Positions 1-64,000 of a stretch of DNA of 64,000 nucleotides are shown here, one piece after another. The notes beneath the pieces are model-generated. The model was not told the origin of the DNA and ran no database searches. It saw nothing but the letters and a program-made list of their open reading frames with translations. The translations under genes were made by a program, and so were the position numbers. How positions within the stretch are numbered: the first letter of the stretch is position 1; each line of letters begins with the position of its first letter. Source of the DNA: Bacteroidota bacterium (GTDB taxonomy: Bacteria; Bacteroidota; Bacteroidia; Chitinophagales; Saprospiraceae); assembly GCA_020160935.1 (NCBI GenBank), contig JAIUPL010000010.1:1-64000 (forward strand), in the 5' to 3' direction.

Positions 1-149
1 GATTTGACCCGCATTTGTGACAACATTTTTGCTCCGTAACCATAAGAAAATCCTTTTTATCACAAAAATACAAATCACTCACATATTTACACTACCAAAT
101 TCTAATAGTGCCATACAGTGGATTTTAATATTTCGCGACCGTTTCATTC

Positions 150-497
150 CTACTCACCCAACTCCACCCTTTCAATCAACAACTCATTCCCCTGCACCAC
201 ATTCGCACAGGGCTTCCCGCACTGGCAGACAAACCTGTAGTTGTGAACTTCTGTAATTTGCCCGCAATCAAGGCATTGGATCAGCACGGGCACCAGGTTT
301 ACGCGCAGGGCAACGCCTTTAAAACGCACTTCGTCTTCTTCTACTACGGCATCGAAAGCGTTTTGCAGGAGCACGGTTTCTACATTGGCAAGCGGGCCCA
401 CCTTGAGTTCGATGGCTTTCAAACGCCCGAGTTCCTCGGTAGAAAATGTTTCTTCGAGGGTGCGGAAAATGGTGCGGACGAGTGAAATTTCATGCAT
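150..497 (-). CDS. hypA: HypA, hydrogenase nickel-insertion chaperone
   Basis: HypA delivers nickel, with HypB, to the large subunit of [NiFe] hydrogenases during cytoplasmic maturation. The 115-residue product starts with the family's Met-His-Glu N-terminus, whose His2 binds nickel. It carries a zinc site with C75-x2-C78 followed by C91, C93 and C97. The start at 497 is chosen because it gives the MHE N-terminus; the upstream in-frame extension runs into an intergenic hairpin. It is the last gene of the hydrogenase locus inside the window. The 149 bases beyond it to the window edge show no gene or repeat. Family assignment is firm; hydrogenase specificity is inferred from context. Confidence 0.93.
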   Translation of the reverse strand: MHEISLVRTIFRTLEETFSTEELGRLKAIELKVGPLANVETVLLQNAFDAVVEEDEVRFKGVALRVNLVPVLIQCLDCGQITEVHNYRFVCQCGKPCANVVQGNELLIERVELGE

Positions 498-522
498 GTG
501 GAATGTCTCTGTGCAAATCCAT

Positions 523-625
523 ACTCTACACTTTGTGTCCTTTGTGAAACCTTCGTGTTCTTCGTGGTAAAAAGATTTAACCACAACGGGCACGAAGGTT
601 TCACGAAGGACACAAAGTGTAGAGT
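523..625. repeat. long inverted repeat, TTTGTGAAACCTT family, copy 1
   Basis: Arms at 523-571 and 576-625 are near-perfect reverse complements and start with ACTCTACACTTTGTGTCC. They lie between the TPR gene stop (744) and the hypA start (497). The same family recurs at 6471, 48241 and 60775. Between this element and the TPR stop, 656-743 holds an unpaired stretch with ATCCGTT-like units and a GTTCGGCT-type motif resembling the arm ends at 14689-14906. Confidence 0.85.
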
Positions 626-743
626 GTACAGATATTATTCATTACAAGGTAATGGCCGTCAGGCCATAAAATCCGTTAAAATCAGAAAAAATCCGTTTCA
701 TCCGTTCTTCCATCCCTCTACGAGCGGCGTAGCCGAACAGACA

Positions 744-2261
744 CTACTGTTCCTCCAGCACCACCCGCAACTGCTCCAGTTTGAGCAATTGTTTATCCGC
801 TTCGGCAACAAGCCCCGGGTCGTTCGTCAGCGATTTCGCTTCGCGCGCCATCTCGATCATCTGCTCGAAAAACGCCTGGTTGGAGTTCTCTTCGTCTAAT
901 TGCACATGCCAGCAAGACTCCACGTAGTTCAGCAGCGTGACGGCGCGCTCCATTGGCCAGGCTTCTGCGGTGCGTATAGCCAGCGCTTCGGCGTAGTAAA
1001 ACAGCGCTTTTTCATAGTTATCGGTGTGGATGGCCTCGGGATATTTCGTCAGCGCATTGGCGTAATTGCAGCACACCATGGCGTATTCGTACGGGTACTG
1101 TTCGCGGGTGTAAAACTTCAGCGCCTGCTGAAACGAGGACGACGAAATGCCCGCCCAGATGCTTTTTTTCTTTTCCTCATCCGGCATTTCCGCATAAATA
1201 ACGCCCAGATACTGATGGATGTCGGCATACACGTCGGGGGTTTCATCGATGTCGAATACCTTCAAAGCATGCTGAAAACTTTCCAGGGCACTTCGGAAAA
1301 ACTGCGGATTATCTTTTTGGGCCCAGGTGTACAGCAGAATGCCCCTGCGATAGTGCGCCTGCGCGAGCAGTTCGGGCATTTCTTCCGCTCTCAGAATCTC
1401 GACCGCCCGGTTGATGTAACCCAGCGCTTCAGAAAAACTTTCCGAGTAATTGGCCACCTGGGCGGCGTCGATCAGCAACAGCGCTTCTTCCAACTTGCGC
1501 TCCTGTTTCTGATATTGCTGGAGCACATCCCAAAGCATGTCTTTCAGACTGGAAAGCAGCGCAGTGTCGTAAGGGACTACCAGTTTTTTCATCCACACGC
1601 CGCAGAGCGTTGCCTTGAGTTCGGGCGTTGCGTCGTCAGAAATGGCCGATTTAAGTGCGTCTTCCAGCAAGTGTTCCGCTTGCAGCAATTCGCCGAGGTC
1701 GGTCAGGAAAATGGCATATTGCCGTGCTGTGAAAGCATAATATTCGCCATTGGGCGCGCTGTTGAGCGCTTCCCGGTAGAAATAGCGGGTTTTATCGAGG
1801 TCGAAACCCGTTTCCGTGGCAGCATAATGGTGTAAAATGGCCGAGTTGTGGCAGAAGCGGTATTCTTCAAAAGGGTTGAAATCCGATGTAAGGCGCTGTG
1901 TATCAATGGGAATGCCGTTTTGAAGGCAATTGATGATGTCGATGTCATTCAGCAGCACTGAACTGCCGGCAAGGTATTCGTAGGCCTTTTCGTAGTTGCC
2001 TAATTTGGCAAAAACGAGGCCCAGCAAATGCGACGCATTGAACTCGATTTCCTCCGACAGCAGGTAAGGCGGCATCACATTCTGCCAGTCGAGCGGCTGC
2101 GTGATGCCGTTCTTTTTCCGGACAATCAGGTGAAAAGCCGAAGATTTAGGCGCTTGTTCCAGCAGATCGACAAGGTCGACGAGTTCGTGGAGCCGCGGCT
2201 CGGAATGTATCATCTGCCCGATTTCAGGCAGCAGGTCGGAAGTAGTGAAAATGCTTATCAT
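744..2261 (-). CDS. TPR-repeat protein of the hydrogenase locus
   Basis: A 505-residue soluble protein with no signal peptide or membrane segment. From about residue 145 to the end it is built of TPR-like helical pairs, with recognisable alanine/tyrosine-rich units such as YFYREAL, SFQHALKVF, SFQQALKFY and ALFYYAEALAI. The N-terminal 130 residues match nothing I recognise. Its start overlaps the stop of the upstream 103-residue gene in an ATGA arrangement (2258-2261), so the two are probably translationally coupled. Being cytoplasmic and downstream of the maturation protease, it is likely a hydrogenase assembly or partner-binding scaffold. That role is inferred only from position; I recall TPR genes near group 2a hydrogenases elsewhere but cannot verify it here. 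Confidence 0.8.
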   Translation of the reverse strand: MISIFTTSDLLPEIGQMIHSEPRLHELVDLVDLLEQAPKSSAFHLIVRKKNGITQPLDWQNVMPPYLLSEEIEFNASHLLGLVFAKLGNYEKAYEYLAGSSVLLNDIDIINCLQNGIPIDTQRLTSDFNPFEEYRFCHNSAILHHYAATETGFDLDKTRYFYREALNSAPNGEYYAFTARQYAIFLTDLGELLQAEHLLEDALKSAISDDATPELKATLCGVWMKKLVVPYDTALLSSLKDMLWDVLQQYQKQERKLEEALLLIDAAQVANYSESFSEALGYINRAVEILRAEEMPELLAQAHYRRGILLYTWAQKDNPQFFRSALESFQHALKVFDIDETPDVYADIHQYLGVIYAEMPDEEKKKSIWAGISSSSFQQALKFYTREQYPYEYAMVCCNYANALTKYPEAIHTDNYEKALFYYAEALAIRTAEAWPMERAVTLLNYVESCWHVQLDEENSNQAFFEQMIEMAREAKSLTNDPGLVAEADKQLLKLEQLRVVLEEQ

Positions 2262-2569
2262 AAAGTGACGTGCAGCATGCGAACGCCCGGCTGGTGCATG
2301 TACAGCAGGTCGCGGTCAGAGTCATCCAAATCGTGGTCAATGATAATTTCCTGCAGGGAAATGGTTTTGTCGCCTTCGAGATTTCTGGTTTTCAACATTT
2401 GCAGGTCGCCCTTGTGAATGGTCGGAAAAATCTCGTCGTCCATAGGCGCCAGTAGCAATGCATGAAGTTGCGGGTAATAAACGGTGTATACCTTATCCAG
2501 GTCGCCAAAAACAGTTCCGGCAATATCGCCTGAAATCCAGAGGTGTTGTGTGCGCAGTTTTATTCCCAT
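2258..2569 (-). CDS. small uncharacterised protein of the hydrogenase locus
   Basis: A 103-residue acidic protein with no recognised domain, signal peptide or membrane segment. Its start codon lies inside the end of the maturation protease gene (10-bp overlap, 2560-2569) and its stop overlaps the TPR gene start by 4 bp. It is therefore sandwiched in a tightly coupled protease-orphan-TPR unit. This makes it a real gene and probably an accessory factor for the hydrogenase, but the sequence gives no reaction. The alternating hydrophobic pattern in the first half suggests a small beta-rich fold. Confidence 0.75.
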   Translation of the reverse strand: MGIKLRTQHLWISGDIAGTVFGDLDKVYTVYYPQLHALLLAPMDDEIFPTIHKGDLQMLKTRNLEGDKTISLQEIIIDHDLDDSDRDLLYMHQPGVRMLHVTL

Positions 2570-3054
2570 GTGGAAGGTATTTCAAGGCCCAGGTCGGCCA
2601 TGATCAAATCGGTTACCTGTTTTCCTGCCTGCAAAACACCTTCGCTGATGCCAATTTCCAGGCGTGTATCGCTAACGGCGATCAGGTAAACGGAAATGTC
2701 TTCGGGGTATTCCGCACCCAGTATTTTTTTGGCGTAGGAAAGCGCCTGATCCCATTTGAGGCTGTGCAAAAACACCATCGGATCGTCCTGGATCGAGGCT
2801 TCCACTTCACTTGCCGGAAGCCGGTACAAGGTGCCATCGGGTTCGCCGGTGTTCATCACGGCATCCACGAAAATGATGCGCTCATGGCCTTTGAGTTGAA
2901 ACAGCACCTCGAACGCGGACGTGCCCATATCGATCAGACTGATATGGTCGGGGGTATCGCCGAGCCGTTTTTTCAGTTCATCGATCACCGTGCAGCCGAT
3001 GCCGTCGTCGCTGCGCACAGGATTGCCGAAACCGAGAATGGCTGTTTGCTTCAT
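2560..3054 (-). CDS. [NiFe]-hydrogenase maturation endopeptidase (HyaD/HybD family)
   Basis: This peptidase removes the C-terminal extension of the large subunit after nickel insertion, allowing the active site to close. The 164-residue length fits the M52 family. The N-terminal GFGNPVRSDDGIG motif is diagnostic. Metal-binding candidates are D16/D17 (the family more often has Glu), D64 in FVDA and H97 in FLHSL, matching the E16/D62/H93 triad known from HybD. It lies downstream of the large subunit gene, its likely substrate, which ends in a cleavable 15-residue tail. It overlaps the next gene by 10 bp. Confidence 0.92.
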   Translation of the reverse strand: MKQTAILGFGNPVRSDDGIGCTVIDELKKRLGDTPDHISLIDMGTSAFEVLFQLKGHERIIFVDAVMNTGEPDGTLYRLPASEVEASIQDDPMVFLHSLKWDQALSYAKKILGAEYPEDISVYLIAVSDTRLEIGISEGVLQAGKQVTDLIMADLGLEIPSTWE

Positions 3055-3080
3055 TTATTCTTTCGTTTTGAATGTGTTTT

Positions 3081-3572
3081 AGTGTTTTGGGGGCCTCAGC
3101 CCCCGGCCCCCTCTCCAACGGGAGAGGGGGAGGGGGCCGCTCTTGGCTTTTGTAATAATTGCAGGCTGTTAAGTTCGGTATTTGTTATCAAAAACGGGTG
3201 CAATAATAACTACAAATGACTATCCGCATGTTGTACCCCACAGTTGGGCTGGCGCCAGTACAACAACTGCCAAGCACTGTTCAGGCGGTGGTATGGGCTT
3301 TAGCCCGTCGGGACAGCGCCATTCATGGCGCTCTGCACAAAAATTATGAATAATGCGCCTTAAAAGGCGCTATCCCGACGGGCTAAAGCCCATACCACCG
3401 CCTGAACAGCGCTTGGCATATCTCGTAACTTAGGCCACTATCAAGGTCTTACCCACAGTAAAAGTCGACAGGATTCAATATGGAGATTGTCATTTAACCA
3501 CAAATGCCAAGAGCGAAGCACCTCCCCCTCTCCCGTTGGAGAGGGGGCCGGGGGGGAGGCCCCCAAAACACC
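3081..3572. repeat. outer arms of a nested inverted repeat between hydrogenase large subunit and protease
   Basis: GC-rich arms at 3081-3147 and 3506-3572 are reverse complements, sharing GTTTTGGGGGCCT, CCCCTCTCC and an outer AGAGCG/CGCTCT end. The right arm ends a few bases from the stop of the large-subunit gene (3579). Each arm also folds on itself through a CTCTCC...GGAGAG stem. Together with the inner repeat, this explains most of the 524-base gene-free gap 3055-3578; no ORF of note is seen there. Confidence 0.85.
3269..3417. repeat. inner 52-nt inverted repeat
   Basis: Arms 3269-3320 and 3366-3417 are nearly perfect reverse complements around a 45-nt loop. They contain GTATGGGCTTTAGCCCGTCG, itself partly self-complementary (GGGCTTTAGCCC). 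The element lies inside the outer repeat, giving a two-level hairpin. I recall phrases of the GGGCTTTAGCCCGTCGGG type as dispersed repeats in unrelated environmental bacteria; that is recall only. Confidence 0.85.
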
Positions 3573-3578
3573 CCAACC

Positions 3579-5171
3579 TCACAACTTAAACTTCGCCAGT
3601 TCCTTGCCCGTTTTAGCGTCGTGCGCATGCACGGTACACACCAGGCAGGAGTCGAACGAGCGGGCCACCATGCCTACTTCCACCGGATCGTGTGGGTCTT
3701 CGATTTCGATGCCGGTGAGGGCCGATTCAATCGGGCCGCTCTTGCCTTGTTCGTCGTTCGGGCCCACGTTCCAGGTGGTGGGCGCCATTACCTGGTAGTT
3801 CTTGATGACACCGTTTTTGATTTCGATCCAGTGCGCCAGCGAGCCGCGTGCGGCTTCCGTAGCGCCGAAACCGATACCATCTTTTTCTTCCGGTTTGATG
3901 TAGAACGGGCCATCAAGGTCGATTTCCGACAGCCACTGGTTCAGAAATTCGTACAAGCGTGGAGCCTCGTGTACACGCGCCAGCGAGCGTACGAAGACGC
4001 TGGGGCCCATTTTGGCCATAACGTCAGCGAACAGCGGGTCTTTGATCTGGTGATCCAGGTTGGCCGGGTTGGCGTTCATCAGAACGCGGGCCAGCGGGCC
4101 TGCTTCTGCTGCGAAACCGTCGTAACGTGGTGCTTTGGCCCAACTGTATTTGCCACCGAAGTCCGTTTCAGCCAGCGTATGCGAAGGCATGGGCGTGGGG
4201 AACGGCTCTTTCCAGGGGTGTTCGGCAGGCACATCGGCGTACCAGGAGTGTTTGACGTGTTCGCGGATTTTGAGGTGGTCGAATTCATGCCAGTTTTTAC
4301 CATCAAAAAAGCCGGACGAACTGATGAGGGCCTTGTTGCGGCCTTCCACCGTCGGATGGTTGTACAGGTCTTTATGCAGGTAGGTGCCGTAAGCGAGGAA
4401 TTTGCCTACGCCCTGACCGAATTTATCAAGTCCGAATTCGAGGCTGGCGCGGATAAACAGACCCAGGTCGCTGTTGCGCTGGCTTTCGTTTTCTTCCACC
4501 CAGGCCATGAGGTCGTCCCAGGTTTTGATTTGCAGGTAGCGCTCGATGGAGCATCCCAGCCAGACAGGCTCCAACCAGTCGTTGCGGAAGTGGTTCATGA
4601 TGGCGTGTGCCCGCGTGATGTCTTTCAGCGTAGGCGCGCACATCACACCGCCAGGTACCATGTAGGAAGAGTGCGGCCATTGTCCGCCAAACAGCGAATA
4701 CACTTCCACCGTGCGGCCGGAAGCCGTTACCCCTTTCTGGAAAGAAGTGCCCACGTAAGCGGCAAAACGTTTGACTACTTCGGCATACAAGGGTTTGTTG
4801 GCAAATTTTTTATTGGCCAGGTCGGTAGCAAAAATGGCGTAGAACCAGCGTGGAATCGACTGAATTGTTTCCGTCGCCTGACCGATGGCGCGCAGCAGCA
4901 GGGCATTTGGCGGCAAAGTGGTTTTCCAGGCCGTATCGAGCGCGGAAGAAGCGCAGTAGAGGTGCGAACCGCCACAGATACCACAGATACGCGGCGTCAC
5001 GATCAGTCCCGACTGCGGGTCTTTGCCCTCCATAATTTTTTCAAAACCGCGGAACATGGCCGCTTGAGTATGTGCCCGCGTGACCACGCCGTTTTCCATG
5101 TAAACCTTTACGTCGAGGTCGCCTTCGACACGGCCCACCGGAGATATATTGAGTTCTTTTATTGTTGACAT
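3579..5171 (-). CDS. [NiFe]-hydrogenase large subunit, group 2a-like
   Basis: Catalytic subunit holding the Ni-Fe(CN)2CO centre that splits or forms H2. It has 530 residues. The N-terminal ligand motif is RICGICGGSH with C63 and C66; the C-terminal motif is DSCLVCTVH with C509, C512 and H515. The predicted maturation cut follows H515 and releases a 15-residue tail. Ser replaces the commoner Pro in the D-P-C motif. There is no twin-arginine signal on any subunit, so the enzyme should be cytoplasmic, as for cyanobacterial HupSL and mycobacterial Huc, whose sequences the small subunits resemble. It follows small subunit copy 1 after 65 bp, and its TGA stop opens onto the repeat at 3506-3572. Probable role: uptake of H2, perhaps atmospheric, feeding respiration. 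Confidence 0.95.
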   Translation of the reverse strand: MSTIKELNISPVGRVEGDLDVKVYMENGVVTRAHTQAAMFRGFEKIMEGKDPQSGLIVTPRICGICGGSHLYCASSALDTAWKTTLPPNALLLRAIGQATETIQSIPRWFYAIFATDLANKKFANKPLYAEVVKRFAAYVGTSFQKGVTASGRTVEVYSLFGGQWPHSSYMVPGGVMCAPTLKDITRAHAIMNHFRNDWLEPVWLGCSIERYLQIKTWDDLMAWVEENESQRNSDLGLFIRASLEFGLDKFGQGVGKFLAYGTYLHKDLYNHPTVEGRNKALISSSGFFDGKNWHEFDHLKIREHVKHSWYADVPAEHPWKEPFPTPMPSHTLAETDFGGKYSWAKAPRYDGFAAEAGPLARVLMNANPANLDHQIKDPLFADVMAKMGPSVFVRSLARVHEAPRLYEFLNQWLSEIDLDGPFYIKPEEKDGIGFGATEAARGSLAHWIEIKNGVIKNYQVMAPTTWNVGPNDEQGKSGPIESALTGIEIEDPHDPVEVGMVARSFDSCLVCTVHAHDAKTGKELAKFKL

Positions 5172-5236
5172 GATGGTTAGATATTTTAAAGATCAAATCG
5201 GTGCGAGGATGGCCTCCGCCCCAAAATTCCGGTTGA

Positions 5237-6217
5237 CTATTTGGAGGTTTCGAAGTGCTCCTGGTCTACGCCCAAAACGCGTTCGATTTTGCCCATGGCT
5301 TTTTCCACGCCAGCGCGGGTGTAATAACCCAGTTTGGATACGCCTGTAGGCACATCTTGCGGCAGGAAGCCCAGGTATTTCAGCGTTTTGAATACACTTC
5401 CTTTTACCAGATCGTGGTGCGGGAAGCCGGGTTCGGTGCATCCGAGACAGGGGTGATTGGAGCGCGTTTTACTGGAATGGCGGTTCCACAGGATGCGGTT
5501 GCAACTGGCACGCGTCATAGGTCCGCGACAACCAACTTCATAGAACAGACATCCGCCGCGTTTGCCAAAGCCACCGTCTACTTTCTGTGCAAAACTAATG
5601 GCGTTGGTGCAGCCCGTTTGTACAAAGTCAGTAAAGAATGTTTTAGGGCGATGAAATTCATCCACCAGCACATCTTTGATGCGACCGGTAGCAATGGCAA
5701 CCAGAATTTGCGTTACCCAGTCGGGGTGCGCCGGGCAGCCGGGAATATTGATACAAGGCAGGCCACCTTTCGATACATAGCCTGCACCCAGGAAACCGCC
5801 TTTTTTCTCTTTATGGAATTGTACGCCGGTACTTTCGCTCGGATTGGGTGGTACGGCCGGAATGCCACCCCAGGTGGCACAATCGCCGATGGCAACCACG
5901 AATCCAGCTACTTTGGACAGGTCGCGTACCCAGTCCTGCATTGGGCGGTCGGCAAAGTAGTTCATGGTGCCGGTTCCATTTGGCCCCTGCACGATACTGC
6001 CCTCAAAGACCAGGATATCCATCTGGACTTTTCCGGCAATGATGTCGCGAAGCAGGTCGCCCACCTGATCGCCTATTTCCAGACCAATCGAAGGGTGCCA
6101 GAGGATGTTAATTCCGAAGTCGGTGATCAGTTCCACGACGGTTGGTTCTTCGGCATTCAAAAAGGACATGGTGTTGCCGCTGCACGCTCCTCCCTGTAAC
6201 CAGAGTACATTTGCCAT
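5237..6217 (-). CDS. [NiFe]-hydrogenase small subunit, copy 1
   Basis: Electron-transfer subunit with three Fe-S clusters. It has 326 residues from the ATG at 6217, giving MANVLWLQGGACSGNT, the start I know for cyanobacterial HupS; a TTG two codons upstream is less likely. Cluster-ligand candidates are C12, C113 and C161 (proximal), then C203, C223, C230, C239, C257 and C260. The usual C-x2-C of the proximal motif reads C12-S-G-N15, and the canonical His of the distal H-x2-C reads Q200, so both copies have atypical ligation. There is no Tat signal. It is coupled to the large subunit and preceded by a promoter and palindromic operator pair (6282-6346). Confidence 0.95.
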   Translation of the reverse strand: MANVLWLQGGACSGNTMSFLNAEEPTVVELITDFGINILWHPSIGLEIGDQVGDLLRDIIAGKVQMDILVFEGSIVQGPNGTGTMNYFADRPMQDWVRDLSKVAGFVVAIGDCATWGGIPAVPPNPSESTGVQFHKEKKGGFLGAGYVSKGGLPCINIPGCPAHPDWVTQILVAIATGRIKDVLVDEFHRPKTFFTDFVQTGCTNAISFAQKVDGGFGKRGGCLFYEVGCRGPMTRASCNRILWNRHSSKTRSNHPCLGCTEPGFPHHDLVKGSVFKTLKYLGFLPQDVPTGVSKLGYYTRAGVEKAMGKIERVLGVDQEHFETSK

Positions 6218-6281
6218 GAGCAATAAAGTTTTGGTGAGCCAAATAATTTTGAAATCTTGTCTTGTGGTAAAAAGAACTGAA

Positions 6282-6289
6282 CAAAGATA
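6282..6289 (-). promoter_or_regulatory. Bacteroidota -7 box (TATCTTTG) for small subunit 1 / large subunit
   Basis: Read on the minus strand this is TATCTTTG, an exact match to the TAnnTTTG -7 element of the Bacteroidota primary sigma factor. It lies 64 bp upstream of the ATG at 6217. No clear TTTG -33 box is present; that region is instead occupied by the palindrome at 6304-6323. Confidence 0.5.
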
Positions 6290-6303
6290 GTTGTAGGTCA
6301 GTA

Positions 6304-6346
6304 TTTAGAAAACTTTTTCTAAAAAATTTAGAAAATTTTTTCTAAT
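6304..6346. promoter_or_regulatory. two tandem 20-bp palindromes, candidate operators
   Basis: Two near-identical imperfect palindromes, TTTAGAAAACTTTTTCTAAA at 6304-6323 and TTTAGAAAATTTTTTCTAAT at 6327-6346, are repeated with a 23-bp period, about two helical turns. The first covers the -33 region of the adjacent -7 box. This is the usual geometry for a dimeric repressor, or an activator bound just upstream. The TetR proteins encoded at 7651 and 8720 are the nearest candidate ligand-responsive binders. Confidence 0.55.
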
Positions 6347-6470
6347 CAAGATTTCGTCTAAGATAGACTGTTGGCCTTTATTGTATTTAAGGTAGCAAGA
6401 AGAGGAATGAATGAATCGGATAGGGGAGATTCGTTGCGGATTCCCTTACCATGCACAAAAATGATTTGTA

Positions 6471-6576
6471 CACTCTACGCATAGTGTCCTTTGTGAAACC
6501 TTGGTGTACTTCGTGGTTAAAAAAAATTTACCACAAAGGCCACCAAGGTTTCACAAAGGACACTATGCGTAGAGTG
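6471..6576. repeat. long inverted repeat, TTTGTGAAACCTT family, copy 2
   Basis: Arms 6471-6521 and 6527-6576 are reverse complements, beginning CACTCTACGCATAGTGTCC. It lies 52 bp downstream of the stop of small subunit copy 2 and upstream of the copy 1 promoter, so it could end the copy 2 transcript. The 410-base gap 6218-6627 is explained by this hairpin plus the promoter/operator region. Confidence 0.85.
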
Positions 6577-6627
6577 TGCCCGCTTCTTATTATTCGATTC
6601 ATCCAGTTTATCCATCCTGATACCAAC

Positions 6628-7605
6628 TTACGGGGTTTCAGAAGAACTATCCAGCGTTCCGAGTGCTTTTTCGGCAGAAACAGGTGCGTTTTGGGCGCCT
6701 GAGTAGGCATAGTATCCCAATTGAGAACTACCGGTCGGCACGTCTAGTGGCGCAAATCCGAGGTATTTCATGGTTTTAAAAACGCTCCCTTTTTCCAGGT
6801 CATGGTGTGGGAAGCCGGGCTCGGTGCAGCCCAGGCAAGGATGATTGGCGCGTGTTTTACTGGAGTGCCGGTTCCAGAGAATGCGATTGCAGGTAGCGCG
6901 CGACAAGGGGCCCCGACATCCGACCTCGTAGAACAGGCAGCCGCCCCGTTTGCCAAAACCGCCTTCCACCCGTGTGGCAAAACTCATGGTGTTGGGGCAG
7001 CCCGTTTGCACAAAATCGGTAAAGAACGTTTTGGGGCGATTGAGTTCGTCGAGTACAATGTCCTTTACGCGACCCGTAGCCAGGGCAACAAGTATCTGCG
7101 TCATCCAGTCAGGGTGGGCCGGGCAGCCGGGAATATTGATGACCGGAACACCTGCTTTCGACCTGAATTCGGCGCTCAGAAAACCGCCGTATTGATCCTT
7201 GTGGAATTGAAGGCCCGTGCTTTCGGTCGGGTTGGGTGGTACTGCCGGTATGCCGCCCCAGGCAGCGCAGTCGCCCACCGCTACCACATATTTTGCGATG
7301 GGGGCAATATCGTTGATCCAGTCGATCATGGGCCGGTCGGCAAAATAATTCATGGCGCCGCTGCCCGAAGGGCCTTGTATAACTGAACCTTCAAATACAA
7401 AAATGTCCACCTCCATTTTACCCTTCAAAATGTCGCGAAGCAGGTTGGATACCTGTTTGCCGATCTCGAGCGCAAGGGTAGGGTGGTACAATATATTTAT
7501 ACCAAAGTCGGTAATCAATTCAACCACATTGGGCTCTTCGGCGCCCAGAAAAGACATGGTATTGCCGCTACAAGCGCCTCCTTTTAGCCACAATATGTTT
7601 GTCAT
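6628..7605 (-). CDS. [NiFe]-hydrogenase small subunit, copy 2
   Basis: A second complete small subunit of 325 residues, starting MTNILWLKGGACSGNT. It aligns with copy 1 without gaps for about 300 residues, with every candidate cluster Cys (C12, C113, C161, C203, C223, C230, C239, C257, C260) at the same number. It differs in the last 25 or so residues and in point changes such as N189 where copy 1 and, as I recall, HupS have His. No second large subunit is adjacent. It is separated from copy 1 by a hairpin and a promoter, but lies only 45 bp after a TetR gene, so it may be transcribed with the regulators. It could be an alternative electron-transfer partner for the single large subunit. Confidence 0.93.
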   Translation of the reverse strand: MTNILWLKGGACSGNTMSFLGAEEPNVVELITDFGINILYHPTLALEIGKQVSNLLRDILKGKMEVDIFVFEGSVIQGPSGSGAMNYFADRPMIDWINDIAPIAKYVVAVGDCAAWGGIPAVPPNPTESTGLQFHKDQYGGFLSAEFRSKAGVPVINIPGCPAHPDWMTQILVALATGRVKDIVLDELNRPKTFFTDFVQTGCPNTMSFATRVEGGFGKRGGCLFYEVGCRGPLSRATCNRILWNRHSSKTRANHPCLGCTEPGFPHHDLEKGSVFKTMKYLGFAPLDVPTGSSQLGYYAYSGAQNAPVSAEKALGTLDSSSETP

Positions 7606-7650
7606 ACTCGATGGATTGTGAATTGTTAACCGGTCCGGGGGTATGGTGGG

Positions 7651-8277
7651 TCAGGAAAGCATGATAGGTTGCACTTCCAGCAGGAATTCATCTCTCCCTT
7701 TCGACGTCAGGTAGGGCTTTATATGTGCCCAGGTGGCTTGTTTGAAAGCCGCTTCATCGGAAGGCTGTTCTTTCAGCATTTGCCGTGGTACCCAGAATAC
7801 AATAGTCGACCACAGGTTATCTGTAAGCGTATCATATATGCCGGGTGCAGGTTCGGGGCAGATAATGCCACTATTCACATAGTAATCGAGGCGTTTTCTT
7901 ATTTGCAGCAACATCTTTCCGATACAATTCCGCCAGCGCTCCATGATTTGAGGATAGGATCGATCTATTTCAAACAAGTCGATGAGATAAAACCTGTACT
8001 TGGTAAAAAAGCGCAGGTATTGCTCCATTTGAATGCCAAAATCCGTCAGTTTGGGACTGATCAAATAGGCAGACAGAATTTGCTGAAAGTCGTCGAACAG
8101 GTTTTCATACACCGCTTGTACGATCGCTTCCTTGTTTTTGAAATGGTAGGCGAGGTTTCCTACGCTGATACCTGTCTCGTCGGCAATTTGCTGCAATCGT
8201 ACATTGGCTACATCATTCCAGTTAAAAAGTCGAATCGATGCTTCCAGTATCTTTTGTTTGGTGGTCAGGCTATTCAT
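7651..8277 (-). CDS. TetR-family transcriptional regulator
   Basis: A 208-residue protein with an N-terminal TetR helix-turn-helix (about residues 5-52), including the motif ADETGISVGNLAYHFKNKEA followed by the usual linker helix. The remaining 150 residues form an all-helical ligand/dimer domain with no recognised ligand. It is co-directional with and 45 bp upstream of hydrogenase small subunit 2, so it probably autoregulates and controls the hydrogenase genes. It is clearly related to the regulator at 8720-9352. Confidence 0.88.
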   Translation of the reverse strand: MNSLTTKQKILEASIRLFNWNDVANVRLQQIADETGISVGNLAYHFKNKEAIVQAVYENLFDDFQQILSAYLISPKLTDFGIQMEQYLRFFTKYRFYLIDLFEIDRSYPQIMERWRNCIGKMLLQIRKRLDYYVNSGIICPEPAPGIYDTLTDNLWSTIVFWVPRQMLKEQPSDEAAFKQATWAHIKPYLTSKGRDEFLLEVQPIMLS

Positions 8278-8298
8278 TTTGTTGGTAGCAAGAGATGC

Positions 8299-8658
8299 TC
8301 AATTAAGAGACAAATGAAGGTCGTTGATGTCCAGTGAAAGGGTGCCGCGCTGGTCTTTGGCTGCAAGGCGCCGCATATAAAATGCCATAGAGGTAGCCTT
8401 TTTTCGGCAGGAATGGCTGGTAATGCGGCGGCTCAGGAATTTCAAAGGCGTTTTGTAGTGCGCAAACAAGAGGTTGATTTCCCACACGCCCCGGCGGTGT
8501 TGCAAGGATTCAATTACCGCTGTATCGCTCAACCAGAAGTCATTGCGGTAAAAGTTCATATCTACATCCAGCCCCAGTTTTTCTGTAAAAAACAGGTTGC
8601 TCAGGTTGTCCAGCATTTTGGCATACAACTCGGGCGGCATGGAGAACATGGGTTTCAT
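8299..8658 (-). CDS. uncharacterised 119-residue protein between two TetR genes
   Basis: A basic 119-residue protein with no recognised domain, signal peptide or membrane segment. Start M1 at 8658 is used; Met4 and Met7 are possible alternatives. It is co-directional with the flanking TetR genes (21 bp to the downstream one, 61 bp from the upstream one), which supports it being real. It contains the pattern WLSDTAVIESLQ and several His/Arg-rich stretches. Position suggests a link to the regulators, but nothing in the sequence shows a function. Confidence 0.6.
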   Translation of the reverse strand: MKPMFSMPPELYAKMLDNLSNLFFTEKLGLDVDMNFYRNDFWLSDTAVIESLQHRRGVWEINLLFAHYKTPLKFLSRRITSHSCRKKATSMAFYMRRLAAKDQRGTLSLDINDLHLSLN

Positions 8659-8719
8659 AATGCGGGAGTTGAAACGATGTTTATGAAAAATCGAATCTGC
8701 TTTTCACAGCGCCTCAAAT

Positions 8720-9352
8720 TTAGGTGTTATTTTCTAAAAAATAAACCAACTGTTCAAATTCTCTCATTCCTGTATCGGTAAACATGGGTTGAAACAGCGC
8801 CCACAAGGTGTTTCTGAAAGAAGAATAGTCGCTGGTATCAGCCTGTAAAACGCACTGGCGGTACAGCCATGAATCGGAGATAAGCCAGAAATGCTGCGCC
8901 AACTGCAGGTATTGTCCCGGTGCTTTTTCCGGCAAAAAAGCACCCCTGGAATGATTGAACTGTATGGCAAAATCCATCTGCAGCACCTGCCATTCCATGT
9001 GCTGGCGATGCGCGCTTTGTATGGCCGGGTAGGCACGGATTACCTCCAGCGTGTCGGTATAAAAAAAACGATAAGCCTGCTGCAGTTCGAAAATATGCTG
9101 CATCAGGCGTTCCATATCTTCAAAAAGGGGCACAATCCTGAATTCTGTGAGCAAATCGCGTTGTTTCTGCGCCAGTTGTTCCCAGATGGCCTCTACAATA
9201 GCGTCCTTGTTCCGATAGTGATAGGTCATATTCCCGACGCTGACAAATGCCTGATCGGCAATGTGTTGCAGCCTGACATTGGCAATACCTTCGCGGTTGA
9301 AACATTGCACAGCCGCGTCCACGATTTTTTTTCTGGTAACAGAAGATGCCAT
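8720..9352 (-). CDS. TetR-family transcriptional regulator
   Basis: A 210-residue protein whose helix-turn-helix (about residues 5-50) reads IADQAFVSVGNMTYHYRNKD, very like the regulator at 7651. The ATG at 9352 gives a typical TetR N-terminus, MASSVTRKKIVDAA; the 45-codon upstream extension lies in the divergent intergenic region. It is the first gene of the minus-strand run leading into the hydrogenase genes and is divergent from the M43 protease. Two related TetR proteins could form heterodimers or respond to different signals; that is inference. Confidence 0.87.
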   Translation of the reverse strand: MASSVTRKKIVDAAVQCFNREGIANVRLQHIADQAFVSVGNMTYHYRNKDAIVEAIWEQLAQKQRDLLTEFRIVPLFEDMERLMQHIFELQQAYRFFYTDTLEVIRAYPAIQSAHRQHMEWQVLQMDFAIQFNHSRGAFLPEKAPGQYLQLAQHFWLISDSWLYRQCVLQADTSDYSSFRNTLWALFQPMFTDTGMREFEQLVYFLENNT

Positions 9353-9468
9353 AAGAGGTGAGGCAGGCTTGATTGGAAGCCCCTGCAAATTAATAGAATA
9401 GTAGTGCTTGTATGTTACAATTGTTGTGATTTGTATATGTCCGCACATTTTCTTGCCGGTCAAGTCGG

Positions 9469-9476
9469 TAATTTTG
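9469..9476 (+). promoter_or_regulatory. -7 box (TAATTTTG) for the M43 protease
   Basis: An exact TAnnTTTG match 49 bp upstream of the ATG at 9526. It places the transcript start downstream of the TTG at 9408, which supports the ATG at 9526 as the real start of the protease. Confidence 0.4.
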
Positions 9477-9525
9477 TGCGCCTCCATAACTTCTTCACTT
9501 CATCAACATCAAAAACAAAGCCTGC

Positions 9526-11051
9526 ATGCGCTCTTTTCTACTCCTTTTTTGCTGCTGATTTCGGGAACCATCTTTGCCCAGGATCCTGCCAAATACCAGT
9601 TCGCACCTTGTGGCACCTTGCCCACCGTGGCTCCTATGCTGCAAACTTATCAGGAACACCCCGAAAGATTCGTAACAGAACGCTCGACGGATACCCTGAA
9701 AGTAGCCCTGCAATTGCACCTGGTTGCCAAAAACAATGGAATCGGCCGCATCGGCACAGACAGGCTGCTCGATGCTTTTTGCCAGTTGAATCAGGATTAT
9801 GCGCCATCTTCCATCCGGTTTTACAGCAAGCATGACTGGCACCTGATCGATAGCACGGTATGGTATCAGCACGACACGATTCCTGCGGGTATCGACATGA
9901 TGCTTTCCAACAACGTAGACGATGCGCTCAATATCTATTTCGTGTCGAGCTCGGCCGGCAACTGCGGCTACAACCTGCCCTACGGCGGCGTGGCTATGAA
10001 CAATTCTTGCGCAGGACCAAGTGATCATACCTGGGCGCATGAAATCGGGCACGCCCTGTCATTGCCGCACCCTTTTCTGGGCTGGGAAGGAAAAACGTAC
10101 AGCCCCTCGAACCCAACTCCCGACACATTGACGTACAATTACACTCATTTTCACGATACCCTGGATTTGGTGCCCGCGCCGCTGGACACCACGGTGTCGG
10201 AACGCCTCAATGGTAGCAATTGCGCAGTTGCTGCCGACCGTATTTGCGATACGCAGGCGGATTATCTCAGTTATCGCTGGGAATGCAACAGCGAAAATCA
10301 GAGTATTGCCGTACAAACTGATCTCAATGGGGAAACATTCCGTTCCGACGGCACCCTGATCATGTCGTATGCCGCAGATGGATGCCAGAGTCGTTTCTCC
10401 AACGATCAGATTTCCATTATGCGCGCCACACTGGAAACGGAAAAACAGGCATGGCTGACTACCGACCCGCCGGGCCCCGATCTGAGCCAGCCCGTTACAC
10501 TACTGTTCCCGATTAATCAACAGCAAACCCCGCCAATTGGCGCTCAGGTGCAGTGGACTTCCGTTCCAGGCGCTACACACTACCTCATTCAAGTGTCTGT
10601 ATTACAATCATATATATTAAAAGCAGTGGATATGGTGGTTACTGATACCACGTTAATTCTATCTGATTTGCAGCCCGATAAAAAGTACTACTGGCGGGTT
10701 CGCCCGTTCAACAACTGGTCGTTCTGCGCGCCGTTTACTGCTTCGGGCGTTTTCAATACCACCAGCCTTGTGGCGACCGAAGAACCTGAAAATGAAGGAT
10801 GGAGTTGCTACCCGACAATCCTGAATGAAGGGCAGTTTTTGTCGCTCGAACTCCCTGCCAAATGGGTAGGTCACCCGGTGCAATATGCCTTGTACGATGT
10901 GGCCGGACGTATGTTGTGGCAGCAATCCACGCAGGCTACCTATTATCAGACGGTGTTGCAACCTCGGGTAGAACGTTTGCCGGCGGGTATCTATCGCCTG
11001 CAGGCCACCGGCGCTACGGGCATGAAGTGGCAAACGCTGGTGGTGGAGTAA
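9526..11051 (+). CDS. secreted M43-like zinc metalloprotease with T9SS sorting domain, one-base frameshift
   Basis: Extracellular protease. Order: signal peptide, catalytic domain with HEIGHALSLPH (HExxHxxxxxH, from 10038), a fibronectin III-like domain around 10500-10770, and a C-terminal T9SS sorting domain ending GIYRLQATG...LVVE. The ATG at 9526 encodes MRSFLLLFCC then hits a stop; one extra T in the T6 run at 9545-9550 would give MRSFLLLFLLLISGTIFAQ, a perfect signal peptide continuous with the protease frame. The only uninterrupted frame starts at a TTG (9408) upstream of the likely promoter. So there is either a sequencing or assembly error or a real inactivating or switchable frameshift. 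It is convergent with DUF4249; the stop is 8 bp before the repeat. Confidence 0.85.
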
Positions 11052-11059
11052 AAAGATTT

Positions 11060-11196
11060 ATGATATCCGATTACATGATGTATGATGTACGATTGGATTG
11101 AAGATTGGGGATTTTTGATTGATGAAGATGCCCTCCATCTAAAATCGTCCTTCCAAAATCCAATCATACATCGTACATCATGTAATCGAATATCAT
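11060..11196. repeat. inverted repeat between convergent genes
   Basis: Arms 11060-11099 and 11157-11196 are reverse complements containing ATTACATGATGTATGATGTA. The element fills the gap between the convergent stops of the M43 protease (11051) and DUF4249 (11201). The unit pattern is related to the GATTTAC family at 44417. Confidence 0.85.
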
Positions 11197-11200
11197 ACAT

Positions 11201-12034
11201 CTATTCAATTATCGTCGTGTCCCGGTCATACACCAAACACGTAAAAATACCCAGCGGATTGGCACTGCCGCTCACGTTGCTCTTGATCCGCGAAGGTTGT
11301 GCGAAAGGGTTGGCGCTGCCGGCAATAGCCAACTGGTAACTTTCCACATAATCGGAGTAATCCTTCGTCATATGAAAAACGGTGTTGAACACGGTGTCCC
11401 CGTGCGTCAGCTCGTAACCTGTACCAAAAGCGATGAGCGCATTGGTGGAGATGCGGTCGTTGACCAGGAAATCCTGCTCCGGGAAACTGTCCAGCGAACC
11501 ATAGTGCAGCATCCGGCGGTAATAATTGGGCTGGCTGAGGTCGTCGGTGATATAAGCCAGCACTCGAGCCAGCGTGTCGCGCTGCGGGTTCCAACTGACC
11601 ACTACGCTGTCGAGCGGCACAAAGGGAAGCATAGTCGTCTGGCCTGTGATCGTGCTTCCATTTTCGAGCACAATATTCAGGGTATAATTGGCGCCGACGG
11701 TAGCGGGCACAATTTTCGTACCCACATAATTGAAAATTTTCAACGGACTACTTTCAAATGCCAGTTGATTGGCCAGGGTATCGGTTTGTCCATTGTAGGA
11801 AATGGTTACCAGCGCGCCCTGCAAAAGGGTTTTGTTGAGAAAACTGGAATCCAGCCCAAAGGGATCGAAAAAACTGTAACTCTGTGTCAGCAAAAGGCGG
11901 AACGGTTTGCCAGGTTCGAGGTAGCATTCCACCACTGGCTGCCGGTCGTATTCGGGCAGGTTGATGTCCACGTCTTTGGTGAGGTTGCATGCGGCCAGAA
12001 ATGCGAGGCCGAGGATAGGCAGTATATTTTTCAT
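11201..12034 (-). CDS. DUF4249 family lipoprotein
   Basis: A 277-residue predicted outer-membrane lipoprotein with signal peptide and lipobox FLAAC (Cys16). The N-terminal region, with INLPEYDRQPVVECYLEPG, is typical of DUF4249 proteins, which in Bacteroidota accompany TonB-dependent receptors. It lies 65 bp downstream of, and in the same direction as, the TonB receptor, so both are probably one operon. It may be a surface-exposed partner lid or ligand-binding protein; the substrate is unknown. Confidence 0.85.
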   Translation of the reverse strand: MKNILPILGLAFLAACNLTKDVDINLPEYDRQPVVECYLEPGKPFRLLLTQSYSFFDPFGLDSSFLNKTLLQGALVTISYNGQTDTLANQLAFESSPLKIFNYVGTKIVPATVGANYTLNIVLENGSTITGQTTMLPFVPLDSVVVSWNPQRDTLARVLAYITDDLSQPNYYRRMLHYGSLDSFPEQDFLVNDRISTNALIAFGTGYELTHGDTVFNTVFHMTKDYSDYVESYQLAIAGSANPFAQPSRIKSNVSGSANPLGIFTCLVYDRDTTIIE

Positions 12035-12099
12035 GTTGTTAGCGAGCGTTGAGTGTTCGGCAGCGGATTTACTGCTTCAGCAAGTTTTTGGTGTGGTTA

Positions 12100-14415
12100 T
12101 TAAAATTTGAAGTTCCAGGTAAGCGAGGGCAGGACCGGGAACAGTGATACCTGTTTGGCCTGTAGTGCCACCGGCACATCGCCCAGCGGGGTTGTTTCAA
12201 AATCCGGTTCGATGTAAATGAAATACGGATTGCGGCGATCGGTGGCGTTGTACACGCTCAGGGTGAGGTCGTTTTCCAGGTGTCTGGTTTTGAATTTCCA
12301 CACCACACCGAGGTCGGCGCGCATATACGCCGGGTAGCGGAACGAGTTGCGTTCGCCGTACACAGGCACTACCGTCTGAAACTGCTCGCCCGGTACCCCT
12401 GCAATGGAGTAACGTCCGATGGGCAACCACGACACATAACCGGAGGTGTACACCCAGGTAGCCGTGATTTGCCAGCGGCGGTTGATTTGCCACAAGGCTA
12501 CCACGCTCAGGTTGTGGCGCGTATCAAAACGCGGCGAGAAATAGCCACCGTTGTTGATTTCCGGAAAATCGCCGCGCCGCGCCCAGGCCAGCGTGTAGCC
12601 GATCCAGCCGGTGAGTCTTCCTTCCTTTTTTTCAATTTCCAGTTCCAGCGGACTAAATGCGTAGCCGCGGCCGATGCTGAGTTCCTTTTCCAGTTCGTTG
12701 TTGCCAAAAATCTCGGCGCCGTCAATAAAGTCTACCTGGTTTTGTAGCCATTTGTACCAGGCTTCCCAGGTAATCAGAATATTATCGTTGAACAAGTAAG
12801 AGGCACCCACGGCTGCCTGATCGCTGATTTCCGGCTTCACATTTTTGGTGCTGGGATACCAGATGTCGGTGGGCAAGGAGAGGCCGCTGCTGGCCAGCAG
12901 GTGCACGTACTGGTTCATGCGCGCGTACGAAGCCTTGAAAGACAGTTTGTTATTGACCGAAAAATTGGCCGCCGCACGCGGTTCTATGTTGGCGTAAAAC
13001 GCAGGATTGTTTTGCCAGGCAGAGAAGCGCGCGCCATAACTGAATTTCAGGCGCTCGGTAACGGCCCATTCGTCGTTGGCATACAAGCCGTATTCCATGC
13101 CATTGAAATCCTGACCGGCCTCAAAGTTGATTTGCCCGTCGTCGCTACCTGCTTTTAGTCGGCCTACAGCAAAGTCGTGGTACGTGGCGTTGGCGCCAAA
13201 ACGCACGGTATGTTTGTTGGTCGGCTGGTAGTAAAAGTCGACTTTGGTATTGGCGTCTTTCACATTGGAACCGAGTTTGAAAGAAAATCCCTGAAGGATA
13301 TTTTCGATGCGGTAGCGGTAGTCGGAGAATGTGAACGTGGTATTGGCAAACAGTTTGGGATTAAACGTGTGGTTCCAGCGGGCTGTGCCGGTCGTATTGC
13401 CCCAGTCGAATCGAAAATCGAAGGTTTCATTTTGAAACGCAAATACGTCGCGGCCGAAATAGCCGCTCAGATACAGGCGGTCTTTCTCGCTCAAGGTGAA
13501 ATTTACCTTTGTATTCAGGTCGTAGAAATAGTAATCCGGAATCGGGTTGTAGTCTTCCTTGCCCTCATTGGCGCGGTTGATACCCCGCGTGATCAGGTCG
13601 GCATAAGTGCGTCGTCCGCTCACGATAAACGAAGACTTGTCTTTCTGAATCGGGCCTTCCAGCGTCAGTCGGCTGGAAATGAGGCCGATGCCACCGGCGC
13701 CGCTGAATTCCTGGTTGTTGCCTTCTTTCATACGTACGTCGATGACCGAAGACAGGCGGCCGCCGTATTGCGCGGGGAATCCGCCTTTGTACACTTTCAG
13801 GTCTTTGACGGCGTCGGAATTGAAGGTGCTGAAAAAGCCGAACAGGTGGTTGGCGTTGTACACCACCGCCTCGTCGAGCACGATCAGGTTCTGGTCGCCG
13901 CCGCCACCGCGCACAAACAGGCCGGTGGTACCTTCCGAACCGGCTGTGATGCCGGGTTTTAACTGGAGAATTTTGATCACGTCCGTTTCACCGAACAGTG
14001 CTGGCAGGGCCTTTATTTCTTTGGTGCCGATGGTGGCTACCGACATTTCGGTGCTTCGTCGCTTTTCATCGAGGGCATTGGCCTTGATGACCACTTCCGT
14101 GAGCACCGAACCAACCGGCGTCAGCGAGATGTCGAGTTTCAGGTTGGAAACGGGTTTGATTCGTTTCAATTGGGTTTCGTAGCCGATGTAACTGAAACGC
14201 AGGGTGACGGAATCCTGCCCGGCGGGCATAGAAAAGGAGTAAAAACCGTATTCATTGCTGACATTTCCTTTGCTCAGGCCTACGGCTTCTACCGTGGCGC
14301 CGATGAGGGTTTCACCGTTCATGGCGTCTTTCAACACCCCGTTCACGGTGATGACATTTTGGGCATAAAGAGGCGCACAGGCCAGCCATGTCAAAAGAAG
14401 GAGATAGTTTTTCAT
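12100..14415 (-). CDS. TonB-dependent outer-membrane receptor
   Basis: A 771-residue receptor starting MKNYLLLLTWLACAPLYAQN, a clean signal peptide; upstream in-frame codons are non-coding. Residues about 22-105 form a carboxypeptidase-regulatory-like beta-sandwich (NGVLKDAMNGETLIGATVEA). Then comes a plug domain (GETDVIKILQLKPGI, FVRGGGGDQNLIVLDEA) and a long C-terminal beta-barrel ending in an aromatic residue (LPSLTWNFKF). The architecture is that of receptors using TonB energy to import bound ligands. Its DUF4249 partner lies downstream. No ligand can be assigned. Confidence 0.92.
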   Translation of the reverse strand: MKNYLLLLTWLACAPLYAQNVITVNGVLKDAMNGETLIGATVEAVGLSKGNVSNEYGFYSFSMPAGQDSVTLRFSYIGYETQLKRIKPVSNLKLDISLTPVGSVLTEVVIKANALDEKRRSTEMSVATIGTKEIKALPALFGETDVIKILQLKPGITAGSEGTTGLFVRGGGGDQNLIVLDEAVVYNANHLFGFFSTFNSDAVKDLKVYKGGFPAQYGGRLSSVIDVRMKEGNNQEFSGAGGIGLISSRLTLEGPIQKDKSSFIVSGRRTYADLITRGINRANEGKEDYNPIPDYYFYDLNTKVNFTLSEKDRLYLSGYFGRDVFAFQNETFDFRFDWGNTTGTARWNHTFNPKLFANTTFTFSDYRYRIENILQGFSFKLGSNVKDANTKVDFYYQPTNKHTVRFGANATYHDFAVGRLKAGSDDGQINFEAGQDFNGMEYGLYANDEWAVTERLKFSYGARFSAWQNNPAFYANIEPRAAANFSVNNKLSFKASYARMNQYVHLLASSGLSLPTDIWYPSTKNVKPEISDQAAVGASYLFNDNILITWEAWYKWLQNQVDFIDGAEIFGNNELEKELSIGRGYAFSPLELEIEKKEGRLTGWIGYTLAWARRGDFPEINNGGYFSPRFDTRHNLSVVALWQINRRWQITATWVYTSGYVSWLPIGRYSIAGVPGEQFQTVVPVYGERNSFRYPAYMRADLGVVWKFKTRHLENDLTLSVYNATDRRNPYFIYIEPDFETTPLGDVPVALQAKQVSLFPVLPSLTWNFKF

Positions 14416-14688
14416 GTGCAAGTGTTTAGGCGAGGGTGTAATGGGTGAAATAACAGGTTGAAAAAAATATTGTTCCGCGTAGACGCCCGCAAAACACAAC
14501 TCGTAGAATATCATTCGACAAATGGCTGGAACGGCTCGATTTACAACAGGAAAATTAAGACCGTCAATTTCCGCGCCCTCTATTTTATTCTGAAAAACCA
14601 AGAACGAATGCCTTAAAACCAAATTTTAATGCCCGGGAGTTTTTCAATGAATGGAAGGGGTTTATCAACGAATGGGGGTGATACGAAA

Positions 14689-14906
14689 AAGGCCGTTCGG
14701 CTTCGCCTCACGACAAAGGGGAACTTAGATTTAGCGGATCGGGCAGATTAAATAGATTTTTGTGGCCTGTCGGCCACATTTTGATATTATTTGCACACTA
14801 CAAGTAACATCAAATAAGGCCGCAAGGCCATAAAAATCTATTTAATCTGCCCGATCCGCTAAATCTAAGTTCCCCTTATGCCGTGAGGCGAAGCCGAACG
14901 GCCTTT
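14689..14906. repeat. 73-nt inverted repeat downstream of M36 protease
   Basis: Arms at 14689-14761 and 14832-14906 are reverse complements built from GCCGTTCGGCTTCGCCTCAC, CTTAGATTTAGCGGATC and GGGCAGATTAAATAGA phrases. A second GCCGTTCGGCTTC copy follows up to the M36 stop at 14935. This accounts for about half of the 519-base gap 14416-14934; the rest (14416-14688) is the TonB receptor leader, in which I see no gene. Confidence 0.85.
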
Positions 14907-14934
14907 ATCCAATTGAAGCCGAACGGCCTCTATC

Positions 14935-17900
14935 TTACTCCACCACCAACTTCCTCATCACCACCCCGTTCTCTGCCTGCACTTTCACCATATACATACC
15001 GGCTGCCAGCCCCGAAATGTCCATCGGCAGCGCATTGGCCGGGGTGTTGTCGAAGCGGTCGCTGCGCACCAGTCTGCCATCCACACTGTACAGGCCTACC
15101 TGTACAAAACGGCCGTTGGGTGCACCGCTCAGGCGCAGGAATGTTTTGCCGGTAGCCGGATTGGGCGCCAGTGACACGTCGAACGGAGCAGAACCCGGCG
15201 TATTCGTGCCGGTGAAGCCAATTGCCTGGCTGAATTCCGTTACACAGCCGCCGGTGCTCACCGTGAGGGTAACCGTGTAAACACCCGGCGTGGCATAGGT
15301 ATGCGTCGGGTTGGGCAGTGTAGAAGTCGTGTTGTCGCCAAAATTCCACAGGTAGTTTGTCGGATTGCCCGTAGAGGTGTTGGTGAAAGTAACGGTCAGG
15401 CCGTTCTGTGTTGTAGTAAATCCTGCTACCGGCCCCGGTGTCACCTCTACCGTTACAGCACTTTCGTCGCTGCGGCAGGGCGTTTCCTGCACTTCCCAGT
15501 CGTAGAAATAGTAGTAGAAACCGGCCTGTCCTGCGTTGGAATTGGTAATCGTTACCAGCCCAGGAATCGTGAACGGATACTGCACACCGGCGTTGTCGCG
15601 GTACAGATTGGTATTCGGGCCGGCTGCCAGCGAGTAGTCGCCAGCACTCGGTACATCCATATTCAGATCGATGCGGCTTTCACCGTTTGGAATGTCGATG
15701 ATTTTGGTAATCAGTGCGTTACCAGAATCGTCGAGCAGGCGCACCTCGCGCGGGCCTGCGCCTTGTGCGCGCACGAGTGCCGATTTGAGGGTGAATGCTT
15801 TTTCGGCAGTGAACAAAATTTCAGCCAGGAAAGCCGTGTTGTGGTTGCTGCCTGTGCCGGGGCCTGCCGGGCCCACATGTTGTACAGGCACGTTTTCTGC
15901 TTCCGATACAGAATAGGTTGTGGTGGCAAGCAGCGGTGGCGTTACGAAAGGGGTACCAGTGTACACCAGATTCCCATCGCTGTCGCGCCATTCGGCTACA
16001 GTACCCTGGCCACTGAGGCCGGCTGTCAGAGAAGCGCTTTGTCCGGAGCAAACCGTATTGACGGGTGAAACCGAGGGCGCAGGAATAACATTCACAGAAA
16101 TCAAATCGGTAAATGTGGTGGAATCGACCCCGATGTTGTTGGTAACTGTCAGTTTCACTGTGTAAACGCCTGCTTCTGCGTATTCATGCACCGGATTGGT
16201 TTCGCTAGAAGTTGTTCCATCACCAAAATCCCAGAGCCATTGTTGGGCAATGTTTTGCGATTCGTCGGTAAACTGGAACGTAGCCAGCCCTACACAGGCA
16301 GTGGTACGGTCTACACTGAAATCGGCTACCGGAGCAAATTCGGCAATCAGACATGCTGGCGGCAAATCAAATGCGCCTGTACCATCGGAATAATCGTTGG
16401 AACTACCCTGGTCGGCCGAAAAACCGAGCCCTCGGCGGGCAAAGGCAGCCCAGATCAGGCATTTGTTGGCGCCATTGTACAGGAGTTCGTCGGCAGCCAG
16501 AATGGCATCGCGGCCATCTACAAAACCGGGGCTACATGCTTGCAGACTCATGCCGATGGTCACCAACTTCAGCGCGATGTTATTGCCCCCAGTCCCATTA
16601 AACATATCTGCGTCATAACCGTATTGATCAATCAGATCCCAGGTCATATCCCACAGCATTGCTGTCCAGAGTTCACCTGTGTTGTGTACTTCGCCGCCTG
16701 TGGCAGGCAAATCGTCATAAGTATAAGTACAAACACTCATGTCGGTCGTGTAAATCTGGTTGCGGATGCCCCCACCATTAGGCGACTCTCCGAGCGCATA
16801 GGTACCCATCGGACGCAGGGTAAAGCGGTCGTCTCCATCGCGAATGGTGGTGACGAGTGCATACCAATCGCTCCAGCCTTCCCCCATTTGTTCTTCGTTG
16901 TTCAGGCAGTCCGAATTATCGGGGCCACCCGTCAGGCGAGTGGAAATGCCGTGGGCGTATTCATGGGCAATAATGCCATTGTCTACATCGCTGTCGTGGT
17001 CGGCATCGCCTTGTGGTGGCTGGATAGTTATCGTGACCGGCCCGTTTTCGAGGGCTGCTAAAATCAGGTTGCCTGTTTCCTGCGATACCATGGCAGAAGG
17101 GATGAAGATGCTCGGGTCATTGCCACCCATGGAAAATGGCGCTCCTGCTACATTATTGATAACAATGGCTCCGATGGCGCCCTCATTTTGAGCAGCCAGT
17201 ACTTTGGTCACGAAATTGCAGTTGCCACGCTCCAGAATGGCAATTTTCCCAAAAAGATCGATACCATTTTGAATCAAATCGCAGCCGTCGGAAGTAGGCG
17301 CCACATCGTCTTCCACCAGTACAACCTCGGAAGTAAGTGGATCAGTTACGGGTAAACCAAACCCTGAACGGGGTGCAAAATAGACACCGGCAATACCTGA
17401 TGGCGAATCGATCGTGATGCTGTCGGAAGTTGCAACTGTCCACAAATACATCTGCATGCGCCCCGGAATTCCATCCGGTGGAGGGGAAAAGTTCGCATTG
17501 TTGGTTCCCGAACCATCCTGTGCATCGGCTTGAACAGCATCGCCGGCTTCTCCGCTGTGGCCATAGTTGTTTTCCTGATAATTACCGGCTTCTTCCGTAA
17601 AACCATACCGGTAACTCAGGTCGTGCATAAAGTTGTTGGCATAAAACAGGTTGGTAATGGCTGCATCTTCCCAAAGGACAGGCGATTGCTGAGGCGTGTA
17701 AGGGAAATCGAATACCAGCGCCGCACCGCCATCGGGAGAATAACCTGGCAGGTCGTCATCATCGCGGTCTTCCGATGCGTACACATTGTTTCCACGGGTG
17801 ATGGTGTATTCCGCCCCTTCAACCCCGTCCGTGTCGTGCCAGCCATAAGGCGAAGCCACCACATCCGCAGGATCGGTAATGATCTGGTGTGCAATGTGAT

Positions 17901-18660
17901 TGGGACTTTCACCCGGGAAAGGGAACACCCGGTAAGATGCCTGGGCATTCATACCAAGGGTTGCGTCCACCTGTTTGAAATATTCGTTCGCGGAAATACA
18001 TCCTGCAGCCTGGATGCGACCAAATGCTTCCCTGCCAAATTCGCAATACACGGTATAATTGGATTTATCCAGCACTACGCCGGTAAGGGCATCCACTCGG
18101 ATGTTCCACCAGTCGCTGTTTACCTGAATTTCCACATTCCAGGCCAGCCTAATCTGGTCGGCCATTTTCTGGTAAATAGCAGACACCCGAATCGGTTGTT
18201 TGATGCCGCCATCTGCAGTAAAAACGCGTTCTTTCACATCCGGGCGATCTGAAACGGTTTCTTTCAGGTTGGAAATGCTCAACTGGATATCCTTTGCAGC
18301 AGGCCAAATGGCGTCTTCTTCGGAAAGTACATTCATTGCTGGCCGGGCATTCGTCATACCAATGGTTCGGGGCGTAAAACGGCTGTTGAAAACGACCACT
18401 TTCCCGTCTTTCAGGACGGCGGTCGATACTGCATTGTATAACTTCAGGCCGTATATTGTTTGTTGCAGATACACCCGAGTAATCTGGTCGGTCGTGTACT
18501 GATCAGAAATGTACCAGTCGTGTGCGGCTTCTTCCGCACTCAGGCCCCATTTGTCTTTGTGATCGGAGAGATACCGGGCTACGGTGGCGGAAGCATCCTG
18601 TGCAAATAGCGAAGAAGAAATAACGCAAATGCACAGTAGCAAGGTGAGGATTTGTTTCAT
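14935..18660 (-). CDS. secreted M36 (fungalysin-like) metalloprotease with PA, PKD and T9SS domains
   Basis: A 1241-residue exported protease. Order: signal peptide (to about 21); an FTP-like propeptide (25-200); catalytic domain with HEYAH at 566-570 and the third zinc ligand E594 in GEGWSDWYAL; a protease-associated insert at about 435-550 (GKIAILERGNCNF); PKD domains around 790-870 and 1090-1170 (WLWDFGDGTTSSETNP, WNFGDNTTSTLPNPTHTY); a jelly-roll-like segment between them; and a T9SS sorting domain ending MRKLVVE. The ATG at 18660 gives the signal peptide. It is divergent from prmA. Likely role: extracellular protein degradation at the cell surface or in the medium. Confidence 0.93.
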   Translation of the reverse strand: MKQILTLLLCICVISSSLFAQDASATVARYLSDHKDKWGLSAEEAAHDWYISDQYTTDQITRVYLQQTIYGLKLYNAVSTAVLKDGKVVVFNSRFTPRTIGMTNARPAMNVLSEEDAIWPAAKDIQLSISNLKETVSDRPDVKERVFTADGGIKQPIRVSAIYQKMADQIRLAWNVEIQVNSDWWNIRVDALTGVVLDKSNYTVYCEFGREAFGRIQAAGCISANEYFKQVDATLGMNAQASYRVFPFPGESPNHIAHQIITDPADVVASPYGWHDTDGVEGAEYTITRGNNVYASEDRDDDDLPGYSPDGGAALVFDFPYTPQQSPVLWEDAAITNLFYANNFMHDLSYRYGFTEEAGNYQENNYGHSGEAGDAVQADAQDGSGTNNANFSPPPDGIPGRMQMYLWTVATSDSITIDSPSGIAGVYFAPRSGFGLPVTDPLTSEVVLVEDDVAPTSDGCDLIQNGIDLFGKIAILERGNCNFVTKVLAAQNEGAIGAIVINNVAGAPFSMGGNDPSIFIPSAMVSQETGNLILAALENGPVTITIQPPQGDADHDSDVDNGIIAHEYAHGISTRLTGGPDNSDCLNNEEQMGEGWSDWYALVTTIRDGDDRFTLRPMGTYALGESPNGGGIRNQIYTTDMSVCTYTYDDLPATGGEVHNTGELWTAMLWDMTWDLIDQYGYDADMFNGTGGNNIALKLVTIGMSLQACSPGFVDGRDAILAADELLYNGANKCLIWAAFARRGLGFSADQGSSNDYSDGTGAFDLPPACLIAEFAPVADFSVDRTTACVGLATFQFTDESQNIAQQWLWDFGDGTTSSETNPVHEYAEAGVYTVKLTVTNNIGVDSTTFTDLISVNVIPAPSVSPVNTVCSGQSASLTAGLSGQGTVAEWRDSDGNLVYTGTPFVTPPLLATTTYSVSEAENVPVQHVGPAGPGTGSNHNTAFLAEILFTAEKAFTLKSALVRAQGAGPREVRLLDDSGNALITKIIDIPNGESRIDLNMDVPSAGDYSLAAGPNTNLYRDNAGVQYPFTIPGLVTITNSNAGQAGFYYYFYDWEVQETPCRSDESAVTVEVTPGPVAGFTTTQNGLTVTFTNTSTGNPTNYLWNFGDNTTSTLPNPTHTYATPGVYTVTLTVSTGGCVTEFSQAIGFTGTNTPGSAPFDVSLAPNPATGKTFLRLSGAPNGRFVQVGLYSVDGRLVRSDRFDNTPANALPMDISGLAAGMYMVKVQAENGVVMRKLVVE

Positions 18661-18798
18661 ACAGCAAAGGCTAAGTGATAAGAAAGTTTGCGGGGCGAAA
18701 TAAACAAGAGTTTGCCATTTCAATGCATCGGTGTGCGGTTATGCCCATTTTGACAAAAAGAATCCCGTTACTTTGCCTCCCTAAATTCAAACTCCCGC

Positions 18799-19623
18799 AT
18801 GGATTACTGGAAATACAGCCTTTTGACCGACCCCGACACGGCGCAGGTGCTGCTCGCTTACCTGTCGGACGCACCTTTTGATACGTTTGAAGAAACGGAA
18901 ATCGGCCTCGATGCCTACCTGCCTGCAAAGGCCTCCAAGGCCGAGGCAGATCATTTGCTCGAAGAATTGTCGCAACAGTTTCCCTTTACCATAGAACTGA
19001 CTTTTTTGCCTGCTCAAAACTGGAATGAAATCTGGGAAAGCAATTTCAAACCGGTGGTCGTGGGCAATTTTTGCGCTGTCCGGGCCGATTTTCACCCGCC
19101 GCAACCCGACGTAAAGTGGGAACTGGTCATCAATCCCAAAATGGCCTTCGGAACGGGCCACCACGAAACCACCTGGCAGTGCATTGCTGCCATGGAACAC
19201 CTGCCGCTGGCCGGCGCCCATGTGCTGGATTATGGCTGCGGCACAGGTATTCTGGCCATTCTGGCCTCTAAACTGGGCGCTGCCGATGTGGAAGCCGTCG
19301 ATATCGAGGAGGAATCCTGGCGCAATACAGTCGAAAATTCGGCTGTCAATGATGTACACAATGTGACCGCCCGTTGCGGCACCCTGAACGATGTACAGGG
19401 CCACGATTTCGACGGCATCCTGGCCAATATCAATCGAAATGTCATACTGGACTCCTTGCCCCGCCTTGCCCAACTGACGCGCCCCGGCGGCTGGCTGCTG
19501 GTGTCGGGTATCCTCGCGGAAGACGAAACCATCGTGGTAGAAACCGCCCGACAGGCAGGTTTTGAGAAAAAAAAGCAGACGCAAAGGGGGAATTGGTTGT
19601 GTGTGGAGTTTTTTAGAGGGTGA
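18799..19623 (+). CDS. prmA: ribosomal protein L11 methyltransferase
   Basis: S-adenosylmethionine-dependent enzyme that methylates ribosomal protein L11. It has 274 residues, a normal length. Seen motifs: GTGHHETT, the SAM-binding motif I DYGCGTGILAI and the NINRNV motif of PrmA. The start at 18799 is the first ATG. The last residues and stop (Phe-Arg-Gly-TGA) read into the first unit of the adjacent GTGAGAG repeat, so the C-terminal tail is partly repeat-encoded. Confidence 0.95.
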   Translation: MDYWKYSLLTDPDTAQVLLAYLSDAPFDTFEETEIGLDAYLPAKASKAEADHLLEELSQQFPFTIELTFLPAQNWNEIWESNFKPVVVGNFCAVRADFHPPQPDVKWELVINPKMAFGTGHHETTWQCIAAMEHLPLAGAHVLDYGCGTGILAILASKLGAADVEAVDIEEESWRNTVENSAVNDVHNVTARCGTLNDVQGHDFDGILANINRNVILDSLPRLAQLTRPGGWLLVSGILAEDETIVVETARQAGFEKKKQTQRGNWLCVEFFRG

Positions 19624-19815
19624 GAGAGTGAGAGATGTGAGAGGGTGAGAGTCCGTAGAGTGTACCGCTTCGCTCATTGGATTTATGTAGTAAAGTAGTA
19701 AAATCTACGGTCTCTCACCCCTCTCACTCTCTCACCCTCTCACTTCTCTAACCCTCTCACATCTCTCACTCTCTCACTCTCTCACATCTCTCACCCTCTC
19801 ACGCTCTCACTCTCT
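19612..19815. repeat. GTGAGAG heptamer inverted repeat
   Basis: The left arm (19612-19660) is degenerate GTGAGAG/GTGAGAT units. The right arm (19704-19815) is the complementary CTCTCAC series, longer and partly unpaired. The left arm ends in CCGTAGAGTGTACC, a motif shared with other elements. It overlaps the prmA stop and fills most of the 314-base gap 19624-19937 before the 1523-residue protein gene. Confidence 0.85.
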
Positions 19816-19937
19816 TTCCCCATCCATACCATTTTCCCGCTTTCATCGTTTAAGTCCGGAATCCAATAATCCAGACATATTGTATTTTTTCGCCCGGCGT
19901 TCAGACGGGCTGGTTTTCAAATGTTGTAAAAATTTCG

Positions 19938-22900
19938 ATGATCAAACAATCCTGCCTTTCCATTGCCGCCTGCCTGTTGTTTTTGGCCACGTTTTTATTA
20001 CCCAATCATGCCGATGCGCAAGCGCCAGCGCGTTTTTCGGAGGCGTCCAATGAGTATGTAGACCAACTCGGCCAGTTCATGACGGCTTCCAAGCGTCCCG
20101 ACCTGGAAGAATCGTATTCCGTTTTTAAAAAACTGTATAAAACAGGCGCGTTCACTGAAGATAATTTGAAGCACATCATACTGGTTTCCAATGTGTTGCG
20201 CGACCAGAAACTCACGCCATATCCTTATTTTAAAAACTATTTAAATGCCTTGTCGGCAGCACGTATCGATGCAGATACCACCTTGTTTCGGCGCTGGCAC
20301 AATTTTGCCGAAGCAGTGCTGATCGATGTCGAAAAAGGTAAGGTGAAACCCATCGGGCAATTTCTCGAATTTTCGGCCGATTTCATGGAGCAACGCGCCC
20401 TGAAAATCGGTGAAGGCGGCTCGGTTACCTGGAAAATCAAAAAAGGCAGTTTCGATTTTGATTACCGTGATCGGGTGCCGGTGGTAACATTTAAGGATGT
20501 CGACCTGATCGGCGCACGTAAAGTTGACTCCACCACCGTTCGGAAAACAAGTGGAAAGTTTCTGCCCTTCGACGGGGTCTGGCAGGGCCAGGGTGGCCGC
20601 GTGTCGTGGTCGGAAGCAGGGCTCGATTCATCGATTTATGCCGAACTGACAATGTATAAGGTAGAAGCGGTAAAACCCTTGTTTCAGTGCGATTCCGCGA
20701 TCATGTATTACCCTTTATATTTCAAGGAAGGCATTCCAGGCAAATTTGAAAACAACGTAGTGGTGCGTTCCCGCTCGGCATCTTCCCGGCCCGATTCTCT
20801 GCAGGATTTTCAGTTTCCACGATTCGAGTCTTTTGCCAAAGTGTTGAAAATTACCAAAATCGGCGCTGGAATCGAATATGTGGGCGGTTTCAAACTGGCC
20901 GGCAATGCGCTCTACGGGTACGGCTCGGGTAGCGAACCGGCACAGGTGCGCATTTACAACAAAAAAAGAGAACAGGTCTTCTACGGCCGCGGCCCGCTGT
21001 TCATCATCAAACGCGGCGAAAGTATCGTGGCGGAAGGCGTCGACGCCCGCCTGTATATGGATCAGGACAGTCTGTACCACCCGGCGGCAGACCTCCGCGT
21101 GGATATTCCAAAACAGGTTATCACGCTGTCGAAAGGCGACAAGGGTTCTGAACGCAACCCTTTCTTTTCCTCCTTTTACAATATGAACCTCAATACCGAC
21201 CGGATCGCATGGCACCTCAACTACGATTCGCTCGAAATAGGCGCCCGCATCGGTACGGTAAAAGGCATCGAACAAAAAGTGCGTTTCGAAAGCAGCAACC
21301 ACTTCAACCCCGCAGAATACCACAAAATGCAGATGATTTCGGATAAAAATCCGATTTCAACGCTGTACACCCTGTGGCGGAAAAGCAACCAGGACGCTGG
21401 TAATGGCCGCCTCGTTTCTGATAATGCATTTGCACAGGAACTAAATCCCAGGTTCGACTATTCCAGTATTCAGACCTTGCTGGCAGAGATGGTAGAGGAG
21501 GGCTACATTAACTATTATTTCGACCGACACGAGATAGAACTGCGCGACAAACTCGAACTATACGCCCTCGCCAGCCAGGGCAAGCGCGACTTCGACGCCA
21601 TCAACATCGAATCGGCGAGTACGCAGGCCAATGCGCACCTCGACCTGAAAACCAAGGAAACCGAGGTGTTCGATGTGCGGAAAATCGAGATCAGCCAGCG
21701 CAAACGCGTGGCAGTGATTCCTTACAACAAGGAATTTACCCTGCTGAAAAACCGCGACATGCGCTTCAATGGCCGCCTTTTTGCTGGTTTTGCCTTGTTT
21801 GAAGGCAAAGACATGCGTTTCAACTACGAAAAATTCCAGATCGAGTTCGACTCCGTGCGTCACCTCGATTTTTACATTCCCAACGGCAACAAGGATAAAA
21901 ACGGACAGCCCATGGCCGACGCCATGAACTCTACCATCGAACGCCTCTCGGGCGCCCTGCTGGTAGACGCTCCCAACAACAAATCGGGTAAAGACACCCT
22001 GCCTACATTCCCTTCGCTGCAATCGAAGAAAAACTCTTTTGTGTATTACGACCGGAAAGAAACACAGGGCGGCGTGTACACCCGCGACTCTTTCTATTTC
22101 AAACTCGACCCGTTTTCTTTCAACAGCCTCGACAGTTACACCAAGGAACAGTTGAAATTTAAGGGGGAAATGACCTCTGCCACGATTTTTCCGCCATTCA
22201 AGGAAACCATTATAGTGCGCGACGAAGACAAATCCTTCGGTTTTAAGCACAAAACCCCTGCCAAAGGTTACCCGATTTACTCCGCCAAAGGCAATTATAC
22301 CGGCGAACTGGATCTGAGCAACCGCGGTTTTCTTGGAAAAGGTACCCTCGAATACCTGACGGCCGATATTGAATCGGAAGACCTGATTTTCCGACCCAAA
22401 CAGACCACGGGTACAGCAAAAAAATTCTTCATGGAAGAAGACCGCACCAGCGCCGTAAAAGTGCCGCAGGCCAAAGGCACCAATGTGTCTGTAAACTGGC
22501 TGCCGTTCCGCGACTCGATGTATGTGGAAAGCAAGGACAAGGCATTCGAACTGTTCAAGGCGCCTGGATATACCCACAAAGGGGTGCTGGTGCTGACCCC
22601 CACCGGTCTGAAAGGGCGCGGGGTGTTCGAATGGTCGGAGGGTAAACTCACGTCCAAACAGATTTCATACGGACCCTTCCAGGCCAGCGCCGATACGGCC
22701 AACCTGGAAATCAAATCGCTTGACGGACAAGGTATTGCTTTCGACTCCAAAAACATCGATGGCGAACTGGATTTCGATGCCCAAACCGGCATTTTCAAGG
22801 CCAATTCCGAAGTGGCTACCACCACCTTGCCACTCGACCAGTACCGTACTTCGATGAACGAATTTACCTGGGATATGAAAGGTAAAACCATCGAATTTAA

Positions 22901-24509
22901 AGCCGACGAAAAGAAACCTGGCAACTTCGTTTCCATCGACCCTGACCAGGATACGCTGGCATTTCAGGGAAAAACGGCTTTGTACGATATGAAAACCAAC
23001 CTGCTGAAAATCGGCGGTGTGAAGGTGGTCAAATCGGCCGATGCGTTCGTGTATCCGCCCGATACAGCCGACATTTTTATTCAGCCCGGTGGTAAAATGA
23101 AGCAGATTACCAATGCACGTATCCTCTGCGACACGATCACGAAATACCACACGATCAACCGCGCGGTAGTAGACATTCTGGGTAAAAAACTGTACAAAGC
23201 CACCGGTTACTACGAATACAATATTCCCGGCCACAATCAGGAGGTGTTTTTCAACAACATCATTGGCGAGCGCCGCGGCCCGGGCACGCAGGCTACCAAA
23301 AACGTGCTGACCACCGCCAATGGCGACCTGGCCGAAAAAGACAGTTTTTTCATGGCCACCAAGGTGCGTTTTAAAGGCCAGATCATCTTACGCGGCAACC
23401 AGCCGAATATGCGTTTTGAAGGCTTCGCCAAACTGGATGCAGAAAAACTGCCCAACAACCAGTGGTTCAGCGTGTACACCGAAGTGGATAAAAACAACCC
23501 GGTGATTCGGATCAAAAAAGCCGAAAATGAAACCGAAGATCCGCTCGTAACCGGATTTTTCCTCTCGCGCGAACTCGGCGATATGTACCCGCGCGTGCTG
23601 CTGCCTGCCTATGCGCGGGTCGACCGGCCGATCCTCAATTGCCAGGATGTGTTCACCTATGACGCCAAAAATGACCGCTTCATTTTCGGCGACTCTGCCA
23701 AAATCGTGGGCGCCAGCCCCTGGCGCGGCAGCCGCATGGTGTTCGACAACAGGGTAGGTACTCTCCAGGCAGAAGGTCCGCTCAACCTGGGTTCCGGCCT
23801 CGCGTACATGAAGGTGAAAGGCGCCGGTCGCCTCAAATCGGATTTCAATACCGTAACCGACAGCACGGGCTACAATGTAACCGGCGAGTTTATGACCGGC
23901 ATGGAAATGATCATTCCGAAAGCGCTGATGGACATCATGGTCAACGACATCAAAGCCGCCAGTTTTGATGCCCAGGTGGCCATTTACAATACCAACAATG
24001 CGTTTTACCAACCGGCCGTCAGCGAGTTTGTCAGCAGCGACAACGACATGACGGAAGTGATGGCCAACCTGCAAAGCAATTTCATCAACCTGCCCAAAAA
24101 AGACAACAACTTCGCATTCATGCTGGGCCGCCACCCGGTGATCTGGAATGCAGAATATCAATCGTTTCTGAGCCTGGAAGATAAAATCCCGGTGGTGGCT
24201 ATCAACGGCGAACCTTTCAACAAGGTGCTGACTACCTTTGTGGAATACAAAATGCCGGGCAACCAGGACGACCGTTTTTACCTGTACATAAAACCTTCCG
24301 CCGATCTGTGGTATTTCTTTGGTTATCAATCCGGTACACTGAATGTAGTGTCCAGCAGCACCAAATTCAATGACGCCCTCCTGGCCCTGAAAAGCAAGGA
24401 TACGCAGATCAAAATGCCCGACGGAGAAACCTATGAAATCGTAGCCGCCAACCCTTCATTGGCAGATGCATTTGTGAATCGGGTGAGAGCGGGGAGGAAA
24501 AAAGAATGA
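19938..24509 (+). CDS. very large exported protein of unknown function
   Basis: A 1523-residue protein with an N-terminal signal peptide cleaved near HADAQA (residue about 28) and no obvious T9SS domain or membrane helices. The first 150 residues look helical. The rest is a long series of beta-strand-rich segments with short recurring patterns, such as LYMDQDSLYHPAADLRVDIP and ARILCDTITKYHTINRAVVD, reminiscent of OstA/LptA-like or AsmA-like beta repeats. I do not recognise the family with confidence. A periplasmic or outer-membrane bridging or scaffold role is a hypothesis from size, export and beta-repeat character. Codon use matches its neighbours, and it appears to be a single-gene unit. 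Confidence 0.8.
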   Translation: MIKQSCLSIAACLLFLATFLLPNHADAQAPARFSEASNEYVDQLGQFMTASKRPDLEESYSVFKKLYKTGAFTEDNLKHIILVSNVLRDQKLTPYPYFKNYLNALSAARIDADTTLFRRWHNFAEAVLIDVEKGKVKPIGQFLEFSADFMEQRALKIGEGGSVTWKIKKGSFDFDYRDRVPVVTFKDVDLIGARKVDSTTVRKTSGKFLPFDGVWQGQGGRVSWSEAGLDSSIYAELTMYKVEAVKPLFQCDSAIMYYPLYFKEGIPGKFENNVVVRSRSASSRPDSLQDFQFPRFESFAKVLKITKIGAGIEYVGGFKLAGNALYGYGSGSEPAQVRIYNKKREQVFYGRGPLFIIKRGESIVAEGVDARLYMDQDSLYHPAADLRVDIPKQVITLSKGDKGSERNPFFSSFYNMNLNTDRIAWHLNYDSLEIGARIGTVKGIEQKVRFESSNHFNPAEYHKMQMISDKNPISTLYTLWRKSNQDAGNGRLVSDNAFAQELNPRFDYSSIQTLLAEMVEEGYINYYFDRHEIELRDKLELYALASQGKRDFDAINIESASTQANAHLDLKTKETEVFDVRKIEISQRKRVAVIPYNKEFTLLKNRDMRFNGRLFAGFALFEGKDMRFNYEKFQIEFDSVRHLDFYIPNGNKDKNGQPMADAMNSTIERLSGALLVDAPNNKSGKDTLPTFPSLQSKKNSFVYYDRKETQGGVYTRDSFYFKLDPFSFNSLDSYTKEQLKFKGEMTSATIFPPFKETIIVRDEDKSFGFKHKTPAKGYPIYSAKGNYTGELDLSNRGFLGKGTLEYLTADIESEDLIFRPKQTTGTAKKFFMEEDRTSAVKVPQAKGTNVSVNWLPFRDSMYVESKDKAFELFKAPGYTHKGVLVLTPTGLKGRGVFEWSEGKLTSKQISYGPFQASADTANLEIKSLDGQGIAFDSKNIDGELDFDAQTGIFKANSEVATTTLPLDQYRTSMNEFTWDMKGKTIEFKADEKKPGNFVSIDPDQDTLAFQGKTALYDMKTNLLKIGGVKVVKSADAFVYPPDTADIFIQPGGKMKQITNARILCDTITKYHTINRAVVDILGKKLYKATGYYEYNIPGHNQEVFFNNIIGERRGPGTQATKNVLTTANGDLAEKDSFFMATKVRFKGQIILRGNQPNMRFEGFAKLDAEKLPNNQWFSVYTEVDKNNPVIRIKKAENETEDPLVTGFFLSRELGDMYPRVLLPAYARVDRPILNCQDVFTYDAKNDRFIFGDSAKIVGASPWRGSRMVFDNRVGTLQAEGPLNLGSGLAYMKVKGAGRLKSDFNTVTDSTGYNVTGEFMTGMEMIIPKALMDIMVNDIKAASFDAQVAIYNTNNAFYQPAVSEFVSSDNDMTEVMANLQSNFINLPKKDNNFAFMLGRHPVIWNAEYQSFLSLEDKIPVVAINGEPFNKVLTTFVEYKMPGNQDDRFYLYIKPSADLWYFFGYQSGTLNVVSSSTKFNDALLALKSKDTQIKMPDGETYEIVAANPSLADAFVNRVRAGRKKE

Positions 24510-24512
24510 AAG

Positions 24513-24637
24513 TGAGTTATGAGTTTTTAAGTTATGAGTTATGAGTTATACGCACGTTGCTATCGGCTACTGTAAAAATGAAGCCAATAGCAATGTGAGT
24601 ATAACTCATAACTCATAACTTAAAAACTCATAACTTC
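24513..24637. repeat. GAGTTAT heptamer inverted repeat between convergent genes
   Basis: Arms 24513-24551 and 24601-24637 are complementary series of GAGTTAT/AAGTTAT units with matching TTTTTAA interruptions. They flank a loop that itself pairs partly (CGTTGCTATCGGCTAC with GAAGCCAATAGCAATG). The right arm overlaps the last 18 bases of folP, supplying its final residues and TAA stop. Confidence 0.88.
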
Positions 24638-25450
24638 AAAAAGCCTCATCGTCTGTACCGCTTCCCTCACATCATGTACCCGCAGGATGCATGCGCCTTG
24701 CTGCAATGCCACCATATTCAGGGCTGTTGTGCCATTCAGGGCCTGATCGGGTGAGATACCGAGAAACTTGTAGGTCATTGATTTTCTGGATAGTCCGGCC
24801 AGTACTGGCAATCCGGTTGCTTTTCCAAAAACGTGCAGGTTTTTGAGAAGGGTATAATTGTGCGCGATAGTTTTCCCAAAACCAAAACCCGGGTCGAGAA
24901 TAATGTCTTGGATCCCCAGGCTGCGAAGTTTCTGAACTTCTGCTATCAAAAAGTCGAGTACTTCCGTTACCACATTTTCATAAACAGGGTTCTTTTGCAT
25001 ATCGGCGGGGGTACCTTTCATGTGCATCAGAATGTAGGGCACATCGAGCGCCGCCACTGTGTCGTACATCGACGGGTCGAGCCGGCCGGCTGAAATGTCG
25101 TTGACAATGGCGGCGCCTGTTTCCACCGCTGCGCGGGCTACGGAAGCGCGCCAGGTATCGACGGAAATCAGGGCCTCGGGGAATCGCTTCAGGATGTCTT
25201 CAATGACAACTGTCACCTTATTTCGCTCCTCCTCTTCTGGCACTTCCACGGCTCCCGGGCGGGAAGATGCACCGCCTACATCGAGGATATCGGCGCCTTC
25301 TTCTAACATTTTTGCCGCCTGCTGTATCCATGCGTCACTTTTGGTGTACCTACCGCCATCATAAAAGGAGTCGGACGTAATATTCAGGATCCCCATGATT
25401 TTGGGGCTCGACAAATCGAGCAAACGACCTTTACAGGAAAGAGTAGGCAT
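24620..25450 (-). CDS. folP: dihydropteroate synthase
   Basis: Condenses 6-hydroxymethyl-dihydropterin pyrophosphate with p-aminobenzoate in folate synthesis. It has 276 residues, a normal length. Seen motifs: MGILNITSDSFYDGG, DVGGASSRPG, SVDTWRASVA, VNDISAG, DPGFGFGKT and AGLSRKS, in the order of the TIM-barrel family. The last five codons and stop (EVMSF-stop) lie inside the GAGTTAT-type repeat arm. It is divergent from ppa. Confidence 0.96.
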   Translation of the reverse strand: MPTLSCKGRLLDLSSPKIMGILNITSDSFYDGGRYTKSDAWIQQAAKMLEEGADILDVGGASSRPGAVEVPEEEERNKVTVVIEDILKRFPEALISVDTWRASVARAAVETGAAIVNDISAGRLDPSMYDTVAALDVPYILMHMKGTPADMQKNPVYENVVTEVLDFLIAEVQKLRSLGIQDIILDPGFGFGKTIAHNYTLLKNLHVFGKATGLPVLAGLSRKSMTYKFLGISPDQALNGTTALNMVALQQGACILRVHDVREAVQTMRLFEVMSF

Positions 25451-25560
25451 GAGAGAGAGGTGAGAAGCGAGAGGTGAGAGGTGAGAGATTTACGCGTAAA
25501 GGTAAATACAAATCTGTCGTGCTGCGGCATTCATCATTCATCGCTCATCATTCATCATTA
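25451..25560. repeat. two unpaired heptamer tracts in the folP-ppa divergent gap
   Basis: 25451-25489 is a run of GAGAGGT/GAGAAGC units beginning directly at the folP start codon. 25528-25560 is a run of ATTCATC/GCTCATC units. Neither has a complementary arm nearby, unlike the elements at convergent ends. The second tract lies in the ppa leader. Confidence 0.7.
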
Positions 25561-25594
25561 TCAACTACATTTACTGCCGAAAACGACCTTTTAC

Positions 25595-26134
25595 ATGAAC
25601 CATCTTGCTTTACCTTCTTTTTCTGCTGAAGGCCATTTACAGGCTGTGATTGAAATACCAGCCGGCACCAATACCAAATACGAATACAACAAGCAACTGC
25701 TTCAGTTTCAACCCGATATACGAAACGGCCAACCGCGCCGGGTTGATTTTATGTCTTATCCGGTGAATTACGGATTTATTCCTTCTACCAAAATGGACAA
25801 GGAACGCGGCGGCGATGGCGACCCACTGGATGTGCTGGTGCTGGCCGAACATATTCCTACGGGAAGTGTGGTGCCTGTGGTACCCATCGGTTTGCTGTTG
25901 CTGAAAGACCTGGGCGAACTTGACAACAAAGTGTTGGCCATACCGGTCGATGCCTCCAAAAGAATCATAAAAGCCACAGATTGGGTTGGCTTTCAACGAG
26001 ATTACAGCGCGATTCGCCATATTTTTGAAATGTTTTTCACCTATTACGACGGTCTGGGTACCATGACCATCATGGGCTGGTCCGACGAAACGGCCGCACT
26101 CGAAGAGGTTAAAAAATGGCAAACAGCCTCCTGA
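25595..26134 (+). CDS. ppa: inorganic pyrophosphatase, family I
   Basis: Hydrolyses pyrophosphate to two phosphates, driving biosynthetic reactions. It has 179 residues from the ATG at 25595; earlier in-frame codons lie in a repeat tract. Seen motifs: EIPAGTNTKYEYNK, VDFMSYPVNYGFIPST and the metal-binding GDGDPLDVLVL. The length and motif order are those of bacterial soluble PPases. It is followed by the GNAT-like gene after 52 bp in the same direction. Confidence 0.95.
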   Translation: MNHLALPSFSAEGHLQAVIEIPAGTNTKYEYNKQLLQFQPDIRNGQPRRVDFMSYPVNYGFIPSTKMDKERGGDGDPLDVLVLAEHIPTGSVVPVVPIGLLLLKDLGELDNKVLAIPVDASKRIIKATDWVGFQRDYSAIRHIFEMFFTYYDGLGTMTIMGWSDETAALEEVKKWQTAS

Positions 26135-26186
26135 AAACAACCATTTCCATTCTCCTGCGTTTTCTTTGCCGCATCGAATAAGACCC

Positions 26187-27413
26187 ATGCCCATGTGCGC
26201 AACTGTTTCAACATCCTCTCGTGCGGCTGTGGCCGCTCCTTCTTCCCTGCGGTATAGTTATTTCCGCTCCATCGATGCTGCCGGTCGCGATTGGGATCTG
26301 GCTGCACCTGCCCACGATATTTTTCTGCAACGTCCGTATCTGAGCATCCTTGAAAGCAACCCGCCTGAGGGCATGCGTTTCGGATACCTCGTTTTTTATG
26401 GAAATGACGAACCCATCGGTGTTGCTATTTGCCAGATCAAATACTTCAAAGGCGACGATAATATCAACGACCTGCAGGTATCTGCCAAAGAGCCCTGTTT
26501 TTTTCACGGTCTGGCGCAGTGGTTCAAACGCTGGGTAGCAGGAAAAACGGCTGCTGATATCCTCATTTGCGGCAATATGCTGCTGACCGGCGAACATGGT
26601 TTTTATTTCCATGAAGATAAAATCGGGCAAACTGCATTTACCGAACTGCTCGAAAAAGCCCTCGATGAAGTGATCGACATCATGGGGCGTGAAGGCGTAA
26701 AAATGCCCGTCATTCTGGTAAAAGATATTGCGCAACACCATAAAGAACAAGGCGAAACGCTCACACAAAAAGGTTTTTTTGAGTTCTGTATCCAGCCAAA
26801 TATGGTGATGGAACTACCTTTTGCCGATTTCGATGCATATCTCGCCGCCATGTCGACCAAATACCGCACCCGTGCCAAAAGGGCCATCAAAAAACTGGAA
26901 GGTGTGGAAAAACGTGAAATGACGCTGGTGGATATTCAGCGAGAACTGCCGCGCATTTACGCCCTCTACAAGGAGGTGGCTAAAAATGCCGGTTTCAACA
27001 TGGTCGACCTGAATGAGTATTACCTGCTGGCGCTCAAACGCGACCTCGGCCATGCATTTCGCATGCACGGATATTATCAGGGCGAAACTTTACTGGCTTT
27101 TTACACAACGATCGTCAACGGCCATGAACTGGAAGCCCATTTTCTGGGCTACGACAAACATCTCAACCACGACCTTCAGTTGTACCTGAATTGCCTGTAC
27201 GACATCGTACGCATTGCTTTTGAAAGTTCATGTACGGAAATTGTTTTTGCCCGTACGGCCCTGGAAATAAAAAGTTCGGTCGGCGCCGTTGCGCACGACC
27301 TGTTGTGCTACGTGCGGCACCAGAATTCACTGGTCAATAATTTCACCGGCACGATACTGGAGTATTTGAAGCCTGTGGAAGAATGGGTGCCAAGGCATCC
27401 TTTTAGAGAGTGA
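26187..27413 (+). CDS. GNAT/FemAB-like acyltransferase
   Basis: A protein of about 408 residues resembling the GNAT-fold 'peptidoglycan biosynthesis' group (COG3146/FemAB-like). It has a central basic stretch, STKYRTRAKRAIKKLEG, and a C-terminal acetyltransferase-like half with AHFLGYDKHLNHDLQLYLNC, a FemAB-type pattern. It has no signal peptide. The ATG at 26187 is chosen; a TTG at 26166 and the ATG at 26193 are alternatives. The substrate cannot be told. The final Phe-Arg-Glu-TGA is written in the first heptamers of the repeat at 27405. Confidence 0.75.
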   Translation: MPMCATVSTSSRAAVAAPSSLRYSYFRSIDAAGRDWDLAAPAHDIFLQRPYLSILESNPPEGMRFGYLVFYGNDEPIGVAICQIKYFKGDDNINDLQVSAKEPCFFHGLAQWFKRWVAGKTAADILICGNMLLTGEHGFYFHEDKIGQTAFTELLEKALDEVIDIMGREGVKMPVILVKDIAQHHKEQGETLTQKGFFEFCIQPNMVMELPFADFDAYLAAMSTKYRTRAKRAIKKLEGVEKREMTLVDIQRELPRIYALYKEVAKNAGFNMVDLNEYYLLALKRDLGHAFRMHGYYQGETLLAFYTTIVNGHELEAHFLGYDKHLNHDLQLYLNCLYDIVRIAFESSCTEIVFARTALEIKSSVGAVAHDLLCYVRHQNSLVNNFTGTILEYLKPVEEWVPRHPFRE

Positions 27414-27543
27414 GAGGGTGAGAGAGTGAGAGGGTGAGAGAGTGAGAAGGTGAGAGGCGTAGAGTACACCGTGTACTCTACGCCTCTCACCTTCTCACTC
27501 TCTCACCCTCTCACTCTCTCACCTTCTCACTCTCTCACCCTCT
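27405..27543. repeat. GTGAGAG heptamer long palindrome between convergent genes
   Basis: Left arm 27405-27469 (degenerate GTGAGAG units ending GCGTAGAGTACAC) and right arm 27471-27543 (GTGTACTCTACGC followed by CTCTCAC units) are complementary in the same unit order, with essentially no loop. It runs from the stop of the GNAT gene to within a few bases of the stop of the next convergent gene. Confidence 0.92.
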
Positions 27544-27545
27544 AT

Positions 27546-28310
27546 CTATTTCACGACCGCGAACTGCTCCACTTTCAGCCTTCCGTCCGATTTTACCCAG
27601 AGCAGATACAAACCGGGAGAGGGGCGTTCGAGCCGCACCTGCTGATCTACCATGGCCATATCGGTGGAGGCGCCATCCCAAATAACTTTACCTGTTACGT
27701 CGCTGATCCACCATTCGGCAGGCGCGGGTTTGCCAGAGGAAGGTTGCACTACAAATTCGCCGTAGTTAGGATTGGGTACCACTACAAACTCCGTTTCGGT
27801 ATTGATCGGGTCTGCGGTAGTGGCGGAGCCTTCGTCGATCCATACGGCTGCTTCATTGGTGCAAAATTGTTCCTGTGGTGCAAAAGTGATGCAGGCCCGA
27901 TTGGTAATGACCTGTCCGGCTTCGATAAAAGGCCGGGGGCGTACGCTGAACATAACAAACCCGAAAGAATGTGCCGGATCAACAGACTTGCTGGGCAGGT
28001 TGATTTCTTCAAAATACCAGCGCACGTTGTTGTTTCCGTCGTGCAGGTAGGCATACCCGTGGCTGGAACTGATCATGGTAAGCGAAGTCGGATCAAGCCG
28101 GGCGTCGAGGGTATCGTAAATAATCACCTGGTAAGCCGTATCTTGCCCCATGTTTTGAAATCGTATCATATACAACACCGAAGCGCCTTCAGCAATGTCG
28201 TTTGTTGTAAATACCGCATCTCCAAGTACCTGCACATCATTTTGAGCCTGCATCCATTTGCCGGTGAAAACAAAGAGCAGTATAAGCAGGCGGGCAATAA
28301 TACGTTTCAT
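27546..28310 (-). CDS. secreted protein with DUF11-like repeat and T9SS sorting domain
   Basis: A 254-residue exported protein starting MKRIIARLLILLFVF with a signal peptide ending near MQAQ. Residues about 25-160 resemble a conserved-repeat (DUF11-type) beta domain: GASVLYMIRFQNMGQDTAY, IYDTLDARLDPTSL, FSVRPRPFIEAGQVITNRA. The last 80 residues form a T9SS C-terminal sorting domain (VVPNPNYGEFVV, GLYLLWVKSDGRLKVEQFAVVK). The N-terminus directly meets the repeat, so this may be a truncated descendant of a larger adhesin. Surface display or secretion is expected. Confidence 0.85.
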   Translation of the reverse strand: MKRIIARLLILLFVFTGKWMQAQNDVQVLGDAVFTTNDIAEGASVLYMIRFQNMGQDTAYQVIIYDTLDARLDPTSLTMISSSHGYAYLHDGNNNVRWYFEEINLPSKSVDPAHSFGFVMFSVRPRPFIEAGQVITNRACITFAPQEQFCTNEAAVWIDEGSATTADPINTETEFVVVPNPNYGEFVVQPSSGKPAPAEWWISDVTGKVIWDGASTDMAMVDQQVRLERPSPGLYLLWVKSDGRLKVEQFAVVK

Positions 28311-28400
28311 GACCACAGGATTCATTTACTTGGATGAGGTAAAGTGTGGATAACGATTTTACGAAACCCGAAGGTAAGGAAATTTTCTTTGCCTGCTTCC

Positions 28401-29054
28401 ATGTTAACACTTACACGAATGCAGTTGCGTTGGCGGATTGCCCAATTTTTTGAAATGCACTGGTGGCGGCATTACCTGTCGGGAAAAGACAAGGCTGCTT
28501 ATCTGAAATGGAAAAAAGCCTATTGGCATAGCCTGCTGCGACAGGTGGGCTGGCACATTCCGGATGGCGCCCGGGTGTTGGACGCCGGGTGCGGGCCGGC
28601 TGGTATCTTCACTGTGTTGGAAGGAAAGGAGGTAGAGGCGCTCGACCCTTTGCTGGATGAATACGAAAAGTCATTGATGCATTTCCAGAGGAATGACTAT
28701 CCCTGGGTTCGTTTTTTTACCATTCCCTTGGAGGACTTTAAAACAGATAAACCTTTTGAATACGTGTTTTGTCTGAATGCCATCAATCATGTAGCCAGCC
28801 TTGATGCCTCATTGAAAAGTCTTGCCGGGTGCCTCCAACCTGGCGGCCACATGCTATTGACAGTAGATGCCCACAACTTTTCTTTTTTGCGGCAAATTTT
28901 TCAATGGATTCCCGGCGACATCTTGCATCCACACCAGTATGAACTGGCAGCGTATGTGTCAATGCTCGAACAAATCGGACTACGGGTAGAACGAAGCGTT
29001 TTGATCAAAAAAGAACTTATTTTCAGTTATTATGCGCTGTTGGTCATAAAATGA
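28401..29054 (+). CDS. class I SAM-dependent methyltransferase
   Basis: A methyltransferase of about 217 residues with motif I VLDAGCGPAGIFTVLEG, acidic motif II region (VEALDPLLDEYEKS), FCLNAINHV and LQPGGHMLLTVDAHN motifs. The ATG at 28401 is preferred over the upstream GTG at 28344, which would add a non-conserved extension. Small-molecule or lipid methylation is likely; the substrate is unknown. Confidence 0.85.
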   Translation: MLTLTRMQLRWRIAQFFEMHWWRHYLSGKDKAAYLKWKKAYWHSLLRQVGWHIPDGARVLDAGCGPAGIFTVLEGKEVEALDPLLDEYEKSLMHFQRNDYPWVRFFTIPLEDFKTDKPFEYVFCLNAINHVASLDASLKSLAGCLQPGGHMLLTVDAHNFSFLRQIFQWIPGDILHPHQYELAAYVSMLEQIGLRVERSVLIKKELIFSYYALLVIK

Positions 29055-29061
29055 TCGGGGA

Positions 29062-29532
29062 TTATGCCTGTTTCATCTTGCCAAACAAAGACTCCAGTTT
29101 GTTCCAGCGGTAATCGAAAATGCCTTGCAACTGGCGTTTCACAAATAACCAGTGCGCCAATCGCCCCAGCGGCCCCAGCGGCAATTTATAATGCACCAGA
29201 TCAGTCATTTCCACCCCGCCTTCTACCGCTGTGAAGCGGTGCTGGTGATGCCAGAACGTGTATGGGCCGAACCGTTGCTCATCGACGAAGAAAACGCCGT
29301 CTTCTACATGCGTAATTTCTGTCATCCAGAACAAGGGAATGCCAAACAAGGGCCTTACGGTGTAAGAAATGATCTGTCCGGCATATATTTTTTGCAGATG
29401 TTCAGGATCGGTTTTTACCTGAAAATTCATGTATTCCGGCGTGATCGTAGCCAGGTTGACGGGGTTTGAGAAAAAGGCCCAGGCTTCTTCAATGGAAATG
29501 GGCAGCTGTTGGCGGCGAAAGAGCGAATACAT
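29062..29532 (-). CDS. SRPBCC-family (START-like) protein
   Basis: A 156-residue protein with the SRPBCC ligand-binding fold. It shows LPISIEEAWAFFSNPVNLATITPEYM at the start (the family's 'A-W-x-F-F-x-P-x-N-L' signature) and HHQHRFTAVEGGVEMTDLVHY in the sheet, with a C-terminal helix (LFVKRQLQGIFDYRWNKL). It probably binds a hydrophobic ligand. The ligand is unknown. It is convergent with the methyltransferase, with only 7 bp between stops. Confidence 0.85.
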   Translation of the reverse strand: MYSLFRRQQLPISIEEAWAFFSNPVNLATITPEYMNFQVKTDPEHLQKIYAGQIISYTVRPLFGIPLFWMTEITHVEDGVFFVDEQRFGPYTFWHHQHRFTAVEGGVEMTDLVHYKLPLGPLGRLAHWLFVKRQLQGIFDYRWNKLESLFGKMKQA

Positions 29533-29536
29533 TTTT

Positions 29537-29589
29537 AGAGGTGAGAGGTGAGAGGTGAGATGCGAGAGGTTAGATTTGATGTGAGAGAT
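29537..29589. repeat. GAGAGGT heptamer tract, single arm
   Basis: Degenerate GTGAGAG/GTGAGAT units starting TTAGAGGTGAGAGG in the divergent gap between the SRPBCC and DUF72 genes. No complementary arm is seen. Confidence 0.7.
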
Positions 29590-29636
29590 GGGTACAACTA
29601 TTTGTATAAGAGATTGTTTAAAAGACCGTTACGATT

Positions 29637-30545
29637 ATGAAATTTGCCAAGTTGCCATCCGTCGACGATGTCGATTTTTCACTGCCTACAGACCCGCCGC
29701 AAAATGCCGAATTGCTGGCGTCGTTGCCCAGGGCTGCCGTGCGACATGTGTACATAGGCGGAACAGGCTACAACGTAAAGCACTGGGTCGGATCTTTATA
29801 TCCCTTTGGCGCTCGCGACAAGGATTTTCTGAAATATTACGCGACTCAATTCAACACCATTGAGCACAATACCACGCATTACCGCATACCGGACGCTGCA
29901 AGCGTTGCGCGCTGGTATGAGGAGACACCGGCTGATTTTCGGTATTGTCCCAAAATTCCGCAAACCATTAGCCATGCCCGCGACCTGGGCATTTACTCTG
30001 GTCAGATTCCTGTTTTTTGTGCCGCTGTAAAAGGCCTGCGGGAAAAACTGGGCTGCTGTTTTATGCAATTGCCGCCTCATTTTTCTACACGCGATTTGCC
30101 TTTACTACAACGTTTCCTCGATCGCTGGGACAAGGCGGCGCCACTAGCAATAGAAGCCCGGCACGAATCGTTTTTCGAGCCGACCGTTGCTTCTGAATCG
30201 TTTTTTCAATTGCTACAGCAAAACAACATTGCTACCGTCATCACTGATGTGGCTGGCCGCCGCGATGTATGTCATATGCGCCTCACCAACAATCGGGTGC
30301 TGATCCGATTTGTAGGAAATGAACTACATCCCTCTGATTATCAACGCGTAGCAGCCTGGGCCGATCGCCTTAAATATTGGCTGGATGCCGGATTGCAGGA
30401 TGTCTATTTCTTTACCCACGAGCCCGACGACATTCTGGTGCCCGAACTGGCAGAATTTACCATTCAAACTTTTCTGGAAAAAATACCCGGCGCAAGCATG
30501 CGAGGGCCGAAGAGGGTGGGAGGGCAGCAGGGAAGCCTCTTTTAG
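29637..30545 (+). CDS. DUF72 family protein
   Basis: A 302-residue TIM-barrel-like protein of the DUF72 (YecE) family: YIGGTGYNVKHWVGSLYP, YYATQFNTIEHNTTHYRIPD, CFMQLPPHF, AIEARHESFFEP and the C-terminal YFFTHEPDDILVPEL region. The biochemical role of the family is unsettled. The TAG stop abuts the first base of the repeat at 30545. Confidence 0.88.
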   Translation: MKFAKLPSVDDVDFSLPTDPPQNAELLASLPRAAVRHVYIGGTGYNVKHWVGSLYPFGARDKDFLKYYATQFNTIEHNTTHYRIPDAASVARWYEETPADFRYCPKIPQTISHARDLGIYSGQIPVFCAAVKGLREKLGCCFMQLPPHFSTRDLPLLQRFLDRWDKAAPLAIEARHESFFEPTVASESFFQLLQQNNIATVITDVAGRRDVCHMRLTNNRVLIRFVGNELHPSDYQRVAAWADRLKYWLDAGLQDVYFFTHEPDDILVPELAEFTIQTFLEKIPGASMRGPKRVGGQQGSLF

Positions 30546-30665
30546 AGTTATGAGTTATGAGTTATGAGTTATGAGTTTTACTCACGTTGCCTTTGGCTAC
30601 TATAAAGAAAAAGCCAAAGGCAACGTGAGTAAAACTCATAACTCATAACTCATAACTCATAACTC
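30545..30665. repeat. perfect 54-nt inverted repeat, GAGTTAT heptamer family
   Basis: Arms 30545-30598 and 30612-30665 are exact reverse complements around a 13-nt loop. The outer part of each arm is five GAGTTAT-type units, followed by GAGTTTTACTCACGTTGCC and TTTGGCT. It spans both convergent stop codons and contributes the last residues (Glu-Leu-stop) of the FAD oxidase gene. Confidence 0.95.
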
Positions 30666-32090
30666 CAAAATGACCTTATTCGGATTCAAGATCCCCTTTG
30701 GATCAAATACCTTCTTTATCTGCCGCATCAGTTCCATTTCCGTTTTGGAAAAAACGATGTCCAGGTATTGCCGCTGAACGAGGCCTATGCCGTGTTCGCC
30801 GGAAATGGTGCCGCCGACACTTTTTACATACTGAAAAATTTCGCGGATACCTTGCGGTACGCTCACATTCCATTCCTCTTCACTCAGGCGGCCACGCAGA
30901 ATATTGACGTGCAGGTTGCCATCGCCGGCATGGCCGTAACAAACGGATTCGAAACCATATCGGGCGCCCGTTTCTTTTACTTTTTTTAGCAAAAAGGGCA
31001 ATTCAGCCCGAGGCACCACCGTGTCTTCTTCCTTGTAAATAGAATTTCTTTTGACAGCATGGGCCACGTTGCGGCGCAATTTCCAGAGGGTGGTTTTGGT
31101 GGCATCGTCGTCGGCAAAAAACACCTCTCCGCAGTCGTATTGTGCCAGTACGCCGGTAATCGTTTCACAGTCGGCATACAAACTGTCGAGGTGAAAGCCA
31201 TCTACCTCTATCAGCAAATGCGCTGCATCTTCCTCGTGGATGGGAACAGGCGTTTCACCCACATAACGCACAGCCCAGTCGATGGCATTACGCTCCATAA
31301 ATTCCAGTCCGGAAGGTGTTACGCCTGCCTGGAAAATGGCTGCCACTGCCGCACAAGCGCTTTCTGCCGAGCGAAAAGGAACCAGCATCAGCAGGCTTTG
31401 AGTAGGGTAGGGCTGTAGTTTGAGTACAATTTTCGTGACGATGCCCAGCGTGCCCTCACTGCCTACGATCAATTGTGTCAGGTTGTAACCAGTCGAGTTT
31501 TTGAGCGTGTTGGAACCTGTCCAGATTACTTCACCGTTGGGCAGCACCACTTCGAGGTTCAGCACATGGTCTTTCACCACGCCGTATTTCACCGCTTTGG
31601 GTCCGCCGGCATTGGTGCTGATATTGCCGCCGATGAACGACAATCCGCGGCTGGAAGGGTCGGGCGGGTAAAACAAGCCCTTCTCTTTCAAGGTGTTTTG
31701 CAATACTTCGGTGATAACGCCTGGCTGTGTGGTGACCTGAAAATTGCGTTCGTCAATGAACAATATCTGGTCGAAACGCTTCATGGAAATCACCAACCCG
31801 CCCTGTACCGGCAAAGCGCCGCCTGCCAGTCCCGAGCCGCCACCGCGAATGGTGACAGGTATATTTTCCCGATAACAAACCCGCATAAGGGCGCTGATTT
31901 CCTCGGTGCTGGCTGGAATGGCCACCGCTTCGGGCAGGTACAGCAGATCTTCCGTTTCGTCGTGTCCGTGTTCCCGGAGTGCCGTTTCATCTGTGAGGAG
32001 GTAGTTTTCACTCACTATGCTGCTTAATTCAGTAAGTGTGGAAGCGGAGATAGGGGCGAAGGCGTTACTTTTGCCGGGAATTGTGGTCAT
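30657..32090 (-). CDS. FAD-linked oxidase, GlcD/lactate-dehydrogenase-like
   Basis: A flavoprotein of about 477 residues of the glycolate oxidase GlcD / D-lactate dehydrogenase family. An FAD-binding PCMH domain (residues about 40-220) is seen: IPVTIRGGGSGLAGGALP, PPDPSSRGLSFIGGNISTNAGG and GSEGTLGIVTKI. The C-terminal substrate/FAD cap has CYGHAGDGNLHVNILRG and GTISGEHGIGL. It likely oxidises a 2-hydroxy acid. The ATG at 32090 is chosen; in-frame ATGs at 32108 and 32123 exist, the last overlapping the divergent barrel gene. It is divergent from the barrel protein. Confidence 0.9.
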   Translation of the reverse strand: MTTIPGKSNAFAPISASTLTELSSIVSENYLLTDETALREHGHDETEDLLYLPEAVAIPASTEEISALMRVCYRENIPVTIRGGGSGLAGGALPVQGGLVISMKRFDQILFIDERNFQVTTQPGVITEVLQNTLKEKGLFYPPDPSSRGLSFIGGNISTNAGGPKAVKYGVVKDHVLNLEVVLPNGEVIWTGSNTLKNSTGYNLTQLIVGSEGTLGIVTKIVLKLQPYPTQSLLMLVPFRSAESACAAVAAIFQAGVTPSGLEFMERNAIDWAVRYVGETPVPIHEEDAAHLLIEVDGFHLDSLYADCETITGVLAQYDCGEVFFADDDATKTTLWKLRRNVAHAVKRNSIYKEEDTVVPRAELPFLLKKVKETGARYGFESVCYGHAGDGNLHVNILRGRLSEEEWNVSVPQGIREIFQYVKSVGGTISGEHGIGLVQRQYLDIVFSKTEMELMRQIKKVFDPKGILNPNKVILEL

Positions 32091-32121
32091 GTGATCGGAG
32101 GTCAACATATTTGAACTTACC

Positions 32122-32883
32122 ATGAAAAAAATCTTGTTTCTCCTGCTGTGGGTACTGGCTGCGCAGGCGTCGATGGCTCAAAAATACCCGGAACACCCTT
32201 CTACGAAGGAGCACAACGGCAAAAGTAAGGCAATTCTCCTACATTTGTTGTTTGGCTACCATGAGCCTGGCGGTGACCTGAGGGACCGTTTCGGTTCGGC
32301 ATTCAGTGCCGGTCTGGGCTCTGATTTTCTCACAAAAAACAACTTTATCCTCGGCCTCGAAGGTCATTTCTTTTATGGCAACAAAGTAAATGATGACCCG
32401 CTGGCCAACCTGCGCACCCCGGAAGGCGACATTATCGGCAGCGACCGACTGCTGGCCTCGGTGGTGTTGCGGCAGCGCGGACTGTACACGGGCGTGCTGG
32501 TCGGCAAACTCTTTCCTGTCACCGGGAAAAGAAGCGGCATCCGCTTCACCCTTGGCGCAGGCTGGTCGCGACACAAAATCAGGGTACAGGACGACAACAG
32601 CAGCGTATCGCAATTGACCGGCGATTACCTGAAAGGATATGATCGGCTCACAGGAGGTATTGGTATTCAGCAGTTTATAGGCTGGCAACACCTGGGCGCC
32701 GACAAACGCTCCAACTGGCTGGCCGGCCTCGAATTCAGCCAGGCATTTACCAATACCCTGCGCGATTGGGATTTTTATGAACAAAGAAAACTCGACCAGC
32801 GCCGTACCGACCTGCGCTTCGGCGTGCGGGTGGCCTGGACGCTGCCGTTCTATGTAGGCGACTCCAAAGAAATTTTCTATTGA
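32122..32883 (+). CDS. outer-membrane beta-barrel-like protein
   Basis: A 253-residue exported protein with a signal peptide ending ASMAQ. Its repeated short amphipathic strands with aromatic ends (FILGLEGHFFYG, IRFTLGAGWSRH, RFGVRVAWTLPFYVG) suggest an 8-stranded-type outer-membrane barrel. No family was recognised. Its stop TGA overlaps the start of waaA (TGATGG), so the two are translationally coupled, suggesting a link to the outer membrane or LPS. Confidence 0.75.
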   Translation: MKKILFLLLWVLAAQASMAQKYPEHPSTKEHNGKSKAILLHLLFGYHEPGGDLRDRFGSAFSAGLGSDFLTKNNFILGLEGHFFYGNKVNDDPLANLRTPEGDIIGSDRLLASVVLRQRGLYTGVLVGKLFPVTGKRSGIRFTLGAGWSRHKIRVQDDNSSVSQLTGDYLKGYDRLTGGIGIQQFIGWQHLGADKRSNWLAGLEFSQAFTNTLRDWDFYEQRKLDQRRTDLRFGVRVAWTLPFYVGDSKEIFY

Positions 32884-34142
32884 TGGCCATCCTGCGCGCC
32901 TTGTACAATGCTGCCATGTACCTGCTCGCAGCGGGGATGCGTGTGGCTGCCTGGTTTTCCCCCAAAGCGCGCCTTTGGGTGGATGGCCGCCAAAACTGGC
33001 GAAGCAAATTGCGCGCATCCCTGCCAACTGGCAGCGGAAAAACCATGTGGATTCATGCCGCTTCGCTGGGTGAATTCGAACAAGGCAGACCGGTCATAGA
33101 GGCCGTACGGGCCAGGTTTCCCGACTGGAAAATCGTGCTCACTTTCTTTTCACCTTCAGGCTACGAAATCCGCAAAAACTATCCGCATGCCGATCTGGTG
33201 TGCTACCTCCCAGCCGATACACGCCGGAATGCGGCCGATTTTATCGACATCGTACAGCCCGATGTGGCGGTTTTTGTGAAATATGAATTCTGGGCAAATT
33301 ACCTGTTCGCTTTGAAAAAACGCTCGATTCCGGTGTTGCTCGTGTCGGCATTGTTTCGGCAGCAGCAACCCTTTTTCAAGTGGTACGGTGCATTTTGGAG
33401 AAACATGCTGGGCTGTTTTACCCGGTTTTTTGTACAGGACAAAAACTCCGAACTGCTACTACAAGGTGTTGGCTTTCAAAATATTACGATTGCCGGCGAC
33501 ACGCGCATCGACCGGGTGCTGCAACTGGCAGCCATGGCGCCCGAGAATGAAGTGCTGGCGGAATTTCAAAAGCATCCCGTCGACGGCAGCCGCTTGCCGC
33601 TGCTGATTGCGGGCAGTACCTGGCCTGCTGATGAAGCCATTTTGACGCAGACCATGTTGCCGCAGGTGAAATATGTATTTGCGCCGCACGACCCTACGGC
33701 GGCAGCCGTTGCGCACATACAATCGTTGTGTGCCGACAAGGACAAGGTGCTCGCTTATTCACAGACAAATCCGGAAAACGCGGCCCGGGCATCTACCTTG
33801 CTGATCGACAATGTAGGCCTGCTCAACACCTTGTATCGCTATGGCCGTATTGCCTACATCGGCGGAGGCTTCGGCAAAGGCATTCACAACACGCTGGAAC
33901 CGGCGGCATTCGGATTGCCCGTGATATTCGGGCCCCAATACGAGCGTTTTGAAGAAGCCCGGCAATTTGTGGCCCGTGGCGGCGCTTTTTCGGTTCGCAA
34001 CGCAAGCGAACTGGAAGCCGTTTTGCAAAAACTGCAAGACAAAGCGTTTTATGAAAATGCGTCGCGTGCGGTACGCAACTACCTGGAAGAAAACCGGGGG
34101 GCTACCGAGCGGATTATTTCCTTTCTGGAAAAGATAGCCTGA
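32883..34142 (+). CDS. waaA: 3-deoxy-D-manno-octulosonic acid (Kdo) transferase
   Basis: Transfers Kdo to lipid A precursors at the inner membrane. About 419 residues from the ATG at 32883; an N-terminal hydrophobic anchor is seen, then the catalytic HAASLGEFEQGRPVIEA with the family's conserved SxGE, FVKYEFWANYLFAL, GSTWPADE and the C-terminal GT-B half with YIGGGFGKGIHNTLEPAAFG. Length and motif order match KdtA/WaaA. It overlaps the preceding barrel gene by one base. Confidence 0.93.
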   Translation: MAILRALYNAAMYLLAAGMRVAAWFSPKARLWVDGRQNWRSKLRASLPTGSGKTMWIHAASLGEFEQGRPVIEAVRARFPDWKIVLTFFSPSGYEIRKNYPHADLVCYLPADTRRNAADFIDIVQPDVAVFVKYEFWANYLFALKKRSIPVLLVSALFRQQQPFFKWYGAFWRNMLGCFTRFFVQDKNSELLLQGVGFQNITIAGDTRIDRVLQLAAMAPENEVLAEFQKHPVDGSRLPLLIAGSTWPADEAILTQTMLPQVKYVFAPHDPTAAAVAHIQSLCADKDKVLAYSQTNPENAARASTLLIDNVGLLNTLYRYGRIAYIGGGFGKGIHNTLEPAAFGLPVIFGPQYERFEEARQFVARGGAFSVRNASELEAVLQKLQDKAFYENASRAVRNYLEENRGATERIISFLEKIA

Positions 34143-34328
34143 GCAGGTATGCTGCACAGCGACAAATGCATTATTTGTTGCCGTTCTTCCACCAATTTTG
34201 CAAGGATTTCTGCTTTTTTTCTCTTTTCCCTGCTACCTTCGCCCCGCTTTTAAGCGCATGTGCCAAATAATATTTCCACATGCCTTATTTATTCCACAGC
34301 ATTATCAAATTCCAATATTCATTTTATC

Positions 34329-35594
34329 ATGACTGGTTCTGAAATTACGATCCGCAGAGGCAAACTGAAAGTGCCCAACGACCCGATTATTCCGTTTATC
34401 GAAGGCGACGGTACGGGTCCGGATATTTGGGCCGCGTCCGTGCGTGTGCTCGATGCTGCCGTTGAAAAAGCCTATAAAGGCAAGAAAAAAATTGTGTGGA
34501 AAGAAGTACTGGCCGGTGAAAAGGCTTTTACCAAAACCGGTAACTGGCTGCCCGACGAGACGCTCGAAGAAATCAGCAAATATAAAGTGGCGATCAAAGG
34601 TCCGCTGACCACCCCGGTTGGTGGCGGTATCCGCTCGCTCAATGTGGCCCTGCGCCAGCAACTCGACCTGTATGCCTGTGTGCGTCCGGTGCGGTGGTTT
34701 AAAGGTGTACCCAGCCCTGTGAAAGAACCGGGACTGGTAGACATGGTGATTTTCCGCGAAAATACGGAAGACATTTATGCCGGTATCGAATACCTGGCAG
34801 GCACGCCGGAAGCAGATAAAATGCTGAGTTTTCTGCAAAATGAAATGGGTGTGAAAAAAATCCGTTTCCCGAAATCTTCCAGCATCGGCATCAAACCTGT
34901 GTCGAAAGAAGGTACGGAACGCCTCGTACGCTCGGCGCTGGAATACGCATTCAAATACAAGCGCAAATCGCTGACACTGGTACACAAAGGCAACATCATG
35001 AAATTTACGGAAGGTAAATTCAAGGACTGGGGCTACGAACTGGCCGAACGCGAATACGGCGACCGCGTATTTACCTGGGCCCAATACGACCGCATCAAAG
35101 CCGACAAAGGTGAAGAAGCAGCCAACAAAGCACAGTCGGACGCGCTGGCCGCCGGTAAAATGCTCGTAAAAGACAGCATCGCCGACGCATTCCTGCAACA
35201 GATCCTGCTGCGCCCTGCCGAATACGACATGGTGGCTACGCTCAACCTCAATGGCGACTACCTGTCCGATGCACTGGCCGCACAAGTGGGTGGTATCGGT
35301 ATCGCACCGGGCGCCAACATCAACTACCTCACCGGCCACGCCATTTTTGAAGCCACCCACGGTACGGCTCCTAAATATGCTGGCAAGGACGTGGTAAATC
35401 CGTCTTCCGTGATTCTTTCTGGTGTGATGATGTTCGAATACCTGGGCTGGGACAAAGCCGCTAAACTGATCATCAAAGGTATCGAGCGCAGCATCCGCAA
35501 AAAACGCGTGACATACGACTTCGAACGCCTGATGAAAGGCGCTACCAAACTGAAATGTTCGGAGTTTGGTTCGGAGATTATTGCGAATATGTAA
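34329..35594 (+). CDS. icd: isocitrate dehydrogenase, NADP-type
   Basis: TCA-cycle enzyme converting isocitrate to 2-oxoglutarate and CO2. It has 421 residues from the ATG at 34329. Seen motifs: [11 protein letters not shown], the substrate motif [39 protein letters not shown] and [19 protein letters not shown], all like the E. coli enzyme. The 186-base leader 34143-34328 shows no other gene. A repeat follows 8 bp after the stop. Confidence 0.95.
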
Positions 35595-35602
35595 AAGAGG
35601 GG

Positions 35603-35760
35603 GTTTTGAACAGGATTGGGTGGATTTTGATGGATTAGAAGGATTTCCTTTTTAAAGTTGACAATTATTAGTATTGACAATTATATTAATTTCAAAAATT
35701 GTCAACTCTAAAAAGGAAATCCTTCTAATCCCTTAAAATCCACTTAATCCTGTTCAAACT
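35603..35760. repeat. long inverted repeat between convergent icd and TPR genes
   Basis: Arms 35603-35666 and 35698-35760 are complementary, containing GTTTTGAACAGGATT, TGGATTAGAAGGATTTCC and AAAGTTGACAATT phrases with small mismatches. Like other elements, it spans almost exactly from one stop to the other. Confidence 0.88.
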
Positions 35761-37256
35761 CAAATCTTCCCCGCAGCAATTTTCTGCTCCAGCACCTCCG
35801 ACCTCCTAAGCGCATTTGCTTTTTTCCATTGTTCTACGGCCTTTTCTTGTTGGCCGCCCAGCGAGAGTGCATCCCCATAATGTTCGAGAATACCCGGGTG
35901 TTGATCGCCGCCTTTTGGCAGGCTTTGTTCATAGCGGGCCGCGGCAGATGTAAAGTCCTTTTTGCCCATCAATGACAGCCCGATCTGGTCGATCAGGTCG
36001 AGGCGAAGTATAGCATTGTTGCCAGCCATCAGCAGGGCCTGTTCCAGTTGGTTTTGTGCCTCGTCGTATTGGCCTTTCAGGTTGGCAGCCGCCCCGAAAT
36101 AAAAGTAGGCTTTGGGCTGGTTGGGGAATGCGTCCATGGCCTGTTCGGCGATGCGCAGCATTTCATCGTAGTTTTTCTGACCTGCAAGAATGGTAAGTGT
36201 ATTGTCCCACACAGAAAAAACGCGCGGGTTGAGCCGAATACATTGCCGGTATTTTTCCAGTGCTTCGGCAGGGCGGTTGCTCAGGTACAACAGGTCGCCA
36301 GAAATGCTCCATGCTTTGGCGTCTTCCGGATGTGTTTTTTCGAGGATGCTGCCCAGTTCGATCAGGTTTTGGGAGAGCGCAGGGTCGGGGCGCTGATTCA
36401 GTTTGTCTACAAACGGAATTAACTCCTTGATTTTTGCATCGATGGCAGTATTGGGGTCGCCGAACAAGGGTTTGAGCGAGGCCAGATACGATACATCAGA
36501 GTTGTTTTTGTTTTTGCCCAGCAAAGCCAGTTGCGCTTCCGTATCATCAGGATGTCGGCGCAAAATGTCTTCATAAACCCGGCGGGCATTGGCTTCGTCG
36601 CCCATGGTTTCATAAAAATGTGCGAGGCGCTGGCGATATTCCAATTTGTGGGGGTAGGCATCAGCCAGGCGTTGGAGTTCGTTGGCGGCTTTTTTGTCGT
36701 CGCCGAGGCTGACATAGATAATGTGTTTTTTATCAGCCGTTTCTTCGCTCAGGCCGGTCACCTGTTCGAGTTTATCGAGGGCTTTGAGGCCCGATTTTGG
36801 GTCCTTGTTGAGTACGTAGAGGTAGGCCAGTTGCTGAAAAAACTCCGGGTTGGCAGGCCACTGCTTGCTCAGGTTTTCATATACGCCGATAGCGTCTTTC
36901 AGTCGGCCTGTTTTGACAAAAATATCTGCCTGCTGAATCAGGTACCACTGGTTTTGCGGCGCAATTTTGACGGCTTTTTCAATGGCTTCGTCTGCTTTCA
37001 CATAGTCTTCCTTGGCCACATAACTGCGTGCGAGCCCGTACCACGCTGCATCGGCTTGCGGGTTGTCGTACACAAATTTTTCGTAACGTTCGATAGCCTT
37101 GTCGTAATGGGCCAGCAGGCGTTCTTTTTCTGCTTCCAAAAACTGGCTCTGGCGAGCAACTTCTGCTTCCGGCACAATGACCTTGTTGCCGCCGATGGTA
37201 TTCTGGGCGGAGAGGGCAGAGATGCAAAGCAGACAGATCAATAGGATGTTTTTCAA
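35760..37256 (-). CDS. exported TPR-repeat protein
   Basis: A 498-residue protein with a signal peptide (MKNILLICLLCISALSAQ) followed by at least nine TPR-like units over residues 55-480 (AIERYEKFVYDNPQADAAW, AEALEKYRQCIRLNP, YDEAQNQLEQALLMAG). It is probably periplasmic, with a scaffold or assembly role that cannot be specified. Its TGA stop begins the right arm of the repeat at 35603. Confidence 0.85.
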   Translation of the reverse strand: MKNILLICLLCISALSAQNTIGGNKVIVPEAEVARQSQFLEAEKERLLAHYDKAIERYEKFVYDNPQADAAWYGLARSYVAKEDYVKADEAIEKAVKIAPQNQWYLIQQADIFVKTGRLKDAIGVYENLSKQWPANPEFFQQLAYLYVLNKDPKSGLKALDKLEQVTGLSEETADKKHIIYVSLGDDKKAANELQRLADAYPHKLEYRQRLAHFYETMGDEANARRVYEDILRRHPDDTEAQLALLGKNKNNSDVSYLASLKPLFGDPNTAIDAKIKELIPFVDKLNQRPDPALSQNLIELGSILEKTHPEDAKAWSISGDLLYLSNRPAEALEKYRQCIRLNPRVFSVWDNTLTILAGQKNYDEMLRIAEQAMDAFPNQPKAYFYFGAAANLKGQYDEAQNQLEQALLMAGNNAILRLDLIDQIGLSLMGKKDFTSAAARYEQSLPKGGDQHPGILEHYGDALSLGGQQEKAVEQWKKANALRRSEVLEQKIAAGKI

Positions 37257-37371
37257 CCGTGTTGATGTTTTATGGTGTATTGTTCGGTTACAAAGTTCGC
37301 GGATTTACCCGGGAAAGACAGCGCGAAGGCTACAAAGTTCGACGGAAAGAAGGAGTTTGAAAAGATTTAAC

Positions 37372-37614
37372 AGTGAGTGGTGAGTGGTGAGTAGTGAGTG
37401 GTGAGTGGTGAGTGGTGAGTAGTGAGTAGTGAGTGGTGAGTAGTGAGTAGTGAGACAAGGTACTGTACCCTTGGTTTTGACAATAGAGTAGCCAAGATTA
37501 TTTCACCCTACTCACCACTCACCACTCACCACTCACCACTCACTACTCACCACTCACCACTCACTACTCACTACTCACCACTCACCACTCACTACTCACC
37601 ACTCACCACTCACT
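37372..37614. repeat. GTGAGTG/GTGAGTA heptamer inverted repeat
   Basis: Left arm 37372-37455 (about 12 units) and right arm 37508-37614 (about 15 units) use the two variants GTGAGTG and GTGAGTA. From the outer ends, the first five units match in order (G,G,A,G,G), after which the arms differ by unit gains or losses. It explains most of the 353-base gap 37257-37609 and supplies the AAG-TGA end of the nucleotidyltransferase gene. Confidence 0.93.
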
Positions 37615-38617
37615 TCCGAGAACAATCCGAATAATCCCCCAGATTCAATTCATCCAGCGAGCCGGAGAAGCGGCTGGAGTTACCGATCATAGAATTGTGC
37701 AGCAGCGCATTTTTGATATGCGACCTGTTTTGTATAATGCTATCGGTAATCACGGCATTTTCGACAATAGAGTGGTGGCCTACGCTGACGAAAGGGCCAA
37801 TGACCGTATTGCGCACCACGGCGTGGTCGCCAATGAAGCAAGGCGGTACGATGACACTGTTTTCAACCGTAGCGTGTGGTGATACCAGGTCTGAATGGCG
37901 GTGAATTTCCAGCATCCGGGCATTCGAATGCAGAATATTGTCTTTGTTGCCGCAGTCGAGCCATTCCTTGATTTCACCGGTACGGAAGCGCAAGCCGTTG
38001 TTTTTCAGCAGTTCGAGGGCAGTCGTAAGTTGGTACTCGTTTTTTTCCTTGATGTCGTTGTCGATGATGTGTTTCAGGGCGGCGCGCAGGCGTTCCCCTT
38101 CGCGGAAATAGTAAATGCCAACGATGGCGAGGTCGGAAATGAAATCATTGGGTTTTTCTACAAATTCAATGATATAGCCTTGCTCGTCCAGTTTAACCAC
38201 GCCAAAAGAAGAAGGATCTTCCACCTTCTGCGTCCAGATAACACCGTCTTCTTCGGCATTAAAACTGAAATCGGCCTGGAACAACGTATCGGCAAAAGCG
38301 ATCATACATTTTCCTTCCATACTTTCCGAAGCGCAGGCAATGGCGTGACCTACACCCAAGGCTTTCTCCTGTTGGTAAATACGCCCGCGAGCCCCCAGGT
38401 TTTCTGCAATTCGAATCAATTCGCGCTCAATATCGGGGCCGAAATCGCCTACTACATAGGCTATTTCCTCGATGTCGTTTTTATAGGATGCCGCCAGGTC
38501 CTCTACCAGCCGCTGAATAATGGGTTTGCCGGCGACGGGAATAAGTGGCTTCGGGATGGTCAGCGTGTGTGGTCGAAGCCTTGTGCCACGCCCGGCCATG
38601 GGGATGATGATCCTCAT
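37610..38617 (-). CDS. sugar-1-phosphate nucleotidyltransferase with beta-helix tail
   Basis: A 335-residue protein with an N-terminal nucleotidyltransferase domain (MAGRGTRLRPHTLTIPKPLI, the NTP-binding signature) and a C-terminal left-handed beta-helix of hexapeptide-like repeats (VSPHATVENSVIVPPCFIG, VIGPFVSVGHHSIVENAV). It probably makes an NDP-sugar for cell-surface polysaccharide. The exact sugar is not readable; RmlA-like is a fair guess. The stop lies in the repeat at 37372-37614. Confidence 0.88.
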   Translation of the reverse strand: MRIIIPMAGRGTRLRPHTLTIPKPLIPVAGKPIIQRLVEDLAASYKNDIEEIAYVVGDFGPDIERELIRIAENLGARGRIYQQEKALGVGHAIACASESMEGKCMIAFADTLFQADFSFNAEEDGVIWTQKVEDPSSFGVVKLDEQGYIIEFVEKPNDFISDLAIVGIYYFREGERLRAALKHIIDNDIKEKNEYQLTTALELLKNNGLRFRTGEIKEWLDCGNKDNILHSNARMLEIHRHSDLVSPHATVENSVIVPPCFIGDHAVVRNTVIGPFVSVGHHSIVENAVITDSIIQNRSHIKNALLHNSMIGNSSRFSGSLDELNLGDYSDCSRK

Positions 38618-38622
38618 TTTTT

Positions 38623-38733
38623 GTTATCTGTTATTGGTTATCGGTTATCTGTTTGCGCTTGCTTTGGACTGTCGACTGTCGACTGTTGACTGCCGACTGT
38701 TGACTGACTACCGTTGACTGACGACTGTTGACT
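38623..38733. repeat. two adjacent heptamer tracts (GTTATCK and GACTGTY)
   Basis: 38623-38657 is a run of GTTATCT/GTTATTG/GTTATCG units; 38666-38733 is a run of GACTGTC/GACTGTT/GACTGCC units reaching the dut stop. Neither has a complementary arm. It lies between the nucleotidyltransferase start and the dut stop. Confidence 0.8.
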
Positions 38734-39161
38734 CATCTCAGTCTGGTGCTTCCAAATCCGCCGGCGCCGCGTTCGGTGTCGTTCAGTTCGCTCACTTCTT
38801 CCCATACGACTTGTTCATAGCGGGCGATCACCATTTGCGCGATGCGTTCGCCTGGTTCGATGGTTTGGGTTTCATTGGAAAGGTTCACGACAATACATTT
38901 GATTTCGCCCCTGTAATCACTGTCGATGGTGCCGGGCGAATTGAGCATGGTCAGGCCGCGTTTGAGCGCGATTCCGCTGCGAGGTCTGATTTGGGCTTCG
39001 TAACCTTCCTGTAATTCAATAAAAAGTCCGGTTGGTACGAGGGCTCTTTCCAAGGGCGCCAGTACGACAGGTTCGTTCAGGTGGGCTCTTAGATCCATGC
39101 CTGCACTGCCAGGTGTTTCATACCGGGGAAGCGGGTATGGAGAAGTATTGATGATTTTCAT
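38733..39161 (-). CDS. dut: dUTP diphosphatase
   Basis: Converts dUTP to dUMP and pyrophosphate, keeping uracil out of DNA. It has 142 residues and all five trimeric dUTPase motifs: [40 protein letters not shown] and the C-terminal [19 protein letters not shown] box lies upstream at 39189-39196. Confidence 0.96.
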
Positions 39162-39188
39162 AAACAGGGCATTTCAAAATTGTCGGGG

Positions 39189-39196
39189 CAAAAATA
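39189..39196 (-). promoter_or_regulatory. -7 box (TATTTTTG) for dut
   Basis: Minus-strand TATTTTTG fits TAnnTTTG and lies 27 bp upstream of the dut ATG. No clear -33 box was seen. Confidence 0.35.
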
Positions 39197-39431
39197 GCGG
39201 AATGTGTCAATTTGGGGAGTGCGTCGGGAGCATAGACAGGTATTTGTTGCCGAAGGGGAATAAAAGTAGTATGAACCGTATTTTTTTTCTGTCGGGTGGG
39301 TGCTGAAAACAGGTTAAAATGATAGTTTTCACGCCTAATTTGGCATTTACGGACACAAAGCCAAAATACGTGCACAGAACTTTGGAAATTCACAATATTT
39401 TCGGCCCGTTAAAACAACTGCTATGCGTTGC

Positions 39432-42400
39432 ATGAAAACCTTCACTACCCTGATTTTTTCTTTTTGTTCCTTTTGGCTGCTGGCTCAGGCGCCTGTGAAC
39501 GACGACTGCTCCGGTCTTATTGATCTTGGAGAAGTGCCATTTTGTTCTGACCCTGCACAATACACCAACGTGAATGCCACGACCAGTGTGATCGCCGTCC
39601 CGTCGGAAAATATTCCGGCCTGCTTCAACAACGAAGCAGATCGCGATGTGTGGTTTCAGTTTACCCTGCCTGCAGATGGCAGTATTGTAGACGTGTCGAT
39701 TTCCGTTTTCGGAAATATTTTCGGCAATGGAACCATGCAAATGCCGCAGGTGGCCATTTATCGGGGCGACTGTACGTTTGGCGGATTGGCCGAACTGGAC
39801 TGTGCAGCGGCTCCCTTGAATGTTAACCAGGTGGTCTTGGAACAGTTCGGTCTGACGCCAGGGATTCCATATTACCTGCGTATCAACGACTATTCTGCCA
39901 CCGGCTCGCCCAATGCAGGTACGTTCCGTTTGTGTGTGGAAGAATATATTCCCGATATCAACATGGGCGATGCACCAGGCTCTGAAAGTTGTACCGGAAC
40001 ATTGTGGGACTCGGGAGGTGAAGATGGCGACTACTCGCCCAGTGAAAACCTGACGTTTTCTATTTGCCCACAGGATTTTCACCAGTGCATCATTTTGACG
40101 GTGCAGAATTATGCAACGGAAAGCGGATTCGACTACCTTCATTTTTATGAGGGAGAAGGTACAACAGGCACGCAGATTACACAAATCGGTGGCAACGGCC
40201 AGGATTTCCAGGTTCAAATATCAGGCGATTGTGCCACCGTCGAGTTTACATCCGACGGTTCCGTGCAGGATGAGGGCTTCCAGATTACATGGGTATGTTC
40301 GCCCAATGTGTGTAACGCGCCACCTGTAACCACCTGTGCCGATCCGGTATCGGTTGGCACACTTCCATATTCCATGTCCGGCCTGAACAACTGTTTTTCA
40401 GGTAATACTATTAATGGAGGCCCTTGCGACAACGACGAGGCTTTCCTGTCGGGCAATGACTATGTGTTTTCCTATACATCTCCCGGCGACGAGTGCATAC
40501 ACATTACCACCAGCGGCACCAATACGGAAGCCGGTATCGGTGTGTACGATGCTTGTCCGACAGCGCCCAATGCCAACTGTATTACCAGTGCTGGCGGCGG
40601 TTTTAACAGTTCGAACCCAATCGTAGGTGCCGCATTTCTGGAAAATCCGGGTACCTATTACATTGTGTTTGGCGCTGGCGACGATTGCTCGCCATTTAGC
40701 ATCAGCGTCGATACAATTACCTGTCCCGTTATTTTACCGCCGGCATCCACTTGCGATGCTGCGCTGAATATTGGCGGTTGCAGTACGACGTTGCCACAGG
40801 TGATTGCACTGACCCCTGGCTCCGGCGATCCCGGCTTTATTCAACAGGGCGTCAATCAGGGATGCATTTTGGGCCCGCAGGAGAATTTCTCTTTCTTCTA
40901 TTTTGTAGCAGGCGCGGATGGTAAATTCGGCTTTGCCGTGCAGGCCAATAACCCTGCGGAAGCATCCGATATCGACTTCAATGTGTGGGGCCCCATCGAC
41001 AGCCCGGAAGATATTTGTGACCACGTTACCAATAACCAACCCATACGCTCGTCATGGGCGGCCGGAGCCGACCTGACAGGTCTGGCTGATGTACACCCCT
41101 TACTGGGCACGCCCGTACTCGATGAATTCGACTGTGGCAGCCCTGCAACACCGGGAACAGGCGCGAATGCGGATGACTTTGTAAGCCGTATCGATGTCGA
41201 ACAAGGCAAAATTTATGTGATTCTGCTCGACGACTTTGGAAATGCCATTGTAAACGATGGTATTTCGATCAACTTTGATGTAACAACTGAAGGAGTACTC
41301 GATGCACAGGACAACCAAATCACCATCACGGCCGATACGGCTGTGTGCAATGGTCAGCCTGTTCAACTGCTGGTTACTGGTGGTGCAGCATACAGTTGGG
41401 AACCCAATCCGACACTTTCTTGTATCAACTGCCCGGATCCAATTGCTACGCCGAACGAATCGACCACCTATCAGGTACAGGTGGCTACCACTTGCAGCCA
41501 GATTACCAAAATCGTGGATGTTAAAATCATTGAACTTTCCCTCGGACCTGATGTAACGGTTTGCAATGGCGCCGACTTTACACTTAATCCGAATCCATAT
41601 CCGGAAGCCACCTATACATGGAGCGGCAGCGCGGGCCTGAGTTGCACGGATTGCCCTTCTCCACAAGTGGCAGGTTTGACAACCGGAACCTATACCTTTA
41701 TTGGCGTATTGTCTACTCCTCAGTGTGTCAAAACAGATACGGTTATTGTAAACGTTATCAGCGGTCAACAACCGCAATACAACATTGCCGAGGATCAGAT
41801 CATTTGTGCCGGTACAACTGTCAACCTCGGGGGCGCCAGTGTACCCGGAACGTTCTATATTTGGACTTCTGTGCCAGCCGGACTGGAAGACGAAACATCC
41901 AACCCCTCGGTAACACCCACAGCGACAACAACTTATTACCTGGAGGCAGCCAACGGTTCCTGCGTGGTAACGGCTATCGACAGTGTAACAGTAACTGTAT
42001 ATCAATCGCCCGTACTTTCTGTACAAAGCGATACCGTGATTTGCCAGGGTCAAAGCGTGGTGCTGGGCACAACAGATGTAGAAACAGGCATTCAATATGA
42101 ATGGACACCAGCCGACGGACTGGATGCTCCCAATACAGCCAATCCGATTGCTACACCAACACAAACTATCACATACACACTGGTAGCCTCTAATCCGGGA
42201 TGTACTGAAACGCGTACAGTAGATATACAGGTGTCTACCATCGACCTGCAAGTAAATGTGGAAGATACCCTGCAAATTTGTCAAGGAACTTCCATCCCCA
42301 TTCAGGCATTATCATCCCCTACAGGAACACCTGTGGAATGGTCGCCGCTGGCAGGATTGCAGGTGGGCCCCGGTGGCGCCAGTGTAACGGCAACGCCAAA

Positions 42401-44417
42401 TGAAACCACCCTGTACACCGCTACCGTATCGGTTCCTGGTTGTGTAAAAACAGAAACCATTTACGTGATCGTCGACAGTCTGCCGCAAAACCTGGCTATT
42501 CTGCCGGGTGATACAACCATTTGCCAGGGCAGTCAGGTTATTCTTCGTTCTACTGTGTATGAGCCTGCTGAATTCCCGAATATTGAATTTATCTGGACGC
42601 CTGGTAACGGGCAATTGACACCTGACAGCCTGTTTAATATGGTCGTTCAGCCAGATGATACGATCACTTACCTGCGTTCGACCCGCAACGGTGCCTGTTT
42701 GTCTATGGACTCTGCACTGGTGAACGTTATTCAACCGCCTCAAATGACCGTAACCCCTGCCACGAGCAACCTCTGCTTGGGTGAAAGTGTATTGCTCGAT
42801 CTGACTGTCCCGGATGGCGTGGAAGATATTATGTGGACGCCGGAAACTGGTCTGTCATGTACAGAATGCAACGACCCCACCGCAACGCCTACAGGCTCTA
42901 CCACCTACACAGCGCAGGGAACTTTCCAGGGATGCCCGACCAGCGTAACTGCGACAGTCAATGTGAAAAACCCGCCGGCTTATCAGTTCCCATCGGATAC
43001 AGACCTCTGCGGCGGCGAATCCATTACGCTGAACCTTGTCAATGATCCGACAGCAACGTACACCTGGACCTCTACCGATCCTGCTTTCGGAACGGTTACC
43101 ACGGCGCAACCAACGATCACGCCCACGCAGAATGCTACATACACCCTGACGGCTACCAACGGTTGTACAGTGACCGCAACCCTGTCGGTAACCGTTGCCA
43201 ACGGTGTACTGACAACTGATGGCGACACGACCATTTGTTCAAATTTCAATACGCCGCTGTCCGCTTCGGGCAACCTGCCAGGCACTTATCTGTGGAGCAC
43301 TGGCTCCACACAACAGGCCATTGTGGTGGCGCCTGCTACGACGACAACATACACTGTGATTTATACATTCGGCGATGAGTGCACGCTGACTGATGAAATT
43401 GTGGTGAACGTACAAGGCCAGGGCGCAGAAGTTACATTCCCGACAGACGTTCAGTTGTGTCCGGGAGAAAGTGTAACCCTCAATTCTACCGTTACGCCTG
43501 GCGCTACTTATAGTTGGTCGGGTTCGCCGGGAGGCTTCACATCCAGTGATGGCGCGCCGACGGTTTCGCCTGCTGTTTCAACCACGTACTCGGTCACTGC
43601 TACCCTGGGTAGTTGTGTGCGTACAGAAAGCGTTTCCGTTACCGTATTCAGCGGTGTAACCTTGACAGCGCCCAATGACTTGACGCTCTGCGAAGGCGAA
43701 AGCGCTACGCTGACAGCGAATGGTTCGGCAACCGGTACCTATCAATGGACACCAGGTGGAAACACACCATCCATCACGGTATCGCCAACATCCAATACCA
43801 CCTACAACCTCCTGTACACCTATGGAGACGGCTGTACGCTCACCGATGCTGTGACAGTGACGGTGGTGCCAAGTTTCGATGTCCGCATAGAGCCAACGCC
43901 TGATACTACTCGTATTTATGTTGGAACGCCGCTGGAATTGATGGCCATCGTTTCGCCTACCCAGAGCCTGACCGGATTCCAGTTCCAGTGGTTAGAGAAT
44001 GGAGTGCCATTCGGTACAGGTGAAAGTTTCAGCGCTGAACCCACTACCCAGGACAGTGCCCGCTTCTCCTACGTAGTAGTAGCCACATCCCCGAATGGTT
44101 GTGTCGCATCCGATACGTTCTCACTGACGGTACTACCTCCAGTTGTGGTTATTCCAAATGCGTTCACGCCCGGCAACGACGATTCGAACAACACTTTTGG
44201 ACTGGTTATCCTGGGCGGCAACGTCACTGTTGAAAGCATGGATGTGTACAATCGATGGGGCGAAAAAGTATTTACCAGCACAGCACCCAATGCCCGCTGG
44301 GACGGCCGCGTAGATGGCAATGAAGCGCCTTCGGATGTGTACGTCTATGTGATCAAATGGCGCCGCGGCGACGGCGCACTGGAAGTGGCGCACGGCGACG
44401 TGACGCTGCTGAGGTAG
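39432..44417 (+). CDS. giant surface protein with CUB-like, Ig/PKD-like repeats and gliding-motility-type C-terminus
   Basis: A protein of about 1661 residues; the signal peptide MKTFTTLIFSFCSFWLLAQA sets the start at 39432, though the ATG three codons upstream is possible. Order: an N-terminal beta domain (to 185); a CUB-like domain (about 185-295, TATESGFDYLHFYEG-type core); two more beta domains (to 640); then about ten PKD/Ig-like repeats, each starting near 'D...ICQGxSVxL...W.P' with paired cysteines; and a C-terminal type B sorting domain (VIPNAFTPGNDDSNNTFG, VYNRWGEKVF). Probably T9SS-exported and cell-surface-attached, for adhesion or gliding. It ends exactly where the repeat begins. 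Confidence 0.9.
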   Translation: MKTFTTLIFSFCSFWLLAQAPVNDDCSGLIDLGEVPFCSDPAQYTNVNATTSVIAVPSENIPACFNNEADRDVWFQFTLPADGSIVDVSISVFGNIFGNGTMQMPQVAIYRGDCTFGGLAELDCAAAPLNVNQVVLEQFGLTPGIPYYLRINDYSATGSPNAGTFRLCVEEYIPDINMGDAPGSESCTGTLWDSGGEDGDYSPSENLTFSICPQDFHQCIILTVQNYATESGFDYLHFYEGEGTTGTQITQIGGNGQDFQVQISGDCATVEFTSDGSVQDEGFQITWVCSPNVCNAPPVTTCADPVSVGTLPYSMSGLNNCFSGNTINGGPCDNDEAFLSGNDYVFSYTSPGDECIHITTSGTNTEAGIGVYDACPTAPNANCITSAGGGFNSSNPIVGAAFLENPGTYYIVFGAGDDCSPFSISVDTITCPVILPPASTCDAALNIGGCSTTLPQVIALTPGSGDPGFIQQGVNQGCILGPQENFSFFYFVAGADGKFGFAVQANNPAEASDIDFNVWGPIDSPEDICDHVTNNQPIRSSWAAGADLTGLADVHPLLGTPVLDEFDCGSPATPGTGANADDFVSRIDVEQGKIYVILLDDFGNAIVNDGISINFDVTTEGVLDAQDNQITITADTAVCNGQPVQLLVTGGAAYSWEPNPTLSCINCPDPIATPNESTTYQVQVATTCSQITKIVDVKIIELSLGPDVTVCNGADFTLNPNPYPEATYTWSGSAGLSCTDCPSPQVAGLTTGTYTFIGVLSTPQCVKTDTVIVNVISGQQPQYNIAEDQIICAGTTVNLGGASVPGTFYIWTSVPAGLEDETSNPSVTPTATTTYYLEAANGSCVVTAIDSVTVTVYQSPVLSVQSDTVICQGQSVVLGTTDVETGIQYEWTPADGLDAPNTANPIATPTQTITYTLVASNPGCTETRTVDIQVSTIDLQVNVEDTLQICQGTSIPIQALSSPTGTPVEWSPLAGLQVGPGGASVTATPNETTLYTATVSVPGCVKTETIYVIVDSLPQNLAILPGDTTICQGSQVILRSTVYEPAEFPNIEFIWTPGNGQLTPDSLFNMVVQPDDTITYLRSTRNGACLSMDSALVNVIQPPQMTVTPATSNLCLGESVLLDLTVPDGVEDIMWTPETGLSCTECNDPTATPTGSTTYTAQGTFQGCPTSVTATVNVKNPPAYQFPSDTDLCGGESITLNLVNDPTATYTWTSTDPAFGTVTTAQPTITPTQNATYTLTATNGCTVTATLSVTVANGVLTTDGDTTICSNFNTPLSASGNLPGTYLWSTGSTQQAIVVAPATTTTYTVIYTFGDECTLTDEIVVNVQGQGAEVTFPTDVQLCPGESVTLNSTVTPGATYSWSGSPGGFTSSDGAPTVSPAVSTTYSVTATLGSCVRTESVSVTVFSGVTLTAPNDLTLCEGESATLTANGSATGTYQWTPGGNTPSITVSPTSNTTYNLLYTYGDGCTLTDAVTVTVVPSFDVRIEPTPDTTRIYVGTPLELMAIVSPTQSLTGFQFQWLENGVPFGTGESFSAEPTTQDSARFSYVVVATSPNGCVASDTFSLTVLPPVVVIPNAFTPGNDDSNNTFGLVILGGNVTVESMDVYNRWGEKVFTSTAPNARWDGRVDGNEAPSDVYVYVIKWRRGDGALEVAHGDVTLLR

Positions 44418-44570
44418 ATGATTTACGATTTACGATTACATGATTTACGATGTACGATTGGAATTTTGATTGCAGATTTATGATTGGTGACGCCTCATTC
44501 GCTCAAAAATCATAATTCAAAATTCCAATCGTACATCGTAAATCATGTAATCGTAAATCGTAAATCATCA
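44417..44570. repeat. GATTTAC heptamer inverted repeat between convergent genes
   Basis: Arms 44417-44470 and 44515-44569 are complementary runs of GATTTAC/GATGTAC/GATTACAT units with GATTGGAATTTTGA at the inner end. The left arm starts at the TAG stop of the giant surface protein; the right arm ends at the TGA stop of the GxxExxY gene. Confidence 0.93.
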
Positions 44571-44990
44571 CTCTTTGGGCAATGCTCGGTAAACCTCATT
44601 CACCAGCGTTTTTTGCCCTTCCCTGAAAATATTGGTGCAATAAAAATTGAGCAGAATCCCTTTGGGTTTTTCCAGCAGATTCATGTAGGTGAGTAACTGT
44701 GCCTCAAAAACGGGCTGCATTTTCTCCACAGACTTGATTTCCACCACAATGCAATCCTCGACGAGGATATCGAGCCGCAAAAGCGTCTCCAGTTTGCATC
44801 CTTTGTACAGAATGGGAACCTGTTGTTTGTGACAGACGTTGAGTTGTCGCCTTTGCAATTCATGGATCAGGCAGACTTCATACACCTGTTCCAGTAGACC
44901 GGGACCGAGTTGTTTGTGAACGTCGATAGCGGCGCCTATAATTTCATAGGTGAGGTGATTCAGCTGCCGCTGGGTGAGTGGTGTTTGCAT
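44568..44990 (-). CDS. GxxExxY family protein
   Basis: A 140-residue protein of the GxxExxY family. The signature GPGLLEQVYEVCL and a PD-(D/E)xK-like core (LRLDILVEDCIVVEIKSVEKM, with D and ExK) suggest a nuclease fold. The true function is not established. The ATG at 44990 is chosen because the homology starts with LTQRQLNHLTYEIIG; an upstream start at 45032 would add a non-conserved tail. Confidence 0.9.
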   Translation of the reverse strand: MQTPLTQRQLNHLTYEIIGAAIDVHKQLGPGLLEQVYEVCLIHELQRRQLNVCHKQQVPILYKGCKLETLLRLDILVEDCIVVEIKSVEKMQPVFEAQLLTYMNLLEKPKGILLNFYCTNIFREGQKTLVNEVYRALPKE

Positions 44991-45118
44991 AAAAGAAGCT
45001 GTTAGTTGATTAAAGAATCTGCAAATAAACACAGCGTTTTGAAAAACAGCAAGTTTTCAGGCCGCAGATATGACAAGTTCCCAATCCTGCACCTGAAAGC
45101 GATAAACAAATTTTCCTG

Positions 45119-45126
45119 TACCTTTG
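45119..45126 (+). promoter_or_regulatory. -7 box (TACCTTTG) for the dus gene
   Basis: An exact TAnnTTTG match 18 bp upstream of the ATG at 45145, implying a very short leader. No clear -33 box. Confidence 0.4.
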
Positions 45127-45144
45127 CGCTTCAATTTTTTTTGA

Positions 45145-46149
45145 ATGGTAAAAATCGGCAATGTAGAACTGGGAGAGTTCCCTCTGCTCCTGGCGCCCAT
45201 GGAGGATGTCAGTGATCCGCCTTTTCGCAAACTCTGCAAGGAACAAGGCGCCGACATGGTCTACACGGAGTTTATCAGTGCTGACGGGTTGGTGCATGAA
45301 GCCAAGAACACATTCCAGAAACTGGAAATTTTCGATTATGAACGCCCCATCGGTATTCAATACTTCGGCGGGCAGTTGGACAACATGATTGAAGCGGCGG
45401 AAATCATCGAAAGCAAAAACCCCGATGTGATCGATATCAACTTCGGCTGCCCGGTAGCCAAAGTAGCCTGCCGACTGGCCGGCGCCGGCTTGCTGCGCGA
45501 TATTCCGCACATGGTGCGCCTGACAGAAGCGGTGGTAAAAAGCACCAATCGCCCGGTGACGGTGAAAACACGCCTCGGCTGGGACGATTCCACGATCAAT
45601 ATTCTGGAAGTAGCCGAACGATTGCAGGATGTTGGTATTCAGGCACTTACCATACATGGTCGCACCCGCGCCCAGATGTACAAGGGAGAGGCCAACTGGG
45701 AGTGGATTGCCAAGGTGAAAAACAACCCGCGTATGCATATCCCTATTTTTGGCAACGGCGATGTGGATACCCCGCAAAAAGCGCTGGAATATAAAAACCG
45801 CTATGGTACGGACGGCATCATGATCGGCCGCGCCAGCATCGGCTACCCCTGGGTCTTCCGCGAAATCAAACATTATTTTGCTACAGGTGAACTGTTGCCG
45901 CCTCCGGATATTCATGAGCGCGTTCGCGCTGCGCGTCAGCACCTGCGCGACAGCCTGGCCTGGAAAGGCCTGAAATTGGGTGTGCTCGAAATGCGCCGTC
46001 ACTATGCGCCTTATCTGCGCGATTTGCCGCATATAAAGCCTTATCGAGCCAAACTGGTAACGGAAATGGAGCCGGATACTCTTTTTGCCATTCTGGATGA
46101 AATAGAAGAGGTGTACTCGGGTGAAGAGATGATGAGTTTACCGTCATAA
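45145..46149 (+). CDS. tRNA-dihydrouridine synthase
   Basis: Flavoenzyme reducing specific uridines in tRNA to dihydrouridine. It has 334 residues with LAPMEDVSDPPFRKLCKEQG at the N-terminus, the catalytic-cysteine motif NFGCPVAKVACRLAGAG, HGRTRAQMYKGEANW and an FMN-binding GNGDV...DGIMIGRA segment, then the helical RNA-binding C-terminus. It is most like the DusB group. It is 9 bp upstream of the CCA-adding enzyme gene, so the two are probably one tRNA-modification operon. Confidence 0.95.
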   Translation: MVKIGNVELGEFPLLLAPMEDVSDPPFRKLCKEQGADMVYTEFISADGLVHEAKNTFQKLEIFDYERPIGIQYFGGQLDNMIEAAEIIESKNPDVIDINFGCPVAKVACRLAGAGLLRDIPHMVRLTEAVVKSTNRPVTVKTRLGWDDSTINILEVAERLQDVGIQALTIHGRTRAQMYKGEANWEWIAKVKNNPRMHIPIFGNGDVDTPQKALEYKNRYGTDGIMIGRASIGYPWVFREIKHYFATGELLPPPDIHERVRAARQHLRDSLAWKGLKLGVLEMRRHYAPYLRDLPHIKPYRAKLVTEMEPDTLFAILDEIEEVYSGEEMMSLPS

Positions 46150-46158
46150 ACTGAAATT

Positions 46159-47574
46159 ATGCTATTCTCGATAGAGCCCCACGAACGAAGTGCTTTCGAA
46201 CTGGTAGGCCGCTGCGCACGCGCCATTGATGTGCCTGCATATGTGGTAGGCGGTTATGTGCGCGACCGGCTGTTGGGCCGCCCCACCAAAGACATTGATA
46301 TCGTTTGTGTGGGAGATGGCATTCGCCTCGCAGAAGAGGTGGCCGCACAATTGTCGCCGCGCCCCAAAGTGGTCGTGTATCGCCGGTTTGGAACAGCCAT
46401 GCTCAAATGGGAAGGAATTGAAATAGAGTTTGTAGGCGCTCGCCGTGAAAGTTATCGCGAAGACAGCCGCAAACCGGAAGTGGAACAAGGTACGCTGGAA
46501 GACGATCAGAATCGCCGCGATTTTACCATCAATGCCCTGGCGGTGAGTTTGCAGGAAGATTCCTTCGGTTTGATTGTAGATCCCTTCGATGGCCTCACAG
46601 ACCTGGAAAACAAGATAATCAAGACGCCGCTGGAACCCGGAAAAACATTTTCCGACGACCCGCTTCGCATGCTGCGTGCCATCCGCTTTGCCACCCAACT
46701 CGGCTTCACCATAGAGCCCAACACCCTGCAAGGTATTTCCAAATACCGCAGCCGTATCCACATTATTTCAAAGGAACGCATTGCCACGGAACTGGAAAAA
46801 ATCCTGATGACCCCGCAGCCATCCACAGGTTTTAAACTGCTGTTCGACACGGGTTTGTTGCAACTCATTCTGCCGGAAGTGGCTCAACTGCAAGGCGTAG
46901 AAGATAAAAATGGCCGGGGCCACAAAGACAATTTCTACCATACGCTGGAGGTGCTCGACAACCTGTGCCGTCGCAGCAACAATATCTGGCTGCGCTGGTC
47001 GGCACTGCTGCATGACATCGCCAAACCTGCCACCAAACGCTACAACAAGGAAACGGGCTGGACTTTCCACGGCCACGAATGGGTAGGCGCCAATATGGTG
47101 CCCAAAATATTTCGCAACCTGCGCCTTCCGCTCGATTCCAAAATGGAATACGTGCAAAAAATGGTGCGCCTGCACCTGCGCCCCATCAGCCTGACCAAGG
47201 AAGAAGTGACCGATTCTGCGGTGCGCCGGCTGTTGTTCGATGCCGGGCCCGATGTCGAGGATCTGATGAAACTTTGCGAGTCGGATATTACCACCAAAAA
47301 TCCGAAAAAGATGTCGCGCTACCTCGAAGGATACGAATACCTCAAATCGAGGATGTCGGAAGTGACGGAAACCGATCGTATGCGCCTGTGGCAGCCGCCT
47401 ATTACCGGGGAAATTATCATGCAGACGTTTGATATCCCACCCTCCCGGGAAGTTGGCACGATCAAAACGGCTGTCAGAGAGGCTATTCTGGATGGTGAAA
47501 TCAACAATGATTACGAAGTGGCTTTCCAAAGAATGATTGAAGAAGGCGCCAAACTCGGCCTCACCCCCAAATAA
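46159..47574 (+). CDS. CCA tRNA nucleotidyltransferase / poly(A) polymerase family with HD domain
   Basis: Adds or repairs the CCA end of tRNA. It has 471 residues. The N-terminal class II nucleotidyltransferase shows VVGGYVRDRLLGRPTKDIDI (metal-binding DxD), VEQGTLEDDQNRRDFTINAL and FSDDPLRMLRAIRFATQLGF. A C-terminal HD domain has LLHDIAKPATKR and H-x-H metal ligands around FHGHEWVGA. The fusion suggests both synthesis and phosphohydrolase activity. The stop TAA lies one codon before a CTCTCAC tract. Confidence 0.95.
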   Translation: MLFSIEPHERSAFELVGRCARAIDVPAYVVGGYVRDRLLGRPTKDIDIVCVGDGIRLAEEVAAQLSPRPKVVVYRRFGTAMLKWEGIEIEFVGARRESYREDSRKPEVEQGTLEDDQNRRDFTINALAVSLQEDSFGLIVDPFDGLTDLENKIIKTPLEPGKTFSDDPLRMLRAIRFATQLGFTIEPNTLQGISKYRSRIHIISKERIATELEKILMTPQPSTGFKLLFDTGLLQLILPEVAQLQGVEDKNGRGHKDNFYHTLEVLDNLCRRSNNIWLRWSALLHDIAKPATKRYNKETGWTFHGHEWVGANMVPKIFRNLRLPLDSKMEYVQKMVRLHLRPISLTKEEVTDSAVRRLLFDAGPDVEDLMKLCESDITTKNPKKMSRYLEGYEYLKSRMSEVTETDRMRLWQPPITGEIIMQTFDIPPSREVGTIKTAVREAILDGEINNDYEVAFQRMIEEGAKLGLTPK

Positions 47575-47613
47575 TCTCACTCTCTCTCACTTTCTCACTC
47601 TCTCACCCTCTAA
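47575..47613. repeat. CTCTCAC heptamer tract, single arm
   Basis: Runs of CTCTCAC/CTTTCTCA units filling the gap between the convergent CCA-enzyme and DUF2147 genes. Read on the minus strand, it begins TTTAGAGGGTGAGAG, so the TAG stop of the DUF2147 gene lies in the repeat edge. No paired arm. Confidence 0.8.
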
Positions 47614-48056
47614 ACTCTCCGCCAGTACTGCGTGCGGTAAAAAGGCCCAAAATTGCCCCTCACCACCAGCGTATTCGGATCGCCTTCCTTGAGCCAGAAT
47701 TTCAGGTTGTACCATTTGCCTTGTTTTGGATACAACACGCGGCCTTTGCTCCAGTATCCGTTGCTGAATTGCATGTCTTCAATGATGACCATACCAAGGA
47801 TGGGTTGGTCTTTCCGGTAATCGGTACACTGATCGCAGTTGTGCGCCAAAGAAGGGCGTAGGAGTTTGGTGATTTTGCCATACACCATGCCATTTTGCTC
47901 ATACAACTGGATATGGCTTTTGGCTTCTCCTGTTTCGTCGTCGCGGGTGAGCCAGGTGCCCAGAGCGGTCGTTTGTGCGTGTGTGTGCACAGAAAAAAGG
48001 TGGAATAGGGCTGCAAAAAACAAACCGGGCAATGCGTAACAAGAGGAAAGGAGCAT
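47610..48056 (-). CDS. DUF2147 family exported protein
   Basis: A 148-residue protein with a signal peptide (start ATG at 48056, MLLSSCYALPGLFFAALFH). The mature part matches DUF2147: ALGTWLTRDDETGEAKSHIQLYEQN, VYGKITKLL, PILGMVIIEDM and GKWYNLKFWLKEG. The family is a periplasmic lipocalin-like fold of unknown ligand. Its stop is in the repeat edge. Confidence 0.88.
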   Translation of the reverse strand: MLLSSCYALPGLFFAALFHLFSVHTHAQTTALGTWLTRDDETGEAKSHIQLYEQNGMVYGKITKLLRPSLAHNCDQCTDYRKDQPILGMVIIEDMQFSNGYWSKGRVLYPKQGKWYNLKFWLKEGDPNTLVVRGNFGPFYRTQYWRRV

Positions 48057-48240
48057 AGTGGGAGAAATGGTAAATGTTTGAAAATGAACGAGGTACATCC
48101 TTCAAACGATTGTGCCAAAAACCAAACCGTTTCTGCGGACGAGCAGGGAAAACGTGCAATGTTTGGGAAAATGTATGTATTTAACTGTTTTAGCAGCTCG
48201 CCGGTACAGGATGGGACAACGGATGGACGGTTTTAGAGCA

Positions 48241-48360
48241 AGCAGGTGTACTCTACGCTTTGTGCCCTTTGTGAAACCTTGGTGTTCTTCGTGGTAAAAA
48301 TTTTAACCACAACGTGCACAAAGGTTTCACAAAGACCACAAAGCGTAGAGTACACCTGCT
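48241..48360. repeat. long inverted repeat, TTTGTGAAACCTT family, copy 3
   Basis: Arms 48241-48299 and 48301-48360 are reverse complements with AGCAGGTGTACTCTACGC at the outer ends and a one-base loop. It lies downstream of rdgB, 55 bp before its stop. The 358-base gap 48057-48414 contains this element and the DUF2147 leader; no other gene is seen. Confidence 0.9.
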
Positions 48361-48414
48361 TTTTTTAAGTATAAACCTGTTATAAGGCGGTACAATCGCA
48401 GCATCTTTTGAAAT

Positions 48415-48999
48415 TTACAATGCCCCGCCCCGAATCGCCTCCAGCAATTTGGCCGTCGCCCGCGCCCGATGACTGATCTCGTTTTTAACCTCGTCGCCCA
48501 ATTCGGCAAATGTATGGTCGTATCCATCCGGAACAAACACGGGATCGTAGCCGAAGCCGCCCGTGCCCCGTTTTTCAGTAGCAATGGAACCCTGGCAAAT
48601 ACCTTCCAGGAGCACTTCCTGTTGATCGTACAAAAGAGCGATGATCGTGCGGAAGCGAGCGCTGCGGTCGCTTTTGTTTTCGAGATTTTTCAGCAGCAGT
48701 TGGATATTATCGTCCGGATCGCGGCCCGGCCCGGCATAACGCGCCGTATGCACGCCCGGCGCCCCGTCGAGCGAGGTTACTTCCAGGCCGGTATCTTCCG
48801 AAAAACAGTCGTAACCGTACCGTTCCTTTACATACCGTGCCTTGAGCAAGGCATTGCCTTCGAGCGTAGGCTCGGTCTCTTCGATGTCTTCCAGACAGCC
48901 TATGTCCCGAAGGGTTTTGATCTGAAAACCCGGCCCGAGGATACTTTCTATTTCACGTGCCTTGTGGGCATTATTGGTAGCAAAAACGAGCACTTTCAT
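48415..48999 (-). CDS. rdgB: XTP/dITP diphosphatase (RdgB/HAM1 family)
   Basis: Hydrolyses non-canonical purine nucleotides such as dITP and XTP. It has 194 residues with VFATNNAHKAREIESIL, SEDTGLEVTSLDGAPGVHTARY, GTGGFGYDPVFVP and the C-terminal SHRARA. It is the last gene of a minus-strand run with ftsY (17 bp gap), gmhA and an isoprenoid enzyme. Confidence 0.95.
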   Translation of the reverse strand: MKVLVFATNNAHKAREIESILGPGFQIKTLRDIGCLEDIEETEPTLEGNALLKARYVKERYGYDCFSEDTGLEVTSLDGAPGVHTARYAGPGRDPDDNIQLLLKNLENKSDRSARFRTIIALLYDQQEVLLEGICQGSIATEKRGTGGFGYDPVFVPDGYDHTFAELGDEVKNEISHRARATAKLLEAIRGGAL

Positions 49000-49016
49000 A
49001 GGAGTAGAGACTTGAT

Positions 49017-49973
49017 TTAACGCTGAAACAGGGACTCTACAAATGCTTTCTTGTTGAAAATCTGGAGTTTGTCGATGCTCTCTCCTACACCGATGTACTT
49101 GATAGGAATTTTGAACTGATCGCTGATACTGATGGCAACGCCGCCCTTGGCCGTGCCGTCGAGTTTGGTCAGCGCAAGGCAGGTGATGGGCGCCACTTCC
49201 ATAAACTGCCGTGCCTGTTCCTGTGCATTCTGACCTGTGGAGGCATCGAGTACCAGCAGTACGTCGTGCGGAGCGCCAGGCAGTTTTTTGTCGATGCTGC
49301 GGTGGATTTTGCCCAGTTCGAGCATCAGGTGCGATTTGTTGTGCAGACGACCTGCGGTGTCGATAATAGCAATGTCGCAGCCATTTTCCACAGCATATTC
49401 GGTGGCTTCGTAGGCCACTGCAGCAGGGTCGGCATTCATACCTTTGGAGTAAAAATCGCAGCCTACACGATCAGCCCAAATTTTCAATTGATCGACAGCC
49501 GCAGCCCTGAATGTATCGGCAGCGCCCAGCACCACCTTGTATCCGTTTTGTTTGAACTGATAGGCTAATTTGCCAATGGTGGTGGTTTTGCCCACACCAT
49601 TCACCCCGATCACCAGCAGCACATACGGTTTTTTCCCGGCAGGAATGTCGTAGTCTTCCACATCGGCGGTGTTGTTTTCAGACAAGAGTTGGACGATTTC
49701 GTCGCGCAGGATGGCATTCAACTCTTCCGTATTGATGTACTTGTCGCGGGCCACGCGGTCTTCAATGCGCTGGATGATTTTTACAGTGGTATCCAGGCCT
49801 ACGTCGCTGCTGATGAGGATGTTCTCCAGTTCGTCGAGCACTTCCACATCGACGGTGTTTTTGCCGGCGACAGCGCGGGTGAGTTTGTCGAAAATGCCTT
49901 CCTTGGTTTTTTCAAGGCCTTTATCGAGGTCTTCTTTCTTTTCCCGGTTAAAAAATTTATCAAAAAAACCCAT
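49017..49973 (-). CDS. ftsY: signal recognition particle receptor FtsY
   Basis: GTPase that docks SRP-ribosome complexes to the membrane. It has 318 residues with the N domain (helical, 20-100) and G domain: VNGVGKTTTIGKLA (P-loop), DTFRAAAVDQLK, DTAGRLHNKSHLM and TKLDGTAKGG. The long acidic N-terminal A domain found in E. coli is absent, as is usual in this phylum. It is co-directional with rdgB and gmhA. Confidence 0.96.
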   Translation of the reverse strand: MGFFDKFFNREKKEDLDKGLEKTKEGIFDKLTRAVAGKNTVDVEVLDELENILISSDVGLDTTVKIIQRIEDRVARDKYINTEELNAILRDEIVQLLSENNTADVEDYDIPAGKKPYVLLVIGVNGVGKTTTIGKLAYQFKQNGYKVVLGAADTFRAAAVDQLKIWADRVGCDFYSKGMNADPAAVAYEATEYAVENGCDIAIIDTAGRLHNKSHLMLELGKIHRSIDKKLPGAPHDVLLVLDASTGQNAQEQARQFMEVAPITCLALTKLDGTAKGGVAISISDQFKIPIKYIGVGESIDKLQIFNKKAFVESLFQR

Positions 49974-50019
49974 ATTCTATTTTTGGTAACGAATTGATTG
50001 ACAGTGTTTAATGAAAATT

Positions 50020-50598
50020 TTACGATCCGAACATCTCTGTTTCAATCATTTGGCAGATAATATGTCCGATCAGTATATGCGACTCCTGAATGCGAGGTGT
50101 ATCGGCGCTCGGGACATTCAGCAGGACGTCGCAAATGTCGCGCATTTTTCCGCCTGAAATGCCTGTCATTCCAATGATGATCATGTTTTGAGCGCGGGCC
50201 GCCTCCATTGCTTTCAGGATATTGGGGGAGTTGCCAGAGGTGCTGATGGCCACGAGTACATCGCCTTTCCTGCCTGCGGCGCGAATCATGCGTGCATATA
50301 CGTCATCGTAACCATAGTCGTTGGCCACGGCCGTAACGTAAGAAGAATTGACATGCAGGGCTTCGGCAAACAAAGGCGGACGGTCGGTGTAAAAGCGCCC
50401 CGACAATTCTGCCGAAATATGCTGTGCATCGGCCGCACTGCCGCCATTGCCACAGAAAAGCACCTTGCCATCTGCCTGAAAACAACGGGTGCAAACTTCT
50501 GCCGCCTGTCGTATTTTTTGACGAAAATTGTAATCTGCCAGTATGGCCTGTTTGACGGCAATACTTTCGGCAATGCTGTTTTCTATGATTGTACTCAT
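50020..50598 (-). CDS. gmhA: sedoheptulose-7-phosphate isomerase / SIS domain protein
   Basis: A 192-residue SIS-domain protein with FCGNGGSAADAQHISAELSGRF, ISTSGNSPNILKAME and IGMTGISGG, the GmhA signature. It starts LPS heptose synthesis. The ATG at 50598 gives a standard N-terminus (MSTIIENSIAESIAVKQAIL). It lies 35 bp after the isoprenoid enzyme gene and 46 bp before ftsY. Confidence 0.9.
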   Translation of the reverse strand: MSTIIENSIAESIAVKQAILADYNFRQKIRQAAEVCTRCFQADGKVLFCGNGGSAADAQHISAELSGRFYTDRPPLFAEALHVNSSYVTAVANDYGYDDVYARMIRAAGRKGDVLVAISTSGNSPNILKAMEAARAQNMIIIGMTGISGGKMRDICDVLLNVPSADTPRIQESHILIGHIICQMIETEMFGS

Positions 50599-50633
50599 TG
50601 TTTGACTGATAAAGTGGAGGATCGAGCCTCCTT

Positions 50634-51617
50634 TCATTCATCCCGAAGCAATAACACTGCCGACCGGATTCTGTTGCGCCAGCGTTCCATGTCGACCACC
50701 ATGAGGTGGCGTTCGTGGAGCGGCAAAGTTCCATGCTTTTTTTGCAATTCAGTATATTCCATCAAACAAACACGGGTAATACTGACAAGAAAATGCACGA
50801 CACGCAGTGTTGTCTCAATGTTTTTGCGCGGATAGGGAGTGCGCCGGAATGCCTCGCGGGTGGTATGCACCTGTTGTTCGAAACGCTGTACGAGGTGCCG
50901 GAGGTCGCCATGTTGTGTAGCGGCTGTCGCCATGGTGGCGATTCCTTCGTTTTTATCAAACCACAGATCGAAAATGTCGTCGCATAACTGGATCAGGAAA
51001 CCAAACTGATACAGCGCATTTCGCTCGGCAGTGTCCAGCGGATGTTGCAAAACGCGTCGGAACAGCAGCACGGAATAACCGCCTTTTTCGGCTGTGAGAT
51101 GCTGCAACTCATTGGATGACAGTGTTTTACTGGCATCTTTGTTTTGTCGGCCGGAAGTTTCCACATTAAAAACACGGTGCATGAATGATCGAAATTCTTC
51201 CAGATCGGAAGGCGGCAATTCCTGATTAATATTGTTCAGGAAATGAAGGGCCAGTCCGCGTTCATCGGCCGTTTGCCCGTATTTTTCCGGATTGTCCTGC
51301 CATAAAATCCCCGTAGTATCCTGGCTGCGAAAGGTGTCTACCAGGTCGTCGAAGAAATATGCCAGCGCTGCCAGGTTGGTAAATATCCGTTTTTCCCGAA
51401 CGTTGCGCGTACTGCCTCGCAGGCTGCAAAAAATGACACTGAGGTAAGTGGTTCCGTAAAAATAGTGTTTCAGTCGTCTTTTTTCTTTCGAACTGAGCAG
51501 TTCGGGGTGGGGTAGGGCCAAGGTTTGCAATACCCTGAACCGAAAAAACCATGCAGCCCGAATAAATGCCAGGGCCAGCCAGAGGGTGGCACGACTGAGA
51601 TAATACAGATGACGCAT
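50634..51617 (-). CDS. class 1 isoprenoid biosynthesis-type enzyme
   Basis: A 327-residue all-helical protein with two metal-binding Asp motifs of class 1 isoprenoid synthases: FFDDLVDTF (DDxxD) and CDDIFDLWFDKNEG (second DDxxD-like). An N-terminal hydrophobic stretch (LWLALAFIRAAWFF) may associate it with the membrane. It does not clearly match FPP, phytoene or squalene synthase, and I recall only a generic family name for such Bacteroidota proteins. It is first in a run with gmhA, ftsY and rdgB, which gives no clear pathway. Confidence 0.8.
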   Translation of the reverse strand: MRHLYYLSRATLWLALAFIRAAWFFRFRVLQTLALPHPELLSSKEKRRLKHYFYGTTYLSVIFCSLRGSTRNVREKRIFTNLAALAYFFDDLVDTFRSQDTTGILWQDNPEKYGQTADERGLALHFLNNINQELPPSDLEEFRSFMHRVFNVETSGRQNKDASKTLSSNELQHLTAEKGGYSVLLFRRVLQHPLDTAERNALYQFGFLIQLCDDIFDLWFDKNEGIATMATAATQHGDLRHLVQRFEQQVHTTREAFRRTPYPRKNIETTLRVVHFLVSITRVCLMEYTELQKKHGTLPLHERHLMVVDMERWRNRIRSAVLLLRDE

Positions 51618-51807
51618 GGTGGATAAAAAACGATTGAAAAGTATTGATTTGGCAAAATGTTCCCTCCTGGAACATCAAATATCGGTCACAATATTGTCAT
51701 ATGCCTCTAGATGACAAAATTCCCGACTTGTATCCAATCTTCACATTTCATTATTGGCTATCCTTGCTCTGATTTTTTTTAACACAAACTTCTTACTGTT
51801 TTATTCA

Positions 51808-54351
51808 ATGCAACGATTTACAGGTTTCACGCTCACGGGTTTCCTTTTGATGTTCCTGACGTCGATGACGTCGGCACAAGTCCTCCAACCATCTGTCGCA
51901 GTGCAGATGTTTATACACGATGGAGGTTCTTTTTCCAATTCTTCTAACCTTTTTTCTCCCAGCAAAGCGACGGACAAAGATATGGACAAGGCCGTGGCGG
52001 GTGCACAATTTCTGCGACTCGATCAACAGGAATTATCTTCCATTGTGGCACGACAGCCGGATGGGTTGCTCTTGTCTATCCCTTACAATGGCCAAACGGT
52101 TGAGGTGGAACTGCTCAAAACGGAGATATTCTCTCCTGATTTTCAGGTGGTTACAAGCGAATCAGGAGAACGCGCAGTACAGGTGCCAACAGGGGTACAC
52201 TATCGGGGCCGTGTAAAAGGAATGGTGCATTCTTTGGCGGCGTTCAGTTTCTTCGAACATGAAGTAATGGGGCTCATGTCGGATGATATTTATGGAAATC
52301 GCGTACTCGGCCGGATGGATGTGCCGAACAACACCAGCGAATACATTCTGTATGAAGATGCGAAACTGAAATCAAAAAGTCCATTTTTCTGCGGTACTGA
52401 AGACATTGACCAGCACACTGAAACCAGCGATCCAATTCAGTCAACCACCGAAGTAAACGGCTGCGTTCGGGTGTACCTGGAAGCCGATTACGAGTTGTAT
52501 CAAAACAAAGGTTCAGTCACCAATGTGACCAATTATCTTACGGGTGTGTTCAATCAAGTGGCAACCTTGTACGCCAATGAAACCATTAGTACCGTTGTTT
52601 CCACGATTTACGTATGGACTACGGCAGATACCTACAACAATACCAACAGTAGTACGGCTTTATCGCAATTTCGCACACTGCGCACCTCCTTCACCGGCGA
52701 TATTGCCCACCTCGCGAGTTATGGCGGCAACAACATCGGCGGTGTAGCATATGTGGATGTGATTTGCAATAACCAGTACCGATATGCTTACAGTAATATC
52801 TCTTCTTCTTACCAGAACGTGCCCACCTACTCCTGGACGGTGGAAGTAATGACCCATGAAATGGGGCACAACCTGGGTTCCAACCACACCCAATGGTGCG
52901 GATGGACGGGCGGTGCGCTCGACAACTGCTATACCACCGAAGGTGGTTGCGCTGCCGGCCCTGCGCCTACGAACGGCGGTACGATCATGAGTTACTGCCA
53001 CCTGACGAGTTACGGCATCAATTTCAACAACGGTTTCGGTACCCAGCCGGGAAATAAAATTCGTACAAGAGTTTCTGCTGCTACTTGTCTGGCCGCCACC
53101 TGTTCGACCAGTACCTCTTGTGGCACTGTTTCAGGCCTTGCTTCGGCATCCGTTTCTACAAGTTCGGCTACAGTGAGTTGGTCGGCTTTGAGCGGCGCCA
53201 CTTCCTACAACCTGCAATGGAAAACGGCGGCTGCTTCTACCTGGAACACTGTTAGCAGTATTTCCGCTACATCGTACAACCTGACTGGTTTGAGTGCTGC
53301 TACTACCTACAATTTCAAGGTACAAGCAAATTGTAATGGTACCCTCGGTACCTATTCTTCCACTGCATCCTTTACCACCACGGCGATTTCCTGCGGAACA
53401 CCAGCAGGGCTCACTGCCACGTCTATCACCACAGCATCTGCCGTTCTGAATTGGTCGGCCCTGAGTGGCGCTACGGCCTACAACCTGCAATGGAAAACCA
53501 CTGCGGGTTCTACCTGGACAAGCGTAAATAACCTGACCAGTACCACTTACAACCTGGGTGGCCTGCTGGCCAGCACTTCCTATCAATTCCGGATACAGGC
53601 GAATTGCAGTGGTACGTTGGGCACTGTTTCAAGCGCAGTTACATTCACTACGCTTGCTCCTGGCTGTCCGGACGCTTACGAGCCCAACGACACGCGTACT
53701 TCTGCTCCTACTGTTCCTGTAAATACGGATATTCAGGCAATTATTGCTACTGTTTCGGATGTCGACTGGAACCGATTTGCCAATACGACCAGCACGCGCA
53801 ATATCAAAGTGGATTTGACCAACTTGCCCGCGAATTATGATTTGCGCCTCTACAGAAACAATACACTGCTGGGTACTTCGCAAAACACAGGTACTACCAA
53901 TGAGCGACTGGTGTACAATACCACCACGGTAGCCAATAACTATTACGCTTATGTGTATCGTACCAGCGGCGCCACCAGCACGCAGTGTTATACCCTGCGG
54001 ATAAGCCTGAGCGCTACCTCCTGGCCGCTGAGTCTCCAGAACGGCGGCAATGAAGATGCGCTTACGTTTGAAATACCAGTGACGTTTATTGACCAGGATG
54101 TTTCCATTTTCCCGAATCCTGCGGATGAAGCGTTTACAGTTGAGTTTTCTGTAGTGGAAGACAAAACGCCTGTATCCATTTCCGTGTTCGATATCTCCGG
54201 CCAAATGGTTCGTCACCAACAGTCAGACCTGCCGCAGGGTATCAACCGCATCGATATGACCATGGATGGGGCCGCACCCGGTGTATATTTAGTGCAGGTG
54301 CGCAATGGTGAGCAACAAAGCACCAACAAGTTGATTATCCAACAACGATAG
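51808..54351 (+). CDS. secreted M12B-like metalloprotease with FN3, PPC and T9SS domains
   Basis: A protein of about 847 residues with signal peptide (MQRFTGFTLTGFLLMFLTS), start ATG at 51808. A reprolysin-type catalytic domain has HEMGHNLGSNH (HExxHxxGxxH) at about residues 350-360 and the Met-turn IMSYC. Two FN3 domains follow (SATVSWSALSGATSYNLQWK and a near-copy), then a PPC (bacterial pre-peptidase) domain (CPDAYEPNDTRTSA) and a T9SS sorting domain (VSIFPNPADEAFTVEF...). Extracellular degradation is expected. Followed by the only conventional terminator seen. Confidence 0.93.
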   Translation: MQRFTGFTLTGFLLMFLTSMTSAQVLQPSVAVQMFIHDGGSFSNSSNLFSPSKATDKDMDKAVAGAQFLRLDQQELSSIVARQPDGLLLSIPYNGQTVEVELLKTEIFSPDFQVVTSESGERAVQVPTGVHYRGRVKGMVHSLAAFSFFEHEVMGLMSDDIYGNRVLGRMDVPNNTSEYILYEDAKLKSKSPFFCGTEDIDQHTETSDPIQSTTEVNGCVRVYLEADYELYQNKGSVTNVTNYLTGVFNQVATLYANETISTVVSTIYVWTTADTYNNTNSSTALSQFRTLRTSFTGDIAHLASYGGNNIGGVAYVDVICNNQYRYAYSNISSSYQNVPTYSWTVEVMTHEMGHNLGSNHTQWCGWTGGALDNCYTTEGGCAAGPAPTNGGTIMSYCHLTSYGINFNNGFGTQPGNKIRTRVSAATCLAATCSTSTSCGTVSGLASASVSTSSATVSWSALSGATSYNLQWKTAAASTWNTVSSISATSYNLTGLSAATTYNFKVQANCNGTLGTYSSTASFTTTAISCGTPAGLTATSITTASAVLNWSALSGATAYNLQWKTTAGSTWTSVNNLTSTTYNLGGLLASTSYQFRIQANCSGTLGTVSSAVTFTTLAPGCPDAYEPNDTRTSAPTVPVNTDIQAIIATVSDVDWNRFANTTSTRNIKVDLTNLPANYDLRLYRNNTLLGTSQNTGTTNERLVYNTTTVANNYYAYVYRTSGATSTQCYTLRISLSATSWPLSLQNGGNEDALTFEIPVTFIDQDVSIFPNPADEAFTVEFSVVEDKTPVSISVFDISGQMVRHQQSDLPQGINRIDMTMDGAAPGVYLVQVRNGEQQSTNKLIIQQR

Positions 54352-54376
54352 TCTGTTGTTTCTTAGTAATTTATGG

Positions 54377-54425
54377 AGTCCCGAGTTTTGGCCAAAGCCA
54401 GAATTCGGGACTTTTTCTTTTTCCC
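54377..54425 (+). terminator. intrinsic terminator after M12B protease
   Basis: A 16-bp stem (AGTCCCGAGTTTTGGC with GCCAGAATTCGGGACT, two wobbles) with a 4-nt loop, followed directly by TTTTTCTTTTT. Clear hairpin plus T-run, 26 bp after the stop. It is the only conventional rho-independent terminator I could find in the window. Confidence 0.9.
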
Positions 54426-54547
54426 ATGAACTTCCCTCTCGAACTTTTTGGAAGAATTGTAGTTCTCTCGTTTTCAGCAACCTACAAGAAGTGATTAAAG
54501 ACAAAAATTACAGAAGATCACAACGGGAAGCCTTTCAAAATGGTAAA

Positions 54548-56389
54548 ATGGCTACAAAAACCGATAAAAAAAGTTTTTGGGAGCAGTTCGACTCCCTGCG
54601 CAATGTCCCCCGCTTTTTTAAGATGATCTGGGCAGTAAGCCCCGGTTTGACCCTCTGGAACATTGTGCTCCGATTGCTGCAATCGGCCGTGCCCCTGCTC
54701 ATGCTGTATGTTGGCAAGGAAATCGTGGACGAAGTAGTGCCGCTGATCGCGCAATACCAGAAAGGTGCATTGTCGCTCGAACAATGGTGGCGTTTCCCGG
54801 TGTGGATGTGGGTCGGGCTGGAATTTCTGCTGGCCGTGGCGAACAGTTTGCTCAGCCGCGCCATTGTGCTTACCGACAGCCTGCTGGGCGATATGGTCAA
54901 CAACGACTCTTCGGTGCGCATTATCCGGCACGCCGCCACCCTCGATCTGTACCAGTTTGAAGACGCCAATTTTTACGACAAACTCGAACGTGCGCGCACC
55001 CAGACAGCCGGCCGCACCGCCCTGATGAGCATGGTGCTGGGGCAAGGGCAGGACCTGATTACCGTATTGTTTCTGGGCGCTGGTCTCGTGGCATTCAACC
55101 CCTGGCTGCTGCTCATTTTGGTGATTGCCGTAATTCCTTCCTTTGTCGGTGAAAGCAAATTCAACCAGGAATCCTACTCGCTTTCGCGCTCCTGGACGCC
55201 CGAACGCCGCGAAATTGACTACCTGCGCTACATCGGCGCCAGCAACGAAACGGCCAAGGAAATCAAGATTTTCGGGCTGGAAAATTTCATCGCCGACCGT
55301 TTTAAAAACATCTCCGACAAATATTTCCGAGCCAACCGCAAACTGGCGCTTAAACGGGCGGCCTGGGGCAGTTTTTTCAGCATCCTGGGCACGGCCAGTT
55401 ATTATGCTGCCTATGTGTTTGTGATCTGGCAAACCATCGTTTCCCTTATTACACTCGGTACGCTCACCTTTCTGGCGGGCTCATTTGGCCGCTTGCAGGG
55501 CTTGTTACAGGGCATCGTAACGCGTTTCAGCCGCATTGCCGAAACATCACTGTACCTGCAGGATTTATTCGATTTTCTGGAACTCAAACCTTTGAGTGTC
55601 AGCCACATCGGCAAACGAAAAGTGCCGCGCCCGATCACGCAGGGTTTTGTTTTTGAAAACGTAGGCTTCCGTTACCCCGAAACGGATGTGTGGGCGCTGC
55701 GCAACCTGAGTTTTACCCTGCATCCGGGCGAAAAACTGGCGCTGGTCGGCGAAAACGGCGCCGGAAAAACAACGCTGGTCAAACTGCTGGCGCACCTCTA
55801 CGAACCCTCCGAAGGGCGTATCCTGCTCGATGGCGTCGACCTCTGCGAATACGATCCCGACGACCTGCGCCGCGAAATCGGCATTATTTTCCAGGATTAT
55901 GTGCGCTTTATGTTCACTGCCTCCGAAAACATCGCCATTGGCAATATTGGAGAAAAGGAAAATCACCCGCGCATCGAAGATTCGGCACATAAAAGCCTGG
56001 CCGATACGGTCGTGGAATCGCTGCCCAAAAAATACGAGCAAATGCTCGGCAAACGTTTCTCCGGCGGCGTCGACCTCAGCGGCGGGCAGTGGCAAAAAGT
56101 GGCCCTTGCACGCGCCTACATGCGAGAGGCCCAACTGATCATCCTCGACGAGCCCACCGCCGCGCTCGATGCCCGCGCTGAACATGAGGTGTTTCTCCGC
56201 TTCGCCGAACTGATGAAAGGCAAAGCGGCTGTTCTCATTTCACACCGTTTCAGTACCGTCCGCATGGCCGACCGCATCCTGTTCCTCGAACACGGCCGCC
56301 TGCTCGAACTGGGCAGCCACGAAGAATTGCTGGCCCAGGGCGGAAAGTATGCGGAGTTGTTTCGGTTGCAGGCGCGGGGATACGTGTAG
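54548..56389 (+). CDS. ABC transporter, fused permease and ATPase
   Basis: A 613-residue half-transporter with an N-terminal six-helix membrane domain (residues about 30-330) and a C-terminal ATPase: Walker A GENGAGKTT, signature VDLSGGQWQK, Walker B LIILDEPTAALD and the H-loop ISHR. Type I exporter of the MsbA/lipid or peptide kind; the substrate is unknown. The ATG at 54548 is chosen; upstream in-frame codons include the terminator. Confidence 0.92.
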   Translation: MATKTDKKSFWEQFDSLRNVPRFFKMIWAVSPGLTLWNIVLRLLQSAVPLLMLYVGKEIVDEVVPLIAQYQKGALSLEQWWRFPVWMWVGLEFLLAVANSLLSRAIVLTDSLLGDMVNNDSSVRIIRHAATLDLYQFEDANFYDKLERARTQTAGRTALMSMVLGQGQDLITVLFLGAGLVAFNPWLLLILVIAVIPSFVGESKFNQESYSLSRSWTPERREIDYLRYIGASNETAKEIKIFGLENFIADRFKNISDKYFRANRKLALKRAAWGSFFSILGTASYYAAYVFVIWQTIVSLITLGTLTFLAGSFGRLQGLLQGIVTRFSRIAETSLYLQDLFDFLELKPLSVSHIGKRKVPRPITQGFVFENVGFRYPETDVWALRNLSFTLHPGEKLALVGENGAGKTTLVKLLAHLYEPSEGRILLDGVDLCEYDPDDLRREIGIIFQDYVRFMFTASENIAIGNIGEKENHPRIEDSAHKSLADTVVESLPKKYEQMLGKRFSGGVDLSGGQWQKVALARAYMREAQLIILDEPTAALDARAEHEVFLRFAELMKGKAAVLISHRFSTVRMADRILFLEHGRLLELGSHEELLAQGGKYAELFRLQARGYV

Positions 56390-56608
56390 TTATTGGTTAT
56401 TGAGTTATTGGTTATTGAGTTATTAAGTTATTGGGGGTTGGTAAGGGTTTATTTTCACTATCATTTGGCATTCCTTTCTGTGTGGCCAAATGATAGTGAA
56501 AATAAACCCTTACCAAACCCTAATAACTCAATAACCAATAACTAAATGATAGTGAAAATAAACCCTTACCAACCCCCAATAACTCAATAACCAATAACTC
56601 AATAACTA
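56389..56608. repeat. TTATTGG/TTATTGA heptamer element with duplicated right arm
   Basis: Left arm 56389-56469 starts in the last base of the ABC gene stop with TTATTGG/TTATTGA units and ends with TTTATTTTCACTATCATTTG. Two tandem complementary copies follow (56484-56542 and 56543-56608), so the right arm has been duplicated. It fills the gap up to the purH promoter. Confidence 0.9.
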
Positions 56609-56613
56609 AATTG

Positions 56614-56621
56614 TATCTTTG
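56614..56621 (+). promoter_or_regulatory. -7 box (TATCTTTG) for purH
   Basis: An exact TAnnTTTG match 28 bp upstream of the purH ATG, directly after the repeat. The -33 position falls inside the repeat and lacks TTTG. Confidence 0.4.
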
Positions 56622-56649
56622 CCGCTTCTCTGCAAACACCCACAATTTC

Positions 56650-58182
56650 ATGTCCACTTCAACCCTGCGGCTGCGTTCCGCACTTGTTTCCGTTTATTCC
56701 AAAGACGGCCTTGAACCTATTATCCGTCGCCTGCATGCACTCGGCGTTCAACTCTACAGCACCGGCGGCACCCAGACCTACATCCAGAAACTCGACATCC
56801 CCGTCACGGCCGTGGAAAGCCTCACAGGCTATCCGAGCATCCTCGACGGGCGCGTGAAAACCCTGCACCCTGCGGTGTTTGGCGGACTGCTTGCCCGCCG
56901 CGAACCTGAGCACCTGGCCCAGTTAAAAGAGTACAATATTCCGGAGATCGACTGTGTAATCGTCGACCTGTATCCCTTCGAGGATACGGTGGCCAAAACG
57001 CACGATGAAATGGAAATTATCGAAAAGATCGACATCGGCGGCGTGTCGCTGATCCGAGCCGCTGCCAAAAACTGGAACGATGTGGCCGTTGTAGCCAGCA
57101 AAGAGGAATATAAGATGTTCCTCGATATGCTGGAATCGCAGGATGGCCAACTGAGTGCCGACGACCGCCGCGAACTGGCGCGCCGGGCCTTCAAAGTAAC
57201 CTCCAATTACGACATCGCCATTTTCAACTGGTTCAACGAAGGCACTACCGACATCGCGTTCAAATACTCCATTCACCGTTCCGATATCCTGCGTTATGGC
57301 GAAAACCCGCACCAAAGCGGCGTGTTCTTTGGCGATTTCGACAAGGTGTTCGACAAACTCAACGGTAAGGCTATTTCCTACAACAACCTGGTCGACATCG
57401 ATGCAGCCGTGCAATTGATGCGCGAATTTCAGGTTGGAAAACCCTGTTTCGCCATCCTCAAACACACCAATGCCTGCGGCGTAGCGCGCCGCCATACCCT
57501 GCAAGAAGCCTGGCAGGCCGCGCTGGCTTGCGACTCCACTTCGGCTTTTGGCGGCATCTTTATTTGCAATGCCACCGTCGATCTGGCCACCGCGCAGGAA
57601 ATCAACAAACTTTTCTACGAGGTGCTCATCGCACCCGATTTTGCGCCGGATGCGCTGGAACTACTGAAAAAGAAAGAACAGCGTATTCTGTTGAAAATCA
57701 AAACTTTCGACGTGCAAAAACGCTCCTTCCGCAGCCTGCTGAACGGCGTAGTGGAACAGGACGCCGACCTGAAAACCGAGACCGAAGCCGACCTGAAAAC
57801 GGTGACGGAACGCGTGCCCACGCCCAAGGAAGTCGGCGAACTCATCTTCGCGGCCAAATGCGCCAAACACCTGAAATCGAACGCCATCGCTTTGGTGAAA
57901 GAACGTCAGTTGATCGGTATGGGTTGCGGCCAGCCGAGCCGCGTGGATGCGCTTCGCCAGGCCATCGCCAAAGCCCGCTCTTTCGGCTTCGACCTGAATG
58001 GCGCCGTCATGGCCTCCGATGCTTTTTTCCCTTTCCCGGATTGTGTGGAAATTGCGCACGAAGCGGGTATTACGGCAGTCATCCAGCCCGGCGGCTCGCT
58101 GAAAGACCAGGATTCTGTGGATGCCTGCAATAAATTCGGCATGGCGATGGTGATGACGGGGTTCCGGCATTTTAGGCATTGA
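56650..58182 (+). CDS. purH: bifunctional AICAR transformylase / IMP cyclohydrolase
   Basis: Catalyses the last two steps of purine synthesis to IMP. It has 510 residues from the ATG at 56650. N-terminal MGS-like IMP cyclohydrolase (SVYSKDGLEPIIRRLHALG, STGGTQTYIQK); C-terminal transformylase with LRYGENPHQSGVFF, KHTNACGVARRHT and FFPFPDCVEIAHEAGI. The length is normal for the family. Confidence 0.96.
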   Translation: MSTSTLRLRSALVSVYSKDGLEPIIRRLHALGVQLYSTGGTQTYIQKLDIPVTAVESLTGYPSILDGRVKTLHPAVFGGLLARREPEHLAQLKEYNIPEIDCVIVDLYPFEDTVAKTHDEMEIIEKIDIGGVSLIRAAAKNWNDVAVVASKEEYKMFLDMLESQDGQLSADDRRELARRAFKVTSNYDIAIFNWFNEGTTDIAFKYSIHRSDILRYGENPHQSGVFFGDFDKVFDKLNGKAISYNNLVDIDAAVQLMREFQVGKPCFAILKHTNACGVARRHTLQEAWQAALACDSTSAFGGIFICNATVDLATAQEINKLFYEVLIAPDFAPDALELLKKKEQRILLKIKTFDVQKRSFRSLLNGVVEQDADLKTETEADLKTVTERVPTPKEVGELIFAAKCAKHLKSNAIALVKERQLIGMGCGQPSRVDALRQAIAKARSFGFDLNGAVMASDAFFPFPDCVEIAHEAGITAVIQPGGSLKDQDSVDACNKFGMAMVMTGFRHFRH

Positions 58183-58202
58183 GAGGTGTTTTGGTTTTTT
58201 TA

Positions 58203-58329
58203 GTGTTTTGGTGTTTTTGTGTTTTGGAGGGCGTTGCTCTCGGTATTTGTTATTTACTTCGCTCTCTTTGAGCCTGTAATCACCACGGCCAAGAGCGAAG
58301 CCTTCCAAAACACCAAAACACAAAAACAC
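58203..58329. repeat. inverted repeat of GTGTTTTG-type units after purH
   Basis: Arms 58203-58240 and 58292-58329 are complementary, made of GTGTTTTGGTGTTTTTG-like phrases and an AGGGCGTTGCTCT-like inner end (mismatched AGAGCGAAGCC on the right). The inner end resembles the outer arms at 3081-3572. It lies between purH and the small exported protein gene. Confidence 0.83.
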
Positions 58330-58336
58330 ACGAAGA

Positions 58337-58753
58337 ATGAAAAACATCCTCCTCTTCCTCCTGTTCGCCAGCGTTGCCTACGCCCAATCCGCTGCCGAAA
58401 AAACCATCCGTTCCATCATGGCCGATCAGGAGCGCGCCTGGAACCGTGCCGACCTCGAAGGTTTTATGGACGGCTACTGGCGCTCCGACAGCCTGCGATT
58501 CATCGGCTCGCGCGGACTCACCTACGGCTGGCAACAAACGCTGGATAACTACAAAAAAAGTTACCCGGGCCCCGAAGCGATGGGTCAACTGAAATTTACC
58601 ATCCTTTCCGTAGAAATACTCTCTAAACGCAGCGCCTACGTCATCGGCAAATGGGAACTCACGCGCGAGGCCGGAAACCTGAGCGGGCACTACACGCTGC
58701 TGTGGAAAAAAATGAAGGGAAAATGGGTGATCGTGGCGGATCACTCTTCTTAG
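58337..58753 (+). CDS. exported NTF2/DUF4440-like protein
   Basis: A 138-residue protein with a signal peptide (MKNILLFLLFASVAYAQ) and an NTF2/SnoaL-like (DUF4440-type) domain: IMADQERAWNRADLEGFMDG, IGSRGLTYGW, HYTLLWKKMKGKWVIVADHSS. It may be a small periplasmic binding protein or enzyme; no ligand is indicated. The stop TAG falls within a TTAGAGGTGAG edge of the adjacent repeat tract. Confidence 0.87.
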   Translation: MKNILLFLLFASVAYAQSAAEKTIRSIMADQERAWNRADLEGFMDGYWRSDSLRFIGSRGLTYGWQQTLDNYKKSYPGPEAMGQLKFTILSVEILSKRSAYVIGKWELTREAGNLSGHYTLLWKKMKGKWVIVADHSS

Positions 58754-58885
58754 AGGTGAGAAGTGAGAGTGCGTAGAGTGTGCCATGTATGTTACGCCTC
58801 TTTTACCTCTTTTGCAGGTGATTTGGCGTTGAATGGCAAATTTTTGTCCTGCTGATTTATATGTTGGGGCAACGGGCAACGGTAC

Positions 58886-58913
58886 GTAGAGACAAGGCAT
58901 GCCTTGTCTCTAC
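58886..58913. repeat. 28-nt perfect palindrome, GTAGAGACAAGGCA half-site
   Basis: The half GTAGAGACAAGGCA is followed by its exact reverse complement. A second copy is at 59138-59167. It lies in the 410-base gap 58754-59163, which also has a short GTGAGAG tract with GCGTAGAGTGTGCC (58754-58785), the hairpin at 58938-58970 and no gene. I recall GTAGAGAC...GTCTCTAC palindromes as dispersed repeats in several phyla. Confidence 0.85.
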
Positions 58914-58937
58914 TGCACCCCGCCCGTTTCAAATCCG

Positions 58938-58970
58938 AACGTCGGCAGGGTTGTGCACCCTGCCGACGTT
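58938..58970. repeat. 13-bp stem hairpin
   Basis: AACGTCGGCAGGG and its exact complement CCCTGCCGACGTT around a 7-nt loop, in the convergent gap. There is no T-run, so a classical terminator is not indicated. Confidence 0.8.
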
Positions 58971-59137
58971 TCACCGTACACGCTATGGCCCCTCACCTCT
59001 CGCTTCTCGTCGGCGGGTTAAAATTTTAGTGAGCAGATCCAAAAATATCGTGGCAGGACCCAAACGCTTCATAAAATGACCGGAATGGGTCTATTTCAGG
59101 GCCGTATTGATCCATATGGCAAGGTGTATGGTGCGCG

Positions 59138-59167
59138 GTAGAGAGACAAGGCATGCCTTGTCTCTAC
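59138..59167. repeat. second GTAGAGACAAGGCA palindrome, overlapping the S8 protease stop
   Basis: Like the copy at 58886 with an extra GA in the left half (GTAGAGAGACAAGG). The TAG stop codon of the S8 gene (59164-59166 complement) is inside its right end. Confidence 0.85.
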
Positions 59168-60666
59168 TGCGTTGCCGTTTGCGCATTAATCCTTCCCCAT
59201 CCAAATTCGCCATTTCGGCTCGGGTAATAGTTCGCACTCGTTTTCAGGCGGTCATATACCTGCTGGCGCGTCCAGGAAGGGTATTTTCCCCAAACAAGGG
59301 CGGCAATGCCAGCGGTAGTGGCGGTAGAAACGGAGGAGCCGCCGACGGTAGACGGAGCATCACCCGAATCAGCCAGAGACAGCGGGTGGTCGTCGGAGTT
59401 TTTCTCCATCACCACTACGAAATCCACTTTGCTGCCGCTGTGGCAGGCGCTGCAACGGCTGGTAAGGTTGGTTTTGATGCCCGTAACGGCCACCGCCTGG
59501 GTCATAGAGGCCGGGAAAATAACACCTGCAAACCAGGCCGTCCAGGAGAACGAGGTGCCGGCGGCGCAGAAGATCAGTTTGCCCTGGTTGTAGGCATAAA
59601 TGATGGCATCGCGAATCTGGCTGGCCGTGGTAAGGCGGCCCATGCTCATGCTCACGATTTTTACAGAAGCCGTGTTGCCGGCCAGCGTAAAGGCATTGGA
59701 AACGCCCACCGTTTCATTGCTGGTGTCGAGGTACACGTCGTCGGCAGCGCGTACGCCCACGAGGTTGGCATTGTAGGCCACGCCAACGGTATTGCCGTCG
59801 GTGCCGCGCGGACCGGTGCAGGTACCCATCATGGAAGTGCCGTGGCCGCAGGGATCGTTGGCAGAAGTAGCGCCCGGGAGTGTGTAGTATTTGGTCACAG
59901 TGCGGCCGCTCGATTGGCCCTGGTTGAAGGCAGAGCCCAGGTTTTCCTGGCTGCTGCTGCAACCACTGTCGACGATCATCACGGTTACACCAGCGCCAGT
60001 GTTGCCATTGGCCCATGCTTGGGCGATGTTGTGATAGGAATAGTTCCAGGATTGTTTGCAGTTGGGAGCAATCACGGTGTAGTCTGTACCTGCTACCAGG
60101 CCCGTTTGAGCGGTATTGCTGCCGCAGCCGGAACTCGAGCGTTCAGAAACTGTTGTCATATAAGGCTCATAACCAATCGGTTCTGCGTAGCGCAACAGAT
60201 TCGAATTGCGCAGGGCTGTGATGGTTTGCGGGTTTTTCACATACACATCGAACACTGGCAGGTTCGGATTTTCTTCGTACGCCAGGATGTCCGATGTTTT
60301 CAGCGAAGGATTCAGGCTGCGCTCCGAATCGAGTACGATACGGAAAACGGCATCCCGCGCGCCTTTCCATTCGGAAGATTGCAGGTCGATCAGGTGGATT
60401 TTTTCGTCGAGGTTGCTGAAACCGGCTGGTTGGTAGCCCACAGAAAGTACATAATCGGAATTGGACAGCGCGGTCCAGATTTGATCGTCGCTGGCCCAGG
60501 CCCAGAGAAATTGTTCTTCCGTTTCTAATTTGGCCTGAATAAACTTGTCGAGGGAAGCCGGGTCGGGTATGGCCGGATGATCGGTGGATACAGACGATTC
60601 CTGTTTTCGGCAACTGTTGACACTTAGAAACAATGCTGCACAGAGGAGTAAGGTTGTTCTTTTCAT
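59164..60666 (-). CDS. S8-family serine peptidase, lipoprotein
   Basis: A 500-residue subtilisin-like protein. The signal peptide and lipobox-like VNSC (Cys19) suggest a lipid anchor. A propeptide-like region (25-170) precedes the catalytic domain: D233 in MIVDSGC, H275 in CGHGTSMMG, S445 in GGSSVSTATTAG. The oxyanion-hole Asn, normally AAGN, reads T371 in CAAGTSFSW, and the usual Pro of the GTSMAxP motif is Ala. Several extra cysteines (181, 203, 236, 273, 283, 405, 408) may form disulfides. It may be a variant active peptidase or an impaired one. Confidence 0.88.
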   Translation of the reverse strand: MKRTTLLLCAALFLSVNSCRKQESSVSTDHPAIPDPASLDKFIQAKLETEEQFLWAWASDDQIWTALSNSDYVLSVGYQPAGFSNLDEKIHLIDLQSSEWKGARDAVFRIVLDSERSLNPSLKTSDILAYEENPNLPVFDVYVKNPQTITALRNSNLLRYAEPIGYEPYMTTVSERSSSGCGSNTAQTGLVAGTDYTVIAPNCKQSWNYSYHNIAQAWANGNTGAGVTVMIVDSGCSSSQENLGSAFNQGQSSGRTVTKYYTLPGATSANDPCGHGTSMMGTCTGPRGTDGNTVGVAYNANLVGVRAADDVYLDTSNETVGVSNAFTLAGNTASVKIVSMSMGRLTTASQIRDAIIYAYNQGKLIFCAAGTSFSWTAWFAGVIFPASMTQAVAVTGIKTNLTSRCSACHSGSKVDFVVVMEKNSDDHPLSLADSGDAPSTVGGSSVSTATTAGIAALVWGKYPSWTRQQVYDRLKTSANYYPSRNGEFGWGRINAQTATQ

Positions 60667-60774
60667 GCGAAGACGGTATTTAATTTGAATGATTAGAGTG
60701 CGAAAATATTGTTTGTTTTACGTTATTGCATAGAGGTGTATAAAGATTTGGAATTTTTATTTTGTGGAAAAGTG

Positions 60775-60998
60775 GGCGTACGCTACGCTTTGTGTCCCTT
60801 GTGCAACCTTGGTGTCCCTTGTGGTAAAAAATTTTGGTAACTATACCCATTTACACACAGGCTGTAAAAAAGGGTACAAAAACCTATAAGGTTTTATAAA
60901 CCTTATAGGTTTAGGTGCAAATGGGTATAGTTACCAAAATTTTTTTAACCACGAAGAACACCAAGGTCTCACAAAGGGCACAACGCGTAGCGTACGCC
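60775..60998. repeat. compound inverted repeat, TTTGTGAAACCTT family copy 4 plus nested palindrome
   Basis: Outer arms 60775-60854 and 60917-60998 are complementary, made of GGCGTACGCTACGCTTTGTG and TTTTGGTAACTATACCCAT parts. Inside is a shorter palindrome, AAACCTATAAGGTT with its complement, at 60880-60912. It lies in the divergent gap between the S8 protease and the DUF3857 gene (408 bases, 60667-61074), unlike most family members, which lie after genes. Confidence 0.88.
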
Positions 60999-61074
60999 TG
61001 TGCTCAACACTTGTTTCACCATAATCAATAAGCCACTCATTTTTACGTTCTTTGCTTTACATATACACACCCAG

Positions 61075-64000
61075 ATGCGAATAGCCTTTTGTTTTATACT
61101 GATATTTTCCTTGCGCGCCAGCGCACAACAATCGGGTTGGGAACTGATTGAAGCCAATGATTTTATCGCTGCGCGCACTGCATTTCAAAAAGAGTTGCAG
61201 CAGAACCCAAACAACGAAGTGGCCCTGGCAGGCATGTTGTTTTGTACCGAAACCGTGCATGAAGAAGAACCATACGCCCAATACGCGCACCGCCTCATGC
61301 GCGCCGGCTGGCAAGCGCCATATTACTGGCTGTTCGGACATTTGTATGAAGGCAAACCGGAGGAAGTGCTGGCACAATCGCTGCCCATGCCCCTGCGCAT
61401 TCCGATGCTGCTGCAAGTGGCTGATTCCCTTCGGTTCCATTATCGGGAACAGGAAAGCAGACAATTGCTGGCTACAGCACTGCCCGACTGGAACTGGTCT
61501 ATCATCGGCCCCTTCGACAATATGCGCGGCAGTGGTTTTATAGAACCTGCAGAGGTAGAGCAAGGCCTGTTCGACCCCGAAAAGACCTATAAAAACAGCA
61601 CTGGCAGCGAATTCAAATGGTTGCAACGCAGGACCCCCCAACCGGGCAGCCCCGTTTCGTTTGAATTGCTGCCTCGTCGCAACGACCTGGCTACCTACTA
61701 CGCCTGCACTTTTTTGCAGGTGCCCACGGCCCGTCGTGTCCGAATGGGCATACAGCGCAACGCACCCCTGAAAATATGGCTCGACAACCAGTTGCTGGCC
61801 ACACTAGCCCCCGATTTTACGCCGGATGAATGGGATGGCGAGTCGCTGGAATTCGACCTGAGCGCAGGCACGCACTACCTGTTTGTGAAACTCTCGGAAT
61901 TTCCCGACGATGATGTGAATACCCCCCTTGCCCTGGAATTTTTGGAAGCGCCGGACGAAAGACAGGAAGATTTTTACCAGAACCTCTCCGAAATTACGTC
62001 CTATTTCTATGGCGGTGGTGTTCAGCCCTCGTTTCAGGTACGGCTGACCGAACCTGCGAGCGGTGCGCTGATGAGTGATGTTTCCACTTCTTTTCAGGGC
62101 ACATACACACAAGCCCAACAAGCGGCAGTCGTGGTGTACGAGAACAGGCCTTTTTTGCAATACTACCTCCAACAGGCTGCTACGGGCGAACCCTGGCGCG
62201 TGTATCTTCTCTCAAAAGCCTTCCTGCACGCCGGTGCTGCCGAAGAAGCCGAGGCCTGGTTCGCCGCATACAGGGAAGCGCACCCGGGTTCGTCTTTTGC
62301 ACGCTACCTGCTAGCCAAATGTTTCGACGCCAATGGCAAGGGCGAACGCGCCGAAGCATTGCTGAGTGAAATGGACACGGTGGCTACCCCGACGTTTGCG
62401 GAGTACTATAACCGCTTTCAGAAAATCAACAAGGAACAGGAAGAGGTCAAATTTGTGAGCGCCCTGGAGCAACTACTGGGCATTTCGCCTGCCAACTGGG
62501 AAATCGTGAATACCTACCTCGACTTTTTAAAAGAAAAAGGCAGAAAAGAACAGGTGAAAACCTGGGTGAATGATTTTTTAAAATATAATAATACGGAAAA
62601 GTGGAAAAAAAGACTGGAAATATACTTAAAAGAAGAAAGTTACCGCCCCGAAACCTTCAAACCCGTTTCCGATAAACAGCGGGAGAAAAAATTCAAGGCA
62701 GCGCGGAAAGAATTGAAAGAACATTTTTCGCTGATTTCATACGAGCAAATACTCGAATACTACAAATACCGCGAGCAGGAGAAAGACGTATTGGCCACCT
62801 ACGATCAGATCATCGCCATGATGCCCTGGAATGGCGCTTATGCACTGTCGAAGGCGCGCTATTTGTTTGAAAAGGAACGACCTGCCGAAGCGCTCCAACT
62901 CCTGAACACCCTTGTTCGTGAGTACCCCTATTCGCCGGCAATTTTTGAACTCATGGGCGATATTGCCATCGAGCAAAAAAACGAAGCGGAAGCCTTGCAA
63001 TGGTATCGGCAGGCCGAAAAAACGAGCGGAGAAAGTGCGCGTTATTCTGGTTTGCGCGAAAAAGTAGAAAAACTGGACAACAGCAAAAAATACTCAGGCT
63101 ATTTCCGCCCCGTGTCGCTGGCGCAGATCGCCAAAAAAACAGAAGGGCTGGAGAAATACGTGGATGAAGACGCCGTGGTGCAGTTCTATTCGGTACAGAA
63201 CACCTACCTGCGCGATGAACGCAAGGTCGAGTCGGCCCGGAAAGCCGTGATTCGCATCCTGAGCGATGCAGGCGCAAAAAACTGGACGGAAGCCGATCTG
63301 CGCCAAATTGGCCAGATTACCTCCGCCAAAGTGCTGAAAACAGACGGCAGCACCACCTCGCCGGAAATAGGCTACGGCATGGCCGTTTTCAAAAACCTGC
63401 AAGCAGGCGATGTGATCCTGGTAGAAGGCTCTACAGAAATCGGGGTATCGGATGAAATTGCCGGCGATTTCTGGGATCTACAGGTGCCCTCCTGGCAGGC
63501 TCCTGTGATGCGCTCGACAGCCGAACTGCTCGTGCCGGCAGGCCTCCCGCTGTATTTTGCGGCTAATCGGATTTCTTCAGAACCTGCTTCCTTACGCGAC
63601 ACCGGCGCTTTCTGCCTATACACCTGGGAATGGAAATCTATACCCAAAGTGGAAGTGGAAGAAGCATCGCCGGAAACGTATGACAATTTCGCATGGCTGA
63701 TGACCGGCAGCATGCAAGACTGGAGTCCGGTGGTGCAGTGGTACGAACGCCAGACTTACCGGCGCACGGAACCCAACTACGAAGTGATGGAAAAAGCGCG
63801 CAAAATGATTCACCCGGGCATGTCGGAAACGGACATTGTGGAAGCCCTGCACACTTTCGTGGTGCAGGAAATCAATTATTCCTATGTGCCGTTTCTTAAC
63901 AACAACTATGTACCCAAACGCCCCGGGGAAACCATTTCGGGCAAAGTGGGCGACTGCAAGGACGTAGCCACGTTGATGATCGCACTACTGCGTGCCTACA
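61075..64000 (+). CDS. TPR protein with DUF3857/transglutaminase-like region, truncated at the window edge
   Basis: An open frame from the ATG at 61075 to the window end (about 975 codons, no stop). Signal peptide (MRIAFCFILIFSLRASAQ), then TPR-like helices (to about 720; LISKAFLHAGAAEEAEAWF, ALSKARYLFEKERPAEALQLL), then a DUF3857-like beta region (about 700-880), and the start of a transglutaminase-like fold with the catalytic-type Cys in VGDCKDVATLMIALL near the end. Such proteins are common in Bacteroidota; the function is unknown. The rest lies outside the window. Confidence 0.87.
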   Translation, partial: MRIAFCFILIFSLRASAQQSGWELIEANDFIAARTAFQKELQQNPNNEVALAGMLFCTETVHEEEPYAQYAHRLMRAGWQAPYYWLFGHLYEGKPEEVLAQSLPMPLRIPMLLQVADSLRFHYREQESRQLLATALPDWNWSIIGPFDNMRGSGFIEPAEVEQGLFDPEKTYKNSTGSEFKWLQRRTPQPGSPVSFELLPRRNDLATYYACTFLQVPTARRVRMGIQRNAPLKIWLDNQLLATLAPDFTPDEWDGESLEFDLSAGTHYLFVKLSEFPDDDVNTPLALEFLEAPDERQEDFYQNLSEITSYFYGGGVQPSFQVRLTEPASGALMSDVSTSFQGTYTQAQQAAVVVYENRPFLQYYLQQAATGEPWRVYLLSKAFLHAGAAEEAEAWFAAYREAHPGSSFARYLLAKCFDANGKGERAEALLSEMDTVATPTFAEYYNRFQKINKEQEEVKFVSALEQLLGISPANWEIVNTYLDFLKEKGRKEQVKTWVNDFLKYNNTEKWKKRLEIYLKEESYRPETFKPVSDKQREKKFKAARKELKEHFSLISYEQILEYYKYREQEKDVLATYDQIIAMMPWNGAYALSKARYLFEKERPAEALQLLNTLVREYPYSPAIFELMGDIAIEQKNEAEALQWYRQAEKTSGESARYSGLREKVEKLDNSKKYSGYFRPVSLAQIAKKTEGLEKYVDEDAVVQFYSVQNTYLRDERKVESARKAVIRILSDAGAKNWTEADLRQIGQITSAKVLKTDGSTTSPEIGYGMAVFKNLQAGDVILVEGSTEIGVSDEIAGDFWDLQVPSWQAPVMRSTAELLVPAGLPLYFAANRISSEPASLRDTGAFCLYTWEWKSIPKVEVEEASPETYDNFAWLMTGSMQDWSPVVQWYERQTYRRTEPNYEVMEKARKMIHPGMSETDIVEALHTFVVQEINYSYVPFLNNNYVPKRPGETISGKVGDCKDVATLMIALLRAY

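What the first reader, a model, noticed from the sequence alone, without database searches (positions are those of the whole stretch)
523..60998. Genome-style system of stop-codon-anchored inverted repeats at the ends of transcription units
At least 16 long inverted repeats were found. They sit almost only downstream of gene ends and typically start within a few bases of a stop codon. In convergent pairs (11060, 24513, 27405, 30545, 35603, 44417) the hairpin fills the gap from stop to stop. Sequence families differ completely (GTGAGAG, GAGTTAT, GTGAGTG/A, GATTTAC, TTATTGG/A, GTGTTTTG, TTTGTGAAACCTT and GC-rich types), but placement and symmetry are the same. Only one classical terminator was seen. 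This suggests that position and symmetry, not sequence, are selected or that a transposition or repair process targets 3' ends. Possible roles: bidirectional terminators, 3' RNA protection, or barriers to read-through antisense RNA.
Basis: partly seen in the sequence, partly recalled or inferred. Interest (0 to 1): 0.82.

Follow-up and report, generated by a model that had tools for sequence, protein, structure and literature searches.

The report
Repeat-built hairpins capping gene ends
This uncultured Saprospiraceae bacterium carries long, near-perfect DNA hairpins built of 7-10-letter repeats at the ends of many genes; relatives keep a hairpin at the same places while its sequence is rewritten or swapped, which points to a fast-changing population of dispersed palindromic elements rather than fixed terminators.

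Summary
In detail: 16 long inverted repeats in the window and 151 in 864 kb of this genome, none in shuffled sequence. They occupy 50/102 convergent, 77/458 tandem and 13/101 divergent gaps. 'Stop-anchored' holds for families with short-repeat arms (28/38 tandem cases within 15 nt of the stop) but not for two others (0/15).

At convergent window junctions, relatives hold a hairpin in 21/22 comparisons, yet its sequence is rewritten or replaced while the arms stay matched. Mismatches show no G.U excess over A.C (68:62), few hairpins have a U-tract, and occupied convergent gaps equal empty gaps plus one element. I read them as dispersed palindromic repeat elements, tolerated mainly at gene 3' ends, with arms matched at DNA level; termination is a possible by-product, not shown.

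They resemble REP/REPIN elements and the heptameric repeats near stop codons of Xanthomonas/Nostoc, but meet neither definition. New variant of a known kind. Unexpected leads: RAYT-type REPs lie beside a GTGAGAG array at 7/7 loci; this genome has no detectable SbcD, though repeat density does not follow SbcCD cleanly.

The parts
523..625 (.). hairpin, TTTGTG family, 118 nt from the nearest stop
3268..3418 (.). GC-rich hairpin, 160 nt from the stop; G080 has a GTGTTTTG hairpin 5 nt from the stop in this gap
6470..6577 (.). hairpin, TTTGTG family, 50 nt from the stop; the G080 gap is 161 nt and has none
   Evidence: RNA fold -83.9 kcal/mol
11054..11202 (.). convergent gap, GATTTAC family
14716..14877 (.). 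long hairpin 57 nt from the stop (classed GATTTAC by one word match only)
19615..19782 (.). tandem gap, GTGAGAG family, overlaps the stop; hairpin also in G080, G075 and G073
24515..24635 (.). convergent gap, GAGTTAT family
   Evidence: fold -79 kcal/mol (24510-24640)
27405..27535 (.). convergent gap, GTGAGAG family, 64 of 65 pairs; called stop codon lies in the arm
   Evidence: fold -135.2 kcal/mol
30540..30670 (.). convergent gap, GAGTTAT family, 58 of 59 pairs
   Evidence: fold -94 kcal/mol
35605..35758 (.). convergent gap, AACAGGATT (nGGATT) family
37372..37614 (.). tandem gap, GTGAGTG family, 83-nt arms
44417..44569 (.). convergent gap, GATTTAC family, 53 of 53 pairs; G080 has GATTTAA words here
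48240..48361 (.). tandem gap, TTTGTG family; no hairpin in this gap in G080, G075 or G066
56399..56611 (.). tandem gap, GTTATTG family; the right arm is present twice in tandem
58189..58343 (.). tandem gap, GTGTTTTG family; GATTTAA in G080, CACGGATT-type in G066
   Evidence: fold of 58189-58333 -62.7 kcal/mol
60775..60998 (.). divergent gap, TTTGTG family with a second hairpin (60826-60945) in its loop; absent in G080
47584..47611 (-). leftover single GTGAGAG arm in a convergent gap
29537..29560 (+). single GTGAG-type array in a divergent gap, no partner arm; similar array in G080
58750..59009 (.). GTGAGAG-type arms about 200 nt apart with other palindromes between, in the gap 58753-59164
   Evidence: read by eye
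54375..54414 (+). classical terminator (18 pairs, then T-rich tail); G066 has a GTTGATG hairpin in this gap

Best explanation
These are many families of dispersed palindromic repeat elements, about 60-350 bp long, most with arms made of short tandem words of 7-10 bases that point inward. They have spread in one group of Saprospiraceae relatives and are kept mainly at gene 3' ends, above all between convergent genes, where an extra ~130 bp does least harm. Shown here: dispersal in families, place, symmetry, turnover at orthologous sites, one word specific to each of two genomes, cases of nesting, and no RNA-type bias among mismatches. Inferred: new copies arrive by transposition or by copying from other loci, and the two arms are kept matched at DNA level, by template switching within the hairpin or by insertion of one palindrome into the tip of another. 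Any terminating, 3'-end-protecting or anti-read-through effect would then be a by-product that may help to retain them.
For: 151 repeats in 864 kb, 0 in a shuffle; 50 of 102 convergent gaps occupied against 77 of 458 tandem and 13 of 101 divergent. Arms of one copy are more alike (0.84-0.96) than arms of different copies (0.35-0.80 on average) in all ten families compared. Convergent gaps less the hairpin have median 17.5 nt, empty ones 18 nt; tandem gaps under 20 nt are occupied in 6 of 101. Against G080 ten hairpin pairs are 0.42-0.75 identical, 14 hairpin-free gaps have median 0.795 (range 0.62-0.95), and the arms of each hairpin are 0.87-1.00 paired. Tandem mismatches: G.U 68, A.C 62, other 83. 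GATTTAC words in G000 (7 hits, none in G080), GATTTAA in G080 (9 hits, none in G000). Nested or composite palindromes at window 60775, G080 19623 and G066 58182 (by eye). Empty sites in G080 at 48098, 6223 and 60633. Whole-genome: 191 places of GAGTTATx3, 0 of the reversed control.
Against: No transposase was tied to the hairpins: Y1_Tnp matches number 2 in G000, and the hairpin beside the full one is of another sequence. No clear target duplications in five families inspected by eye. The second genome-specific word, the 8- or 7-base period of GTGAGAG, does not differ significantly at locus level (25:23 against 6:13, p 0.18), and the GATTTA contrast rests on 4 and 3 loci (p 0.03). Near-total retention at orthologous convergent junctions (21 of 22) would also fit selection for a hairpin. 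The mismatch test has low power for long stems.
Confidence: 0.55

Rival explanations
1. Selected bidirectional terminators or 3'-end barriers: any sequence will do as long as a strong hairpin stands between the two stops, so the sequence drifts while selection on the RNA keeps the symmetry.
For: Place: 50 of 102 convergent gaps occupied; 21 of 22 orthologous comparisons occupied although the family often changes. Very stable folds, -62.7 to -135.2 kcal/mol, z -8.9 to -24.4 in the five folded. Convergent sides with a hairpin have T-tract terminators in 13 of 100 (15 in shuffles), those without in 10 of 36 (4 in shuffles). At 54351 a classical terminator in the window and a terminator-like hairpin in G080 stand where G066 has a repeat-built hairpin. 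Few hairpins in operon-like tandem gaps (6 of 101 under 20 nt).
Against: No G.U excess over A.C in tandem cases (68:62), in the word families (35:37) or in those within 25 nt of a stop (39:38). TTTT in the next 12 nt in only 12 of 78 tandem and 3 of 52 convergent cases. Tandem gaps with a hairpin do not lack T-tract terminators (24 of 77, 11 in shuffles; without a hairpin 53 of 206, 28 in shuffles). Half of the convergent gaps do without one (52 of 102).
Confidence: 0.27
2. Insertion actively targeted to gene 3' ends, for example by a HUH (RAYT-type) transposase or another machine that recognises stop regions, terminators or existing hairpins.
For: The word families sit at or across the stop: of 102 gene ends facing them, 29 have the stop inside the repeat and 48 within 15 nt, against 0 and 2 of 23 for TTTGTG/CGCAGA. 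RAYT-type REPs lie within 200 nt of a GTGAGAG-type array at 7 of 7 loci in G000 and 3 of 4 in G080, while such neighbourhoods make up 2.2-2.4% of the sequence. A full-length Y1 transposase domain is present.
Against: The link concerns mostly single GTGAGAG arrays, not the hairpins; the RAYT gene itself is flanked by another palindrome. No shared target sequence or duplication was seen at hairpin ends (by eye). The REP pattern was written after some of these loci had been seen.
Confidence: 0.1
3. Loss of the hairpin nuclease SbcCD lets long palindromes build up; place simply reflects where they do no harm.
For: A full SbcD match (187 bits or more) in 13 of 13 genomes tested outside the genus but in 3 of 22 tested of the genus group, G080 counted in. 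G000 has no match at E <= 0.001 and no match to the divergent SbcD-like protein of G080 either. G000 has the highest density: 12.2 repeats of score >=30 per 100 kb, against 3.0 in G080 and 1.2 and 1.7 in SbcD-positive G068 and G071.
Against: G067 (200 kb) and G069 (40 kb) also lack a full SbcD match and have none at that score, and G065 has 2.5 per 100 kb in 40 kb. G075 and G066 have the divergent SbcD-like protein and are about as dense as the window in regions fetched by homology (24.2 and 29.4 per 100 kb at score >=20). G000 is 97.9% complete, so absence is not certain.
Confidence: 0.08

Closest known systems
Heptameric repeats near stop codons in Xanthomonas and Nostoc (GGGAATC type; PMC4692102: passages and sections 13 and 15 read)
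   Same: 7-base tandem words close to or across the stop codon; the G-rich word on the coding strand downstream of genes and on the non-coding strand upstream of them, the same 'away from the gene' polarity as the single arrays here
   Different: Reported there mainly as repeat arrays and studied as possible G-quadruplexes ('tandemly inverted repeats' are mentioned); here 136 of 200 arrays are arms of inward pairs, many different words occur, and the tips carry further modules
TAACTGA direct repeats of Beggiatoaceae, some Cyanobacteria and Bacteroidetes (PMC4679880: passages)
   Same: Heptamer words, strain-specific spread, stop codons in all frames, occurrence in Bacteroidetes
   Different: Mostly direct repeats upstream of start codons; a single inverted case is reported there
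REP/REPIN elements with RAYT transposases (PMC3116915: passages; PMC3733652: search listing only)
   Same: Dispersed extragenic palindromes in hundreds of copies; two palindromic units in inverted order forming a hairpin; a RAYT gene and RAYT-type REPs exist in this genome
   Different: Arms of 20-80 or more nt made of tandem words, many unrelated families in one genome, no transposase tied to them, placement at gene 3' ends
Intrinsic terminators; E. coli inverted repeats downstream of stop codons (PMC6060812: passages)
   Same: Inverted repeats just after stop codons
   Different: Stems several times longer, few with a U-tract, repeat-built, replaced between relatives
Quasipalindrome template-switch correction (PMC7202029, PMC3820800: search listing only)
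   Same: A known DNA-level process that makes the arms of imperfect palindromes identical
   Different: Described as a mutation mechanism; not shown here to act, only consistent with the data

Membership tests
Intrinsic (Rho-independent) terminator | hairpin followed directly by a U-tract | tested here: not met
   TTTT within 12 nt after the repeat in 12 of 78 tandem and 3 of 52 convergent cases
Intrinsic (Rho-independent) terminator | RNA 3' ends at the hairpin | not testable with these tools
   no transcript data
REP/REPIN with RAYT | the transposase gene is flanked by the same palindrome family | tested here: not met
   the full Y1_Tnp locus of G000 (L099) has one nearby hairpin, of the GGGCGTTGCCC type, not a word-family hairpin; the flanks were read over 1.5 kb on each side
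REP/REPIN with RAYT | GTAG or CGTC tag at one end of the palindrome | not tested
   feature taken from the title and abstract start of PMC3733652; not counted here
REP/REPIN with RAYT | dispersed extragenic palindromes in high copy | tested here: met
   151 repeats in 864 kb, 5 of them classed coding
Heptameric repeats near stop codons | tandem heptamers close to the stop, word pointing away from the gene | tested here: met
   28 of 38 word-family tandem cases within 15 nt of the stop; single arrays 41 away, 4 toward
Heptameric repeats near stop codons | the GGGAATC / GGGGA(T/C)T unit | tested here: not met
   the word classes found are other words; no search for GGGAATC itself was run
Miniature inverted-repeat transposable element | target-site duplication at the ends | tested here: inconclusive
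   flanks of five families read by eye, none clear
Known structured RNA family | match to an Rfam model at its gathering score | tested here: not met
   0 matches in the window

The most novel reading that the evidence does not exclude
A bacterial lineage in which the 3' boundaries of many genes are held by a self-renewing population of palindromes: arms are copied from each other at DNA level, words are homogenised within each genome, and new palindromes nest in the tips of old ones, so that gene ends keep a strong two-way barrier without a U-tract whose sequence is never conserved. Absence of SbcCD would permit it, and a RAYT system would seed some of the arrays.
Probability: 0.2. Interest if true: 0.8.

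Novelty: new variant of a known kind. Interest (0 to 1): 0.55.

Why it matters
It offers a natural system in which both arms of long palindromes change together between genomes about 85% alike in DNA, so that arm copying can be told from selection by sequencing close strains. It also bears on how gene-dense Bacteroidota end their transcripts when few of these gene ends show a U-tract, and on how long palindromes persist in a chromosome with no recognisable SbcD.

Tried and rejected
Rejected: chance (0 repeats in the shuffles). RNA-level selection as the main keeper of symmetry (low power for long stems). Words chosen to supply stop codons: 73 of 162 arms have stops in all three frames within 30 nt against 25 sd 4.3 in dinucleotide shuffles, but 8 of 12 words contain a stop against about 6.1 expected from permuted words (sum of the fractions), so it follows from composition and from periods not divisible by 3. 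A known RNA family: none in the window. Loss of SbcCD as a sufficient cause. REPIN membership of the word-family hairpins.

Led nowhere: literature searches with several exact phrases (no paper); promoter and terminator scans near shuffle level. A link of hairpin tips to the RAYT-type REP was tried: a TTGC..TTGGC-type motif is in 12 of 151 tips against 1 in shuffles, but 8 of the 12 are one family, so I make no claim from it.

Limits: own gene caller and ungapped repeat finder; loops over 120 nt are missed; gap classes depend on the gene calls. Counts shifted when the caller was retrained (for example convergent 26, 25 over the same sequence). In one search only junctions whose two flanking genes are neighbours in the relative were counted, each junction-genome pair once, and a hairpin anywhere in the gap counts; two of the 21 (35594 in G066 and G075) lie in gaps of 765 and 1858 nt, and the G066 one still shows a lone nGGATT-like arm in the loop of another palindrome. 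Family agreement at orthologous junctions is my reading. One search left out gaps under 30 nt (tandem under 60) and over 600 nt. Outside the genus the survey rests on 1.5-20 kb from each of 19 genomes (about 280 kb, 2 repeats of score >=20). One row, contig C322 of G073, is a perfect 12,006-base palindrome, which I take for an assembly artefact.
Full report
What the window is. It is contig 27, bases 1-64000, of a 5.84-Mb assembly in 51 contigs, 97.9% complete. The closest named relative of its 1664-residue gene is a Saprospiraceae MAG, isolate new MAG-362 (95% identity, L024; its genome is G080).

Noticed in passing
G000 C21:82523, C21:103146, C24:18092, C24:73983, C24:109099, C24:154541, C24:164316: RAYT-type REP palindromes, each within 200 nt of a GTGAGAG-type array, in the order array, spacer, REP.
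   Followed up: partly
whole genome G000 and relatives: No SbcD match in G000; full SbcD in 3 of 22 genomes tested of the genus group but in 13 of 13 outside it; a divergent SbcD-like protein in most of the others.
   Followed up: partly
L146 (G073 C322), 1-12006: The whole contig is a perfect palindrome of 12,006 bases, probably an assembly artefact.
   Followed up: no
L104 (G067), 615-1455 and 2795-2881: A Y1 transposase locus with repeated GACCTCGNCGAGGTC-type palindromes at a spacing of about 110 nt.
   Followed up: no
window 58886-58913 and about 59142-59168: Two copies of a small palindrome, GTAGAGACAAGGCATGCCTTGTCTCTAC and a near copy, in or beside the gap 58753-59164.
   Followed up: no
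window 56399-56611: The right arm of this hairpin is duplicated in direct order, as expected of slippage at a palindrome (by eye).
   Followed up: no
L051 (G066 C188), gap matching window 49973-50020: A very unequal AATGATG hairpin: one arm is extended to a long run of the word, the other is short.
   Followed up: no
window 19938-24509: A 1523-residue reading frame without a Pfam match at E <= 1e-5; its convergent neighbour is the same in G080, G075 and G066.
   Followed up: no
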